Shown here in pieces: positions 1 through 64,000 of a stretch of DNA of 64,000 nucleotides. The translations under genes and the position numbers were made by a program. The number at the start of each line of letters is the position of its first letter. The first letter of the stretch is position 1. The notes under the pieces were generated by a model. The model was not told where the DNA came from, did not search any database, and saw only the letters and a program-made list of their open reading frames with translations. The stretch is from Owenia fusiformis (taxonomy: Eukaryota > Annelida > Polychaeta > Sabellida > Oweniidae), in contig CAIIXF020000011.1 of NCBI GenBank assembly GCA_903813345.2, positions 3,496,571 to 3,560,570 of the forward strand, read 5' to 3'.

Positions 1-170
1 ATACCTCTTGTTGAGTTTTAGATGTTGGAAACAACAATAGTGATAAACTTATACCTCTTGTTGAGGGTGCAATGTCGAAGTGGCACACAACAATAATGAT
101 AGCTAAATATAACTCTTGTTTAGTGTAAAATATTGTAGACATCAATGATGATAACTTTATACCTCTTGTT
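1..170. repeat. Diverged ~50-60-bp tandem repeat
   Basis: Units begin with ATACCTCTTGTTGAG and contain ACAACAATAGTGATA or a close variant. They recur at about 1, 51, 110 and 160, each more diverged than the last. The array probably continues to the left of the window. No coding potential is seen. Confidence 0.7.
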
Positions 171-544
171 GTTATAACACCTTGTTACCTTGTGATCAAA
201 TTACCCCTTGTTGAAGAGAAAAATAGATGGATTACATTCTGATATGAAACCACAAAATCAAAAAATTCAATATTCTCATATTCAAAAATAATCCCCATTC
301 TAAAAATAGACTGTTATCATTAAATTTGGATCAATTCCATCCATTCCTATTTGAATCATCAAAGATTCAGTATTTTACGAAAAATTGGTGGCCCCTTTGA
401 AATTTAGCTGCCATCTCGAGCAGAGATCCTACATCAATAATATACACGTTTATCAAATTTTGATCAAATCAGTCAACCAAAATTGAGTTATCGCCCGGAC
501 ATACAGACGAACAAACAAAGTAGGGAACAACACATTCTTAACTT
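171..544. other. No gene seen
   Basis: AT-rich sequence between the edge repeat and the LINE tail. I see no coding signal, repeat or RNA gene. Confidence 0.5.
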
Positions 545-1180
545 CATGTACAACTTATTAGAAACCATATATCCTCCTATGTATCTTCAATATTTGAAGA
601 CTTCAAAAATCCAGCCACCAGAAGAACAAGCAATACAGAGGTATACCACATTTCTATAAGGTCAACTGCCCAATTTATTAAATATCCTATTCCTAATGCA
701 ATATCACTGTGGAACAAATTACCTAAACCTCTTTTAGAATATGCCTTAAAATTTTCCCTACCATCGTTCAAAAAAGAAATAAGTAAACACTATCTGCCCA
801 AGAGAATAATCAGTTCAACGTCCCTGATTAATTTAACAAGGTCCCGAGAAATCACTATTAACAGAGCTCGTGTTGACTTATTTTTGAAAGCAAGACTTTT
901 TGCACACCAATTTACTTTTATAGACTCGGCTCATTGTTCTTGCGGCAAACCTGAAACACTAAAACATTTATTTTTCAAGTGTTCTCTATGCCAAATTAAT
1001 AGGCATGCCCTGATGGAGGAGGTCAACAATAACTTTTATAATAAGATCAGCCAACTAACAAACATGGATGATAAACTTAATTTTCTTTTAGGCTTATATG
1101 GTGACGAGACATTATCTTTAGCAGAACTAAGAAAACTTCTTATCATCGTCAGCAATTTTCTCCATGACAACAAGGTATAG
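545..1180 (+). mobile_element. LINE ORF2 C-terminal fragment
   Basis: One frame is open from about 545 to the stop at 1178-1180. It reads like the far C-terminus of a non-LTR retrotransposon polyprotein. First comes the post-RT block with an ISLWNKLP motif and an SFKKEI-type helix. Then comes a zinc motif CSCGKPETLKHLFFKC (C-x-C-x8-H-x4-C), the usual end of Jockey/CR1/I-group LINE proteins. The RT catalytic core is absent, so the copy is 5' truncated, which is normal for target-primed reverse transcription. A methionine occurs at 884 but the homology-like sequence starts well before it, so it is not a real start. The clade cannot be fixed from this short tail. It is a dead fragment. Confidence 0.75.
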
Positions 1181-1980
1181 CAAAGAGGTATCATCTAAGC
1201 CCTGGAGAACTCATATAATATATTAATCTTGTTTTTACACATCTACTTGGCACAAACCTCTCTGGTCCCTGGGATACCCTTCGATGCACAGTCGTCCTCA
1301 AACAGCTAAATACTATTTACTTAATTTTTTACATGTAAGTGATGGCCAACCTATAATGCCAATATGGCGATTGGTGGCCGAAAATGTATTAAAAAAACAG
1401 ACGGAAAGGCGTACAGATTTTCTATATCCCACTCGTTTTACTTAAATTATTTGGATCGAAACGCAAGTTGCGGCACTGCGCCAAACTACTTAAATGTGTG
1501 TTCCAAGTTCAATAATAGTTACATTTTACTGTATGTAAAAAATAAATGAAGGAAATAAGTAATCAACGGTTAGACTTCAACTGTTTAATAACTTGGTCCT
1601 CATTTCATGGGATTTTATCGTCGTTAATTATGTGCATGTATTAAACTCTTGTGATGATATTTCATAATATGAAATCCCAAATTCGATCAAATGGGTCGTG
1701 AATCGTCACAATATATAGCGTCTTCGATATCGTCAATGAAAACGGAATCTGAATATAAGTAATTTAGAAAGACGGCGTATGGTAATTACAGTCTAGATGC
1801 TCTATTAAACATGCAGTTCATGAAAATCTAATTGAAGCGACGGTTATGTCCGCCATTTGTGACAACAGACTGAACCGTTGTCAGGCTATTCTGGTGTGAG
1901 TATGATATCTCAGTCAATAAAAGTCCGCTTTGTTATATAACTTGTTTGAAAGTGTATATACAGTTGTCTGTATTCAAAAG
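1181..1980. other. Intergenic; one dispersed repeat piece
   Basis: No gene seen. The stretch at about 1907-1980 (ATCTCAGTCAATAAAAG then GTTTGAAAG) is repeated in diverged form at about 47636-47720, so it is part of a dispersed repeat family. Confidence 0.5.
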
Positions 1981-3359
1981 AAAGGAGCACGTAAGTTATC
2001 GCAAACAATTTCAAACGATTCTGACTTGAATAATGAATATTTTCTGATTATGAACATGGGTGTATCTTTTAGATCCATTCATTATCTTCAAGAAAAGTAT
2101 ATTTAATGATGATTTAGTTAATCAGATCTAAGATATATTGAAGGGGCAATGGACCAATCAACAGATTTTTCAAAAATGTTGACCTAATTTTCACCAAAAT
2201 TGCAACCTTTTATTATATTGTTGAATACATAATTAGAATGTGCTTTGAGACATGTTCGATTTCCTAAAAGGAAAAGTTGATTGCTCCAGGGACTTTAAAG
2301 ATACTGAATTTGGATAACCAAAATGAACTGAAACCAATGGATAGCATGAGATTTTTCAATGGAGGAATAACATGGGGAACACTTATCTTAAAGCAATTGA
2401 ATTTTTCTTTCAAGGACTATTTGATACATCAAAATAAAGAATAGTAATGCATTATTATAAACATTTTAAACATTGTAAAAGGTAAAGATTAAAAGGTGGA
2501 TTGGATCGAGTGGATTGGATTCATGTAAAAGGTGGATTGGATTGGCTATCTTCAAAATATGGATTTTCCTATAAAAAATTATATTGATCTCCCTTTAGGA
2601 AGATTGGTGGTCTCTTCACTTGCACAATGTCAAATTATAGATGTAATATTATTTTGCTTGGGTGGGCTAGAAGGATGACCGCTTTCTGATACACGATCTT
2701 ATTCATTCCAAGTGTAATTTGAGACATTTCATAAATCATAAGACAGACTGGTTTGAAGATCCATAACATCTGTTTTCAATCCAAACTGAACATACCAGAA
2801 ATGTTTTGTGAACATTCACAAATTAATTTGAATGACAGGTTTTCTTTTTCTAAAGATCTATGTCTTACAAAAGTTGATTTACAAGGAAAGCGGTTAAATA
2901 CTTAAGGCTAGAGTGTCCATGAACTAATTGGAGTATGTATTTGTCATTGCTTTGTTCTGATTTCTTAAAAGGTACCTGTAATACTGTAGAGGGAAATTGT
3001 TTAGAGGGAGATCAACAGAATTTTTTTTATAATAAATTACACATTTTGAAGATTCCTGATCCAATCCACCTTTTACATGAATCCAATCCACTCGATCCAA
3101 TCCACCTTTTAATCTCTACCTTGTAAAAAATGATTGCATTTTTTGGTGAAAATGGGGTCAACATCTTTGAAAACGTGTGTTGATGGGTTGATTGCTAGTT
3201 AGATATCTCCGAGATTGTTTGACTTTATTATTACTGTATATAATTTCCTTTGAGATAATGAATTGATCTAAAAGATAAACCTGTCTTCATTGTCAGAAAA
3301 TAGTCATAATCCAAGATATAACATTCTGAAATTGTTTGCGATAACCTACGTGCTCCTTT
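1981..3359. mobile_element. 1.4-kb imperfect palindrome (foldback element)
   Basis: The left arm starts AAAGGAGCACGTAAGTTATC and its reverse complement closes the right arm at 3359. The arms pair at about 1981-2237 with 3125-3359 and again at about 2477-2590 with 3000-3123. The inner pair includes a run of GGTGGATTGGAT motifs. The spacing differs between the arms, so each arm has its own indels. There is no open frame of note inside. The structure fits a non-autonomous foldback DNA element or an old inverted duplication. I could not find a convincing target-site duplication. Confidence 0.7.
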
Positions 3360-3908
3360 AATAAAATCGGCTTAAAATTGAAAATGAAGACATAGAAATG
3401 GTATAATTTTCAAGCAATTTCTGATTACCATCATCCTAACTCAGCCGACCAATCAATAAATTTTAGTTTGGCTTTGTAAGATGTAATTTATAGGTAACGA
3501 GGGTAACTGCAATAGCATCATACAGTGATTTTGGCAATGTTTCATGCCAACTGTTGGCGATATTCATTTGGTCAGTGTTGTCGAATTTATGCAGTGGCTT
3601 GCGTTACGAAAGCTGGTTTATAATAAACTAGATCTAAATTATACACGTGCATTGCGGTCGACTGCAAGCGGTAACCAATACGTTGGACTTTCCGTAAGTA
3701 TTGATAAGTAGTCATATTTATTAATCGATAATGTTGAAGGGTTATAGCATGTACCATTAGAAATACTCAATTCATGAAAAATATTTCTTAAAACTATTTC
3801 AAGATACAAACGTATTTTCCTTTAAAACAGGTTATCGATCTGTTCAACATTAATTCATACAACCGTATGTCATAAGGGCGTAGCCAGGTTGAAGGGTCGA
3901 CGCTTTTA
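3360..3908. other. No gene seen
   Basis: AT-rich spacer. The only notable item is GGGCGTAGCCAGG at about 3878, at the 5' edge of the next LINE fragment. The same motif lies in the hairpin at 42667-42722. Confidence 0.5.
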
Positions 3909-4478
3909 ACCAACGGCGTAATTCACGGCAATGAATTAGCCGATACATATGCCAAGGAAGCAGCAGCGGAAGCAGCGACACTGCCCCCACCCTCTGTTAA
4001 ACAAAGCAAAGAGGAAGTATTTAGATCTATTAAGAAAACTGCCCTAAACAAGTGGCACACTCTATATGATAACTCGACAAAAGTCAAACACATACAAGAA
4101 ATTATTGAAACTGTAGGAGTCCAAAATAATCTGAATGACCAAAATCGATCTTACTTTTGTAAGATAAATCAACTGATTACTGGACACTCCAAGCTAAACA
4201 ATCATTTGTCTAAGATACAGACCGACATCTCAAACCAATGTGAGCACTGCAAATGTGCAGAGACAGTTCAACACTACATTTTCGATTGTAAGAAGTTCTA
4301 TGCTGAACGTGAACTAATGCTCCATAAGGCTGAAGTAAAATTACTAGGGATTGAAGGGTCCAAGCCAAATATAGACTTAAAGATTTTGACAGGCTTTCAT
4401 AAAGCACTAAATGAAACACAAAACAGAGATATGAGACATTTATTAATGACATATCTAAAGACAACTAAAAGAATCTGA
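3909..4478 (+). mobile_element. LINE fragment: RNase H end plus zinc tail
   Basis: A single open frame runs to the stop at 4476-4478. It begins inside an RNase H domain, with the signature GVIHGNELADTYAKEAA (family form G-x-x-GNE-x-AD-x-x-A). After about 90 residues comes a zinc motif CEHCKCAETVQHYIFDC. RNase H followed by this tail is typical of I/Loa/R1-type LINEs and differs from the LINE at 545-1180, which shows no RNase H. The RT and endonuclease are missing, so it is 5' truncated. The 3' UTR probably runs to about 4745, where a CAACAACAACAA run precedes a change in sequence character. It is a dead copy. Confidence 0.75.
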
Positions 4479-6136
4479 TATTAACAAACCAAGAAACAGA
4501 CAGAGACTGTTTAATTATAATTACAGATAATGACTGCTTTTTTATGTGTTATAAGAAATCTACAAGAAAAAGAGAAATAAAGAAATAATATGAATGTAAA
4601 TATGAATAATGAATGACACTTTGAAAATTTGCGCAACAAGTGAATAAAGTGCAAGAGAAAGTAGATAGTGAAAATACAAGGAAAAGCACAAGAGACTAAC
4701 TGCCGAGGAAAAAGCGGCTTATGCAACACAACAACAACAAGCGTGAATCTCCCGGCTAAATGTGTAAAATAATACATTATCTAAACGATCTATGACATAA
4801 TATGTACCATAAAACTCAAATAAATATCCTGTACGTTGTTTAAGTTATTTCTGTAGATGTTATTGAAGATTGTTATTAACCAATGCCAGAAGCAGAGTTA
4901 CGGGATATGTCTCAATTGCGTAAAAATATGATTGTCCTACAAGTGAAATATGTATCGTCTTTATATTCATAGAATTGTCAAACAATAAAGTATTTCAAAA
5001 TGTGATTCTTCCATTATAAATGTGCTAATTTTTTTAAATAATTGTTTCAAATAATAAATGTTAAATTTGTACCTAACAATAATAATTAAAGTGTCTTACA
5101 TATTCGATCAAAATTTGCCATGCAAACATGTTAGTCTACTTTACTGGCCCCCCTTGCTGTAACAAGGAACCCAAAACACATTAAAACGTAAACATAAACC
5201 AATTAGCCACTTCCCTATGAAAGTGAGGGGTGTTCAGTGTTAGTAAATGTGTATTAGCAGAATACGCTGTGTGCATGGTCATTTACTGTGTCAACTTAGT
5301 AAGCCTTGCATATCGTGCTCACTCAAGTATTGAATAATTTTTTATGATCTAAATGTTTGTGGTTTATAAAAATGTGATATATTTTAGTTCGAAATACATT
5401 GATTAATATATTCATTCAAACAGCACTAGAATGCGGGAAGAAAGAGCAATGGTGACAAAATGCAGACAGGATTTTCTGTAAGGGTTTCAAACATTTCTGG
5501 ACACAATCATATATGTATTTCATGTGTACTGTTATATTAAGTGCTGTATTTATAGATATAATTTCACGTATTAAAATCATATTTTCCAGCAATGACTTCA
5601 AATTCGGAACCACACCCATATCACATTTTCTTCAATAACTCCAAACATGTGTAAACATTGACCATGTGCATATAAATTCAGATTTCACGAGCTCTTTCCT
5701 ATTCGAGTACCTCATACACCCCTGCATGGATTTGAGTTGGATTCGCCTTTTATACGTGAGCCGATACACATCGCAAACGCTGATTGGATAAAGATTGCGA
5801 GAATCTTTAAATAATGTTTTAATCGTTTCAAATGATAAATGTGAATCCACATTAGATTTATAGAACATCGAATACACAAATTATCTAGTTTTTATGGTTA
5901 ATCAGATTCGTCGATTCATTTGAGGATACTTTGCAGATTATATGTTAATTATGCTTGAATATGCAGCAAAGTAAAGTACTCGATTCTTGCGTTCTACGTC
6001 ATAAAGAAAAGAACAATTCGCATCAAATCTTACTTTACGCACCTTTTACAAATTAATCCTTTGGATTTATATTAATCTGAGCAAAGTGATTTAAGAATAT
6101 AAATGCATATTTAAATAGAAGGAGGGTCGTACTGTA
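4479..6136. other. LINE 3' UTR, then non-coding sequence
   Basis: 4479 to about 4745 is the likely 3' UTR of the LINE. The remainder is AT-rich, with no supported gene, RNA or clear repeat. Open frames at 5416-5619 and 5632-5877 (minus) show no family features and are treated as chance. Confidence 0.45.
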
Positions 6137-6352
6137 CAAGAGGCGATTCATATATTGTGATAAAAATGCTCTTATTTTGTGATATTTTCACATATCCTCC
6201 CCTTTTTTCAGGCAATGTATATTATGTAATTACACATACACGTACAATGCTAAAATATTGTAGCTAGTATATAATAATTGATTAAGAGAGTTGCCATGGT
6301 AACCTGTATTAAGGGTAGGCAGGTCAATTAAATAATTATAACGTATAAAATA
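6137..6352 (+). repeat. Solo terminal-repeat copy of the CAAGGGG element
   Basis: This stretch matches both ends of the element at 8536-9588: it starts CAAGAGGCGATTCATATAT and contains GGGTAGGCAGGTCAATTAAAT. A TA dinucleotide precedes it at 6135-6136. No opposite end was found nearby, so it is a partial or solo copy. Confidence 0.7.
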
Positions 6353-6764
6353 ACAAATACCTTTTATGAATGTTCATCTCTCTGGTAGTAATGTACTATT
6401 AACAAGGTTGTTGATTTTCTTTCTCACAGATATTTATTTTTCTTTTTGACGTTTGTCCTCCTACTTCTTCAGAAATAAAATTATATTTGAATCAAACTGA
6501 AATAATTAATTATTACATAACAATGAGACAAATAGCAACCGTTACTATGGAAAACTTCAATGATGTTATAATTGAAAAAAAAATATCGAGAAAAATAGCA
6601 ACTGTTACCATAAAAACAATGATGTAATTAACAATTAAAAACGTTACTGAGATCGTCATTAGTCGCAAGACCTCATCATCGAGTAAGAATGATGAAATAG
6701 CAATCGAATGAAGATCATTGGGTTTCAAACTTATATAGGCGATTGTAAACGCGCATACTTAATA
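6353..6764. other. No gene seen
   Basis: AT-rich spacer with no recognisable coding, RNA or repeat structure. It ends in the 6-base TTAATA that flanks the next element. Confidence 0.45.
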
Positions 6765-6937
6765 GGGTAACCGGACAACTCATCCCCTAGACAACTCATC
6801 CCCTGGACGACTCATCCTTTGGCATGTTTGAGTAATTTAATGTAATATTATTAATTCATATATTAGTCAAATGATTAACACGATCCTCGATTTAATACCT
6901 CACTTTTGTTACGTAAACAGAATGAATAAACACAAGG

Positions 6938-7010
6938 AGCACACGCGTCTCGAACTTGCGACCTCGTGGTTACGGCGCCTAATCGCCTAGCCTGAATGTG
7001 AAAGAATGGT
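6938..7010 (-). repeat. tRNA-like promoter segment (SINE or tRNA relic)
   Basis: On the minus strand a T-arm-like stretch GGTCGCAAGTTCGAGACGC resembles a polymerase III box B. It is preceded by GCGATTAGGCGCCGTAACCA, which resembles a D-arm/anticodon-arm region. A full cloverleaf could not be closed with confidence, so this is more likely a tRNA-derived SINE head or pseudo-tRNA than a working tRNA. Confidence 0.4.
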
Positions 7011-7147
7011 TAAGATCTGCACTCTTTTCATTTACATAACAATAGTAAGGTATTAAAGCGACGATTCTTGTCAGTCTTCTGACTGACAATTGAACAAAGA
7101 TTTACTTGAGGGGAAATCTGGAAAATTGTTTAAAAAACTATGATATA

Positions 7148-8227
7148 CAGGGTGTCCCAGAACTCATGAGAATTTTTTGAGGGAGATATAAGGCATGGGT
7201 GATTTTTCTTCAAATTTGGTACACTTTTAAAACACACTTTGGGGAATAACTGACTTGAATTTCAGGCACATATCTTTTATATTTCTGAATTTATTGACAT
7301 TTGAATTCTACATCGCCACAAACCCCGGAGTTTTCGGGAAAATACAACAGTTTATGTCACATTTTGTCAAATTTATACAAATTCTCATCTATAAAACCAA
7401 CGTTTTTTGGATAAGCTTAGTTCAGCATTTTCTCATATTGATGATGCACTTTGATAAAACGATATATAAACTTTGATAGAGACCCAATACATCAACAGAT
7501 TGTACATTTGGTTTGCTGAAAGATCATGATGACATGTTCCTGAGAGACTGAAAGAAATGTCCCCATTTACTAGCCAATATGATCTTGCATACTGACAATG
7601 TACCAGTGAATAAGTCACTACATGCATGTCAGTAGTGCATCAAATTGACTTTCTTTTGAGACTTCACAGTATATAATAGCTCCATATACTTGCCAAATTT
7701 TGCTCTACTAGACTTTTGATTTCTTTGACCTTAAACAGAAATTAGTGAGCCATGTTACTGAAACGGAGGAAGAATTGAGTCATGTTGTTTCAGAGGACCC
7801 TACAGAAATGGCTATGGGACGATTTGGGAATGTGTATAAAGAGTAGCTGAAAAGACGACATCAACTGCAGATAATATGCTATAATAACTCTGTAGAGATA
7901 TGTTAGCTGAATGTGTTACTGTATGATTCTATTAACTAATGTACTGAAACGCTGAAATAATTCAATGAAAACAATGCTATTAGAGTAGAGAAGTTGTGTA
8001 AATGTTATCAAAATGTGACGTAAATTGTTGTAATTCTCTGACTACTCCAGGGTTTGTGGCGATTTAGTATTCAAATGTCAATAAATTCGGAAATATAAAA
8101 AATATGTGCCTGAAATTCATGTCAGTTATTCCTCAATGTTTGTTTATTAAGTGCATTTAATTTGAAGGAAAATCATTCATGCCTTACATCTCCCTCAAAA
8201 AATTCTCACGAGTTCTGGGACACCCTG
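7148..8227 (+). mobile_element. Dead mariner-like element
   Basis: The TIRs begin CAGGGTGTCCCAGAACTCAT, mirrored at the right end by GAGTTCTGGGACACCCTG. TA lies directly outside both ends (7146-7147 and 8228-8229), the Tc1/mariner signature. Inside, the + strand still reads ILHTDNVPVNKS and, after stops, YLPNFALLDF. These match the mariner transposase blocks ILHHDNAPAH and YSPDLAPCDF, which carry the second and third catalytic aspartates. Several stops interrupt the frame. At 1080 bp it is slightly shorter than an intact mariner (about 1.3 kb). It sits inside the 6765-9916 element and is therefore younger than that insertion. Confidence 0.8.
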
Positions 8228-8535
8228 TACCATGGTACTACTATGGTATTGTCAAGGAGATTATCAACCAATTAATCTGTAATTTGTTTTGTAAATATTC
8301 ACTTCTAATTTTACTTTTAATATACAGTTTCAATATTATGTTAACATTGATTGAAGCTCCTTTGATGTCCTAAGCTGCTTTGATGTCATTTTATGTGTGT
8401 TCAGAGTTCAAATATTCTTTAATCCAAAGATAACTTTTTACAGCAGTCATAGATGAAGTTACTGAAGTTCGTGTTTCAAAATTATGCAGAGAGAAAACTT
8501 TATTTTTTTGTCATGAAATATTTAGTCATGTAATA
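8228..8535. other. Body of the 6765-9916 element
   Basis: A segment of the outer element between its two nested insertions. No coding signal is seen. Confidence 0.4.
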
Positions 8536-9588
8536 CAAGGGGAGATCCATATATTCTGATAAAAATGCCCTCATTTTGTGATTTTTTCACATATCCCTCT
8601 CATTTTTTTCAGAACTTGAAGATTATGTAATTACACATACAATGCTAAAATATTATAACTACATCTTAAATTATTTTTGAGATAAGGTTGCCATGGTAAT
8701 CTGTATTTAGGGTAGGCAGGTCAATTAAATTATAACATATAAAATATATAATTTTTTTAATTTAATCATTCCTCGATACCTATTTCAAGCAGATCAAACG
8801 CATATCCAGGTCATTGCCAACTATTCGTTGAACTGCTCCATACCCCTGTTGCCCTTGTTTGCTATTTCCACAGTGGAATAGTTCTTTTTTTCATAAATCG
8901 CATCTCAAATTATCGTAGTTTTATTCTCTGTCCGCTAGCTCTTCTTGCAACCAGATTGGGAATGATATTCAACAGTGACTAGCCTTCCTCTTTACAATAC
9001 TACTAGAGATCCTTAGAGCAGATATAACACCTTGTCCGTACACTATACATGTATGAGTCCATGTATGTCTCTGGCGGTGTCCTCTTACTTATTGTTGATA
9101 GCACATAAAATCTAATGGTACTCCTTATGTATCTGTTAATGTCACACTCTGCAACAGCCGCACTAACCTCATCTGATCTGCCATTTTGTTATTTGGTGTG
9201 TCTCATGACATGTAATTCCAATTTTCCCATCCTGTTATTCATTGCTATTGTGGATTGTTGTGATGTTAAAGTGATCACAAATTAACATTTGTCTAGCAAC
9301 AAACAGCGAGAAACAACATTTTAAAAAAAATATATGATTTCCGCATGCTTTAAATTAATTAAAATTAAGTTATTATGATATTTTATACGTTATAATTTAA
9401 TTGACCTGCCTACCCTTAATACAGGTTACCATGGTTACCCTATCCCTTTATTAATTTAAGATGTAGCTATAATATTTGAGCATTGTATGTGTAATTACAT
9501 AATCTACATTTTCTGAAAATATGAGAGGAAAATGTGAAAAAATAGCAAAATGAGAGCATTTTTATCAGAATATATGGATCGCCCCTTG
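8536..9588. mobile_element. 1.05-kb TA-flanked element with ~215-bp TIRs
   Basis: The ends are CAAGGGGAGATCCATATATT and its inverted partner GGATCGCCCCTTG. TA flanks both sides (8534-8535 and 9589-9590). The inverted arms match for about 215 bp (8536-8750 against 9372-9588) and share GCCATGGTAA and GGGTAGGCAGGTCAATTAAA. The centre (8751-9371) shows no transposase, so it is non-autonomous. The TA duplication suggests Tc1/mariner-type mobilisation. A related solo end lies at 6137-6352. Confidence 0.75.
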
Positions 9589-9737
9589 TAGGACAAAATA
9601 TGAAAGTTTTAACGGCACCGTTTGACCATTTTATTTGTGTCAATAAAGTGAAAAATAATATTTAGAATGATTCAAAGTGTATTTAATAAATATTAATTTT
9701 CTGAAAAAAACGTAACAATTTGGCTTCATGTGATAAA

Positions 9738-9910
9738 GGATGAGTTGTCTAGGGGATGAGTTGTCTTTGGGATGAGTTGTCCAGGGATGAGTTGTCTAGG
9801 GGATGAGATGTCCAGGGGATGAGATGTCTAGGGGATGAGATGTCCAGGGGATGAGTTGTCTAGGGGATGAGTTGTCCAGGGATGAGTTGTCTAGGGGATG
9901 AGTTGTCCGT
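9738..9910 (+). repeat. Subterminal 16-18-bp tandem array
   Basis: About ten units of GGGGATGAGTTGTCYA occupy the right end of the 6765-9916 element. The left end carries three units in inverse orientation. Such arrays near TIRs can act as transposase-binding sites; that role is inferred here. Confidence 0.75.
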
Positions 9911-9984
9911 AAGCCCTTAATAGAGCTACATGTTCTTGCTTTTCCAGATTTATGATAATACATAGCTGAAAGACTGATCGAAAG

Positions 9985-10045
9985 ATGGCCTTCTTAAACG
10001 CAGTTGTAACGTTGTTGGCGATGACTGTTTTGACCACCGCTTTAG
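9985..10045 (+). CDS. Exon 1: signal peptide
   Basis: ATG at 9985 opens [20 protein letters not shown], a hydrophobic leader with small residues near its end, as in secretory signal peptides. The exon stops after one base of the next codon at the donor G|GTAATA (phase 1), which matches the phase of the next exon. A possible 5' UTR acceptor, CTTGCTTTTCCAG, lies at about 9936-9948. Exon 1 begins only 62 bases after the TTAATA flank of the upstream transposon, so the promoter or a 5' UTR intron must lie in or beyond that element. Confidence 0.7.
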
Positions 10046-13000
10046 GTAATACCAGAGGGAGAGAAACACCAGGGTTCAAAGATGACATACGCTTATAATG
10101 TAAATCTGTATTGAGATGACATCGTCGCTGATTGGTCAAAAGTCGACAAACAAATGACGTCATCAATGGCGGTTTCAAAATTTTCGAAATACGCTTCGAA
10201 TAATATTATGTTCATTTCTGGCGTAATAACCAATATCATAGCTTCTCATTTCACATCAAGATAAAGAAAGGTGTACATTCCTATATCAATTAAAACATCC
10301 CATCGAAGTGTAGTATTTGATAACTAGCCGATGAAAATTCGAACGAACGAAGGTGGTAAGCAAGAGAGGTAATTATGTCTGTCATCTTTAAACTCTTGGG
10401 CTTTCCCTCCACTGTCCCGGAATACTGTAACCAGATATAGATTGTATTAAACAATCGAAGCATAGGTTTGAAGAACAAAGTATGTTTTATTTAAACTAAT
10501 GAAGTGAAACTACAATATAGCATCAACATTATTATGACATCTCGATTAATATGTCATATGATATAATTGATGGTATCTCGGCGCTAAGTCAATCGTCAAT
10601 GGTGTTTGCCATCATATTAAGTCATTGCACCCATGCATAAATCCTGCATTGGTCATTGTGAGGTCATTGGAAAATCTACCAAATCACTGGGATTTTTATT
10701 CAACCCCCTCCCTCACTTAAACAAACATACTCCAATCTATTAAATTGAATGACAGTTATTCGGCAAATTGAAAATTTGCGGTGCGCAAAAACTGCGGAGC
10801 CCATGGCAAAACATGGTTTATTCGTATGTATGCATTTAGGTGAATTCTAGAAATTGAATCAGCCATTTTGATGATAATATCGGCTCGGCGCTTACCATTT
10901 TTGTGATGGTTAACATACTTAGGCTATAGTAAGCATTGCCTGTAATATTATCGAAACGGTAGTTCTTTTACAGTTAAAACATTTAAAGTAAGCCATGCCT
11001 GTAATATTATCTGATATATTGTCTGTAATATTATCGACAAGGCCGTTCTTTTAATGGTTTAACCATTTTAGTATATTTAGCCATGTCTGTAATATTATTG
11101 ACTTGTTTCAATTGTTTTTGTTCAATATTATATGTTTAACATTGGTGGTTTAGACTAGAGTACATCAGATACATATACTATATAATATTGCTGGTCAACA
11201 AGTTACCATCAAATCAGACGTCGGTTTCCACAGTTTATGGATTTCGTCTTGTATATTCATCTTCGTTCACTCGGCTCCCGTCGGTCGATGAACGTAGTGA
11301 AGACCTAGCGTGCGAAGATGTCTTGTATTTGTATTACTAGAATCACTGAAGCGAGAGAGGCAGTGCAAGTAGAACCTATTTAACATGAATCATATAATAA
11401 TCACTCATGGACATGCACATGGAGTTAAGAGGGAACTTACCAATTATAAATCACAAAGAATACCATGAATTTGTAATGGTTTATACGCATTATACTAAAC
11501 TGACATTCCAGTTTTCAATAAGATGAGATTGCTCATCTGTGAACATAAGTAAAATCAGTTTCTTGATCAGTTTCATTGATCATGATTTCGGTTTTCAGAT
11601 TTTCCAGCGAGCTGGATTTGGTAATATTGCTTCAAATTTTAATCATTACAAAAACGATGGTTTGTTTAGAAACAAAGATTAGTATTTTTACTTGATCTTT
11701 TACATCATTTTTACATCATCTTTCATTACATTCTCTAGATGCGCCTATTGAAGTTTACAACGCAGGTCTGGTACCACTTGATAGGGACTAACTTTCCGAT
11801 GACCAAATAAAAACATTTGTACTTTTTTTAAATTTAAGAGCAATTATTGTGGCAATCTACGCTTGCAGCATAAAATTTACACAAGATCCGTGCAATTCTC
11901 GTTGAAAACAGACAATTAAGTCAAAAGTTAGAGGTGTGTAGGTCTCTCAATATTGTAATTGTACAAAGGAAATTTTGGTTGATTTTAAAAAAGTATCTTG
12001 TATAATATTCTTTGTATAGCTATATATAATATTGAGAGGTCTAAAAACATGTTGTAAGCCTATATGCTATTTTGTTCCAACAAGGTTCGGAAAGACATTT
12101 TATTTCATTCTCAAGAATTGGTAGAAAGGAGCAAAAACAATTGCACTAAAAAAAACAAAAAATGTTAACAAAAACAGTTATATAAAATATTTCTAAATAA
12201 TTTTCGCATTGAATTGTTGCCAATCAGTCAACATTATATAAAATACCGTGTTTTTCACAGAATGTTTTCAATGATTGGTTTAAGAGAAAAACATTATTGA
12301 ATTCAGTTCTCCATATCGATACCACTCCTTTCCATGTACATGTATATTTGCATAACCTATTTTATTATGCACCTCATTAAAATACTCAAATCTGATTGGT
12401 TAAGAGCTGCGGGGTCTATTGCCATACGTGGCAGCAAGATCTCGTTCTATCCAGTATTGAAGCAACGAGATCTCCAACCATCCCGTATACCAGAATACCT
12501 ATCCTCGAAAAAATACTTTCGACGAGTCCAATTGTCGATGACGTCATTTTCTTAGAATATCTTCCATGTTGAATTTGAGATGAATGCGAGAGAAAATATT
12601 TGCGTGATATGAGAACAGGGGATTTCTATTCAATTTCCTGTGATTAACTGACAAAAGGTAGGTGGCGCTAGATACGGGATCGGCCAAACCTATTATATAT
12701 GGAGGGAATACGTAAGAATAAGGCCAAATGAGAGAATAAATGGATATTTTGATTGTCGAACACCAGGGTTTTTAGGCTCGGCTTCTGTTTTAGTAGACCC
12801 ATTCTTTAAAATAAAGTATTTCTCAAGGGAGGTGCATAATAAAATAAATACTGGATGACCATGAGGTGGATATGCCAGAATACCTATCCTCGAAAAGAAA
12901 TACTAGACTCAGCTTCGCTTCGCCTAGTATTTTTTCCTCGGATAGGTATTCTGGCATATCCACCTCATGGTCATCCAGTATTTGTTTAAAGGGTGACGAT

Positions 13001-16000
13001 AAGCATCCCGTATAAAAACAATATGGCGGCTCCAGGCGAATCAACTGGATCAGTCCATTTTTAAGAAATAAGGGGAGTTCTGTAAAATCAAGTTTATTGA
13101 AATTGTCTTTGAGATGTAATCCGTTTATAATAATTTTGAAAACGTTATCCAAAGAGTGATTGCGTTCAAAGAATACATGTACAACAGCCAATATAAATCC
13201 TTGTATTAGAAACCGGTTTGTCTTGCTTTGTTTCATTTGTAGGATATTTCATATGCCAAGCTGTGTGCTATTACGTTATGGGGAAATTTAGATGCCAATT
13301 TTTCCTTATTATACACAAATAGAAGATCCTGAAACTTCACCCATAAATGTGGTATTGATTTGTCAAAATAAAAATCACCCTTTTATAAATGTGTGACGAT
13401 CTATAATATACTTATGCTATATAACAGTTAGAGGTGTTGACACAACGACCTCGAAACTGTGAACCCTTGAGTATTATTCCGGGATCGGGCCTTTTATACT
13501 AAACGGTGAGCAACACCAGAAACGAGCGTTCGATTTGCTAAACGATATGCGTCACCCTTTAATACTGTATATCGAGATTTTGATGGCAAGAATACTGAGA
13601 AGTATATGCTATTTAATCGTTAGGTCAGGATTAGAAAAACTAGTTCTATTTTTGTATTGACACTTTTTTCACACCACCTTCTCAAACTTTTCATACAGTA
13701 AGTTAGACATAAGTTCATTTTAAAAAATGATACTTTTTTCAACCACATCAAAAGTGTGACTTATTAAAATGTTTCATTTTAAACCTTCTAAGATTACTTT
13801 ATTTTAAAATAATGTTGATAGTTGCTATATGGAGACATCTTATTTATCTATTATAACCAGTGGAGAGGAATAAATAAATCTTCAATCTTGAATTTGAATT
13901 TCATTAGTTCGCATGACGATGTTGAACGACTTTTGGGTCCCATATTTTATGGCATGTTTTGTAAAATGGCCATAAAATCGTGAACACGAGAGATATACCT
14001 ATTGGTAGAACTTGGTAGAATAACACTACATTGGACAAGGCCTAATTGTGCCAAGCATGACACTTAACCCATGCAGGATGACCGACTTATTAAGATTTGT
14101 TTGGGCTACCTTTTTTGACTCACCCTGTAAGTGTTTGATTGTTGTATGATGGGCTTTGCAAGCTTGTGTTTTGATGTAAGATCATGTTTTATCATTTAGT
14201 AAATGGATTTGGGTATTGTAATTTTGGTACATTGAGTTTTCGCACATTATTAGCAGGTTTGGTACATCTGATTTTTTAATGCAGTAGTTTTCTTGATGTT
14301 CAATGAATCAACGAATGAATGTGCAACAAATCTTACACAAGAAATCAATCTTTTCCAATTCTTTATTAATCAGTGAAACATAAAATAGCACATGTATTCG
14401 AAATTTTTCAATTCTAGGTCAGATAGTTTACACATAAAAATAAAATTCTGAACATCGTAAGAACAAAGGTTGAAACAGAAAACATTTTGTGACAACATGT
14501 AATGAATAAACAAACATTTCTTTAGATACCTTTAGCATTAAAATGTGACATAGAACATCAGATTGAGAAAAATATGAGCGGTATCCAAAAATAAAACATA
14601 AGCAAATTCAAAAACTGAATACACTTAACTCAATAAACCATATTAACAACATATGGGTTTCAACATTTCAATCCTATAATATCATGTGGTATATATCATG
14701 CTATTTGAATGCTCGTTCATTGTGCAACAACCCTATTCAGAAAAATCAGTCTGCTAATCTGTATATGTATAATGGATAAAAGACATGGTCAAATGCTGCA
14801 TTTATCAAAATGATACGGTTTTAAAGTGATATCGGCAAGACTGTAGATACCAATTTCATTTATGGTTTACATCTGAATCATCTCATTGTGAATATGGTAT
14901 AATCAAGTTCATGTATAGATGGTTGACAGATAAAATACAGGCTATAAAAGTGGATTCTGATTATATATAACCTGATAACTTCCACTCAGTAAATAGTTAA
15001 AACCCATTCATTTGTTTTGTAGATTCTCCCTGCAATACGGGTATCTCCATTCCCTGGAACGGTGGTTACCAATGTATGTGTCCACCAAACAAGCAAGGCA
15101 AAAACTGCAGTGAAGGTAAGGTCTTTAAAAAGGTAGGAAACCCCAATATTTATATATTTGAAACCCACTAACATTCCATTGAGTACAGGTTTCGTTCACT
15201 GATTGTAACACTTTTTCAGATGTTCCTAACGCAGCTGATAATTGCGCATGGCCCGGGAATGGTAAGTCATATAAAATATAATAAATCGTGAATAATCTTG
15301 ATAGAAAAAATATTAATGTTTGCCTAGTAGTATTGAAATACAACCATTCTTATTTTGATGCATGTCAACAAGATGCTTAGCTATAAAAGAAAATAGTAAC
15401 GTAACGTTGACATATTACAGCTTAGCTAAAACCTACAATTCTAAGAACTGTAAACTAAACTAGAACTCTTAGTATATTTCAAAAGTCTTCTTGCAGATTC
15501 TTGAATACCAGATGTTGGTATTTTCTTCTCCAATTTCAGTGTTGGTCTTTTAGCTCATAACTACGCAGTCGAATTGTCGTCATGTTTGTGCTGAAAAGAA
15601 TCCAAAATATTTAAAAATATTTTTTATAACATATTTTTGCAGATAACGCATGCTCCTCATCACCTTGTCATGGGGAAGGTGCTGTATGTATCAACACATT
15701 CGGCGGGAATTACAAATGCTTATGCCCACAAGGGACTGATGGTGATCGCTGTGGTCAAGGTAAAAAAAGCTTGACCCTATTAGTAGTGTAGTATATGGTA
15801 TTAGTAGAATTATATGTATGAATCACTTATTAATAGTAGTCGTGACAGAATGAGTCATTCCTCTTTTTTGTAATAACATTGATGAATCTCAAACTTTTTT
15901 TATTACATCTTCACGGGATAAACTAACGCGGCAACTATTCTCAACATGCAATAAGATAGTTTCTAAATAGCAGAAAAATCAGTACTGCCATCTTTTATTC

Positions 16001-19000
16001 AGCTTTTAATTTGGGCTAGAGTTCCATTCACTTACATGCTGAAATCTTGGAAAAGTGGCTTAAGTAATGGGAGTTGTTTGTAGAATGAATCGGGGGATTT
16101 TTTTCATGAATTTCGCTTATGTTTTTCATCCAAAAAACATCAATACACTTTAAAACATTTTGTTTACTTTAAGATTACACCATGTAATCCAAAACTATAT
16201 TTCTCATTTTCAAAGATAATCCATGGATTAACACCCAGGTATTTTTACTTTTCAAACTTCAGAGGGCTGGGAATCAATGATGCTCAACGCTTTTGAATAC
16301 GATAAATGCTGTTTTAAATTGGTTTAACGTATGCCAATAATTTCTCAAATTATGTAAGCTGAATGCATTCCTTAATCCCTAGAATGCCTATCATATAACA
16401 TTCTTTTGTCTTGGCCACTTAATATGTTTTGTTGCTGTCTGATCATCAAATCAAATTGTTGTTATTTAAATATGTCAGTCAAATCTGGTGAAACAGCACA
16501 ACATTAACCTAAATAGCACAAGTACATATTATGTAACTCATCCATAATATTTCATGCATCAGGTATTTTAAAAGGCTTAGGGGTTAACTTTTACACATAA
16601 ACTGAACTGACAAATGTGTATGCTTACATGTACAACTTCCAAGATTGTGAGAATTCAAAACTTGTTGATAGCCACATTTTCCTGAATGTGACGTCGAGAT
16701 ATTATGGCATTTATGAGTGGTAAAACATGAAAAAAAGCATTTTCATTTAAAATTAGCATATGATTTGAATTGATGCCAAGAAATGTATTGGTTAACTGTA
16801 TCCGTTTTACATCCATTGCAGATGGCTACATTATAAGACAAGGCATTCACATGCAAAATGTCAACACCTGCCATTTGTTACAGACACCAACTGCCAAACA
16901 CCAACTGCCAAATGATAAACACCAACCACTGAACACCGTCCACAAAAATTTGAGACCATAACAATATGATCATGGAAAATTGTATTTTTTTAAAGTAGGA
17001 ATTTCTGAGGTTATTAGAAAATTGGAAGACAAGGAAGGATTCTGGCTTTAAGATATTAGGGTTATAAATTGCAATGAAACTAAAACAAAACATTCTTTCT
17101 CTCAAATATCACAGTGTATATTCAAATCACAAATACGATATCATACAATTACAATAATTAATGTCTTATACATAAGTACTGCCTTTCCATCCATAATTGA
17201 TGTTGATGAAGATTATGTTTCCAGTTTGATTTATGAACAACATTCATGGTTTTATTTATTATGTTCATTATAATGTCCAATGTGATTGATAATAAATTCA
17301 CACATAGCTATGTCTGAATGTTGAATTAAACGCTGATGCGCTGTTACCCCAATTCATTCCTAACTCACGCTGCAGCTTCTGAAAACAATATACATGAATG
17401 GTGCAAGACCGGGTGGATCCGTAAGCCTCTTCTGCTGTTAACTCCCGCCCATTATGGAACCCATAATGAGACACCATGCATGTATAAAGAGAAGCTTAGA
17501 GGTGGTCGAAATGAGATGGTAATTACTAATGGGGCAACCATGCAGCACTGCTTCGCAACCATATCCATCTGGAGCATCTCTCCGCTACTGTTGCAATCTG
17601 CATACTTGCTCGCTTCCGCTTGGTAGATGGCATTCCAAGGGACTTCAGCATCCAAGTCACTGACTTTCCAGCAAAACCCCTGCATCCTACTTCAATAGGG
17701 AAGCTGTGGGCTTTCCAGTCCTTCTGTCTTGCTTCTGTGATAATGTCATCATATTTTGTTTGTTTCAACTCATGGGAAACCTCAATTCTATCCTCCCATG
17801 GAACAGTCAGCTCGACCAAGATAACACACCTTTTGTCATTTGCTCTAATGACAATGTCTGGTCTTAGTGTCGTAATAGCTATATCTTGTGGAAACACCAA
17901 CTTCCTGTCCAAATCGACCATGATTTCCCAGTCTGCTGTTGTTTGGAGGATTCCTGGGAGCATGGTAGTTCTCTACTGTTGGGGTGCTTTGCTCTGACCT
18001 TCTTTACAGAATGATATCCATGGTGTTGTATCTTTAGCTAGTGGGCAAGTTTTGGAAGCAATTATGATGTCAATTTGCCTGGCTACTTCTCTCAGAACTT
18101 GGTCGTGTCTCCAAGTATACCGATGCTCTCCTAGGGCTACACTACAGGAGCTCAGTATATGCCTTAGAGAAGCTGGTTGGTCTTTACAAAGGGAGCAGGT
18201 TGGATCATCCGTCAAGCCCCAGAGTGACAGATTAGTAGGTGTGGGAAGGGTGTTGCTTAGGGATTTAAGGAAGAAAGCAAGTGATGTTTCAGCTGTCTGC
18301 ATAAGATCACTCCCTGTCACCTTTCTGCTCTCTACAGATTCCCAACTCAGCCATGCACCCTGACTGCCCATTCCAGTTGCTTTAACTAGTCTAGCTTCCT
18401 CCTCGGTTTTCCTTATTTCACTCGTTACCATCTTCCTTTTTGCTTTTGGATCTGCCTTAGACCAAGGGACCCTGCCGTAACTTCCGAGCCCTTTCCGCCC
18501 CTCTGCAACAGTACCTACGATGTCACTCTGTCTCAGTCTGCTTTCAGCATTGCTGATAGCATCCTGAGCAGACCATTTCCTTCTTTCCGGAGGTTTGACT
18601 TCAGATGCCCTGGCTGTTGGATCTTTCGAGTCTCTGAGCAACATTGCTGTCCGCACTTTCGTTACTTTGAATTCTTCAACTATGGAGGAAGTAGGAAGTG
18701 CAGCTGGAGATGAAGTGCTGTAGAGGTTGACAGAGCTGAAAGATTTAGGAACCCCTAACCATTTGCGAAGGAACTTGCCAGCTATCCTTTCCATGGCCTG
18801 CACAGAAGTTATGGAGAAGTCATACATGGTGAATGGCCAATTCAACCTAGGAATAATTCCATACTGGAAGCACCAGATCTTAAGCTTCCCAGGAAGTGGT
18901 GTCCTATCTACTGCTTTCATCCAGGTAGCTAGCTGATGAAGCGTATCTGCTGTGTGGGTCTTGTCATTGAGACTGTGGTCAAACCATTTTCCAAGGCATT

Positions 19001-22000
19001 TAATTGGATTCTCACTGATGGTCGGAATCATCTCTCCTTGCATCGTAAACTTGTTGTTTGATATTACGCCTTTCTTGAGGATGAGGCTTCTGGGTTTCTT
19101 GGGTTTGAAAGTTAATCTGCCCCATGTAGCCAGTTGTTCAAGTCGAGACAGAATCCATCTCATCTCAATTTCCTTGCATGTCATTGCTGTTATGTCGTCC
19201 ATGAACGCTCTGCAAGGGGGATGGCGTGTTCCATCAGATGCGAGTGGCCCCCTACATTCTTTTGCTGCATCAGTCAGTAGAATGTTCATGGCTGCTACAA
19301 AAAGAATCACTGATACTGAGCATCCAGCCATGATGCCTTTCTCTAGTCGCTGCCAGTCAGAAGTGATATGTCTTGTGGAAAAGCGCATATATAGTCCGCC
19401 AAGATGTAATTTGACAAGTCCTATTACCTCAGGTGGCACATGGTAATGTTCCAGGGCAGTGTAGATAAGTTGATGAGGCACGCTTGGATAAGCTTTTGCG
19501 AGGTCAAGCCATACCACTGAAAGATCCTTCTTCTCCTTCTTGGCCTCCCCAATCAGTTTGGATATAGCTGCTGTATGTTCGACACACCCAGCAAAGCCTG
19601 GTATTCCTCCTTTCTGGACAGAGGTGTCAACATACTTGTTTTCCATGAAAAAGGTTGTAAACCGTCCGGCAATCACAGCCCAAAATATCTTGCCTTCAAC
19701 ACTAAGTAGGGAGATTTCTCTAAATTGGTCAAGTGAGATGGAGTTCTCCTCCTTTGGGACAAAGCAGCCCTCTGATATGAGCCAAGGAGCAGGGAGTTCT
19801 TTCTTAATCCAAAGGACTTGCATGAGTCTCCAAAGTCTTGTGGTCAATAGTGGACAGTTCTTATATATCTTGTAGGTAAGCCCACTTGGACCAGGTGCCG
19901 AGCCTGATCTGCCTTTTCTTATAACTTGTTGAACCTCAAACAGCTTGATTGGTGTTGTATCAAACTCATGTTCAGGCAATGGAGCAGGTGATAAATTGGG
20001 CTTCTCGGCCAATGGCTCATTACGTCTAGGGTCAGTATGGGCAGCTTGCACACTTTTGTTCATTTCTTCCTTTGTACATTCCAGGTTTCCAGATTTCGGT
20101 TTCCCCAAAATATCACTTACGAATTGGAATGGACTCTTGAAAAACTTGCTCCTGGTTTTCCTCTTTTCAGACCTCTTTTTTCTCAAGTTATCGGCCTTCC
20201 TGAGCAGTAACAGCCTGCGTCTAAGAGATTCTCTCAGCCGATGGAGTCCTTCTTTCTCTGAAACGTCAGCATTTAAGAAAGCTTTCCTCAAACCTCGCAA
20301 GTCTTTCCTGATGTTACCTATTTCTTTCTGTCTTCTGCTTGGCCCTTTCTCTTTCGGGATTCCATCCCCCTTCTCCTCAAGTCCAAACCTGTCCATACAT
20401 ACATCATACACAATAGATGTCATAGCTTCAACTTTCCTCTTAGCCTCCCCCTTCAAAGTATTATTGAGGATCTGCTGTAAGTCAGCATCCAAGTCTTTCC
20501 ATTCAGAACTTGATGCTGCTTGTAGTTTCAGTTTTGGTTTCCTTTCAAAAACTGGTACTTTCACAGCTTCTTCCTGCTCTCTTGTGTTCACTTCCTCCTC
20601 TACGGAGCAGCTAAGGCCACCGGGGTACTACATGCCATGTGCACCAAGTACAATTAGCATCTTGCCAAGTACGAAGTATACACGTTGCCCAGCATGTGGA
20701 CCAAGTTACAAGTCACATGCTGCCATGTCCCATATTTAAATTTTTCAAAGTCTCAATGATAAACCTCGCATGTGCAGCATGTGGACCAACTTAGCAAGTG
20801 ACATGGTACCATGTTGCATGTTCAAATAGCATCTTGCCAAGTTTAAACTATACAAGTTGCATGTGCAGCATGTGGACCAAGTTAGTAAGTGACATGGTAC
20901 CATGTTGCATGTTCAAATAGCATCTTGCCAAGTTTAAACTATACAAGTAGCATGTGCAACATGTGGACCAAGTTGCCAAGTGACATGGTACCATGTTGCA
21001 TGTTCAAATAGCATCTTGCCAGGTTTAAACTATACAACTTGCATGTGCAGCATGTGGACCAAGTTGCCAAGTGACATGGTACCATGTTGCATGTATAGAT
21101 AGCATCTTGCCAAGTTTAAACTATACAACTCACATGTGCAGCATGTGGACCAAGTTAGCAAGTGACATGCTACCATGTTGCATGTTCAAATAGCATCTTG
21201 CCAAGTTTAAACTATACAACTCGCATGTGCAGCATGTGGACCAAGTTAGCAAGTGACATGCTACCATGTTGCATGTTCAAATAGCATCTTGCCAAGTTTA
21301 AACTATACAACTCGCATGTGCAGCATGTGGACCAAGTTGCCAAGTGACATGGTACCATGTTGCATGTACAGATAGCATCTTGCCAGGTTTAAACTATACA
21401 ACTCGCATGTGCAGCATGTGGACCAAGTTGCCAAGTGACATGGTACCATGTTGCATGTACAGATAGCATCTTGCCAAGTTTAAACTATACAACTCACATG
21501 TGCAGCATGTGGACCAAGTTAGCAAGTGACATGCTACCATGTTGCATGTTCGAATAGCATCTTGCCAAGTTTAAACGATACAACTTGCATGTGCAGCATG
21601 TGGACCAAGTTAGCAAGTGACATGCTACCATGTTGCATGTTCAAATAGCATCTTGCCAAGTTTAAACTATACAACTCGCATGTGCAGCATGTGGACCAAG
21701 TTGCCAAGTGACATGGTACCATGTTGCATGTACAGATAGCATCTTGCCAGGTTTAAACTATACAACTCGCATGTGCAGCATGTGGACCAAGTTGCCAAGT
21801 GACATGGTACCATGTTGCATGTACAGATAGCATCTTGCCAAGTTTAAACTATACAACTCACATGTGCAACATGTGGAACAAGTTAGCAAGTGACATGCTG
21901 CCATGTTGCATGTTCGAATAGCATCTTGCCAAGTTTAAACGATACAACTTGCATGTGCAACATGTGGACCAAGTTAGCAAGTGACATGCTGCCATGTTGC

Positions 22001-25000
22001 ATGTCCGAATAGCATCTTGCCAAGTTTCAACTATACATCTCACATGTGCAGCATGTGGACCAAGTTAGCAAGTGACATGCTGCCATGTTGCATGTTCGAA
22101 TAGCATCTTGCCAAGTTTAAACTATACAACTCGCACGTGCAGCATGTGGACCAAGTTAGCAAGTGACATGCTACCATGTTGCATGTTTGAATAGCACCTT
22201 GCCAAGTTTAAACTATACATCTCACATGTGCAACATGTGGAACAAGTTAGCAAGTGACATGCTGCCATGTTGCATGTTCGAGTAGCATCTTGCAAAGTTT
22301 AAACTATACATCTCTATTGTATAAAGTAACTGTATTGTAATTATTATGTTTGTTGCTCCGATTAATTTTCGGGAATAAAAGAAACAATAAACAATATATA
22401 CATGTAAGTTTTAGCTTTGTAGTAAGCATATGAAGAAATCATCCTCTACAATATTCTAGGTTAGCTGACCACTAACTACACTAACTACACTGGCTACATT
22501 AGTATTCTGCCACTCTCAGGCCAGTAGTCAGCTTTTGCCAGGGAGGGGAAGCGGGAGGGGGGCTCTTTTTAAAGAATTCCATGAGGGATCTGACTTTGCC
22601 TTTGCATTATTTCTTAGAATTCACTGCGTCTTAAAACATGTAAAAAATTTTCAATATGATAATAATAGATTACTAACTTTATGTTCTTATAAAACAAAAA
22701 TAGATTGCAGAGAATAATTTATTATGTAGAGATGATTTTATTATGGAATAATTGTGAAGTAATAAACTTGTTAATGTTACAAAGCTATGGACAGCATATC
22801 ACTGTATCATATACAATTCTAACACAATTCTAAACACATGTGAACATAATAGTATCCTTGTACTAATGTTCCAATCTGAGTGTCAATTAGTTCACTATGT
22901 AGGCTCCCTGCTCAGAAACATCTTGAATTCTTGAATAAGTAGAAATAAGAATATAACTGTATTCATGTAGAATTGAAAATCTGTATATTTAGATATTACA
23001 GTTAGCAACATATACATGTACATTCTAATAAGCGATAATTCACACCAATGCATAGCTAGCATTCATCCTAACATGATTTTGGGGAAAAATTAAGAAAATT
23101 GGTTCAAAAATAGGCAAGAAAAAATATTTTGTTTTTCCGTAAATATAACAAAGCTCCCATCCCGTTTTAACCCGTAAAACTACTGTTAACTCCCGCACCG
23201 TACTTCTACTAAAATGTACCTTAATTTTTTTTAATCCATTTTTTCCCGTGACAATGGCCGTAACAACCTCCCGTATTTTTGACTGAAATCTCCCTTAATC
23301 TACCGTGTTTGAGCTAAATCTACAGTATTTTTAAAGAAATTTGACAAGTTTGTAACCTTGATTATTGGACTTCTTTCTTTTAAGGAAATATAGGTATTTT
23401 TCTGTAAAAACTGAGCGAGCAAAGGAACCCTCATAATACTTGTTCAGGGCCAACTTGTCAAATAATCAGCCTTATTACTCATTTATTTTTGTCATATTCT
23501 TCATTTAATTAAAAACCTATTCTTCATATCACAGAATCAAGTATAAATCACCATGACCTCGTTCAAAACCAATTTCAGGTTGGCAGATCTGACTTAGGTT
23601 GCAAAATATTTTTGATATGCTAAAACATTGAAGTGAGAAAAGAAAAGCTTACAACTTTTTTCAAAAAATCTCTAAAATAACATTTAAAGTCACGACAAAT
23701 AGTAAATGAATGATAAAAATATATTTTCAAACTTAACATGGGGACTTTAAAATAAGGAAAATAGTGAGACTGCATGTTTTCTCAACGAGGTATATCCCGA
23801 ACTTGTGCAATATCAAAACAATCAAAAAATTAAAAAGATGAATTCCATCAAGACCACGAAACTGTGTCAAAACATCCCAAAAAGACCATGAATATGCGTG
23901 TCAAAAAAATAAAGAAATGAATTCCATAAATACAATAAACTTGGGAGTAAAAAAAATCCAAAAATGAATTTGACACTAACCCAAAAAATGAATTTAACCC
24001 TAACCTTAACTGTAACGTAACCCTAAGATCATGAATATGTGTGTCAAAAATATAAAATAAATAAAAAAATGATTTACATAAATACAATAAACTTCTGTGT
24101 CAATAGATAAAAAAAAATTTAATTCTAACCTTAACCCTAACCCTAATTACCAACCCCAACCCTATCAAACCAGATGGGGTTTTAAATGATTACCTAACCC
24201 TGACCTACCCACTGAGGACACAGCACGCATACTAGACCCTAATGATACAGAGTCAAATTGGCAGGAGCGACAATCGTGTACCAGACCCTAATAATACAGG
24301 GTCCACTTGGCAGGAGCAGCGTTTGCGTACCAGACCCTAATGATACAAGATCCACTTGGCAGGAGCGGCGATTGCGTAGCAGACCCTAATGATACAGGGT
24401 CTACTTGGCAGGAGCGGCGTTCGATACCAGACCCTAATGATACAGGGTCTACTTGGCAGGAGCAGCGATCGCTATAAGAAGGGTCTGGCACATGAACGCC
24501 GCTCCTGCAAAGTGAAATGAGTTAACCGTAACCTTAACCCTAACCCTAATTACCAACCCCATCCCTATTAAACCAGATGGGGTTTTAAATGATTACCTAA
24601 CCCTGACCAACCCACTGAGGACACAGGACGCATACCAGACCCTAATGATACAGGGTCCACTTGGCAGGAGCGGCGATCGTGTACCAGACCCTAATGATAC
24701 AGGGTCCACTTGGCAGGAGCGGCGATCGTGTACCAGACCCTTATGATACAGGGTCCACTTGGCAGGAGCGGCGTTCGATACCAGACCCTAATGATACAGG
24801 GTCTACTTGGCAGGAGCAGCGATTGCGATTGCGTAGCAGACCCTAATGATACAGGGTCTACTTGGCAGGAGCGGCGTTCGATACCAGACCCTAATGATAC
24901 AGGGTCTACTTGGCAGGAGCAGCGATCGCTATAAGAAGGGTCTGGCACATGAACGCCGCTCCTGCAAAGTGAAATGAGTTAACTGTAACCTTAACCCTAA

Positions 25001-28000
25001 CCCTAATTACCAACCCCATCCCTATTAAACCAGATTGGGTTTTAAATGATTACCTAACCCTGACCAACCCACTGAGGACACAGGACGCGTACCAGACCCT
25101 AATGATACAGGGTCCACTTGGCAGGAGCGGCGATCGTGTACCAGACCCTAATGATACAGGGTCCACTTGGCAGGAGCGGCGATCGTGTACCAGACCCTAA
25201 TGATACAGGGTCCACTTGGCAGGTGCGGAATTCGCGTACCAGACCCTAATGATACAGGGTTCACGGCGATCGTGTACCAGACCCTAATGATACAGGGTCC
25301 ACTTGGCAGGGCGAAATTTGCATACCAGACCCTAATGATACAGGGTCCACTTGGCAGAAGCGGCGATCGTGTACCAGACCCTAATGATACAGGGTCCACT
25401 TGGCAGAAGCGGCTTTCGCGTACTAGACCCTAATGATACAGGGTCCACTTGGCAGGAGCGGCGATCGTGTACCAGACCCTAATGATACAGGGTCCACTTG
25501 GCAGGAGCGGCGATCGTGTACCAGACCCTAATGATACAGGGTCCACTTGGCAGGAGCGGCGTTCGATACCAGACCCTAATGATACAGGGTCTACTTGGCA
25601 GGAGCAGCGATCGCTATAAGAAGGGTCTGGCACATGAACGCCGCTCCTGCAAAGTGAAATGAGTTAACTGTAACCTTAACCCTAACCCTAATTACCAACC
25701 CCATCCCTATTAAACCAGATTGGGTTTTAAATGATTACCTAACCCTGACCAACCCACTGAGGACACAGGACACGTACCAGACCCTAATGATACAGGGTCC
25801 ACTTGGCAGGAGCGGCGATCGTGTACCAGACCCTAATGATACAGGGTCCACTTGGCAGGAGCGGCGATCGTGTACCAGACCCTAATGATACAGGGTCCAC
25901 TTGGCAGGTGCGGAATTCGCGTACCAGACCCTAATGATACAGGGTTCACTTGGCAGGAGCGGCGATCGTGTACCAGACCCTAATGATACAGGGTCCACTT
26001 GGCAGGGCGAAATTTGCATACCAGACCCTAATGATACAGGGTCCACTTGGCAGAAGCGGCGATCGTGTACCAGACCCTAATGATACAGGGTCCACTTGGC
26101 AGAAGCCGCATTCGCGTACTAGACCCTAATGATACAGGGTCCACTTGGCAGGAGCGGCGATCGTGTACCAGACCCTAATGATACAGGGTCCACTTGGCAG
26201 GTGCGGCAATCGTGAACCAGATACAGGGTCCACTTGGCAGGAGCAGAATTCGCGTACCAGACCCTAATGATACAAGGTCCACTTGGTAGGAGCGGGGATC
26301 GCGTACCAGACCCTAATGATACAGGGTCCAATTGGCAGGAGCGGCGATAACGTACCAGACCCTAATGATAAAGTGTCCACTTGGCAGGAGCAGCGTTCAT
26401 GAACATCTTTTATTGACTCAGATGTCATCACAATGACATATTAGTCAGTACAATGTACAATATACAAAAATAATTTAGACTAAACTAACTACAAAATACA
26501 TAATGTAAACAACAAGACAAATGCAAAAATATAAGTTATAGAGTCAAGTTTAAAATACAGCATAAGAAAATGTAAAATATCAGTGTGATGTATCATTGAC
26601 ACAATGTTCATCCAACACATATACAATGTATGAAGTAAAGATCATTGCCAGGATCAATAAATGACTATGTCTGTTGAACTTGGTAACATGCACACATGGC
26701 ACCACAAACATTTCTGGTACATGGTACAGATGCTAATACAAGATGGCAAGTAGAACCATGTAGAGCATTATAGACATTATTATGACATGCACATCCAACA
26801 TGCCATATGCTACGGCCAGTAGCCATATTTATCACATGACAACATGCTGTACTTGGTAAGATGTGAACTTGGGATCACTTGAATCAAGGTACTTGGCACA
26901 CATGCAAATATAAGATGGCAAGTATGCCAATGCAACATGTATAAATTAACATGCACATCCAACATGCGAACATGGCAGTACTCGCATTCTAGCTGATACA
27001 TGTACACATGCTAAAACAAGATGCCATGTCCAACCAAAATAGTACATGTTCTAATCTAGAATAAATCTTGAATATTCACTTGCACATTCAACATGCCATG
27101 CTGAGCCAGTTGCTCTGTCTTTCACATGCTAGACCAGTAGCATGTTGTCAGAAAGGTACTTGCTAAAATATTGCCATGTTACTAACAAGTATATGCCAAG
27201 TGACTGCATCTTGTAGATATTACCACTTGGCAACATGGCCGAACATGGCATGTTGGGACCCGGTGGCCATAAATGCTACGGAGACTACCTGGACACTGTG
27301 GTTGTTAACCGGGTCTGGGTTGTCCTGCGTCTGACGAGGGGTATTCACCTCTCTGCGTTGTGTTGGAGTTGATGAGCACTTCGTTTTACCTTGATGTATT
27401 CTTACGCCATGCCAGTTTTTGAAGATTCTTCCGCAACTTTCACATGAATCTCGTCGTCCGTTGTCATTGCGTGGGTCCTTGTCCGTTGTGTTCTGCCTAT
27501 TGGATGAGTCTTCCGCCCCCCTCTCGGATCATCCTGGGGGTATTCTCTTGTTTGGTTGTCTGTAGCTGTAAAAGTGGGTGCTTCGGTCATCTGATCAAAG
27601 CATGGTTCTTAAGGGTGCTGGCCTTCAGAACCCCCAATGCTGTCTTTCCAAGCTGTCACAGTTCTATTCTCTGTCGCCATAGGGACTTTCCCCTAGGTCA
27701 CTGGATAATTCCAGAACTAATGTTGAATTAAACGCTGATGCGCTGTTACCCCAATTCATTCCTAACTCACGCTGCAGCTTCTGAAAACAATATGCATGAA
27801 TGGTGCAAGACCGGGTGGATCCGTAAGCGTCAGCACATATAAAGCCAGCACAATAGAGCCAGCACAATATTTCAACCTTTGTAACCCTTGCAAAAAGATT
27901 TTCTTGCAATAATTTTAAGGTAGATATGTCTCGATATTTTTCACTAATTTTCATGATTATGAATACCAATAATCAATGAAAGGGACAATATTTTCACATT

Positions 28001-31000
28001 TGTAATTGTATGTGTATGCATGGTCCATGGTGTATGTTACCATAATTCTTTATATCCACTTAATGTCAAAATATTGCCCAATTTATAATTATCAGATAAT
28101 TTATTCATCACCAAAATTAGTAAAAATTATCAACATGCAGAACTACCTTAAAGAGTTTAATATCTCACTCAGTCACAATCATGTCAACCAAAACTGTACT
28201 TGTGTTACATAATATAGGATTATACAGCTTACCATACGTGTGCAATCTATATAGCATCCACACTGACATCTTTACAGAATCATACATACTTTTTGAATAT
28301 AAACTAACTCAACCCAATAAGGCGAGTACTAAAGAATTTACTTACCTGCCATCTAAAAATCTGCTTGGAACTACCATTGGATTCCTCCAAGAGAATATTC
28401 TAGGGATTATGGAATGCATTCAGCTTACATAATTTGAGAAATTATTGGCAGACGTAAAACCTATTTAAAACAGCATTTATCGTATTCAAAAGCGTTGAGC
28501 ATCATTGATTCCCAGCCCTCTGAAGTTTGAAAAATAAAAATACTTGGGTGTTAATCCATGGATTATCTTTTAAAATGAGAAATATATTTTTGGATTTCAT
28601 GGTGTAATCTTAAAGTAAACAAAATGTTTTAAAGTGTATTGATGTTTTTTGGATGAAAGACATAAGCGAAATTCATGAAAAAATCCCCTGATTCATGCTA
28701 CAAACAACTCCCTCTCCTTTCATGATTAATCAAAGTGTGTTAGTTGAATCTGTATAAAACTTGAATGATATACCACATGCTGACCCTGTTTATGTACATG
28801 TTGTGATTAAACATGCAAATGTTAATTGACATACAAATAATCCAAGGTCTTAAAGAATTTTAGCATTGCATCTATGGATATTTGGCCCAAGTTTGGGCCA
28901 AAAAAGCTATTATAGGAGAAAACATTTCACTGAATTCAAATGTGCAATTTAAAAGAAGGTAATGTAAGTCCTTAGAGGTCTAATATGCTAGTCTCTTTAA
29001 ATCTCACGAAAAACGAGATTTAGCGAGATTTCAAAAGCTATATGGAAACTTTACTATTAGTGCAGTCAGAATGAGGGTTTAGGCGTGCGTTCAGAGGGAT
29101 TTTATGGGATATAACTTTGCATGTTGCTAGTATGATTTTACATATTTGTATGGATTATTAGATCTTAGTTTTTCAGCTTTTTGATTTCGTGGCCATTTTT
29201 CACCCCATGGGCTATAATTTGAACCCCTACTATAAAATTGGGCTGGAACTCTAAAAATACTCTGTGGAATGTACTCAAATTACTTGAATATATTGGTATG
29301 GACTAACTAAATATATGATAAAAATGTCAAGTCGCATGGCTAAGTGGTTGCCATTGAAATGGATAAAATATACCCTTCAGGTGTTGATTTTCAGGCCATT
29401 TTTCAGAAATGATAGAGTCATTTCATGCATATTTTGTCACCATTGTGTTAGGAAGGGTTAAAGTATGGATAGAAAACTTTTATAATATATTAGCAACAAT
29501 CTTATATAAAGATTAGTGTACATGATTTCAGATTTTGGCCTTATATGGGTCCATGATTTATACAGGGGTCTATTTCACAGACTCGAACCCCTACATTAGA
29601 TGGATGCTATAACTTTTGAAATAATGGAGTTACAGGTCTCATTTTTTCAGATCTGCATAAATGGTTGGTTTTAAGTATTGTATTATACTTTGGGAGCTGG
29701 TATGTGATTGGGTGCTATGGTAACCAAGGTTTTATTGAAATTTCGGACCCCCACATTGGATGTATGCTATAACTTTTGAAATAAGGGATATACGTGTCTC
29801 GTTTTTCAGATCTTAGACATTAGATTTTAAGGATTGAGTCAGACTTTGGAGGCTTGTATTTGATTGGTTACCCTGGTAATCAGGGTTGTGTTGAAATTCG
29901 GACCTCCACAATTGATAAACGCTATACGTATACAGGCAGATACAAATATCATCTTTTCAGATATAAGATAATAATAAAATGTTTATATTGTATTAGACTT
30001 TCGAAGTTAGGATTTACTTGGTTGTCATGGTAACCATGTTTCATTTTCATGGTAACTGCCGTTTTTGTTTTTAGATTCACCTTCATTCTAGATAGGTCAA
30101 TACATAGTATAAAATACCAAATTGCCATTTTATTCTTAATTTTTGGATTTTTCCTATTTTATATAATTTACATGCTCATGACTCATTAATACTAGAGAGG
30201 CAAAAATTGTTTGGCTCATAGAATATCAAATATTAGTAAACAATACATGTATATTTATATCTGACAATATTGCCTCATTCCATACTACTAGTTCTCACAA
30301 ATATTCTGACTCCTAACTTGTTCATTTTTATTCATCAATACTGTTTTCATTTTGCACAATTGCCTCTTGTTTTAAATATCAACCGTTTCTGTTCAAATGA
30401 AGGCTTGATTTGACCATTCTCGAGTTGAGGATCCTCGGGGGATTTAGTACATTCACGCAGTATTGTGCTTGACAGAATGGGTTAATGGTCCCTGAGGGTT
30501 CACTGTATATAAAATGTGGCTGGGGTCCTTGGCTGAACCCTCGAAATCCAATATGTTCCCAAACCAATCTGTCAAATTTGAATGTATTTCCATACCAACC
30601 AAAGTAATGCCCAAAAGTCATGCCAAATGTCCAAATTTAGGATCAATGCGATATCAAATATCCAGATATAAAAACATGGCCATTCAAAATGTCTAATGCC
30701 CCGAGAAGAAGGCAGACCGTTGAGGAAAACAACCATAAACAACTTCACATTATAAAGGATATATACTAGACCAATGCCATACCACACGTGAGGGGTAACA
30801 TATTTTCCAAGACCATTCTCATACCAGTAAGTGGACAAATTGGACCATTGCCATACTTCAAGTCAAAATTTGGAGGGCATTCTCATATCAGATCTTAAAA
30901 GGTGAAGAGTCACTATGGAGAGCTTTTTAGAAGGACACAACTGTTTTATTCTAGAAGTGATCATCGTGAAATTTTTACATACTTTTGGAAATAAGGTGAA

Positions 31001-34000
31001 TTCAGAGATCCTGATATATTATTCTCAAATTATTAAAACGTGGGTTTGTAGAACGTTTTTTTGTGAAGAGTTCATCATTGGCTTCAATGTAATTCATTGC
31101 ATTACATTAGCTGCTATGTAGAATAACTTCAACCTTGTAATGATTGCTCACTCCAACATTTAGGATTTGTCATTCATCCTCTTCAAATTTCTATATTGTT
31201 TCCTATTATGAAGAAAACAACTTTAAGAACCTCAGCTGATGTGAACTCTGTCCCATTAGATGTCAGAAGCTCAACCAAACCTCTGTAGCTGCAAACTTAG
31301 AACGAAGTACTGTATGAAGCCATATTAGTCTTCACTGCATTACTGGATCTGAATGATGAATACTGTTTTGGAGAATATCTTATGTGAAGCAGCTCATATT
31401 GTAATTTATTGATGTCAGTTACAAATGTATTTTTGTAATTCTGCTGTTCTTTTTCAGGTGAACAATTCAACTTTGGATTTTATTGTTACTGGATCTGAAA
31501 AAAAGTAAAATAAATCAACTGAAACTGAAGACAAACAATTCTTAAAGTTGTTTCCTTCAATAGGAAACAATATAGAAATTCCTGATACCATAAAATCCAA
31601 AGTTGAATTGTTCACCTGCAAAAGTACAGCTGAATTACAAAAATAACTGCCACTAATAAATTACGAGATGAGTTGTTCACATGAGACACTAGTATTCTCA
31701 AAGACAGAACAGTGCTGCCCTCACTTATGAAGGTGTTGACATTTTAACTCTTTCACATGTGAAGAGGGTGAATTATCAAACCTGTGTATGGAAACATTCC
31801 CACCAGCCCAAACCAAGCTCTACCAAGCCAAACACTGCGTGAATGAATTATGAATTCCCCGAGTAATCTTTAACATCCTAATGGTCAAAATAATCCTTCC
31901 TTGTTGAAATTGCTGATATTTTAAATTAAGAGACGATTGTGGAAGATGAAAACTATAATGATGAGTAAAAACAAGTTAGGAGTAGAATATGTGTGAGAAC
32001 TAGTAGAGTGGAATAAGGCAATTCTGTCAGACAGCCATGAAATAATGCTGAAATTAAGAGGAAATGATAATTTTAGCAATTTTGCGTTCTATGTTGTGTC
32101 TTGACCATTCTCAAATGAAGGTAAATCTGAAATCAAAAATGAAGTTTCCATGACAATGAAACATGGTTATCATGGCAACCAAGTGAATTGTAACCTTCAA
32201 AGTCTGACACAATACACAAGTCTAATTATCTTTTAAGTTCTGAAAAGCTGATATCTGTATCTGCTTGAATTCAAAGGTTATTACATTTATCAATTGTGGA
32301 GGTCTGAATTTCAATAAAACCCTAGTTACCATGGTAACCAATCACATTTCAGCTCTCAAAGTCTGATTTAATACTTAAAATCAATCATTTTTTCTATCTT
32401 CACTTCAACCCCTCCTAACACACTGGTGACGAAATATGCACAAAATGACTCTATCATTCCTGAAAAATTGGCCTGAAAATTGACACCCAAAGGGTATGTT
32501 TTATCCATTTCCATGGCAACCCCTTAACCATGCAACTTGACATATTTATCATATATTTATATAGCCCATATCAATATACCATAGCAATTTGAAAACATTC
32601 CACTGAGTATTTTTTGAGTTCTTGCCTAATTTTATAGTAGGGGTCCAAATTATAGCCCATGTGGGGTAAAATGGCCACAAAATCTAAAAACTGAAAAACT
32701 AGGATCTAATAATTCATACAAATATGTGAAATCATACTAACAACATGAAAAATTATGTCCCTTAAAATCCCTCTAAACGCACGCATTTAGGCACATTATG
32801 ACTACACTAAATTATTTATTGAGCCGTTGAGCAATTTTATTATATAATACCATCTTTTGTTATCTCAATTATCTTTATGGAATTTTTGTCTTTATTGCAA
32901 TCAAAAGTTTTTGCCGTATGCCTTTTCAGCACATTACATAAACAGTTCCATGCTATGCCCTTATTAAAATGTAAATTGTATGTATACCATTCTCTTGTTC
33001 TACTCTATAAATTGTTTACTCGGTAAACGTCAAATTCAAACATCTTATTGAATAATATAGCCTTTACTGAATATCTATTTTGCTTAGAATTGTAAATGAC
33101 TTCTTAAATACTAAAGATTTCTCTTATGTGTTATTTTCAAAGTTTGCATAACCTGTCAGCGGGAATGCAGTTTTTGAAACTACCCCCGAGTGAAATGAAG
33201 AAGCCAAAATGCATTAAATCGTTAGCTTAACGAGGCGTATAGCCTATCTATTTTTTCGCGAAGCCACTCAGTAAAATTACGATTTCACTGCAACCTGATC
33301 TTCTATCGAGATCATAGTCTTGCTTAAAAGTCCTTGTACTCCCCCCTTTATCGCTCTCTCTAGGGTGTATATTGCCAGGTAAAGAGAGTGAAGGTTACGG
33401 GGGGGGGGGGGTTGGATACAGTCTTTGAGCAAGACTATGAGGATCATTCAATTATCTGTGTTCTTGACACGTTTGGGCATTTGGTAATGACAACGTCTAC
33501 CCAATTTTTGCACGCGGAATTGACGTAATTCAGGACTGAATATTTAAATATTTGGAATGCTTAGAAGTTTATCCTCTGAAAAGTTCACGAAATATTATTG
33601 AATATTATTATGTTATTATTATGTAATTTGTATTGTAATTTATTCATATATTACGTGTCTGTCTTGTGACATATTGTTAGAGTCTCAAACTTTTTGAGGA
33701 CGGTATTCGGCGGTTGGCGTTCAGAGTCTGGAACGATTGACAGGTGATAACATTTTACATGTTAATGCCTTGTTTTAGCAAATACTCCCCATGTCAAATT
33801 TTGCCAATCAAAACTGTTTCTTCGCATTATTCGAGGTCTCACCCACAAACTATTGGAAATGTATGAATATAGGTTCAAGATGAATCCATAGTCGCTTATT
33901 GGTTCTTCTAGTAATAAACTATAATTGATATTTCATTACTAGGGGAATATTGCTTTCCCTGCTCAAGTAAAAGATGGAGGAACGCCACTTGTACGGTGTT

Positions 34001-37000
34001 CGACAAAAAGCCATTCTTGGCATCCATGTCTATGGAAGACGTAACACTCAAGACTCAGGTATCAAGGTACGATCACTTTTTATTTGTCAATTTTATAATG
34101 ATTCAAGGATACAATCTGTCCAACAAGGTTATATAGAACTTTCGAAATTGACTGTATTCACGCCAACTATAAACTGTACACAAAGTCAACATTACAACCG
34201 GGGTATATTCGCAAAGAATACCCCTGGTAATACGTGTAATGTGAAACGTCATAACGGCGGGGCGTAGTAATGTCGGACCGTAATGAATATTCGAAACATA
34301 TTGGTGAGTTTTCATGTTCGAATCGTAATATAGACCTCAGATCAGGGGTTATATAGTCGAATACACCCCTTAGGATTAAGCACAAAGGTTTTTGAACCCC
34401 TCACTCCCTTCGGTCGTTTGGGGTACAGAAAACGTTTGTGTCTAGCCCTGCAGGGTGTATTCGACAATACTAACCCCGCTCTTCGGTCTATATTTCTTAA
34501 TTTGTGTTGGTCAGGTTAGGATTGGATCAGTTAATTTTAATCTTTCTTGACGTCTATATGTACAAATAGCATGTAATAAAAGTGTAATTTTAAAAGGAAA
34601 GTCATTATGAAAGAAATGTTAAAGGGAGGATAGAGGGCGGGGGGAGAGAGAGAGAAAGAGAGGGAGCGTGTAAAAGAAAGAGAGGAAACATGTAGAGGCA
34701 AAGGGAGATAGAACATGAATGTTTAAACTAAGTTTAATATGTGTTCCAGGACACGATGCACGAAGGACGACAAATGGGGTTTCAATTATGAGACAGGGAC
34801 CACGTGGGTATCCAAAGGTTGCAGAGGAGAGTTTTGTATACACTTTAAAGAACCTGAACCAACAACTACACAAGGTCCGACAAGTCCATCAACTCAACCA
34901 GGTATAAAAGTTCTCATATGCACACATTTCACGTGTTTTGCATCGCTGACTGTACATTCTGCAAAAGTTCGTTTTATCTATTGTTGATGGCAGAGTACCA
35001 AAAGTATTTTTCCTATTGCCAAACTCTCAAATAACTAGTAGTAAATAACCAGCAAACTTAATGTAACTTTTTGCTCATAATTTAAGAAACATAATACACA
35101 TTAGTCAAAAATAAGAAGACGATTGATGAGTTCAAACTCAAAATATTACATATAAACATTTACCAAAAACACGATGTGATTTTTTGTGACATCTGTAACT
35201 TACCTTAGATTACCAAACTGACCAAAATCAAGTTGCTCTGTAAAATTATGCAGACAAAAAAAAAGCTTGTGAAGTATGAAATGTGGCCACCGAACGCAAG
35301 CCATTCTTATCAGGTTTGGAAATTTCTTGACTGTGACTAAATTTGAATTTTTTACGATTGAACTTCGACATAATGACCTTACTTTGCAAATGTCATCATT
35401 CGTGCTTTGTGAACATCATATTGAATAAAAACAATTTCGCAAACATTTTGATTATTTAAAAGAAAGAAAAATGAATAGAATAACACTTACACTGCTACCC
35501 ACCTAGTTACACAGACGTATCGTCAGTGTATCATGGCGGAACTACTTCCGGGACTAGGTTTCGGTAAGATTTTTTTGATTTCCCGATTTACACCTACTTA
35601 TAAGTCACGTTGTGGATACTAATTTGGCTCGAAGTTAAGGAAGATGTGTCGATGGTTCTAGGTTTTATATGTTAACGAAGACACAATTCACGTATTTAGT
35701 CCCTCGCTTTTGTTACACTGACGAACGACCAATATCACACTGACGAATCTTTGATTTGGAGCTGTTGCAACACTGACAAACCCAGACCCAAGGGAAAACA
35801 ACTTTGGACGATCCCGATACAAACATTATCTAACTTAAATGTAAATATATGGACAGTGTCGTCCCTAGAACACTTTGCCAATATCATGATGTTCCCAATT
35901 TTTACAAAACCATGCAGTTTTCACCATTCTGAGCAGGTTCATAATGATTTTTAGCCAGAATTGTGAAAAAAAGCCAAAGCTCGTATATTGGAGAGGTATC
36001 TCTGGCCATGGACATGTTTCTAAAACGTTACACGTATGTGTGTTGTCCCCGGGTGTGGTCAAACGTACACAGTTTTGCATTATTGAACATGACCATTGTA
36101 AATATCATTCTAGGAGAACAATCCGTATCAATTATTGTGAACATACAAAGGAAAAGAGCAAGTTACCATCCCGTGCATCATCAATTGTCACCTATTAATT
36201 TCAATAGTCAGTGGCATTTAAAGACAATTAGTGAATTTAGGATTCTTATTTACGCAAAAAATCGATCATATATTGGCTAAAGATGATTGATCATCAAAAT
36301 CTTCATCAACAGTGCAAGTGAATCTGATAATTAAAAATGAATTGAAAGCATTTCTAAATGTAATCTTATGTGTACATTTCACATATGATGATACTCTAGT
36401 GAATTAATATAAAATAATCAAAAATGCATTTGTTTTGTATACTTGCTAGGTGAGGAGTTGTAATTGATGTTTTTCAAATACTTGACCCTCGCAAAAAGTT
36501 TCAGTAGAAATATATTATTTTAGTGATTTTGTATGTTGTAGGTGACTTTGTAGAAAATATTTTGCAATGTGTGAAAATAATTTAAGCCCAAGAATCAATA
36601 CATTGTGGAATGACATTTGATGCAAGCATCTCGAGCAAATTTCAGCAAACATGAAACTTAACCCACTAGTGTCCGCCATTGCAGTAGAAGTAGATGGCTC
36701 TTGGTCAACTACAATAGGAGCCAGTCAAAACAAATGTGATGATAGTTGTAGCAGAATAAAGTAAATAAACTGCGCACTCCCAATAGCGTTATCACATCAA
36801 CCCGATGTTATATACTACGAGTAAATTGGGACTCCAATTTATGATAAATTGAGAATATGATGCCTGTTTTGTTTAAATATTTCGAGATGTTATGCACATA
36901 TCATAATTTATTTATTTATTTAGAAAAAATGTATATACAATAATAATACATGACTAATACTGACACCAAATGGCATATAAAAGTATAATGTCAAGTATCA

Positions 37001-40000
37001 AAAAAAAGTATCACTAGCAAATATAAAAAAAAGATATATATATATATAGTCTAACTAGTTTACAAGGGTATATAGGTATATGAGTCTCATATATACAAGT
37101 ATTTACATGATATAACATAGTACAATGCATACACTAAGCATGTATGTACGTTGTGTTTAAATGATGTGCCATGACTATTGTAATATACAATGCGTGGATA
37201 GTAAATAAAATGTTTAATAAGACAGTTTTTTTTATAAATAGCTTGACAAGAGGTCAGATTTGTAGGCCTTTTTAAAGGAGATTATAGATTTTGACATTTT
37301 TGTGGAATTTTTAAGAGAATTCCATAGTGAAGGCCCATTACGTTTTATGGAAAATTTGTTCGCATGTTCAATATGGAAGTTGTCACATTGGCGGGTATTA
37401 TAACTATGTGTATCGCAGTTTATTTGGAAATTTGTATCGAGTAGAGAATTTAGTATTTGGTCACCATCTTTTACTTGGTACATGAAAATTGCTGTATTCA
37501 GCTTATTTATATCATATATATTCAGAAGATTAAGTTCTTTGAATAATGGAGCTGTATGATCAAGGTATTTTTTTCCTATGCGAACAAATCGATTTTGAAT
37601 CATGTGAATTTTATTAAGATAAGATTTGTAGTTGTTACCCCAAATAATATTGCAGTAATTGAGTTGAGAGTGAATAAGAGAGTAGTATATACTGAGCAAA
37701 GCACTTTTTGTTAAAAAATTATGGACTCCATACAAGACCCAAATGCACTGAGAAATCTTTTTTTCTAAGTTTTTGATATGCTCTTTGAAAGTTAAATTGG
37801 CATCAATAGCTATTCCTAAGAAAGATATAGTGATGTCTTGCTTGAGTTTGGTGTCATTTATTTTGAGAAAGTGATTGTTAGATGTTTTACCTGGTCCAAA
37901 GAGAATCCATTTAGTTATCATAATAACATAAGAATAATTGAAAGGATTTGATTCAATATCTCAGCTTCAGCTTCACATACCTCCCCTGGGCACCTGCCAG
38001 AAATCTCCGAAATTTGATAGAAAGCTACCTCCATAGGCCCAGGAACATGTATAAAAATATCGAGGCGATTTTTATAAATGTTACTGGGCCTATGGCTACG
38101 TCCTTTGTTCATGACATTCCAAAGATCAACTTTCTCTATTATATTATCCATTCGTCAGTGTAGGCAAACCTCTTCGTCGGTGTAATATTGGCAATATTAA
38201 TGCCGATCGTCAGTGAAACAAAAGCGAGGGACTAAATATGTGAAATGCGTCTTCGTTAACATACCAAACCTAAAACCATCGACACATTCTCAAACTAAAC
38301 TATCTCCCATAACTTCGAGCCAAATTATAATCAACATCGTGACATATAAGTAGATGTAAATCGAGAAATAAAAATATCTCACCGAGTTCAAATCCCGGAA
38401 GTAGTTCCGCCATGATACACTGACGATACGTCTGTGTAACTAGGTGGGTATCAGTGACTTAGGGGCTTTTTATGATTAAAAGGATTGGTACGTGCCTCAC
38501 CCATCAATAATATCCTGATGTCATTTCGTCCCAATAATCGGTGATAGTCCTCCGACACAAGATTTAGAATATTCAGTTATCCTATAATTACTGGTTATCC
38601 TATAATTACTCTCCTTGCATTTTGTGTCCATGAGCAACCCATTTGGTTTACTAGTAATGTTATGTTATTTGTTTTTATTTGTCTGTTCCTTATTAATGGT
38701 TTATCGGATAACTTTACGTGTTGATAAGTAGCCTTGCCCAAGTCGGTCTCTTACTTATTTTGATTTCTATTATGACCGCCTTGTACCAATGAGAAAGCAA
38801 CGGTATTATATTATTATGCACGGTAAAGACAAGTACACTTTTCACGAACAAATCCTCCAGCAAATCTTGCACAATTCATCATGAAAATTACACTTTGCAT
38901 TCGTTTGACTTCACTTATTAAAAGAGAGCTTCGTTGTTTAACTAGACTCTGCACGCAGGGTATATGAAAATACAAATATTTTATCAGATAAATATCAATC
39001 TGAGTTTAGTGGATGCTGGGGTACAATCAGATACCCAGAGGTGAGAAGATTTCAACAAGAAGCGTTGAAAAGATCTCTGAAATTGTCGAACATATTTGTT
39101 ACATCTCTAGAGGCCGAGATTCATATCAATTACTGAATTATATCGACAATTACATGGACGAGGTCTTCGTGCATTTACATCGCGAATTCAGTTTTAAATC
39201 AACATTGGGTCGCATGGTTTAATTTATATTAATGCCGGTGTAAAAGGGTAGGAGGTCCTATCAAATTATGGTCCTACTCTCCATAGATTTATAAATATGG
39301 TGACCTCAATACATCTCTTTCCCTTATTATCTTATTCGCAATCAGGGCCAGTAAGGGCCGTTAGGAAAGGGGACAATACTCCCTGGGGGACCATCATTTC
39401 TTTCACACCGGCTTACATTCAAATGTACAATTAATTGCATAATATATTGTAATTCTGAAGAAATGCACGATCAGATCATTGAATTTCAAGTCTTTAATAT
39501 CACCCTTGGTATACGCAGCTAACGAAAATTGACCGGTACGGGTCAAAAGCTGGACCGGTACGGGTTAACGGTTTTATTTGAATTTAAAACAGCAATAACT
39601 TGCTCAATATTGACTTCCTCGTGTCTAATTTGAAATATATGATGCCTCTCGATGCTTTTAAGTACCCCAATTTTTTTACAGATTTTTAAACGGACCAAAA
39701 CTCTCTAAATGCGCATTTATGCTCTTTTCTCTCGAGAACAACTGTCTCATTTTCACGATAACTTTTATTTAGTACTTCTAACATATAAGATCTATTTTTC
39801 CCCATCAAGGTATGATGTAAATGACATGCTATTTACATCATGTGAGTTTCAATGACGCGCGTTTGATTTTATAAAAAAATGCCAAACTTTGTGACAAAGA
39901 ATTTCTATAGCTATTGCCCCAAACCGGTCCGTCTTCTCGCTGCAAGCTATTGCCCCGAACCGGTCCGTCTTCTCGCTGCAAGCATCGGCAGGCATCATAT

Positions 40001-43000
40001 ATTTCAAATTAGACACGAGGAAGTCAATATTGAGCAAGTTATGGCTGTTTTAAATTCAAATAAAACATTTAACCCGTACCGGTCCAGCTTTTGCTTTTGA
40101 CCCGTACCGGTCAATTTTCGTTAGCTGCGTATACCAAGGGTGAATATGTAGTTTGTTTTGTTTATGCTGGTAAACCTGAAAACGTTTTGATTGGTCAATC
40201 AGCCAGAAGTCACACGTCGATGTCCATGCGATCTGTCAATCAATACAGTTTCGCGATTCTCTTGACAGCGTAGAATTTATGGAAATCCCGAAACAGCTGA
40301 ATAACTTATCATAATATCAGCGATGATGTATTCGATTGTACAAGGCGGTAATAATTCAAGATCAGATAAGTAAAAAAAAATACCGACTTGGGCAAGGCTA
40401 GTTGATAAGGTACTTTTAAAAATATACTAAACAACACAATAGGACGAACATATTTTTTTATATATGCAATTAAATAACGTTTTGCAATGTCAAAGTTTAA
40501 CGTCTAATTAGTTTTATTTACAAAACAGGATGTAATGAATATCGTAAAATTTAGTATCCTTATACAAGGGCAGTCAAACGTTGTTGAATTTTTTTTCTAA
40601 TTTTGAAGGATATAATTAGATAGGAATAACATGTAAACTTACTGTAATTTACACCAGGTACATCAGCTACACCAGGTTCATCAGCTACACCAAGTACCTC
40701 AGCTACACCAGGATCATCAGCTGCACCGATAACATCAGCTTCACCAGGAACATCAGCTGCACCAGTTACATCAGCTGCACCAGTTACATCAGCTGCACCA
40801 GTAACATCAGCTGCACCAGTTACATCAGCTGCGCCAATTACATCAGCTGCACCAGTTACATCAGCTGCACCAGTTACATCAGCTGTGCCAGTTACATCAG
40901 CTGCACCAGTTACATCAGCTGTACCAGGTACATCAGCTGCACCAGTTACATCAGCTGCACCAAGTACCTCAGCTACACCAGGAACATCAGCTGCACCGAT
41001 AACATCAGCTTCACCAGGAACATCAGCTGCACCAGTTACATCAGCTGCACCAGTAACATCAGCTGCACCAGTTACATCAGCTGCGCCAGTTACATCAGCT
41101 GCACCAGTTACATCAGCTGCGCCAGTTACATCAGCTGCGCCAGTTACATCAGCTGCACCAGTTACATCAGCTGCGCCAGTTACATCAGCTGCGCCAGTAA
41201 CATCAACTGCACCAGTAACATCAGCTGCGCCAGTTACATCAGCTGCGCCAGTTACATCAGCTGCGCCAGTTACATCAGCTGCGCCAGTTACATCAGCTGC
41301 GCCAGTTACATCAGCTGCGCCAGTTACATCAGCTGCACCAGTTACATCAGCTGCACCAGTTACATCAGCTGCACCAACTACACCAGCTTCACCAGTTACA
41401 TCAGCTACACCAGGTATTTCAAGCGCTTGCTTTATTATACTTGGTCCTTTCTGAATTCTTAAAGGTCAAATGTCAAGGTATTGCATGACAAATTATTTAA
41501 GACAGGTACATCTGTGAATATAAGTTTTTTTATCACGATAAAGTCAACATATCTCATCGAAATAATGCGTTTTCCTCATATTGAGGTCCCAAAGGATAAT
41601 AAAATTATCAGAATTTGACTCTCCGAAAACTATAGGTTAGGACACTACCTCAAAACATTTTTTCAAAATAGTTATTTTGTGAATCTTATTTGCAATCAAA
41701 ATCTGATTTCGTAGTGTTAAGAAACATTCATCGTTTATTTTATGATTCAGCCGTTCAAATTGCTGTTAGGTACTTGCTCGTTGCATAAAGATGATAACAC
41801 AAGAAGTTCAGGAAGGTTTAACCATACATAGTCTAGATTATGATTTAATTGAAAAGCGTTGAATTCAATTAATGGACGTCCGATTTGGTTTTATGTCCTC
41901 AACTTAGGTTTAATTTGATATTAACACATAAGTCATTCACGATTGCGACAAATTGTACAAGGGGGGGGGGGGGGTTGTCAATAAAATCTGTGAAAATGTT
42001 TCTTATTATAGGCTTCCCCAAATTACGGAATGAATAAGTAAACGAATCGTCGAGATAGTATTCTTGTTCACACTGATGCCAACTTTTCTTCAGTCCCTTT
42101 TTTGGACCTGTATAAATGTTTTTTTTCAATATACCATAAACCGAAATAACCGTAGCCCTGCATGTGTAGTATATCGAGATAACGGGTGATGATACAGATA
42201 AAATTAATGATGTTGGTTGAATCTGTCTGAATCTCGACTGGCATACGATTGGATGCCCCTTCATTGTAACTGTGATTAAACAAGAACATGTTAGTTGTCA
42301 TATGAATAAACCAAGGGTTAATTGAATTTTAGCATTGCACCAATGGAGCAATGGAGATTTGGCCCAAGTTTTTTTAAATGTCATGGATAATTAGTTAAAT
42401 GACATAAATGAAGTGTAAATCAATTCTATTATTGGAGAAAACTTGTCGCTGAATACAAAATGTGTTATCATTGAAAAGGTTCAAATTAAATTAATAAACC
42501 ATCTGATTGTGTTTTATATCATTTATTTGCCGCACGTTGGGCTCATTAGTTTGTTTTGTATATTTCATAAGCTCTACAAATTGAGGAACTAACTTATATT
42601 TATTTATTTTCTTACGTTCATCTGATTATCAAATCGGTATGCCTAAAAAATCCTACGAAAGGCATAGGCGTAGCCAGGGGGGGGGGTGCGATCGCACCAA
42701 TCGCACCCCCCCTGGCTACGCCCACCCTCCATATCCAATGAACAGTGAACAGAGGAAGAAAAGAGCTTTAAAATGCTTTTTATTTGAAGCTTCTAGCTCA
42801 ATTTTGAAGGAAGTTGAATCAATTTTTGTAAAATTCAAAATAAATATATTATTGGCTTGTTAATGCTACAATCGCATCCCCCTGACTGAAAACCGATTTT
42901 TTGGGCGATCACATCCCCCTGACTGAAAACTAGCTACGGCCCCGGAGCGTGTTAAAGTATGGTTCGTAGCACTCTCTAATCACCCAGTTGAGATTCATGC

Positions 43001-44496
43001 TTGTATACAAGTATTAGGTCTTGGGTTATACTTCGTTACTCAGTCACATTATGTTGGAGGCTTGAATAAGGCAAACCAAAGTTTAACAAACCGAAGTTTT
43101 TTTCGTTTTCTAAAATATTGACTATTTTCCAGTTAAAATTAAATAGTGTGTATGGGCCAATTTACGATAATTGATATTTCAAAAAATATAAAATTTGAAA
43201 ATTAAAATATTCATATGACGATTGATTTTTTCTTGAATTGTAGAGGAAACACATTATATTTTAAAAATTCGTTAGCGGCATCATTGAAACTATATTGGAA
43301 TTTCGTAGCTTGAGCAATTTTCAAAGGAATAAAAAAAATTAACATATTTTCGTTAATCGTTCAATTTGTCTGGTTTAATTTCAAATAAGATATTATTTAT
43401 CACATGTGTGTGTGTCAAACAAACAATAACCGTGTTTCCTTGGATATTAGTATTGAATTGTAAAGATAAAAATATAAATTATTATCCGCAAATTATTTTG
43501 AACGACCCCTATGTCAAAAGCGATAACTTAAGAAATGGGCAAGATACGTTCATACAATTTTACATGTACAGTTAGGACAAAGTTTGTGGCTTCATTGATT
43601 ATGTGTTTTTTTTCCAAAAAGGGTGTCTAATAATCATGAATTCTCCAATACATACTGTTTTTGATGATACATTTGAGCCTGGCCATAGGAAAACCGGTCT
43701 TATCACAAAAATTGAAATTGTGCTACAGAGCAAAAATGTGCCCAAGATTGAGAGTAAAATGTGCTTAATTAAAATCCAACTTTTTGGTCTATATATGCAA
43801 GGAAAAATCGCACAAAATGACACAAGTCATGGCTCATTTTGAAAGGTCTTTTTGTGCTTTTTAAGATAAACAAAAAATCAAAATATTATAAAATCTGTGA
43901 TAAGACCCTGTGATAGACTTCATTAACCATTCCAAGAGTACCCTACTTTATAACATCATACATTATAAATAATGATGAAAAGCAAAATATTTATTTATTT
44001 TCACTCTTTTATATACACATTTAAGGTATTTTAATGTAATATATTCATACGCCTTGTTTATTTATATTTGTTTAGTCTTTCAATTAGTTTAATTTTGAAA
44101 GTGAATGGACCGGGACATATTATCACAGGGTGTGTACTAAATTAAGCGTGATAAGTGAACGCGCACTGTAGGTACAACAAGAGGGAAATGACATTTGAGT
44201 AAACTGATGTTTTCATCGTTTCAGAAAGATGTAATCTAGTTTGTAGATATTTTAAGGAAAATAGATCTAATCAATTTAATTGTGATTTTACATGATATCT
44301 TACATATTTTCCCATTTGTTCCAGGAATTTCCGGAAACAAAGATACCAGTGTTTAATAAATGAATGTATTTCTATGATGTAGAGGTGAACGAATGTTCTA
44401 CGGCGAATGGTGGATGTACACAAATCTGCACAGATACTTTCGGATCATTCGTTTGCAGCTGTCGCGATGGGTTCTCTTTGCAAGACGGCAATGCAT
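9985..44496 (+). CDS. Secreted EGF / DUF3011-like / mucin mosaic gene (8 exons seen)
   Basis: Visible exons are 9985-10045, 15023-15115, 15220-15261, 15643-15759, 33943-34066, 34750-34901, 40658-41413 and 44383-44496. All use GT donors and AG acceptors. All junctions are phase 1, except the phase-2 intron that splits the DUF3011-like module. The joined frame is open and encodes about 486 residues: signal peptide, reduced EGF, short spacer, full EGF, six-cysteine DUF3011-like module, Thr/Pro linker, Thr/Ser/Ala/Pro repeat, calcium-binding-type EGF. This is an extracellular mosaic built by exon shuffling of phase-1 modules. A mucin stalk would be expected to be O-glycosylated. The molecular function is unknown to me; adhesion, lectin-like or secreted matrix roles are possible. 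The 3' end was not found. The introns (up to 18 kb) are filled with transposons. Linking of all eight exons into one transcript is inferred from order, strand and phase. Confidence 0.72.
10046..10929 (+). other. Intron 1, first part
   Basis: Non-coding sequence after exon 1. I see no repeat or RNA with confidence; open frames on the minus strand (9891-10178 and 10290-10478) overlap exon 1 or lack family features. Confidence 0.4.
10930..11110 (+). repeat. Short tandem repeat around CTGTAATATTATCGA
   Basis: Diverged units share GCCTGTAATATTATCGA followed by a GTTCTTTTA segment. They recur at about 10938, 10998, 11020 and 11085. They lie in intron 1. Confidence 0.55.
11111..12849 (+). other. 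Intron 1, middle part
   Basis: AT-rich intron sequence. The segment at about 12450-12520 (ATACCAGAATACCTATCCTCG) is a diverged relative of the hairpin at 12850-12981. No gene is seen. Confidence 0.45.
12850..12981. repeat. Near-perfect ~60-bp-arm hairpin
   Basis: The left arm starts ATACTGGATGACCATGAGGT and the right arm is its reverse complement, ending at the matching ATCCAGTAT. The loop is the short AGACTCAGCTTCGCTTCGCC stretch. Near-identity of the arms suggests a recent foldback event. A single-armed relative lies at about 12450. Confidence 0.75.
12990..13558. mobile_element. TTAA-flanked short TIR element
   Basis: The left end is TTAA|AGGGTGACG and the right end is CGTCACCCT|TTAA, with TTAA at 12986-12989 and 13559-13562. 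The TIR is short (about 9-12 bp) and there is no transposase, so this would be a non-autonomous element. TTAA duplications are used by piggyBac and Kolobok families; neither can be chosen here. The short TIR leaves some chance of coincidence. Confidence 0.5.
13559..15022 (+). other. Intron 1, last part
   Basis: Non-coding. ACTCACCCTGTA at about 14118-14130 resembles a lone mariner end, but no partner was found. The sequence ends in the acceptor TTTGTTTTGTAG at 15022. Confidence 0.45.
15023..15115 (+). CDS. Exon 2: reduced EGF-like module
   Basis: The acceptor is TTTGTTTTGTAG and the donor GAAG|GTAAGG; the exon is 93 nt with both ends in phase 1. It encodes a module with [15 protein letters not shown] and GKNCSE. 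Four cysteines are present. By spacing they correspond to EGF cysteines 2, 4, 5 and 6. Cysteines 1 and 3, which pair with each other in a standard EGF fold, are both absent, so the remaining disulfides 2-4 and 5-6 could still form. Confidence 0.72.
15116..15219 (+). other. Intron 2
   Basis: A 104-bp intron with donor GTAAGG and acceptor CACTTTTTCAG, far shorter than its neighbours and with clean splice signals. Confidence 0.65.
15220..15261 (+). CDS. Exon 3: 14-codon mini-exon
   Basis: 42 nt with phase-1 ends, acceptor CACTTTTTCAG and donor AATG|GTAAGT. It encodes [13 protein letters not shown] with a bridging Asp at the junction. It has a single cysteine. It could be a spacer or an alternatively used cassette, since skipping it keeps the frame. 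The splice sites are strong, but the coding content alone would not prove it. Confidence 0.6.
15643..15759 (+). CDS. Exon 4: complete EGF-like domain
   Basis: 117 nt with phase-1 ends, acceptor ATATTTTTGCAG and donor CAAG|GTAAAA. The encoded module has all six EGF cysteines in order: ACSSSPC, GAVC, NYKCLCP, GDRC. The CINTFGG segment and the GTDGDRC end are typical of secreted and receptor EGF repeats. There is no clear DxNE calcium-binding start. Confidence 0.82.
15760..16066 (+). other. Start of intron 4
   Basis: Non-coding sequence after exon 4; nothing recognisable. Confidence 0.45.
16067..16386 (+). repeat. ~320-bp repeat, inverted partner at 28392-28715
   Basis: It begins GGGAGTTGTTTGTAG, contains TGCTCAACGCTTTTGAATAC, and ends near ATTCCTTAATCCCTAGAAT. 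The reverse complement recurs at 28392-28715 at roughly 90% identity by eye. The two copies may be the TIRs of one element into which the 17.3-27.8-kb block was later inserted, or two independent copies. I found no target-site duplication. Confidence 0.7.
16387..17316. other. Intron 4; no gene seen
   Basis: A short run of CCAACTGCCAAACACCAACTGCCAAA (AC-rich, about 16886-16930) is the only low-complexity feature. No coding signal is supported. Confidence 0.45.
17317..17426 (+). repeat. Left copy of the 110-bp direct repeat
   Basis: It runs from AATGTTGAATTAAACGCTG to GGTGGATCCGTAAGC and recurs at 27719-27828 in the same orientation with about one difference. It lies just beyond the 3' end of the minus-strand retroelement. 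Confidence 0.85.
17526..17972 (-). CDS. Restriction-like endonuclease domain of the retroelement
   Basis: This lies in the same frame as the RT and is separated from it by a single TAG. The first in-frame Met after the stop is at 17963, but nothing suggests separate initiation. About 34 residues past that Met is RPDIVIR, then [14 protein letters not shown], then KQTKYDDI and PIEVGCRGF. The RPD - x14 - E - x15 - K/KY spacing follows the PD-(D/E)XK-like endonuclease of RLE LINEs, which nicks the target for priming. The TAG falls where related proteins as I remember them continue, so it is read as a loss-of-function stop. Confidence 0.7.
   Translation of the reverse strand, partial: RTTMLPGILQTTADWEIMVDLDRKLVFPQDIAITTLRPDIVIRANDKRCVILVELTVPWEDRIEVSHELKQTKYDDIITEARQKDWKAHSFPIEVGCRGFAGKSVTWMLKSLGMPSTKRKRASMQIATVAERCSRWIWLRSSAAWLPH
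17973..20591 (-). CDS. Reverse transcriptase of an RLE-type LINE
   Basis: 872 codons from a GTG at 20591; the frame is open a little further, up to the insert border. Residues 84-150 are very basic. The RT core holds SAPGPSG (about 231-237), [13 protein letters not shown] (289-301), motif [16 protein letters not shown] (359-373), motif [14 protein letters not shown] (419-431) and the catalytic box [10 protein letters not shown] with FMDD (461-470). A CCHC-type knuckle, C-x2-C-x8-H-x4-C, lies at 799-816, followed by a YTWRHDQVL block. The order matches RLE LINE proteins. The frame has no stop across RT and knuckle, which suggests a fairly young insertion. The shadow frames on the opposite strand are not genes. 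Confidence 0.85.
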   Translation of the reverse strand: MNTREQEEAVKVPVFERKPKLKLQAASSSEWKDLDADLQQILNNTLKGEAKRKVEAMTSIVYDVCMDRFGLEEKGDGIPKEKGPSRRQKEIGNIRKDLRGLRKAFLNADVSEKEGLHRLRESLRRRLLLLRKADNLRKKRSEKRKTRSKFFKSPFQFVSDILGKPKSGNLECTKEEMNKSVQAAHTDPRRNEPLAEKPNLSPAPLPEHEFDTTPIKLFEVQQVIRKGRSGSAPGPSGLTYKIYKNCPLLTTRLWRLMQVLWIKKELPAPWLISEGCFVPKEENSISLDQFREISLLSVEGKIFWAVIAGRFTTFFMENKYVDTSVQKGGIPGFAGCVEHTAAISKLIGEAKKEKKDLSVVWLDLAKAYPSVPHQLIYTALEHYHVPPEVIGLVKLHLGGLYMRFSTRHITSDWQRLEKGIMAGCSVSVILFVAAMNILLTDAAKECRGPLASDGTRHPPCRAFMDDITAMTCKEIEMRWILSRLEQLATWGRLTFKPKKPRSLILKKGVISNNKFTMQGEMIPTISENPIKCLGKWFDHSLNDKTHTADTLHQLATWMKAVDRTPLPGKLKIWCFQYGIIPRLNWPFTMYDFSITSVQAMERIAGKFLRKWLGVPKSFSSVNLYSTSSPAALPTSSIVEEFKVTKVRTAMLLRDSKDPTARASEVKPPERRKWSAQDAISNAESRLRQSDIVGTVAEGRKGLGSYGRVPWSKADPKAKRKMVTSEIRKTEEEARLVKATGMGSQGAWLSWESVESRKVTGSDLMQTAETSLAFFLKSLSNTLPTPTNLSLWGLTDDPTCSLCKDQPASLRHILSSCSVALGEHRYTWRHDQVLREVARQIDIIIASKTCPLAKDTTPWISFCKEGQSKAPQQ
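20680..22315 (+). repeat. 91-bp tandem array (~18 copies)
   Basis: The unit contains AGCATGTGGACCAAGTTAGC, AAGTGACATGCTACCATGTT and AGCATCTTGCCAAGTTTAAA. Two or three subtypes alternate (GTTGCCAAG against GTTAGCAAG; GTACAGATAG against GTTCAAATAG), so blocks of several units were duplicated together. The left end grades into the hAT-like terminus. Open frames inside it (21534-21722 and 21858-22043) are repeat artefacts. Confidence 0.9.
22316..24199. other. AT-rich interior of the hAT-like element
   Basis: No transposase or other gene is seen. About 23130-23360 carries degenerate CCGTA/CTACCGT motifs that look like an inverted relative of the GCGGTAG field at 46497-47530. 23990-24190 begins CCCTAACC-rich repeats that lead into the satellite. 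Confidence 0.5.
24200..26400 (+). repeat. Higher-order satellite: 49-bp monomers with telomere-like linkers
   Basis: The monomer runs CCAGACCCTAATGATACAGG, GTCCACTTGGCAGGAGCGGC, GATCGTGTA (49 bp). Blocks of 5 to more than 10 monomers start near 24200, 24610, 25085 and 25770. They are joined by a conserved linker of about 150 bp that contains CCTTAACCCTAACCCTAATT and AACCCACTGAGGACACAG. The blocks share the same variant order, e.g. a GGAATTCGCG monomer and a GCGAAATTTGC monomer, so whole blocks were duplicated. Because 49 is not a multiple of 3, open frames on both strands here are artefacts. Confidence 0.92.
26401..26679. other. AT-rich spacer inside the hAT-like element
   Basis: Unique-looking sequence between the satellite and the right terminal array. 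No gene is seen. Confidence 0.5.
26680..27245 (-). repeat. Right terminal array, inverted and diverged
   Basis: Repeated motifs such as AAGATGGCAAGTA, ATGCACATCCAACATG and TACTTGGCA are inverted relatives of the left array (GTTGCATGTTC, GCATCTTGCCAAG). The units are far more diverged than on the left, so the left array was homogenised more recently. Confidence 0.7.
27284..27590 (-). CDS. N-terminal zinc-finger region of the retroelement
   Basis: A Met at 27590 opens [20 protein letters not shown] and continues to a THPIGRTQ segment. A neighbouring frame then reads a zinc finger C-x2-C-x12-H-x5-C (27376-27444), starting [11 protein letters not shown]. This frame runs without a stop to the 8-bp duplication at 27276-27283. 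The start and the finger are not in one frame here, so at least one small indel has occurred. N-terminal fingers of RLE LINEs are thought to bind target DNA. The finger frame is continuous with the RT frame once the hAT-like insert and one duplication are removed: 6676 bases, and the codon phases agree. Confidence 0.65.
27719..27828 (+). repeat. Right copy of the 110-bp direct repeat
   Basis: Same orientation and length as 17317-17426, with about one substitution. It lies upstream of the retroelement's 5' coding end. It could be a very long target-site duplication or a terminal repeat belonging to the element. Confidence 0.85.
27829..28391. other. Intron 4; no gene seen
   Basis: AT-rich sequence between the direct repeat and the inverted repeat copy. 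The open frames on + show no family features. Confidence 0.45.
28392..28715 (-). repeat. Inverted partner of 16067-16386
   Basis: The reverse complement begins GGGAGTTGTTTGTAG and ends near AATGCATTCCATAATCCCTAGAAT. The match stops abruptly at the same inner point as in the left copy. Confidence 0.7.
28716..29059. other. Intron 4; dispersed repeat piece
   Basis: TTTTAGCATTGCATCTATGG and TTTGGCCCAAGTTTGGGCC at about 28858-28910 have a relative at about 42326-42375. No gene is seen. Confidence 0.5.
29060..32807. mobile_element. 3.75-kb TA-flanked foldback element with ~1-kb arms
   Basis: The left end is TA|GTGCAGTCAGAATG and the right end CATTATGACTACAC|TA (TA at 29058-29059 and 32808-32809). 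The arms pair for about 1 kb at roughly 80-85% identity by eye: 29060-30110 against 31980-32807. The left arm holds about three diverged ~165-bp units around TCTCGTTTTTCAGATCT and GGTTACCATGGTAACCA. The centre (30370-31700) includes a smaller inverted repeat. No transposase is seen. The TA flanks suggest Tc1/mariner-type mobilisation. Confidence 0.78.
31188..31660. repeat. Inverted repeat in the core of the foldback element
   Basis: TTCTATATTGTTTCCTATTA at 31188 pairs with its complement at about 31560-31580, and GGTGAACAATTCAACTTTGG at about 31458 pairs with a complement at about 31595-31615. The two pairs are offset, so two overlapping foldbacks are present. Confidence 0.6.
32810..33307. 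other. Intron 4; no gene seen
   Basis: AT-rich sequence, no supported feature. Confidence 0.45.
33308..33443. repeat. 136-bp hairpin MITE-like unit
   Basis: GAGATCATAGTCTTGCTTAA at the left pairs with CTTTGAGCAAGACTATGAGG at the right. Inside, CTCTCTAGGG and a G12 run are seen. The size and foldback fit a small MITE. Confidence 0.6.
33943..34066 (+). CDS. Exon 5: first half of DUF3011-like module
   Basis: The acceptor TATTTCATTACTAG opens the exon in phase 1, matching exon 4. The donor CAAG|GTACGA closes it in phase 2. It encodes [16 protein letters not shown] followed by [18 protein letters not shown]-x-R-x3-C and V-x-L-x2-Q-x-S-R are the conserved first-half features of DUF3011-type modules as I know them. 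It was chosen over the ATG frame at 33974 because only this frame joins the next exon and completes the motif. Confidence 0.6.
34750..34901 (+). CDS. Exon 6: second half of DUF3011-like module and Thr/Pro linker
   Basis: The acceptor is TATGTGTTCCAG and the donor ACCAG|GTATAA. The exon is entered in phase 2 and left in phase 1. It encodes [32 protein letters not shown], then [17 protein letters not shown]. The C-x5-WG-x6-TWV-x2-GCRGEF pattern closely follows the C-terminal half of DUF3011 (WGYD...IWV..GCRAEF), known mainly from bacterial secreted proteins. With exon 5 the module has six cysteines, which would allow three disulfides. The Thr/Pro tail leads into the mucin exon. Confidence 0.75.
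34902..35489 (+). other. Start of intron 6
   Basis: Non-coding; ends with ACTTA, the left flank of the next element. Confidence 0.5.
35490..38456. mobile_element. 2.97-kb CACTG-ended TIR element
   Basis: The left end is CACTGCTACCCACCTAGTTA and the right end closes with TAACTAGGTGGGTATCAGTG. ACTTA flanks both ends (35485-35489 and 38457-38461), a 5-bp duplication. The TIRs match for about 280 bp (to about 35760 and from about 38150) and include ATCATGGCGGAACTACTTCC. The CACTG start with a 5-bp duplication is closest to Transib; CMC/CACTA families share the CACTR start but usually give 2-4 bp. A LINE is nested inside. No transposase is readable. Confidence 0.75.
36900..37921 (-). mobile_element. 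5'-truncated CR1/Jockey-group LINE
   Basis: The open frame 37232-37921 on the minus strand starts just after the catalytic box of RT ([10 protein letters not shown]). It continues with [64 protein letters not shown] and an ending HSYNTRQ...SLWNSLK. These are the canonical blocks of the CR1/L2/Daphne-type C-terminus. The 3' UTR runs to about 36900 and ends in an AAATAAATAAATAAAT-type tail on the minus strand, the usual LINE 3' microsatellite. The frame has no stop over 229 codons, so the insertion is relatively young. It lies inside the CACTG element. Confidence 0.85.
38462..38728 (+). other. Intron 6 between two elements
   Basis: Contains a small tandem duplication of GTTATCCTATAATTACT. No gene is seen. 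Confidence 0.5.
39234..39412 (+). mobile_element. 179-bp MITE, copy 1
   Basis: Ends GCCGGTGTAAAAG and CTTTCACACCGGC. It contains GGGCCAGTAAGGGCCGTTAG. A second copy lies in the opposite orientation at 45123-45294 at roughly 80% identity by eye. Confidence 0.75.
39501..40142. mobile_element. 642-bp TIR element with AATAT flanks
   Basis: The left end CACCCTTGGTATACGCAGC and right end GCTGCGTATACCAAGGGTG are perfect inverses. AATAT lies on both sides (39496-39500 and 40143-40147). The arms pair for about 155 bp and include GACCGGTACGGGT motifs. A 36-bp tandem duplication (GCCCC-AACCGGTCCGTCTTCTC) is at about 39910-39985. It is nested in the 9-bp-TSD element. Confidence 0.8.
40410..40657 (+). 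other. End of intron 6
   Basis: AT-rich sequence leading to the acceptor CTGTAATTTACACCAG. Confidence 0.5.
40658..41413 (+). CDS. Exon 7: mucin-like hexapeptide repeat
   Basis: The acceptor is ATTTACACCAG and the donor ACACCAG|GTATTT, both phase 1, so the 756-nt exon adds exactly 252 codons. It is built of 18-nt units encoding TSAAPV, with variants [12 protein letters not shown] and TSAAPI, about 42 units. Many units are identical in DNA (ACATCAGCTGC[AG]CCAGTT), so the array expanded recently and probably differs in length between individuals. Dense Thr/Ser/Pro predicts heavy O-glycosylation and an extended stalk. The exon starts and ends with the same CACCAG|GT-type sequence as the splice site, so the splice sites may share the repeat's own sequence. 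The Met at 40885 is internal, not a start. Confidence 0.85.
41414..42666 (+). other. Intron 7, first part
   Basis: Non-coding. It has a G14 run at about 41961, and a repeat relative of 28858-28910 at 42326-42375. The minus-strand open frame at 41899-42264 overlaps the G-run and shows no domain. Confidence 0.5.
42667..42722. repeat. GC-rich perfect hairpin
   Basis: GGGCGTAGCCAGG-type arm, a G-run, TGCGATCGCACC and the mirror CCTGGCTACGCC. A further partial inverse, CTAGCTACGGCCCCG, is at about 42931-42945, so this may be the left part of a 280-bp element ending there. GGGCGTAGCCAGG also occurs at about 3878. Confidence 0.6.
42723..44382 (+). other. Intron 7, remainder
   Basis: AT-rich. Two near-repeats of ATC[AG]CATCCCCCTGACTGAAAA lie at about 42870 and 42908. 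No gene is supported. Confidence 0.45.
44383..44496 (+). CDS. Exon 8: calcium-binding-type EGF
   Basis: The acceptor is TTTCTATGATGTAG and the preferred donor GCAT|GTACGT, both phase 1 (114 nt). It encodes [39 protein letters not shown], with the final Cys completed by the next exon. The E/D-x-N-E start, the C-x-D/N-x4-F/Y hydroxylation-type motif (CTDTFGSF) and the GF-x-L-x-DG-x-AC end are hallmarks of cbEGF domains. The codon split implies that a following exon begins GC or GT; I did not find it within the window. Confidence 0.85.
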
Positions 44497-45122
44497 GTAC
44501 GTCAACCTTTTATTTTATTCCTCGTTTTTAAAATAATTTCATATTTGACAATACATACTAAACTGAACAATGGACAATACACGATGGATTGATAAAATGT
44601 AAACGATAAAATATCTAACCAAACATTTATAGTGAGGCGGCTTAGGTTAAATAACCCCAATAATTCTGCACTCAGTAAAAAGCACAATTATAATTTATTT
44701 CAATTGGAAAACTCCAAAACTGACCTGATATATCTCCGATCACCCCATGTTGTCACGAAAATCCAAGATGGCCGCCACAAGCACCTAATTATTATAGCGA
44801 TAAACACATTGTCTTAACTTTAAATATTTTGCACACATGATTTTCGGGTCATTTGTTGTTGCTAATTTGACCCCAAACCATGTCATAACTGCTGAGATAA
44901 TTGCGTTTGATATTTTAGCACTCATTTCAATAAATTGGTAGTGACTGTCCAAAGCATCGGCTTACCTAATTAGATTTGCAGTCTTAATGACAATAAAGGA
45001 ACAAAAACAATTACTAATATACGTATATTGTTTATAGTTGCTTTTGGGTTGAAGTGACACAATGATAGGATTGTGCAGGCACAACCACTGGATTGCGCTA
45101 ACTCAATCCTTCTTCATTCTTC
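44497..45122 (+). other. Intron 8 or 3' flank
   Basis: No exon recognised. Confidence 0.4.
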
Positions 45123-45294
45123 CCGGTGTAAAAGAAATTATGGTCCCCTGGGGATTATGGTCCCCTTTCCTAACGGCCCTTACTGGCCCTAACTGTGTAT
45201 AAATAATAAGGAAAATAATTGTAATGAGGTCACCATATAAATCAATAGAGAGTAGGACCAAGATTTGATATGACCAACTACCCTTTTACACCTG
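45123..45294 (-). mobile_element. ~172-bp MITE, copy 2
   Basis: Inverted relative of 39234-39412. The ends CCGGTGTAAAAG and CCTTTTACACCTG and the core CTAACGGCCCTTACTGGCCC agree. Confidence 0.75.
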
Positions 45295-46496
45295 TGTTTA
45301 AACTCATATGTTGTACTTTCTCAAGTGAGGGTGGCCAATATTTACGGGTTTCCGGTGTTCATGGACCAACGTGTTCTTCTTTGTTGTTAAGTTCATCGGA
45401 ACAAATTAGTAGATTTCCCGTGTATATAAATATTTTTTTCTTCAACTTGTCTAAATCAATTTGTAGTTTTTTTCATTCTGTAAGAGTCGAAACGTTTTAC
45501 TTTCTCCTGCGTCACGGGTGTTAAAACACGAATATACCATGAGCACATGCTTTGAGGATCCGCGTTGTTTGAACCTATGGCCGAGCACACTTATACATTA
45601 AGACCCGTTACACAGTCATGATACCGCCGAGCAAGCTCATTGCATCATCGGGTCTGCTTTACCCCCGTGTGCGTGTATGGACAATATTTTTTCATTCTCT
45701 GCTATATGTCTAAAGCAATTTATATATTAACCAATCCAGTCTTTTCATTTGTGTCATTCTCCCCTGCCCATGGAGCAATACTTTGTTTATGCCCTAATGT
45801 ATCAGAACCCACCCTGGGTGATCAATATCCTGAGTTAAGAATTTCGTCCAAGCAAGTGAGTGTCCCGGATTGGGTTTTTGCTGAATCCCAATAAATATGG
45901 CTGCTAGTTTGACAGCAGACGGGCCAGGTGTGGAGAAACATTACTAAATGCAGAAAGTATACGGTAAGAATGGATATAGAGTGGCGCATTAGGTGCCGGA
46001 ATATGATTGCAACATGTTCATAAAAGTTCGCTAATGTGTGATGGTTTTTAATGCAAATCGAAGTATATTACCAGCGTGACCTCTTTCTCAACGACTGGTC
46101 AGAAGTTCTCATCGACTGTTTCTTTACCTCCTTTTAATAATAAAAGATACCCTAACCATGGTATAACTATATAGTATGTTACGCGGTAAACATGATACAA
46201 ATATATGCCATATCACCCGAGCGGTGTATCACATTCTCACCAAAAACGTATGGCATACTCACTCACCAATGAGAATGTGCGACGGAAGTACTGAAAAGCT
46301 TAATGGCCAGTCTTAGAGTACAACGAAATGGTATAGATGAAAAGTATATTTTGGTACTCATTTGCTACTTTTATAAGATTTGTTTATTTAGATATATTGA
46401 AATCCATTATTATGATCACTCATAACGTAATTTTAGCCCTTTCTCTGTCGTGAGTTTGCTCATTGAACATATCTGCTAACCAAAGGCTAAACATTT
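45295..46496. other. No gene seen
   Basis: Open frames at 45270-45524 and 45640-45894 have no domain or splice-phase support as exons of the EGF gene. Confidence 0.45.
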
Positions 46497-47530
46497 GCGG
46501 TAGTAGTTTTTTTGAATTGGGATATTTTTGCAGTAGATCTGTTAAAAATGCGGTAGTTTTTGCGGTATTTTTCGACAAAAATGCGGTAGTTTTACAGTAG
46601 ATACTGAAAAAATCGGTAGTTTTTGCGGTAGATTTTTGAAAAAAACGATGCTTTTTCGGAAGTTTTTGAAAAATGCGGTAATTTTACGGTAGCTTTTGAA
46701 AAAATGCGGTAGTTTTGCGGTAAAGTTTTGGAAAAACTGTAGTTTTGCGGAAGATTTTGTAAAATGCGGTAGTTGTGCAGTAGAAAAAATACGGTTGTTT
46801 TTGCTGTAGATCTTTGAAAAAAACGGTAGTTTTGCAGAAGATTTTTAGAAATGCTGTAGTTTTACAGTAGATTTTGAAAAAATGCGGAAGTTTTTGCGGT
46901 AGATTTTGAAAAAAAAATGCGGTAGATTTTGCGGAACATTTTGAAAAAATGCGGCAGTATTTGCGGTAGATTAAAAAACTGATTTGCGTAGATTCTGACA
47001 CACTTCAATGAATAAATAATAAAGTATGTTTTTCTAACGCAGCATTCATGGGAACCTTTCAAAAACAGACTTACAATTTGAACACTTCAGTGTTTTTATA
47101 ACTACAGTAGAACATGTGTTAGTTGAACACTGTGTTTTTGCATCACGATGCTCCCCGGTGTGTTGACTGATTACACACCAGCTTACTTAGTTACTTACTA
47201 AGTAGGCAATAACCACTGTCACGGACCTGCCGACACCTATTTATTTTCGGGTTGGTAATGAAATATTACAAGGGGAATGCGGGAAGACTTCAATTTTTCA
47301 GAATTTCCAAATAATGCAGGTAGATTTTACGGTAGTTTGAACAAAAAACTATTAATTTCAGCAGAAATACGGTAGATTTCCAAATACTTACGGTAGATTT
47401 TACGACCGTTCTCGTAGAAAAAAATCGTATTATGATATAACATTTTACGGTAGATTTCGGTAAAATTACGGTAGATTTTTACGGTCGTTTTGACGGGAAA
47501 AAATGGTAAACTTTTTACGGTAGTTTGTCA
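46497..47530. repeat. Degenerate GCGGTAG / ACGGTAG repeat field
   Basis: Irregular units of GCGGTAGTTTTGCGGTAGAT with TTTTGAAAAAA spacers fill 46497-46985. A related ACGGTAGATTTTTACGG block fills about 47310-47530, with non-repeat sequence between. The minus-strand open frames with AFFQNLP-like repeats (46684-47001) are artefacts. A relative lies at about 23130-23360. Confidence 0.75.
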
Positions 47531-48039
47531 TTTTTACGGAACAACGAAACTACGTTTTTGGAAAATCAATTTTTACTCAAATTATTTTGATTGAAACGCG
47601 ATTTGCTGACCACAAGATAATATTGAAAATTTGGCATCTCAGTCAATAAAAGGCAGATTTCCTTGTAATGTGTATTGTTTGAAAGCGTATTCACTATACA
47701 ATGTGTATTAAAAAGAAGGCTGTAAATAGAACCAGCTTATATTTTTATTCTATGAAACCATAAAGACTGTGTGATTTCCATGCAATTTTTGAAAAAAAAT
47801 CATCAAACTTTATCCCTGATCACCTTGATTTGTGCACAAAAAAGGTATTTTATCTGTAGCTATAGCTACTCGGATTATACAAAATATTTTTTGGCAGAAA
47901 CGTACCGTGGAAAAATCTTGAGGGAGAGGGTCAGTTGACCCCCCCCCCCGTACACATTTGGCTTTATCGAAAAAATGTGCATTGCAATTTCCTGAAGTAC
48001 TAATGATTATTTGACAACAAAAACGAATGCGTTTGTTTG
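47531..48039. other. Dispersed repeat piece, no gene
   Basis: About 47636-47720 is related to about 1907-1980. A C10 run lies at about 47940. Confidence 0.5.
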
Positions 48040-48129
48040 GCAAATATGTTATCTTTAACTACAGCAACAGCAACGCCAATGCGTAGCAAATCCCATCGAA
48101 CAGCCATGACTGGCATTTTTACAAACAAA

Positions 48130-49530
48130 GTATATAGCAAAAATGGCAGCCATTTTTCAAAATGGCCACCTTCTTTCAAAATTGTCATTAGACAGTGTGC
48201 CATGCTTATAGTATTCACATACCAAATATGAACAAAATTGCTCCACTACTTTTCGAGTTACAGTAAAATACGTGAAAATGGTGGCCATTTTTCAAAATGT
48301 CTGCCTTCTACCAAAAGTGTCATTAGACAGTGTGTCATGCTTATAGATACGACGTCAGATACTGTACCACACGGCATTTTACTGCATTTTTACATTCCTA
48401 CTTACTTTTAAAACCGCGATATCTCGACAGCAAAATCATATTTTGCTACAATATTTTGTCATTAGTTGAACATATATGTCCAGGAAGTATTTTGCCTATC
48501 GGAATTAAAAAAAAACTAATTTGGAACTTTTTAATTGATTATCACGCAAGCCGTGTTATGTGACTTTCTACGCTAAAACCGGGTGTGGACTGTAACATTT
48601 TGAAGAAAAATGATTTTAATTTTAAACAAAAATGAAGATAATTTTTTCATTTCTAAACGGATCTTTCTCAAATTTGTACAATATTTAAATTCACCATTTT
48701 GATAAAGACGAACAAATTCTGTGTGATGACGTCATAATATAACAATGCTAACTTAACGCTTATATTTACGCCAAAAAAAGTGTGGACAGGCAGAATTTCG
48801 TACCAACAAGATATGTCTTTTGATCAATTAAACATTAAATCGTTTGGAAGGTGAATTATTCTTTTTTGATTCCTTAAAGGCATATGATATTCTACATTTT
48901 TATCAAAAAAAATGTATAATTTCGACTATTGAAAGAAATATGAAGTGAAGCCATGTGAAAAAAATCACAAAATCACAAAATTACGTTTCATTTTTTGTGT
49001 TTAAATATCTCTAATTGAGTGATAAACATTCAAAACGTTCAAATGTTTCAGCATGTTCTTTCAACTATACCCCTAACTATATACAAGAATTAATTTCATT
49101 CAATTTGAACCAGTATATATTGAGATAGACATCACTTTATCATCGCAAGCCCAGGTGAAGCCTTTACAAAATAAGACGTTACGCCGTTAGCGTATTATAT
49201 GTTCTCCTTTATTATTCATTGCTTTAACTAAATAAAACTAAATAGTCGAGTTAAAATAAATAACAAATAATACATTTAACAATCCTTAATATTTTGAACA
49301 ATTACAACAGTGTTACGCCGTGATGTACAATATCTGACGTCGTATCATAGTATTCACATACCAAATATGAACAAAATCGCTCCACTCCTTCTCGAGTTAT
49401 AGTAAAATACGTTAAAATGGCGGCCCTTTTTCAAAATGGCCGCCTTCTACCAAAAATGTCATTAGACAGTATGCCATGCTTATAGTATTCACATACCAAA
49501 TGTGAACAAAATCGCTCCACTACTTTTCGA
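48130..49530 (+). repeat. ~130-bp tandem repeat interrupted by a transposon
   Basis: The unit includes CATTAGACAGTGTGCCATGC, TTATAGTATTCACATACCAA and TCGAGTTATAGTAAAATACG. Copies lie at about 48185-48345 and 49350-49530. The break between them is exactly the 48346-49346 element. Confidence 0.8.
48346..49346. mobile_element. 1.0-kb TIR element with 3-bp TSD
   Basis: The ends are GATACGACGTCAGATACTGT and, inverted, GATACGACGTCAGATATTGT. ATA lies on both sides (48343-48345 and 49347-49349). Neighbouring intact repeat units read CTTATAGTATTC at the same place, which confirms ATA as the target. Three-base duplications are typical of Harbinger-type elements and some CACTA elements. The interior is AT-rich with no transposase. 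Confidence 0.82.
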
Positions 49531-50746
49531 GTTATAACAAAAATTCTAAAATAACGAGTAGTGGTCGCCATTTGTCAAGATTGTTGCCATCACGGTGCCC
49601 ATGTCAATGTGCGCGCCTACTTAGGCGCGCAGTTTGTTTTGATCGCATATTGATATATATATATATATTGATCGTATGCTGAAATCTGATTTTAAGACTG
49701 TTAAACTGCAATGTTTTCTTGTTGAATGCGTTCATTACCTGGCGAATATATGAATCTTGCAAAAACTAGCAAAAACATATGTGCAAATGAAGTTTTAAAA
49801 CATTAAAGTCCCCGATAAATCGGGCTACGTATACCACCGTGTTTACATTAGGGGATTAGAAGAGTTTATTTTTTATTTAGGTATGCAAGCTACGTATATC
49901 AATATTAGGCCTTCATTCATGTACGCGTGTGCATGTAATCAGCATGCCCTTCAATATTATGTAAACCAGGCTATTCAAGTATAATGTACACTATTTATAT
50001 TATGTGTGTACTACATACAATACAATTCCCTGGGAAACAAAACACAAATACGTTTTATATGTTCAAAATGAGCCATTTGATTGATGCAAACACTAAATAG
50101 CTTCATAAATAACATCTACAAAGTATATCTAATAGTAATTTTCAATTTCAATGTTGAAACTTCCCTGGTTAAGATTATATGGGAAATCATCACGAGACGA
50201 AGATCGTTCGCCTTCCTGGCTTACCTCTGAATCGTGTACCGGGCAATCTCTTTATATAGTTTAGCGAGAGCGGTGCGCCTGCGCAGTTTTAAACTTTGGC
50301 GCACACTTTAAGCAGATTAATGGCATTTCGTCACCGATTTAACGGGAATTGATACATAGATCGATCTTGCACTTTAAAAATAAATGAAAAATACTCCAGG
50401 CTCGTTTTATATCCAAATTCTTACCCAGTTATCATGTACGATTCAAAATATTTCGAGTTAAAACACTTAATCGGGAGATTAAATTGAAATAAAGCACAAA
50501 CCGCGCGCCTATTTTAGCCAGAAATTACAAACTGCGCGCATACACTATCTAAACTACATATACGTACTTAACATTGGAATTTCTACAGAGGCATATGTAG
50601 GTGCTTTGGAAATCCTGCTATATCGTCTGATTTTATGAGATTGCATATTGAAAGTCAAAGTTTATAACAGAGTAACAATGAATTAGGTTTGAAAAGAAAA
50701 AAAACGTTTTTTCCAAATTATCACCCTGTTTAGCTCACCTTGTCGA
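49531..50746. other. No gene; GCGCGC-rich dispersed motifs
   Basis: GCGCGCCTACTTAGGCGCGC at about 49608 is a small palindrome. Related CGCGCGCC and TGCGCGC motifs occur at about 50505-50545 and 57060-57120. A TA microsatellite lies at about 49655. Confidence 0.45.
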
Positions 50747-52149
50747 ATGGAACTTGCACATATATATATATCATTTGATGTAGTAGGATTATACAGCAAT
50801 ATTCCGCATGAACTAGGTTTACAAGCAATATCTTATTGGTTGGATAAATACGATAATGACATCATAAAACGGATTTCTCCTGATTTCATTATGAAAGCTA
50901 TAGAATTAATCCTCGAAAACAACTTTCTTCAATTCGATAACGAAGTGTTCCGACAACTGAAAGGAACAGCCATGGGAACGAAAATGGCCCCGTGCTATAG
51001 TAATTTAACTTTAGCGTTTGTGGAAGAGAAATTAATGGATGAGATGCAAATAACATTTCCCGAAGATATTGCCAAATTCATTCAAATTAATTGGAGACGA
51101 TATCTGGATGATTGCTTTATTCTTTGGCCTTTCTCTGAAGAAAGATTGAAAGCCTTTCACATGGTTCTAAACAGTATTGATGACAATATAAAATATACAT
51201 GTGAAAGTAACAGAAACCAACTCCCGTTCCTCGATATCATGGTTAAAATAAAACCTGGAGGTGAAATCGCAACAGACATTTTTAGAAAACCAACTGATAC
51301 GCAACAATATTTGAACTTTAACTCATGTCACCCACACCATGTTAAGATCAATTTACCGTATAACTTAGCCCGCCGTATCATCTGTATTGTAAGTGAAGAA
51401 GAAGTGCAAATTGAAAGATTAACCGAATTGGAGATTACACTGATATCACGTGGTTAACCCAGAGGCCTGATACACGATGCAATAAAAAAAGCCAGAGAAT
51501 ATACTAGACATGATCTACTATACGGAAACAACAATGACAACAAAAAGGGTGATAAAAAATCCCTTTTATTTCAACATTCAACCCTAGAAACCCAGACTTG
51601 TTTTCAACTTTAAAAGAAAATGCAGTTGTTCTTAACAATGATACAAAAATGAGAGACGTGATCACTAAAAAACCATTTTTAAAGAGTGAACGTCAAAGCA
51701 GAAACTTGAAAAGAATCATAACTTCTTCTGCTTTCAAATCTAATAAAGAGGATATAACTGTGACCAAATGTGAAAAACCAAGATGTGGCTGCTGTGTTCA
51801 TATTTCTAATGATATTAAATACAATGGCAAAACATTCAACGCCAAGGTATCAATGAATTGTGAATCAAGAAACGTATTATATGCCATGAAATGTGTTGGA
51901 TGTAACGAGATTTACATTGGACAAACGGGCGACAAACTTCGGAACAGGGTCCGGGTCCATAAGCAACAAATTCGTGACCCTACTGTCCGTATGTTGCCAG
52001 TAAGCGAGCATATTGATAATTGTGCTACTGGACATGAACCAAAATTCACAATAATGCCTTTTTTTAAATTTCATGAAGACGATATCGAACAAAGAATCGC
52101 CATGGAAAATCATTTTATTAACATTTTTCAACCCAAACTAAACAAATAA
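50747..52149 (+). mobile_element. Penelope-like element, RT and GIY-YIG endonuclease (fossil)
   Basis: The first part (50747-51457) carries RT blocks FDVVGLYSNIPH, GTAMGTKMAPCYSNL, RYLDDCFILW and LPFLDIMV, the pattern of Penelope-like RTs. The second (51598-52149) has CGCCVHI, then VLYAMKCVGC and EIYIGQTGDKLRNRVRVHKQ, the GIY-YIG nuclease of the same family. The 5' part of the element is absent and the two halves are not one open frame, so it is a broken copy, with about one visible interruption plus truncation. The high coding preservation suggests moderate age. Confidence 0.88.
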
Positions 52150-52445
52150 ATTGTTTATTGGTTACTATACATGTAACGGTTAAATTGTACGTGATGGATA
52201 AATACTACTGACAATAATTAATTGTATTAATATTACGTCATATACCTTTTTACCTGTATATTTTTAAACCAAAAATAAACAAATAAATTGTTTATTGGTT
52301 ACTATATAAGCGGATTATATTTATATTACGTCATACTTACCTGTATATATCTTAAACCAAAACTAAACAAATAAATTGTTTATTGGTTTCCATGAAGTTT
52401 AATTGATTATATTAATATTACGTCATACTTACCTGTATACCTCTT
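52130..52445 (+). repeat. ~100-bp repeats at the Penelope 3' end
   Basis: Three units share AAACTAAACAAATAAATTGT, TTATTGGTT and ATTACGTCATACTTACCTGT. The first unit starts in the last codons of the nuclease, so the repeat includes coding end plus 3' UTR. Each has a small palindrome, AAACAAATAAATTGTTT. Confidence 0.8.
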
Positions 52446-52969
52446 GTTCTCATTTTTGAAAAATCTACTGAGGAATAAAGAAACATGTTTAGATTTTCAA
52501 ATGTATTTTATTAGTTCTTCTTATTTTTACTTATATATATATATATGCCATGTATATCTACTAGACTCTCATAGTATTTTAATTATGGTGTTCTACTAAT
52601 AGACAGGGGGCCCACACACCTAGTCCCCACTGAAGTGCCCAGCCTTTTTTACAAGTATATTTCAAACGTATATTGTTTCAAGTGTTATAATGGTACAGCA
52701 TGAAGTACTTCTGGAAGTAGGGTAAATACGTTGAAATCCCATGATTGAAGCAATACATTTTATTTAAATTTTTGAAATACTGTCTAATGGAATGGCGGCT
52801 GTGGAAATAAGAGTAATGCGATTCATGAATGGATTGCTCAATAAACTATTTCTTTTGAGATTTGAGAGGACATCTGATCGAAAGGATATTTTTACAGTAT
52901 TTTATATTTATTTGTATTCTCGAACGAGTCTTGTATTTTTAAATAGCTTTCTTTTTGGTCTTTTTTATT
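52446..52969. other. No gene seen
   Basis: AT-rich sequence with a TATATATATATATA run at about 52530. Confidence 0.45.
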
Positions 52970-54640
52970 AGAATGCCGGTTTCGAAGAAACGGCATTCTA
53001 TAGTTTTCGCCTTTTTCTTATTATTAGACTCCAGATTGAAAATCTGGAGTCTATTGTTTTCGTCAGTTTTCTTATTCTTATTCTTATTATTCTTTTTCTA
53101 AACCAGTTTTCTCAATAACCATAAGGTCTTCAGTAAAGTCAATTATTTGATTAATTTAGGTCCAGTATCTAGTTCCTCGGAAATTGGGTCAAATTTTTAT
53201 CTAGGTCAAAGGTCAAGAACTAGGTCAAATCCAGTACTTTGTCACTTTTTTCGATTTTCTCAGTCGTCCTTCAATATTTTCGATCCGGTTTTTTTTCATT
53301 GTGTTCCTCATAAAAAAGTAGAAAATCTAGGGTCGATTTAGTTTTTTGATATCTCAATCCGATTTCGAGATATTAGTGTCCGAAAACGAGGTCCAAAAAA
53401 AAGTTCTCCGAATCAAATGTCTAGGATATTAGTCTTATAGAATATTTTCTCAGGATTCCGAATCTGAAAACCAAATTCGGATCAGACTTCCGGTTCGGAA
53501 GTTATGGCGTTTTGAAAGCTCAAAAATCGCTAAATTTGGTGCCCATGTTAAGTCAATGGGAAAAAAGATTTTTTTGAAGTGAAAAATACGAAATATAGAC
53601 TGAGTTCAGCTAAATATAATGAAAGCTTTTAAAAGAATGGGACCTCAAAAGCCATCTAGCTTCAAAATTTGGACACCAAAATGCCTAGGTCAAAATCTAG
53701 GTCAAATTCAAAGTTTTTCCTTATTTTTGCTATTCTGACACTACAGATTAATTATATACTTCGAAATTTTGTATGCATGTAGCCAAGAGTGTGCTAATAG
53801 TGTTAGCCTTTTGCCGTCAGAAAGTATTTTGCCCTACTTTTGAGATATGGTGTCCGAAAAGTAGGTCAAAATAAAAAATTCTCCAAATTTAACGTGTGAG
53901 TTATGAACTAAGTATAGAATTTTCTCAGGAATCCGAATCTGCAAACCAAATTTCGATCCGACTTCCAGTTTGGAAGTTATGACATTTTGAAAGGTCAAAA
54001 ATCGCTAAATTTGGTGCCCCATGTTATGCCAATGGGAAAAAAGATTTTTTTGAAGTGTAAAATACGAGATATAGACTAAGTACAGCTTAAAATAATGAAA
54101 GCCTATGAAAGAAAGGAACCTTGAAGGCTACCTAACTTCAAAATTTGGACACCAAAATCCCTAGGTCAAAATCTAGGTCAAATTCATAGTTTATCCTTAT
54201 TTTTGCGATTCTGACACTACACTTTAATTATATTCTTGGAAATTGTGTATACATGTAGCCAAGAGTGTGCTTATAGCGTTAGCCTTTTGCCGTCAGAAAG
54301 TATTTTGACCCACTTTTGAGATACGGTGTCCGAAAAGTAGGTCAAAATAAAAAATTCTCCAAATTTAACGTTTGAGTTATGAATTGAGAATAGAATTTTC
54401 TCAGAAATCCGAATCTGCAAACAAAATTTTGATTCGACTTCCGGTTCCGAAGTTAGGGCGTGTCCGAAAAGTAGGTCAAAATAAAAATTTGCCAAATTTG
54501 ACGTATGAGTTATGAATTAGGGGTAGAATTTTGTCAGGAATCCGAATCTGCAAATCAAATTTCATTCCGACTTCCGGTTCGGAAGCTATGGCGTTTTGAA
54601 ATTTCAAGAAAAATCGATCTGATGGTATCCTGATAGAAAG
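52970..54640. repeat. Long diverged tandem repeat with hairpin head
   Basis: It starts with the hairpins GAATGCCGGTTTCGAAGAAA/CGGCATTC (52972-53001) and ACTCCAGATTGAAAATCTGGAGT (53027-53050). From about 53340, units of about 460 bp repeat GTGTCCGAAAAGTAGGTC, GACTTCCGGTTCGGAAG and CTAGGTCAAAATCTAGGTC, with later units truncated. No coding signal is seen. Confidence 0.7.
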
Positions 54641-54664
54641 TCAAGAGTAGAGAAGAAAATATTG

Positions 54665-54865
54665 AAAAATGCATCCATCCTTCCTTTCTGATCCTATCCT
54701 ATCCTTCCTATCTACCCTTGCTTCGTATCCTCTCCTTCCTATCCTTCCTATTCTATCCCTTCTTCCTATTCTATTCTATCCTTCTTTCCTATTCTACCCT
54801 ATCGTTCCTTCCTATTCTATCCTATCCTTCCTTCCTTTTTCATCCATCCATCCATCCATCTTTTG
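54665..54865 (+). repeat. Pyrimidine-rich low-complexity tract
   Basis: Irregular CCTTCCTATC/CCTATTCTAT repeats ending in CATCCATCCATCCATC, about 200 bp of nearly pure pyrimidine. Confidence 0.9.
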
Positions 54866-55016
54866 CTGGATGACTTAGCTTATTTTGGATGATTTGGCTT
54901 ATTCTGGATTACTCGGCTAAAAAAAAGTCTAGATCTGGAGTCTGAAATTGAACTCGTTCAATTTCCAAAATCTAGTTATTATTATTCCACGCAAGATTTC
55001 TCCGCACACACCGACA

Positions 55017-55095
55017 TGTCAGCTAATTAGCATATACCATCAACCTTGACATGTTCCTGGGCTACAGGGAAATGCCTTCATTTTTTTAATTAGCC
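55017..55095 (+). repeat. ~79-bp repeat, second copy at about 56690-56768
   Basis: It contains ATGTCAGCTAATTAGCATAT, ACCATCAACCTTGACATGT and GGGCTACAGGGAAATGCC. Both copies bracket the 334-bp array region. Confidence 0.75.
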
Positions 55096-55538
55096 CCTCC
55101 CTAATTAGCCAAGGTCAAATCGCAAATTTTTACATTTTTGCACGTACAAGGAGTAACCATTTTTATTTTTTACCCAAAATTTGCATATGCCATCCCTCAC
55201 AATTGCCATTTCACATATATTCCGGGTTTTAAAATTGGGTGCCCCAAATTTGAAAAATGGGCACCCCAGTGGGGCAAAATTTGAAAACTGTGTATCCGAT
55301 CCCAATTCTGAGCAGATATAAAGAATAGAAGCCCCTGATTCCAAATATGCTTTCGGTTTTGGAATCCGACCTCTGAGTGACCTTGAAAAGGTCAACAAGT
55401 TCAAAAATCAAAATCGCTCAAATTGATTCCAAATTGGTACCATTGTATTACACTGTACTCGGATAGAGTAAATTAGGTCACCATTTTGACCTTGACCTTT
55501 GACATTGACCTTCAAATGACCTCAAAGTTGAAAACTAG

Positions 55539-56540
55539 GATTTTCATTCCAATTCTTTGCAAGTATGAAGTATGGATGTCCCTGATTCTAAATATGCTTG
55601 TGGTTTTGGAATTTGACCTCCGGGTGACCTTGAAAAGGTAAAAAAGGTTAAATTGCTAAAATTGCTCAAATTGATTCGAAATTGGTACCATTGTATTACA
55701 CTGTACTAAACTAGAGTAAATTAGGTCAACATTTTGACCTTGACCTTTGACCTTCACCGTAAAATGACGTAAAACTTATTTCTTGTTTTACCTGTTCAAG
55801 GAGCCACTGTAGTTATTTTTTGCATGCCTTACTCTTCCCATTTAACATATCTCTAGGGTTTATAATTTGGGTGATTTTCATTCCAATTCTTTGCAAGTAT
55901 GAAGTATGGATGTCCCTGATTCTAAATATGCTTGTGGTTTTGGAATTTGACCTCCGGGTGACCTTGAAAAGGTAAAAAAGGTTAAATTGCTAAAATTGCT
56001 CAAATTGATTCGAAATTGGTACCATTGTATTACACTGTACTAAACTAGAGTAAATTAGGTCAACATTTTGACCTTGACCTTTGACCTTCACCGTAAAATG
56101 ACGTAAAACTTATTTCTTGTTTTACCTGTTCAAGGAGCCACTGTAGTTATTTTTTGCATGCCTTACTCTTCCCATTTAACATATCTCTAGGGTTTATAAT
56201 TTGGGTGATTTTCATTCCAATTCTTTGCAAGTATGAAGTATGGATGTCCCTGATTCTAAATATGCTTGTGGTTTGGAATTTGACATCCAGGTGACCTTGA
56301 AAAGGTCAAAAAGGTTAAATTGCTAAAATTGCTCAAATTGATTCGAAATTGGTACCATTGTATTACACTGTACTTAACTATAGTAAATTAGGTCAACATT
56401 TTGACCTTGACCTTTGACCTTCAACGTAAAACGACGTAAGACATATTTCTTGTTTTTCATGTACAAGGAGCCACTATAGATATGTTTTGCCCAAATTTTG
56501 TACATGGCATGCCTCATTCTTCTCATTTAACATATATTCC
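55539..56540 (+). repeat. 334-bp tandem array, three copies
   Basis: Units start GATTTTCATTCCAATTCTTT at about 55539, 55873 and 56207. Each contains TGACCTTGACCTTTGACCTTCA. The first two are almost identical, the third diverged by a few percent, and the third runs into the 55200-like sequence (GGGCACCCCAGTGGGGCAAA). The first duplication is recent. Confidence 0.9.
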
Positions 56541-57640
56541 GGGTCTTTTAATTGGGATTGGGTGCCCCAAATTTGAAAAATGGGGCACCCCAGTGGGGCA
56601 AAATTTGAAAACTATGAATTTCATCATAATTCTTACCAAAAATAAAGAATAAAAGCCCCTGATATCAAATATCACAGCAATGTGTCAGCTTATTAGCATG
56701 TACCATCAACCTTGACATGTACCTGGGCTACAGGGAAATGCCTTCATTTTTTAATTGGCTCCACCTTAATGAATTCGACCTCTGCGTGACCTTGAAAAAG
56801 GTCAACTGTGCACCGAATTTGCTGCTGCGGCGAGGAACGGCATTCTACGAAATCGCCCCCGTGGCGATTTTAAATGTCTAGTTATTCTTTTTTTAAAGCG
56901 CATTTATTAAATTGTTTTGTCGAAATATATAGGGGGTGTCATTATTATAGAAACTTTAAGAGAATGTCTAGGCATATTATCCTCGTATCTGGCAAGTTTT
57001 TCGGACTTTTTCTTGTAAAGGGGAGGGGGTGTTGTTACGTTTTCTGAAAATTTGGATAGACACGCGGTTCGGAAATATTAGGCACGCAGTTTCGGAAATA
57101 CATGTCAATATAGGCGCGCATATTCTAGCGTAAACAGATACAATGGCCGAATAAATGCCAAATGACGATAAAAATACATAAATATAACACTGTAAATTTT
57201 TAACGTTTAAGACCCTTATATTGAGATAACTAGGTTTACATCGGGAACAACATTGAGTACTATGAATAAATTAAGTTCATCTTCACAGAATGGTACTATC
57301 TTAAGAACGAGACTAACCTTGTATTAGTCGTATTTTGGCTCTTTTTGGGAGTCGTGTCCTCCCCGTCTTCCTTTTTTGAAATATACACGCAGTTTGTCAG
57401 AGTTGCGTGCCTAGTCTCGATGTCGATAAATATCCTTAATGATCCTTGAGAATGTTCCAGATCACGAACCGTTTCAATAATCGATAATAGTTTTCCTATA
57501 TTTGTAATAATCCAATAATATTCGTCGTAATCCTATACTGTTCGTGTCCAATAATGTTTGATGATAATCCACACATGTTTAATGATAATTCACAAATGTT
57601 TATAATAATCCACGAATATTTATGATAATCCGTATAGATA
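56541..57640. other. Repeat edge, then no gene
   Basis: About 56560-56610 repeats the GGGCACCCCAGTGGGGCAAA segment of about 55255. GGAACGGCATTCTACG at about 56836 echoes the hairpin at 52972, so 52970-56880 may be one composite element. The rest has no gene. Several ATAATCCACAAATGTTTA-type short repeats lie at about 57540-57630. Confidence 0.5.
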
Positions 57641-58369
57641 CTGGATGAGCGTGGTGTAAAAGTGGTTTTGAAAAGTAGCAAATTTCTCTTCATGTAGGTA
57701 ATTTGTGGTTTATTATTATACATTGATTCTGAAATCATTGGTGTCTAGTTTTTCAGCGTTTTGGAAATATTCAGATTTATACCCCCCTGGTGTAATTTTA
57801 AGGGGGGTAATTGGAAAGCCATATATCATCCCTAGAATATAGAGCCAATCATCTTGATTTTTCCAGGTAATCATGTACTTATCATGTCCTAACATTATGA
57901 CAAGTTTCATTAAAGTTGATTGACTGGTTGCTATGGAAATGGAGATCATATGTTAAAAAGTACACATTTTCGTCAAAATGTAAGATACCCCATGAGACAA
58001 AACACATATTTTTTTCATGAAATTGGAAGAAATCACCATGAAACCATTTTAGAAAACTTATTCAAAGTATATTTGATAATATTAAATCAACTGTTGTTTC
58101 ATCTTATCCACACGGTGGAATCTATTGCTGATGATTATATGGCAATGCGAGTAAATTTAGAAAGGGGATGTGGCACTTTTCCAAAGAATTCTTTATTTGT
58201 GTTCAACTTTTTGAAGAAAATAAGAAACCATTTGTCCTGAAATTAACAGATATTATTCACATCATTATGTTTGACTATCATAGAAAATTTTATCAGTGTT
58301 GGATCGCTGGTTACTATGGTAAACAGATTCATACCCCATTGGTATGACTTTGAGGGGGTACAATGAAAG

Positions 58370-59035
58370 CCATCTATAATTCCTAGAATATACAGCCATT
58401 CATCTTGATATTTACAGGTAATCATCTACTTATGATGCACTACCACTATGACAAGTTTCATTAATATTTAACACTTGGTAGCTATGGTAACATAAATAAT
58501 TTATCAAAAAATACACATTAAGGAAATACTATGTATAATTCCTAGAATATTCAATTAATCATCTTGATATTTATGGGTAATCATCTGCTTATCATGTCTT
58601 ACCAGTATAACAAGTGCCATCAATTTTGATCAATTGGTTGCTTTGGTAACAGAAATCATTTCTTAAAAATTGCACATCAAGGGGGTACTATGTATAATTC
58701 CCAGAATATTGAATCAATCATCTTGATATTTACAGGTAATCATCTGCTTATCATGGCCTACCAGTATGACAAGTGCCATTAATGTTGGTCAATTGGTTGC
58801 TCTGGTAACAGAAATAATTTGTTAAAAAGAAATAATTTGTTAAAAAGTGCACATTATAACTATGAAAGCCATGTATAATTCCTAGAATATTCAATCAATC
58901 ATCTTGATATTTACAGGTAATCATCCGTTTACATGTCCTACCAGTATAGCAAGTGCCTTCAATGTTGGTAATTTGGTTGCTATGGTAACAGAAATCATTT
59001 GTTAAAAGAGCACACATTTTCGTAAAAAGCTAAGA
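58370..59035 (+). repeat. ~165-bp tandem units in the foldback left arm
   Basis: About four units are recognisable by TCATCTTGATATTTACAGGT and GGTAACAGAAAT. Diverged inverted relatives fill about 60770-61390. Confidence 0.75.
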
Positions 59036-59304
59036 CTCGTGCAACCCTTGACATTAAGCACATAATATGTTCATCATTTTGGGAGAAATAAGCATGGAAA
59101 CATTTCATAAAACTTATCACATCTCATCAATCACAACAGTGGACGCTTTATTGCCATCACTGGTCATCAACGGACATGTTTTTAAACTCAGAGTAATACA
59201 TGCTGTTGTTCTCAACTTTTTCATGTCTGCTGGTTCTTTTCAACTGTTCATTGTTTTTAGAATTCATTAAGAAGCATTTCCAGTATTTTTAATTGGGTGT
59301 AATA

Positions 59305-60350
59305 CAGGGTGATCATTAAGTTCTGGGAATTGGTCTGCCATTTCAAGATTTCTCAAACATTTGAGTTGAAATTTTAGCATGTGTACATTGTATAATTCTG
59401 AATTGACAGGCAATGTTTCATATACATATCACATCTACAATTTATTTTATTGTAGTTACAAAAAAAGTAAAATTGGTCAGCGGGCCAGCAAATTTTGACT
59501 GATGTTAATCTGAAAATTTCCTGCCAAAACATATTCATGGTTGCTTCAAACTACTTGTACTAGAGGCAGCACAGTACTCTTGAAGTCATTTATTCAAAAG
59601 TATTCTTCATTGCTGAGAGGATCATTTCATATATAATTGTTTCCATTAGCCTGGACGCACATGCATTGTTGACAAACTTAGTCCATAAAGGTGTGTTCCA
59701 GTCCTCCCTTTGGTATCCCTTGAAGATTTGCTCAAGCCGTTGAAATCAGTCCCTTGTCAGAATCAAACTTATGACCTCTCATATAATGCTTTAGCATCCA
59801 AAATGTAGTGAAGCCTAATGGTGCTTCATCTGGTGAATACTGCCTGGTGAATATGGGGCAGTAATAACTTGTGTGAACCCTAATTCTTCAAGAGTAGTAT
59901 GGGCAGCTTGAGTAATGGGAAGGAGAATAGTCATAATGGAAGATAACTCCCCGCTATTTTGAGTCATGATTGTGACTTTGAGATGCCGATGAATTATACG
60001 AAAATAGAGCAAAGTACACTATTATATAACAATACAGATGTTACTTTAGAAACTAAAGTTAGAAGTATTTGAAAATATGGAAATCACAGAAATATGTCCA
60101 CCAAATAGATATTTATTAACCATACTTTTGGATCAAGCGAAATTTGAATTCATTTTTATTTTACTTGACCCGCTATGCCATTTGTCATGTTGCTATAGTA
60201 ACAACAATTTTCCATTGTGACATCAGATGACAATGAGACTATTGTATCCAACCCAAAATTACATTCCCCATTTACCTTGAAAATTTCAAGTAAATTGGTT
60301 GAAAAATAATGAAATGACAGATAAATTCCCAGAACTTAGTGATCGCCCTG
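59305..60350 (-). mobile_element. Dead mariner-like element inside the foldback
   Basis: The TIRs are CAGGGTGATCATTAAGTTCT and the inverse AGAACTTAGTGATCGCCCTG, with TA on both sides (59303-59304 and 60351-60352). The minus strand keeps ILLPITQAAHTTLEELGFTQ and then VITAPYSPGS. This matches the mariner/Tc1 block ILxxDNAxxHTA...LGFxxxxxxPYSPDLAP, with the catalytic Asp positions altered. It is a 1046-bp remnant and a different subfamily from 7148-8227. Confidence 0.8.
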
Positions 60351-62001
60351 TAGTTGTATATATCTCTTAGTTTGTTTATTACATGTGACGTGGTAACTTG
60401 TTGATGGCAAAATAGAGCCAAATTGGCCAAACCAACCCATTCCACTTGATGATCTCATAGACATATAGTCACATAAAGATTGCAACGGATGCTTTGACAG
60501 AAGTAGACATTGAAAGATCTATGAATGAGGTTTTTGATGCAAATGGTATAAAAGATGACTTAGTGAGATCAGCTCATAATTTACTATGTCCCTACGCATA
60601 ATGTGACAGCCGCATTCTGCATAGTTTTATTATCATAAGCAAATACAATACATCAAATGGCCCAGATGAAATATCCATTGATTAAATATTATCAGACATA
60701 CTCAAAATAGTTTTTTTTAAATGTTTTCATGCTAATTCCTCCCAATTTGATGAAGATTTTCAATGTATTAGGGTGTGTCTTAAAATTTTACGAAATGTGT
60801 ACTTTTTTAACAAATAGATTTCTACCCACATTAGACCCACATTGATGAAACTTGTCATCTGGTAGGACATGATAAGTAGTAGATTGTCTGTAAATATCAT
60901 AATGATTGTTTTGATATTTAAGGAATTATAAATGGCTTTCATAGTACGCCCTAATGTGTACTTTTTAACAAATGATTTCTGTTACCATAGCAACCATTTG
61001 CCCTGCATTTTTAAACTTTGTCATAGTGGAAGAATATGTTGAGTAGATAACTACCTGTCAATAACAAGATGATTGGTTAGATATTCTAGGAATTATATAT
61101 GGCTTTCATAGTACCTCCCTCAATGTGTACTTTTGAAAAAATGATGTATGTTTCCATAGCAACCAATTTATACACATTGATGAAAATTGTCATGGTTGTA
61201 AGACATGATATGTAGAGGATTACCTGTAAATATCAAGATGATTGGCTGTATATTCTAGGAATTATAGATGGCTTTCATTGTACCCCCATTAAAAATCATA
61301 CCAAGGGGTATACATCTGCATACTATAGTAACCAGTAAACCAACACTGATGAAACTTTCCATGATAGTCAAACATAATGATGTGAATAATATATGTTAAT
61401 AACAGGACAATTGGTTATTTATGTTCTTCAAAAATTTGGACACAAGTTAAGAATTCTTTGGAAAAGTGCCACATCTCCTTTCTAAATTAATGTGCATTGC
61501 CATATAATCATGAGCAATAGATTTCACTGTGTGGATAAGATAAAACAGCAGTTGATTTAATATTATTAACCACACTATGAATAAGTTTTCTAAAATGTTT
61601 TCATGGTGTTGCTTCCCAATTTCATGAAAATAATATGTGTTTTGTCTCATGGGTTGTCTTACATTTTGACGAAATTGTGTACTTTTTGACATATGATCTC
61701 CGTTTCCATCGCAACCAGTTGACTAACTTTGATGAAACTTATTACTTTTGTAGGACATGATAAGTACATGATTACCTGTAAATATCAAAATGATTGGTTG
61801 TAAATTCTAGGAATTTTACATGGCCTTCCTAGCACCCCCTCAAAATCAAACAAGGGGGGTATAAATCTGAATATTTCCAAAACGCTGAACACTAGACACC
61901 AGTATTTTCAGAATCAATGTAGAATCATAAACCACAAGTTACCTACATAAAGAGAAATTTGCTATTTTTCAAAACCACTTTTACACCACGCTCATCCAGT
62001 A

Positions 62002-64000
62002 AGAGTGTGTGCTGTGAGATATGTTCATATACAGTCCAGTTATGAATTACTTAATTTTCTTCTGTTCAGGTCCAATCAGCTTTCTCATTATATAGTACAA
62101 AGGCAAAATCCAGACGTTTCCAGAATGTCACGACCTCCATTCAGTTCAGTTTTGTTTACAAGATATAATGTCATTGTGACCTTGACCTGAGATCTCTAAT
62201 AAAGATGAGTCACAGTCTATGCATATTGATAAACTAAACTTAATGTGAATATTTATAGATATTATAGAAGTTGGTACTGTAACAAATATCTACATTTCTA
62301 GCTTTACATTATTAAAGTCCTATATATTTTTTTACATTTTAAACATATTGCTATTAAGGTTTTAGATATTGCACCTAAATTATTGGGAAATTTAAAAAAA
62401 AATTGAAACCATTTTATTCCAATTTTTACGACTCATTTGAAATGTACTATAAGTCATTACTTACCTATGAAAAGGAAAAGTGAATCCCCTTTCCGAAAAC
62501 AATAGAAAGGACGGGTGGCTTTAAGACCCTATATTAGCCCCCAATATATTTAGAAAAAAATGTACAGGATATCAAAGAAGAGACTTTGTTTGATAACCAG
62601 ATCCAAAAATTAGGTCATTCTGACATTTATATTTCAAAATATAGGTCATTTTATTAACGTGTATAAAATGACCTTTTCAAGGAAAAATCACTTTTTTCAC
62701 ATCATTATTGCCAATGTTTCTATTTATTATCAAAGTAATCATTATGTGTCATTTAATACTTTTTAATTGATCATGTTGCTATTATCTTACATAATAGTGA
62801 CAATGCATATTAGGCAACATTCGAAAACATATAAAATATAACAAGTCAAAAATACAAACAAAATATTGAATTGTGATCTTCTTTATACTTCATTTAGAAC
62901 AATTGTCTACAAAAAAAGGTTTGCGAAACTATGTCAGAAAAGAATATTGAGTTTTTTTTAATTTACATCACAATGAGAAAGAACAAGGAGCAACATTTAA
63001 AAACACCTGAAGTAATTAACAAGTCAAAAATGCATATCAATCAATTATATATTGAACTGCTTCCTTGAGATCATTTGCACATATGCAGTTTGTGGCAGTA
63101 AAATACTGAATTTATTATTTCACATCACAGTGAGGAAGCACAAAGAGCAACATTCGAAAACACATGGACTTTACATAACTGTTGATGAGCACATTCATGT
63201 GTTTGTTCATTATAATAAGAGATTCTCTGAGCTACCATCAGCTTCTTCAGTTGACAACATTTCATACATATCTTTTGATCTTAAAATGTCAAACTTTGTG
63301 CATTTCTTTTTGCTTTTATAACTCTTGTGCCTACCACCCTACTACCAACAAAGCATGTACCACACCATCCAGTGATTGCATCAATACTATTACATACATC
63401 TGGATCTGGGTTGTACTCCACCTATGTATAATTCGATTTAGAGGACACAACCCGATTACTGGACTTTTACACAAATAAGTAGTATCTTTTTTTAACAATA
63501 ATGTTATATTTCCCATCTACTTGAAGATGGCCATCTGTGCATCGTTTAAATTGATTGGCTTGATCTCAAGAGAGTCTACTATGATTTAGATGTAACCCTC
63601 TTGTCTCCATACAGGGGGTACTTGGAAATTGCAGTTCACTCATGCAGGTCCCTTTGCTAAGGGCATTTTATTAGCAAATGTCATTTTCCGCCTACTGATT
63701 GTGACTTACAGTATATTTCTTCTGTACAATAAAGTTGAGCTGGATTTCTAAATATGAACATTGGTATGATCAGCCAGTGAACTGTGATATAAGCATAAAG
63801 ATATATGCGTCTCAAGAGGTCATGCTCCAGTGCAAGCATACATATTTGTTCATGAAAAGATCATATGAATAAAGAAAATATACTCAAATATATAAAACAC
63901 AACTGTCACAATCATTCTAAGGATTTTCAAAATGGCTGACATCATTTTATTTCATGCTGAAAATTGCAGAAAAGTTCCATTTTTGCACAACGCTTGGTCC
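62002..64000. other. No gene seen
   Basis: AT-rich sequence. A ~130-bp diverged duplication around AACATTTAAAAACACCTGA / AACATTCGAAAACACATGG and CACAATGAGAAAGAACAAGGAGC appears at about 62970-63160. Overlapping open frames at 63052-63478 lack any domain, and no EGF exon is recognisable. Confidence 0.45.

Follow-up and report, generated by a model that had tools for sequence, protein, structure and literature searches.

Carried in the window (the whole 64,000-nucleotide stretch of Owenia fusiformis DNA analysed here) is a candidate gene of seven plus-strand exons between positions 9985 and 44496, which join into a 472-codon open frame with no stop. Exon 1 starts at ATG, the other exon borders are all AG/GT, the introns are GT-AG, and all junctions are in phase 1 except for a phase-2 intron within the DUF3011 domain. 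From the N to the C terminus, the predicted protein comprises a signal peptide, a four-cysteine EGF module, a six-cysteine EGF module, DUF3011 (encoded by two exons), a Thr/Ser/Pro repeat and a calcium-binding EGF module (cbEGF).

9985..10045, plus strand: exon 1, start codon and signal peptide; ends in phase 1
15023..15115, plus strand: exon 2, EGF variant with 4 cysteines; phase 1-1; 18.1 bits, under the EGF cut-off of 21.5
15643..15759, plus strand: exon 3, EGF with 6 cysteines; phase 1-1; reaches the Pfam EGF cut-off
33943..34066, plus strand: exon 4, first half of DUF3011; phase 1 to phase 2
34750..34901, plus strand: exon 5, second half of DUF3011 (WGF...) and start of a Thr/Pro linker; phase 2 to phase 1
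40658..41413, plus strand: exon 6, mucin-like repeat with an 18-bp unit encoding APVTSA, 251 residues, 55% Ser/Thr/Pro; phase 1-1
44383..44496, plus strand: exon 7, calcium-binding EGF (EVNEC); phase 1-1, last Cys codon split

An earlier note on this DNA had described eight exon candidates on one strand with matching phases and an open joined frame; the strand, the phases and the open frame stand, but only seven exons are recovered, and splice and cysteine scans of the window found no eighth. The six coordinates given there (9985, 15759, 33943, 34901, 40658 and 44496) all coincide with recovered exon ends. Elsewhere in the window, Rfam and tRNA scans gave no matches, ten further ORFs have no Pfam match at E ≤ 0.01, and AATAAA occurs 188 times against 151 expected, which makes poly-A signals uninformative.

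The Pfam HMM search that had been proposed as a check on the spliced protein places EGF, EGF_CA and DUF3011 above their curated cut-offs, with FXa_inhibition also over its own (hmmscan). The module described earlier as 'DUF3011-like' is a true DUF3011 domain (PF11218), scoring 42.2 bits for the domain alone from the joined exons and 37.4 bits within the joined protein, with a gathering cut-off of 25. Six-cysteine EGF spacing, together with a score above the Pfam cut-off, is found for exon 3 and, once its split Cys codon is completed, for exon 7. A genome search with exon 2 gave 64 matches at E ≤ 1e-3, its own locus among them, every one with a six-cysteine EGF within 40 kb downstream; judged by sequence, the exon is a conserved EGF-derived variant, in which, from the spacing, C1 and C3 have probably been lost. 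In EGF these two cysteines pair with each other. Past the end of the window, at 108731-117018 in window coordinates, a tandem paralogue has a signal exon, the two EGFs, the two halves of DUF3011 and a repeat; its signal exon, at 108731, is 1.5 kb before its EGF exons and matches exon 1 at 65% identity over 26 residues (tblastn, E 7e-6 in a search of 216 kb).

Intron 3 spans 18 kb, mainly because a 12.65-kb insertion sits in it.

16071..28721, no strand: transposon-like insertion in intron 3, 12.65 kb, ends inverted over about 315 bp
17976..20627, minus strand: reverse transcriptase ORF in the insertion (RVT_1 62.3 bits, zf-RVT 27.7 bits)
20765-22314: 91-bp array in the insertion
24226-26395: 49-bp array in the insertion

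A 2.4-kb relative of this insertion, about 93-96% identical and without the inner 10.5 kb (17326-27844), is found at C11:3952437-3954837. Other elements lie downstream of the exons: at 50693-52146, separate ORFs show a GIY-YIG domain (31.3 bits) and a weak, sub-threshold match to reverse transcriptase (28.4 bits), resembling a degraded Penelope-like element, and at 55539-56490 is a 334-bp tandem repeat of 2.9 copies that are 97% alike.

The joins between exons rest on paralogy. Those from 15759 to 33943 and from 34901 to 40658, the two singled out in the earlier note, agree with the structure of paralogues that have the same exons far closer together; at C11:3658129, about 1.5 kb takes in DUF3011 and the beginning of the repeat, and over that interval the DNA is collinear with the window's but lacks the inserts. 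A search of the same genome for DUF3011 gave 79 matches, of which 70 were kept at E ≤ 1e-3 and 9 weaker ones dropped. The first half of the domain is covered by 34 of the 70, one of which (C12:30507283) is probably the second half of a neighbour, leaving about 33 loci. Upstream of all 34 first-half exons, on the same strand, are a six-cysteine EGF exon within 30 kb (within 6 kb for 31) and a four-cysteine EGF exon within 40 kb, and for 32 the second half of DUF3011 is part of the same hit or no more than 3 kb away; as a neighbour's exon could be counted in clusters, the 6-kb figure is the stricter. Conversely, scoring 150 of 199 candidates gave 38 EGF2-type matches at E ≤ 1e-6, and 33 of these have a kept first half no more than 30 kb downstream. 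Two of the five exceptions have a second half ~1 kb on, two on contig 9 have dropped weak matches downstream, and C4:15950494 has none. Far from standing alone, the mosaic is one of about 33 loci in this genome with DUF3011 and the same module order; the earlier description of it as a single secreted gene assembled from shuffled, mostly phase-1 modules is supported.

Compared with paralogues, dN/dS is 0.16 for exon 2 (one measurable comparison of two), 0.05-0.20 for exon 3 (five comparisons), 0.06-0.38 in five of six comparisons for the first half of DUF3011 and 0.21-0.39 in four of five for the second half; the remaining values for the two halves, 1.03 and 0.64, are those against the nearest paralogue (L027), with very few changes. 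For the cbEGF exon, two values of 0.61 and 2.05, each from few changes, give no clear purifying selection.

Exon 6 holds 42 copies of the 18-bp unit, a Thr/Ser/Pro-rich tandem repeat of the kind that defines a mucin-like domain. The array is open in two of the three forward frames, so its openness alone is no proof of coding, and the argument is carried by the paralogues of the repeat. Among 20 DUF3011 second-half loci with downstream DNA, a Thr/Ser/Pro repeat follows DUF3011 in 16, mostly within its exon and otherwise in the next one, the repeats of L033 and L034 being short; these 16 are not all independent, since some copies on contig 8 are almost identical to one another. At L040 there is a Thr/Pro linker only, which leaves a mucin repeat unclear, and none was seen after DUF3011 at C11:3956229, C12:30507283 and C119. 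The units vary among loci (APVTSA, ATSATP, TTTTMPS, TTTGPS), with the composition kept. All eight repeat ends compared carry a CAG/GTA donor in phase 1, so a further exon is expected after the repeat. At L035 the sequence following the repeat might be read as a GPI-type tail, but CAG/GTA stands at the same spot, so no claim is made for it.

Chance exon-like stretches beside a minisatellite, with no gene at all, would accommodate the two open frames of the array and the long, repeat-filled introns, but are scarcely credible in view of the same order at all 34 first-half exons, the purifying selection and the Pfam scores, which apply to exons 2-5. With the module order recurring genome-wide and Pfam scores over curated cut-offs, the exon set is beyond chance.

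The attachment of exon 7 calls for separate treatment. It scores 29.2 bits for EGF_CA (cut-off 27) over 40 residues running two residues past the donor into genomic DNA. Among the 150 of 334 candidates that were scored, its best match elsewhere in the genome (83%, E 5.8e-16) is the fourth and last cbEGF exon of a minus-strand DUF3011 gene at C11:3.94 Mb, about 400 kb off, in which the order is four-cysteine EGF, EGF, DUF3011 and cbEGF; over ~2 kb downstream of cbEGF, the window and this gene are collinear in blocks of 84-95%. Another copy, at window coordinate 70230, no longer has an acceptor AG and is relic-like. Two neighbouring genes, one of EGF, EGF, DUF3011 and mucin without cbEGF and the other a separate cbEGF gene or an exon relic at 44383, might be read from the relic-like state of that copy, from a dN/dS of the exon that is not low, and from a cbEGF counterpart at just one other DUF3011 locus among the 150 of 334 candidates scored. 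We regard this arrangement as unlikely, since the gene at C11:3.94 Mb itself has same-strand cbEGF exons after DUF3011 (the first lies ~3.9 kb away, and no mucin repeat was seen in the interval), the phase and the [D/E]VNEC start of exon 7 fit a splice, and the phase-1 donor at eight of eight repeat ends leads one to expect a further exon.

On this sequence evidence, it is likely that exon 7 is joined to the gene. Because it ends inside the last Cys codon, one or more exons must follow it; a comparison of the window and 5 kb further downstream with the gene at C11:3.94 Mb brought out no conserved exon after cbEGF. Reading straight on from cbEGF would give a C terminus of about ten codons before a stop, which all three copies have at the same position; as the donor CATGTACGT is conserved and those codons vary, this reading was put aside as the less probable.

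One pattern scan yielded 111 bacterial DNA stretches, from which 117 DUF3011 units were drawn; the 115 distinct units make up a bacterial-only profile. Against it the window domain scores 39.3 bits and five other animal domains 31.4-49.7 bits, with 10.9 bits the best among 1,200 shuffled animal domains. Like the domains of bacterial proteins (for example, in Arenimonas, Edaphobacter and Lysobacter), that of the window has four conserved cysteines, W-G-[YF] and W-V-x2-G-C-R-x2-F. Bacterial proteins have 1 to 4 units by motif count in 79 open frames (80 listed of 111 loci), none of them intron-split as read; the window gene has a single domain, split by a phase-2 intron. Read by eye, the window domain keeps 12 of the 15 columns invariant in 47 bacterial units, including all four Cys; Ile48, Asp51 and Ala56 (the Ile, Asp and Ala of IWVDxGCRA) are changed, so the sugar bound may differ. 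The Asp of the bacterial IWVD motif, which formed part of the search pattern for the bacterial units, is replaced by Ser in the window, by Ile in the divergent L009 and by Ala in almost every other copy read; a ligand other than galacturonic acid is therefore conceivable. A bacterial unit is predicted to be a six-strand all-beta domain (pLDDT 95.9); Foldseek found 58 PDB matches to this model at E ≤ 10, none of them reaching E ≤ 0.001, and a PDB sequence search gave no match.

Animal EGF-mucin mosaics join phase-1 EGF modules to a Thr/Ser/Pro rod, as in the window gene, and we know of none with DUF3011. The parts of the DUF3011 literature examined, a PF11218 search included, make no mention of DUF3011 with EGF or mucin partners; the word EGF occurs 0 times in PMC5484111, PMC8306185 and one further paper and 6 times in a rotifer paper (PMC8878817), which reports DUF3011 lectins as absent from six rotifer species. 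Judged by titles and the opening lines of abstracts, a literature search on Owenia mucus and on annelid lectin-EGF-mucin expansions gave nothing on point. The modules are known, and their arrangement, which recurs in an expanded family, was found nowhere in these searches; it may already sit unremarked in a predicted proteome.

The domain had been taken in the earlier note as known mainly from bacteria, but animal DUF3011 proteins are already on record: Aplysia AKL lectins, with three repeats, are described in PMC5484111. There the hemagglutination by AKL does not depend on Ca2+, galacturonic acid inhibits it at 0.013 mM and xylose at 6.25 mM, treatment with galacturonic acid deforms larvae, and AKL-like proteins are reported in other molluscs and in Lingula. 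The AKL egg lectins are, like the predicted product of the window gene, secreted animal DUF3011 proteins with a signal sequence, and a published AKL peptide (PMC5484111) has C-x4-S-F-G-Y, in line with the C-x4-[STK]-W-G-[YF] of the bacterial units and the window gene. By the same account AKL has three tandem DUF3011 domains, whereas the window gene has one, split by a phase-2 intron and placed between EGF modules and a mucin rod.

By analogy with these lectins, we read the window gene as one member of an expanded animal gene family whose products would be secreted lectins with DUF3011 on a mucin stalk (probability roughly 0.6). DUF3011 would be the carbohydrate-recognition part, and acidic or galactose-type sugars are proposed as its likely ligands because the Aplysia AKL lectins, the DUF3011 proteins of known activity found, bind galacturonic acid. 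Together with the EGF modules, the rod, presumably O-glycosylated, may hold the lectin out from mucus or extracellular matrix, or crosslink it into them. Many copies with exchanged C-terminal parts (varied mucin rods, a repeated domain on contig 8, cbEGF) would constitute a set of mucus lectins, which could serve in catching microbes or food particles, or in building mucus and tube.

A mucin rod with EGF modules is common in matrix proteins. This composition, together with the absence of the bacterial IWVD Asp from the copies read, would also suit a structural protein of mucus or tube matrix, in which DUF3011 and EGF mediate protein-protein assembly without sugar recognition; we hold that role to be rather unlikely, as the DUF3011 proteins found to have been tested are lectins (PMC5484111).

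If the lectin reading is right, the family adds a candidate class of mucus lectins. DUF3011 carries the label 'unknown function' in bacteria, the AKL lectins provide the sole activity found in the portions of literature examined, and a large, mostly constrained animal family joining it to EGF and mucin offers dozens of natural variants for testing ligands. A more speculative and doubtful history would have a bacterial sugar-binding domain enter an early lophotrochozoan, gain introns, become a phase-1 shuffling module and, in this lineage, grow into dozens of secreted lectin-mucins with exchangeable C-terminal parts, forming a diversified recognition system.

Several members of the family depart from the common form. 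L009 (contig 4, C4:14355646-14355843, minus strand) is divergent, a single exon encoding the whole of DUF3011 and one EGF exon flanking it on each side; it lies outside the 20 loci surveyed for repeats, and no repeat was seen there. Following DUF3011 and the mucin repeat in contig-8 copies is a repeated domain (CESLKLSGL...NERPVY...GAWLIG; C8:31406840-31407262, C8:31460102-31460524 and three more on C8) with no Pfam family at E ≤ 0.01 and 68 genome matches at E ≤ 0.001. Family members at C12 30508657-30514979 and on C119 have extra EGF exons of another type upstream of the four-cysteine EGF, and at C12:30345079-30345198 the second half of DUF3011 lies within a 2424-residue open frame.
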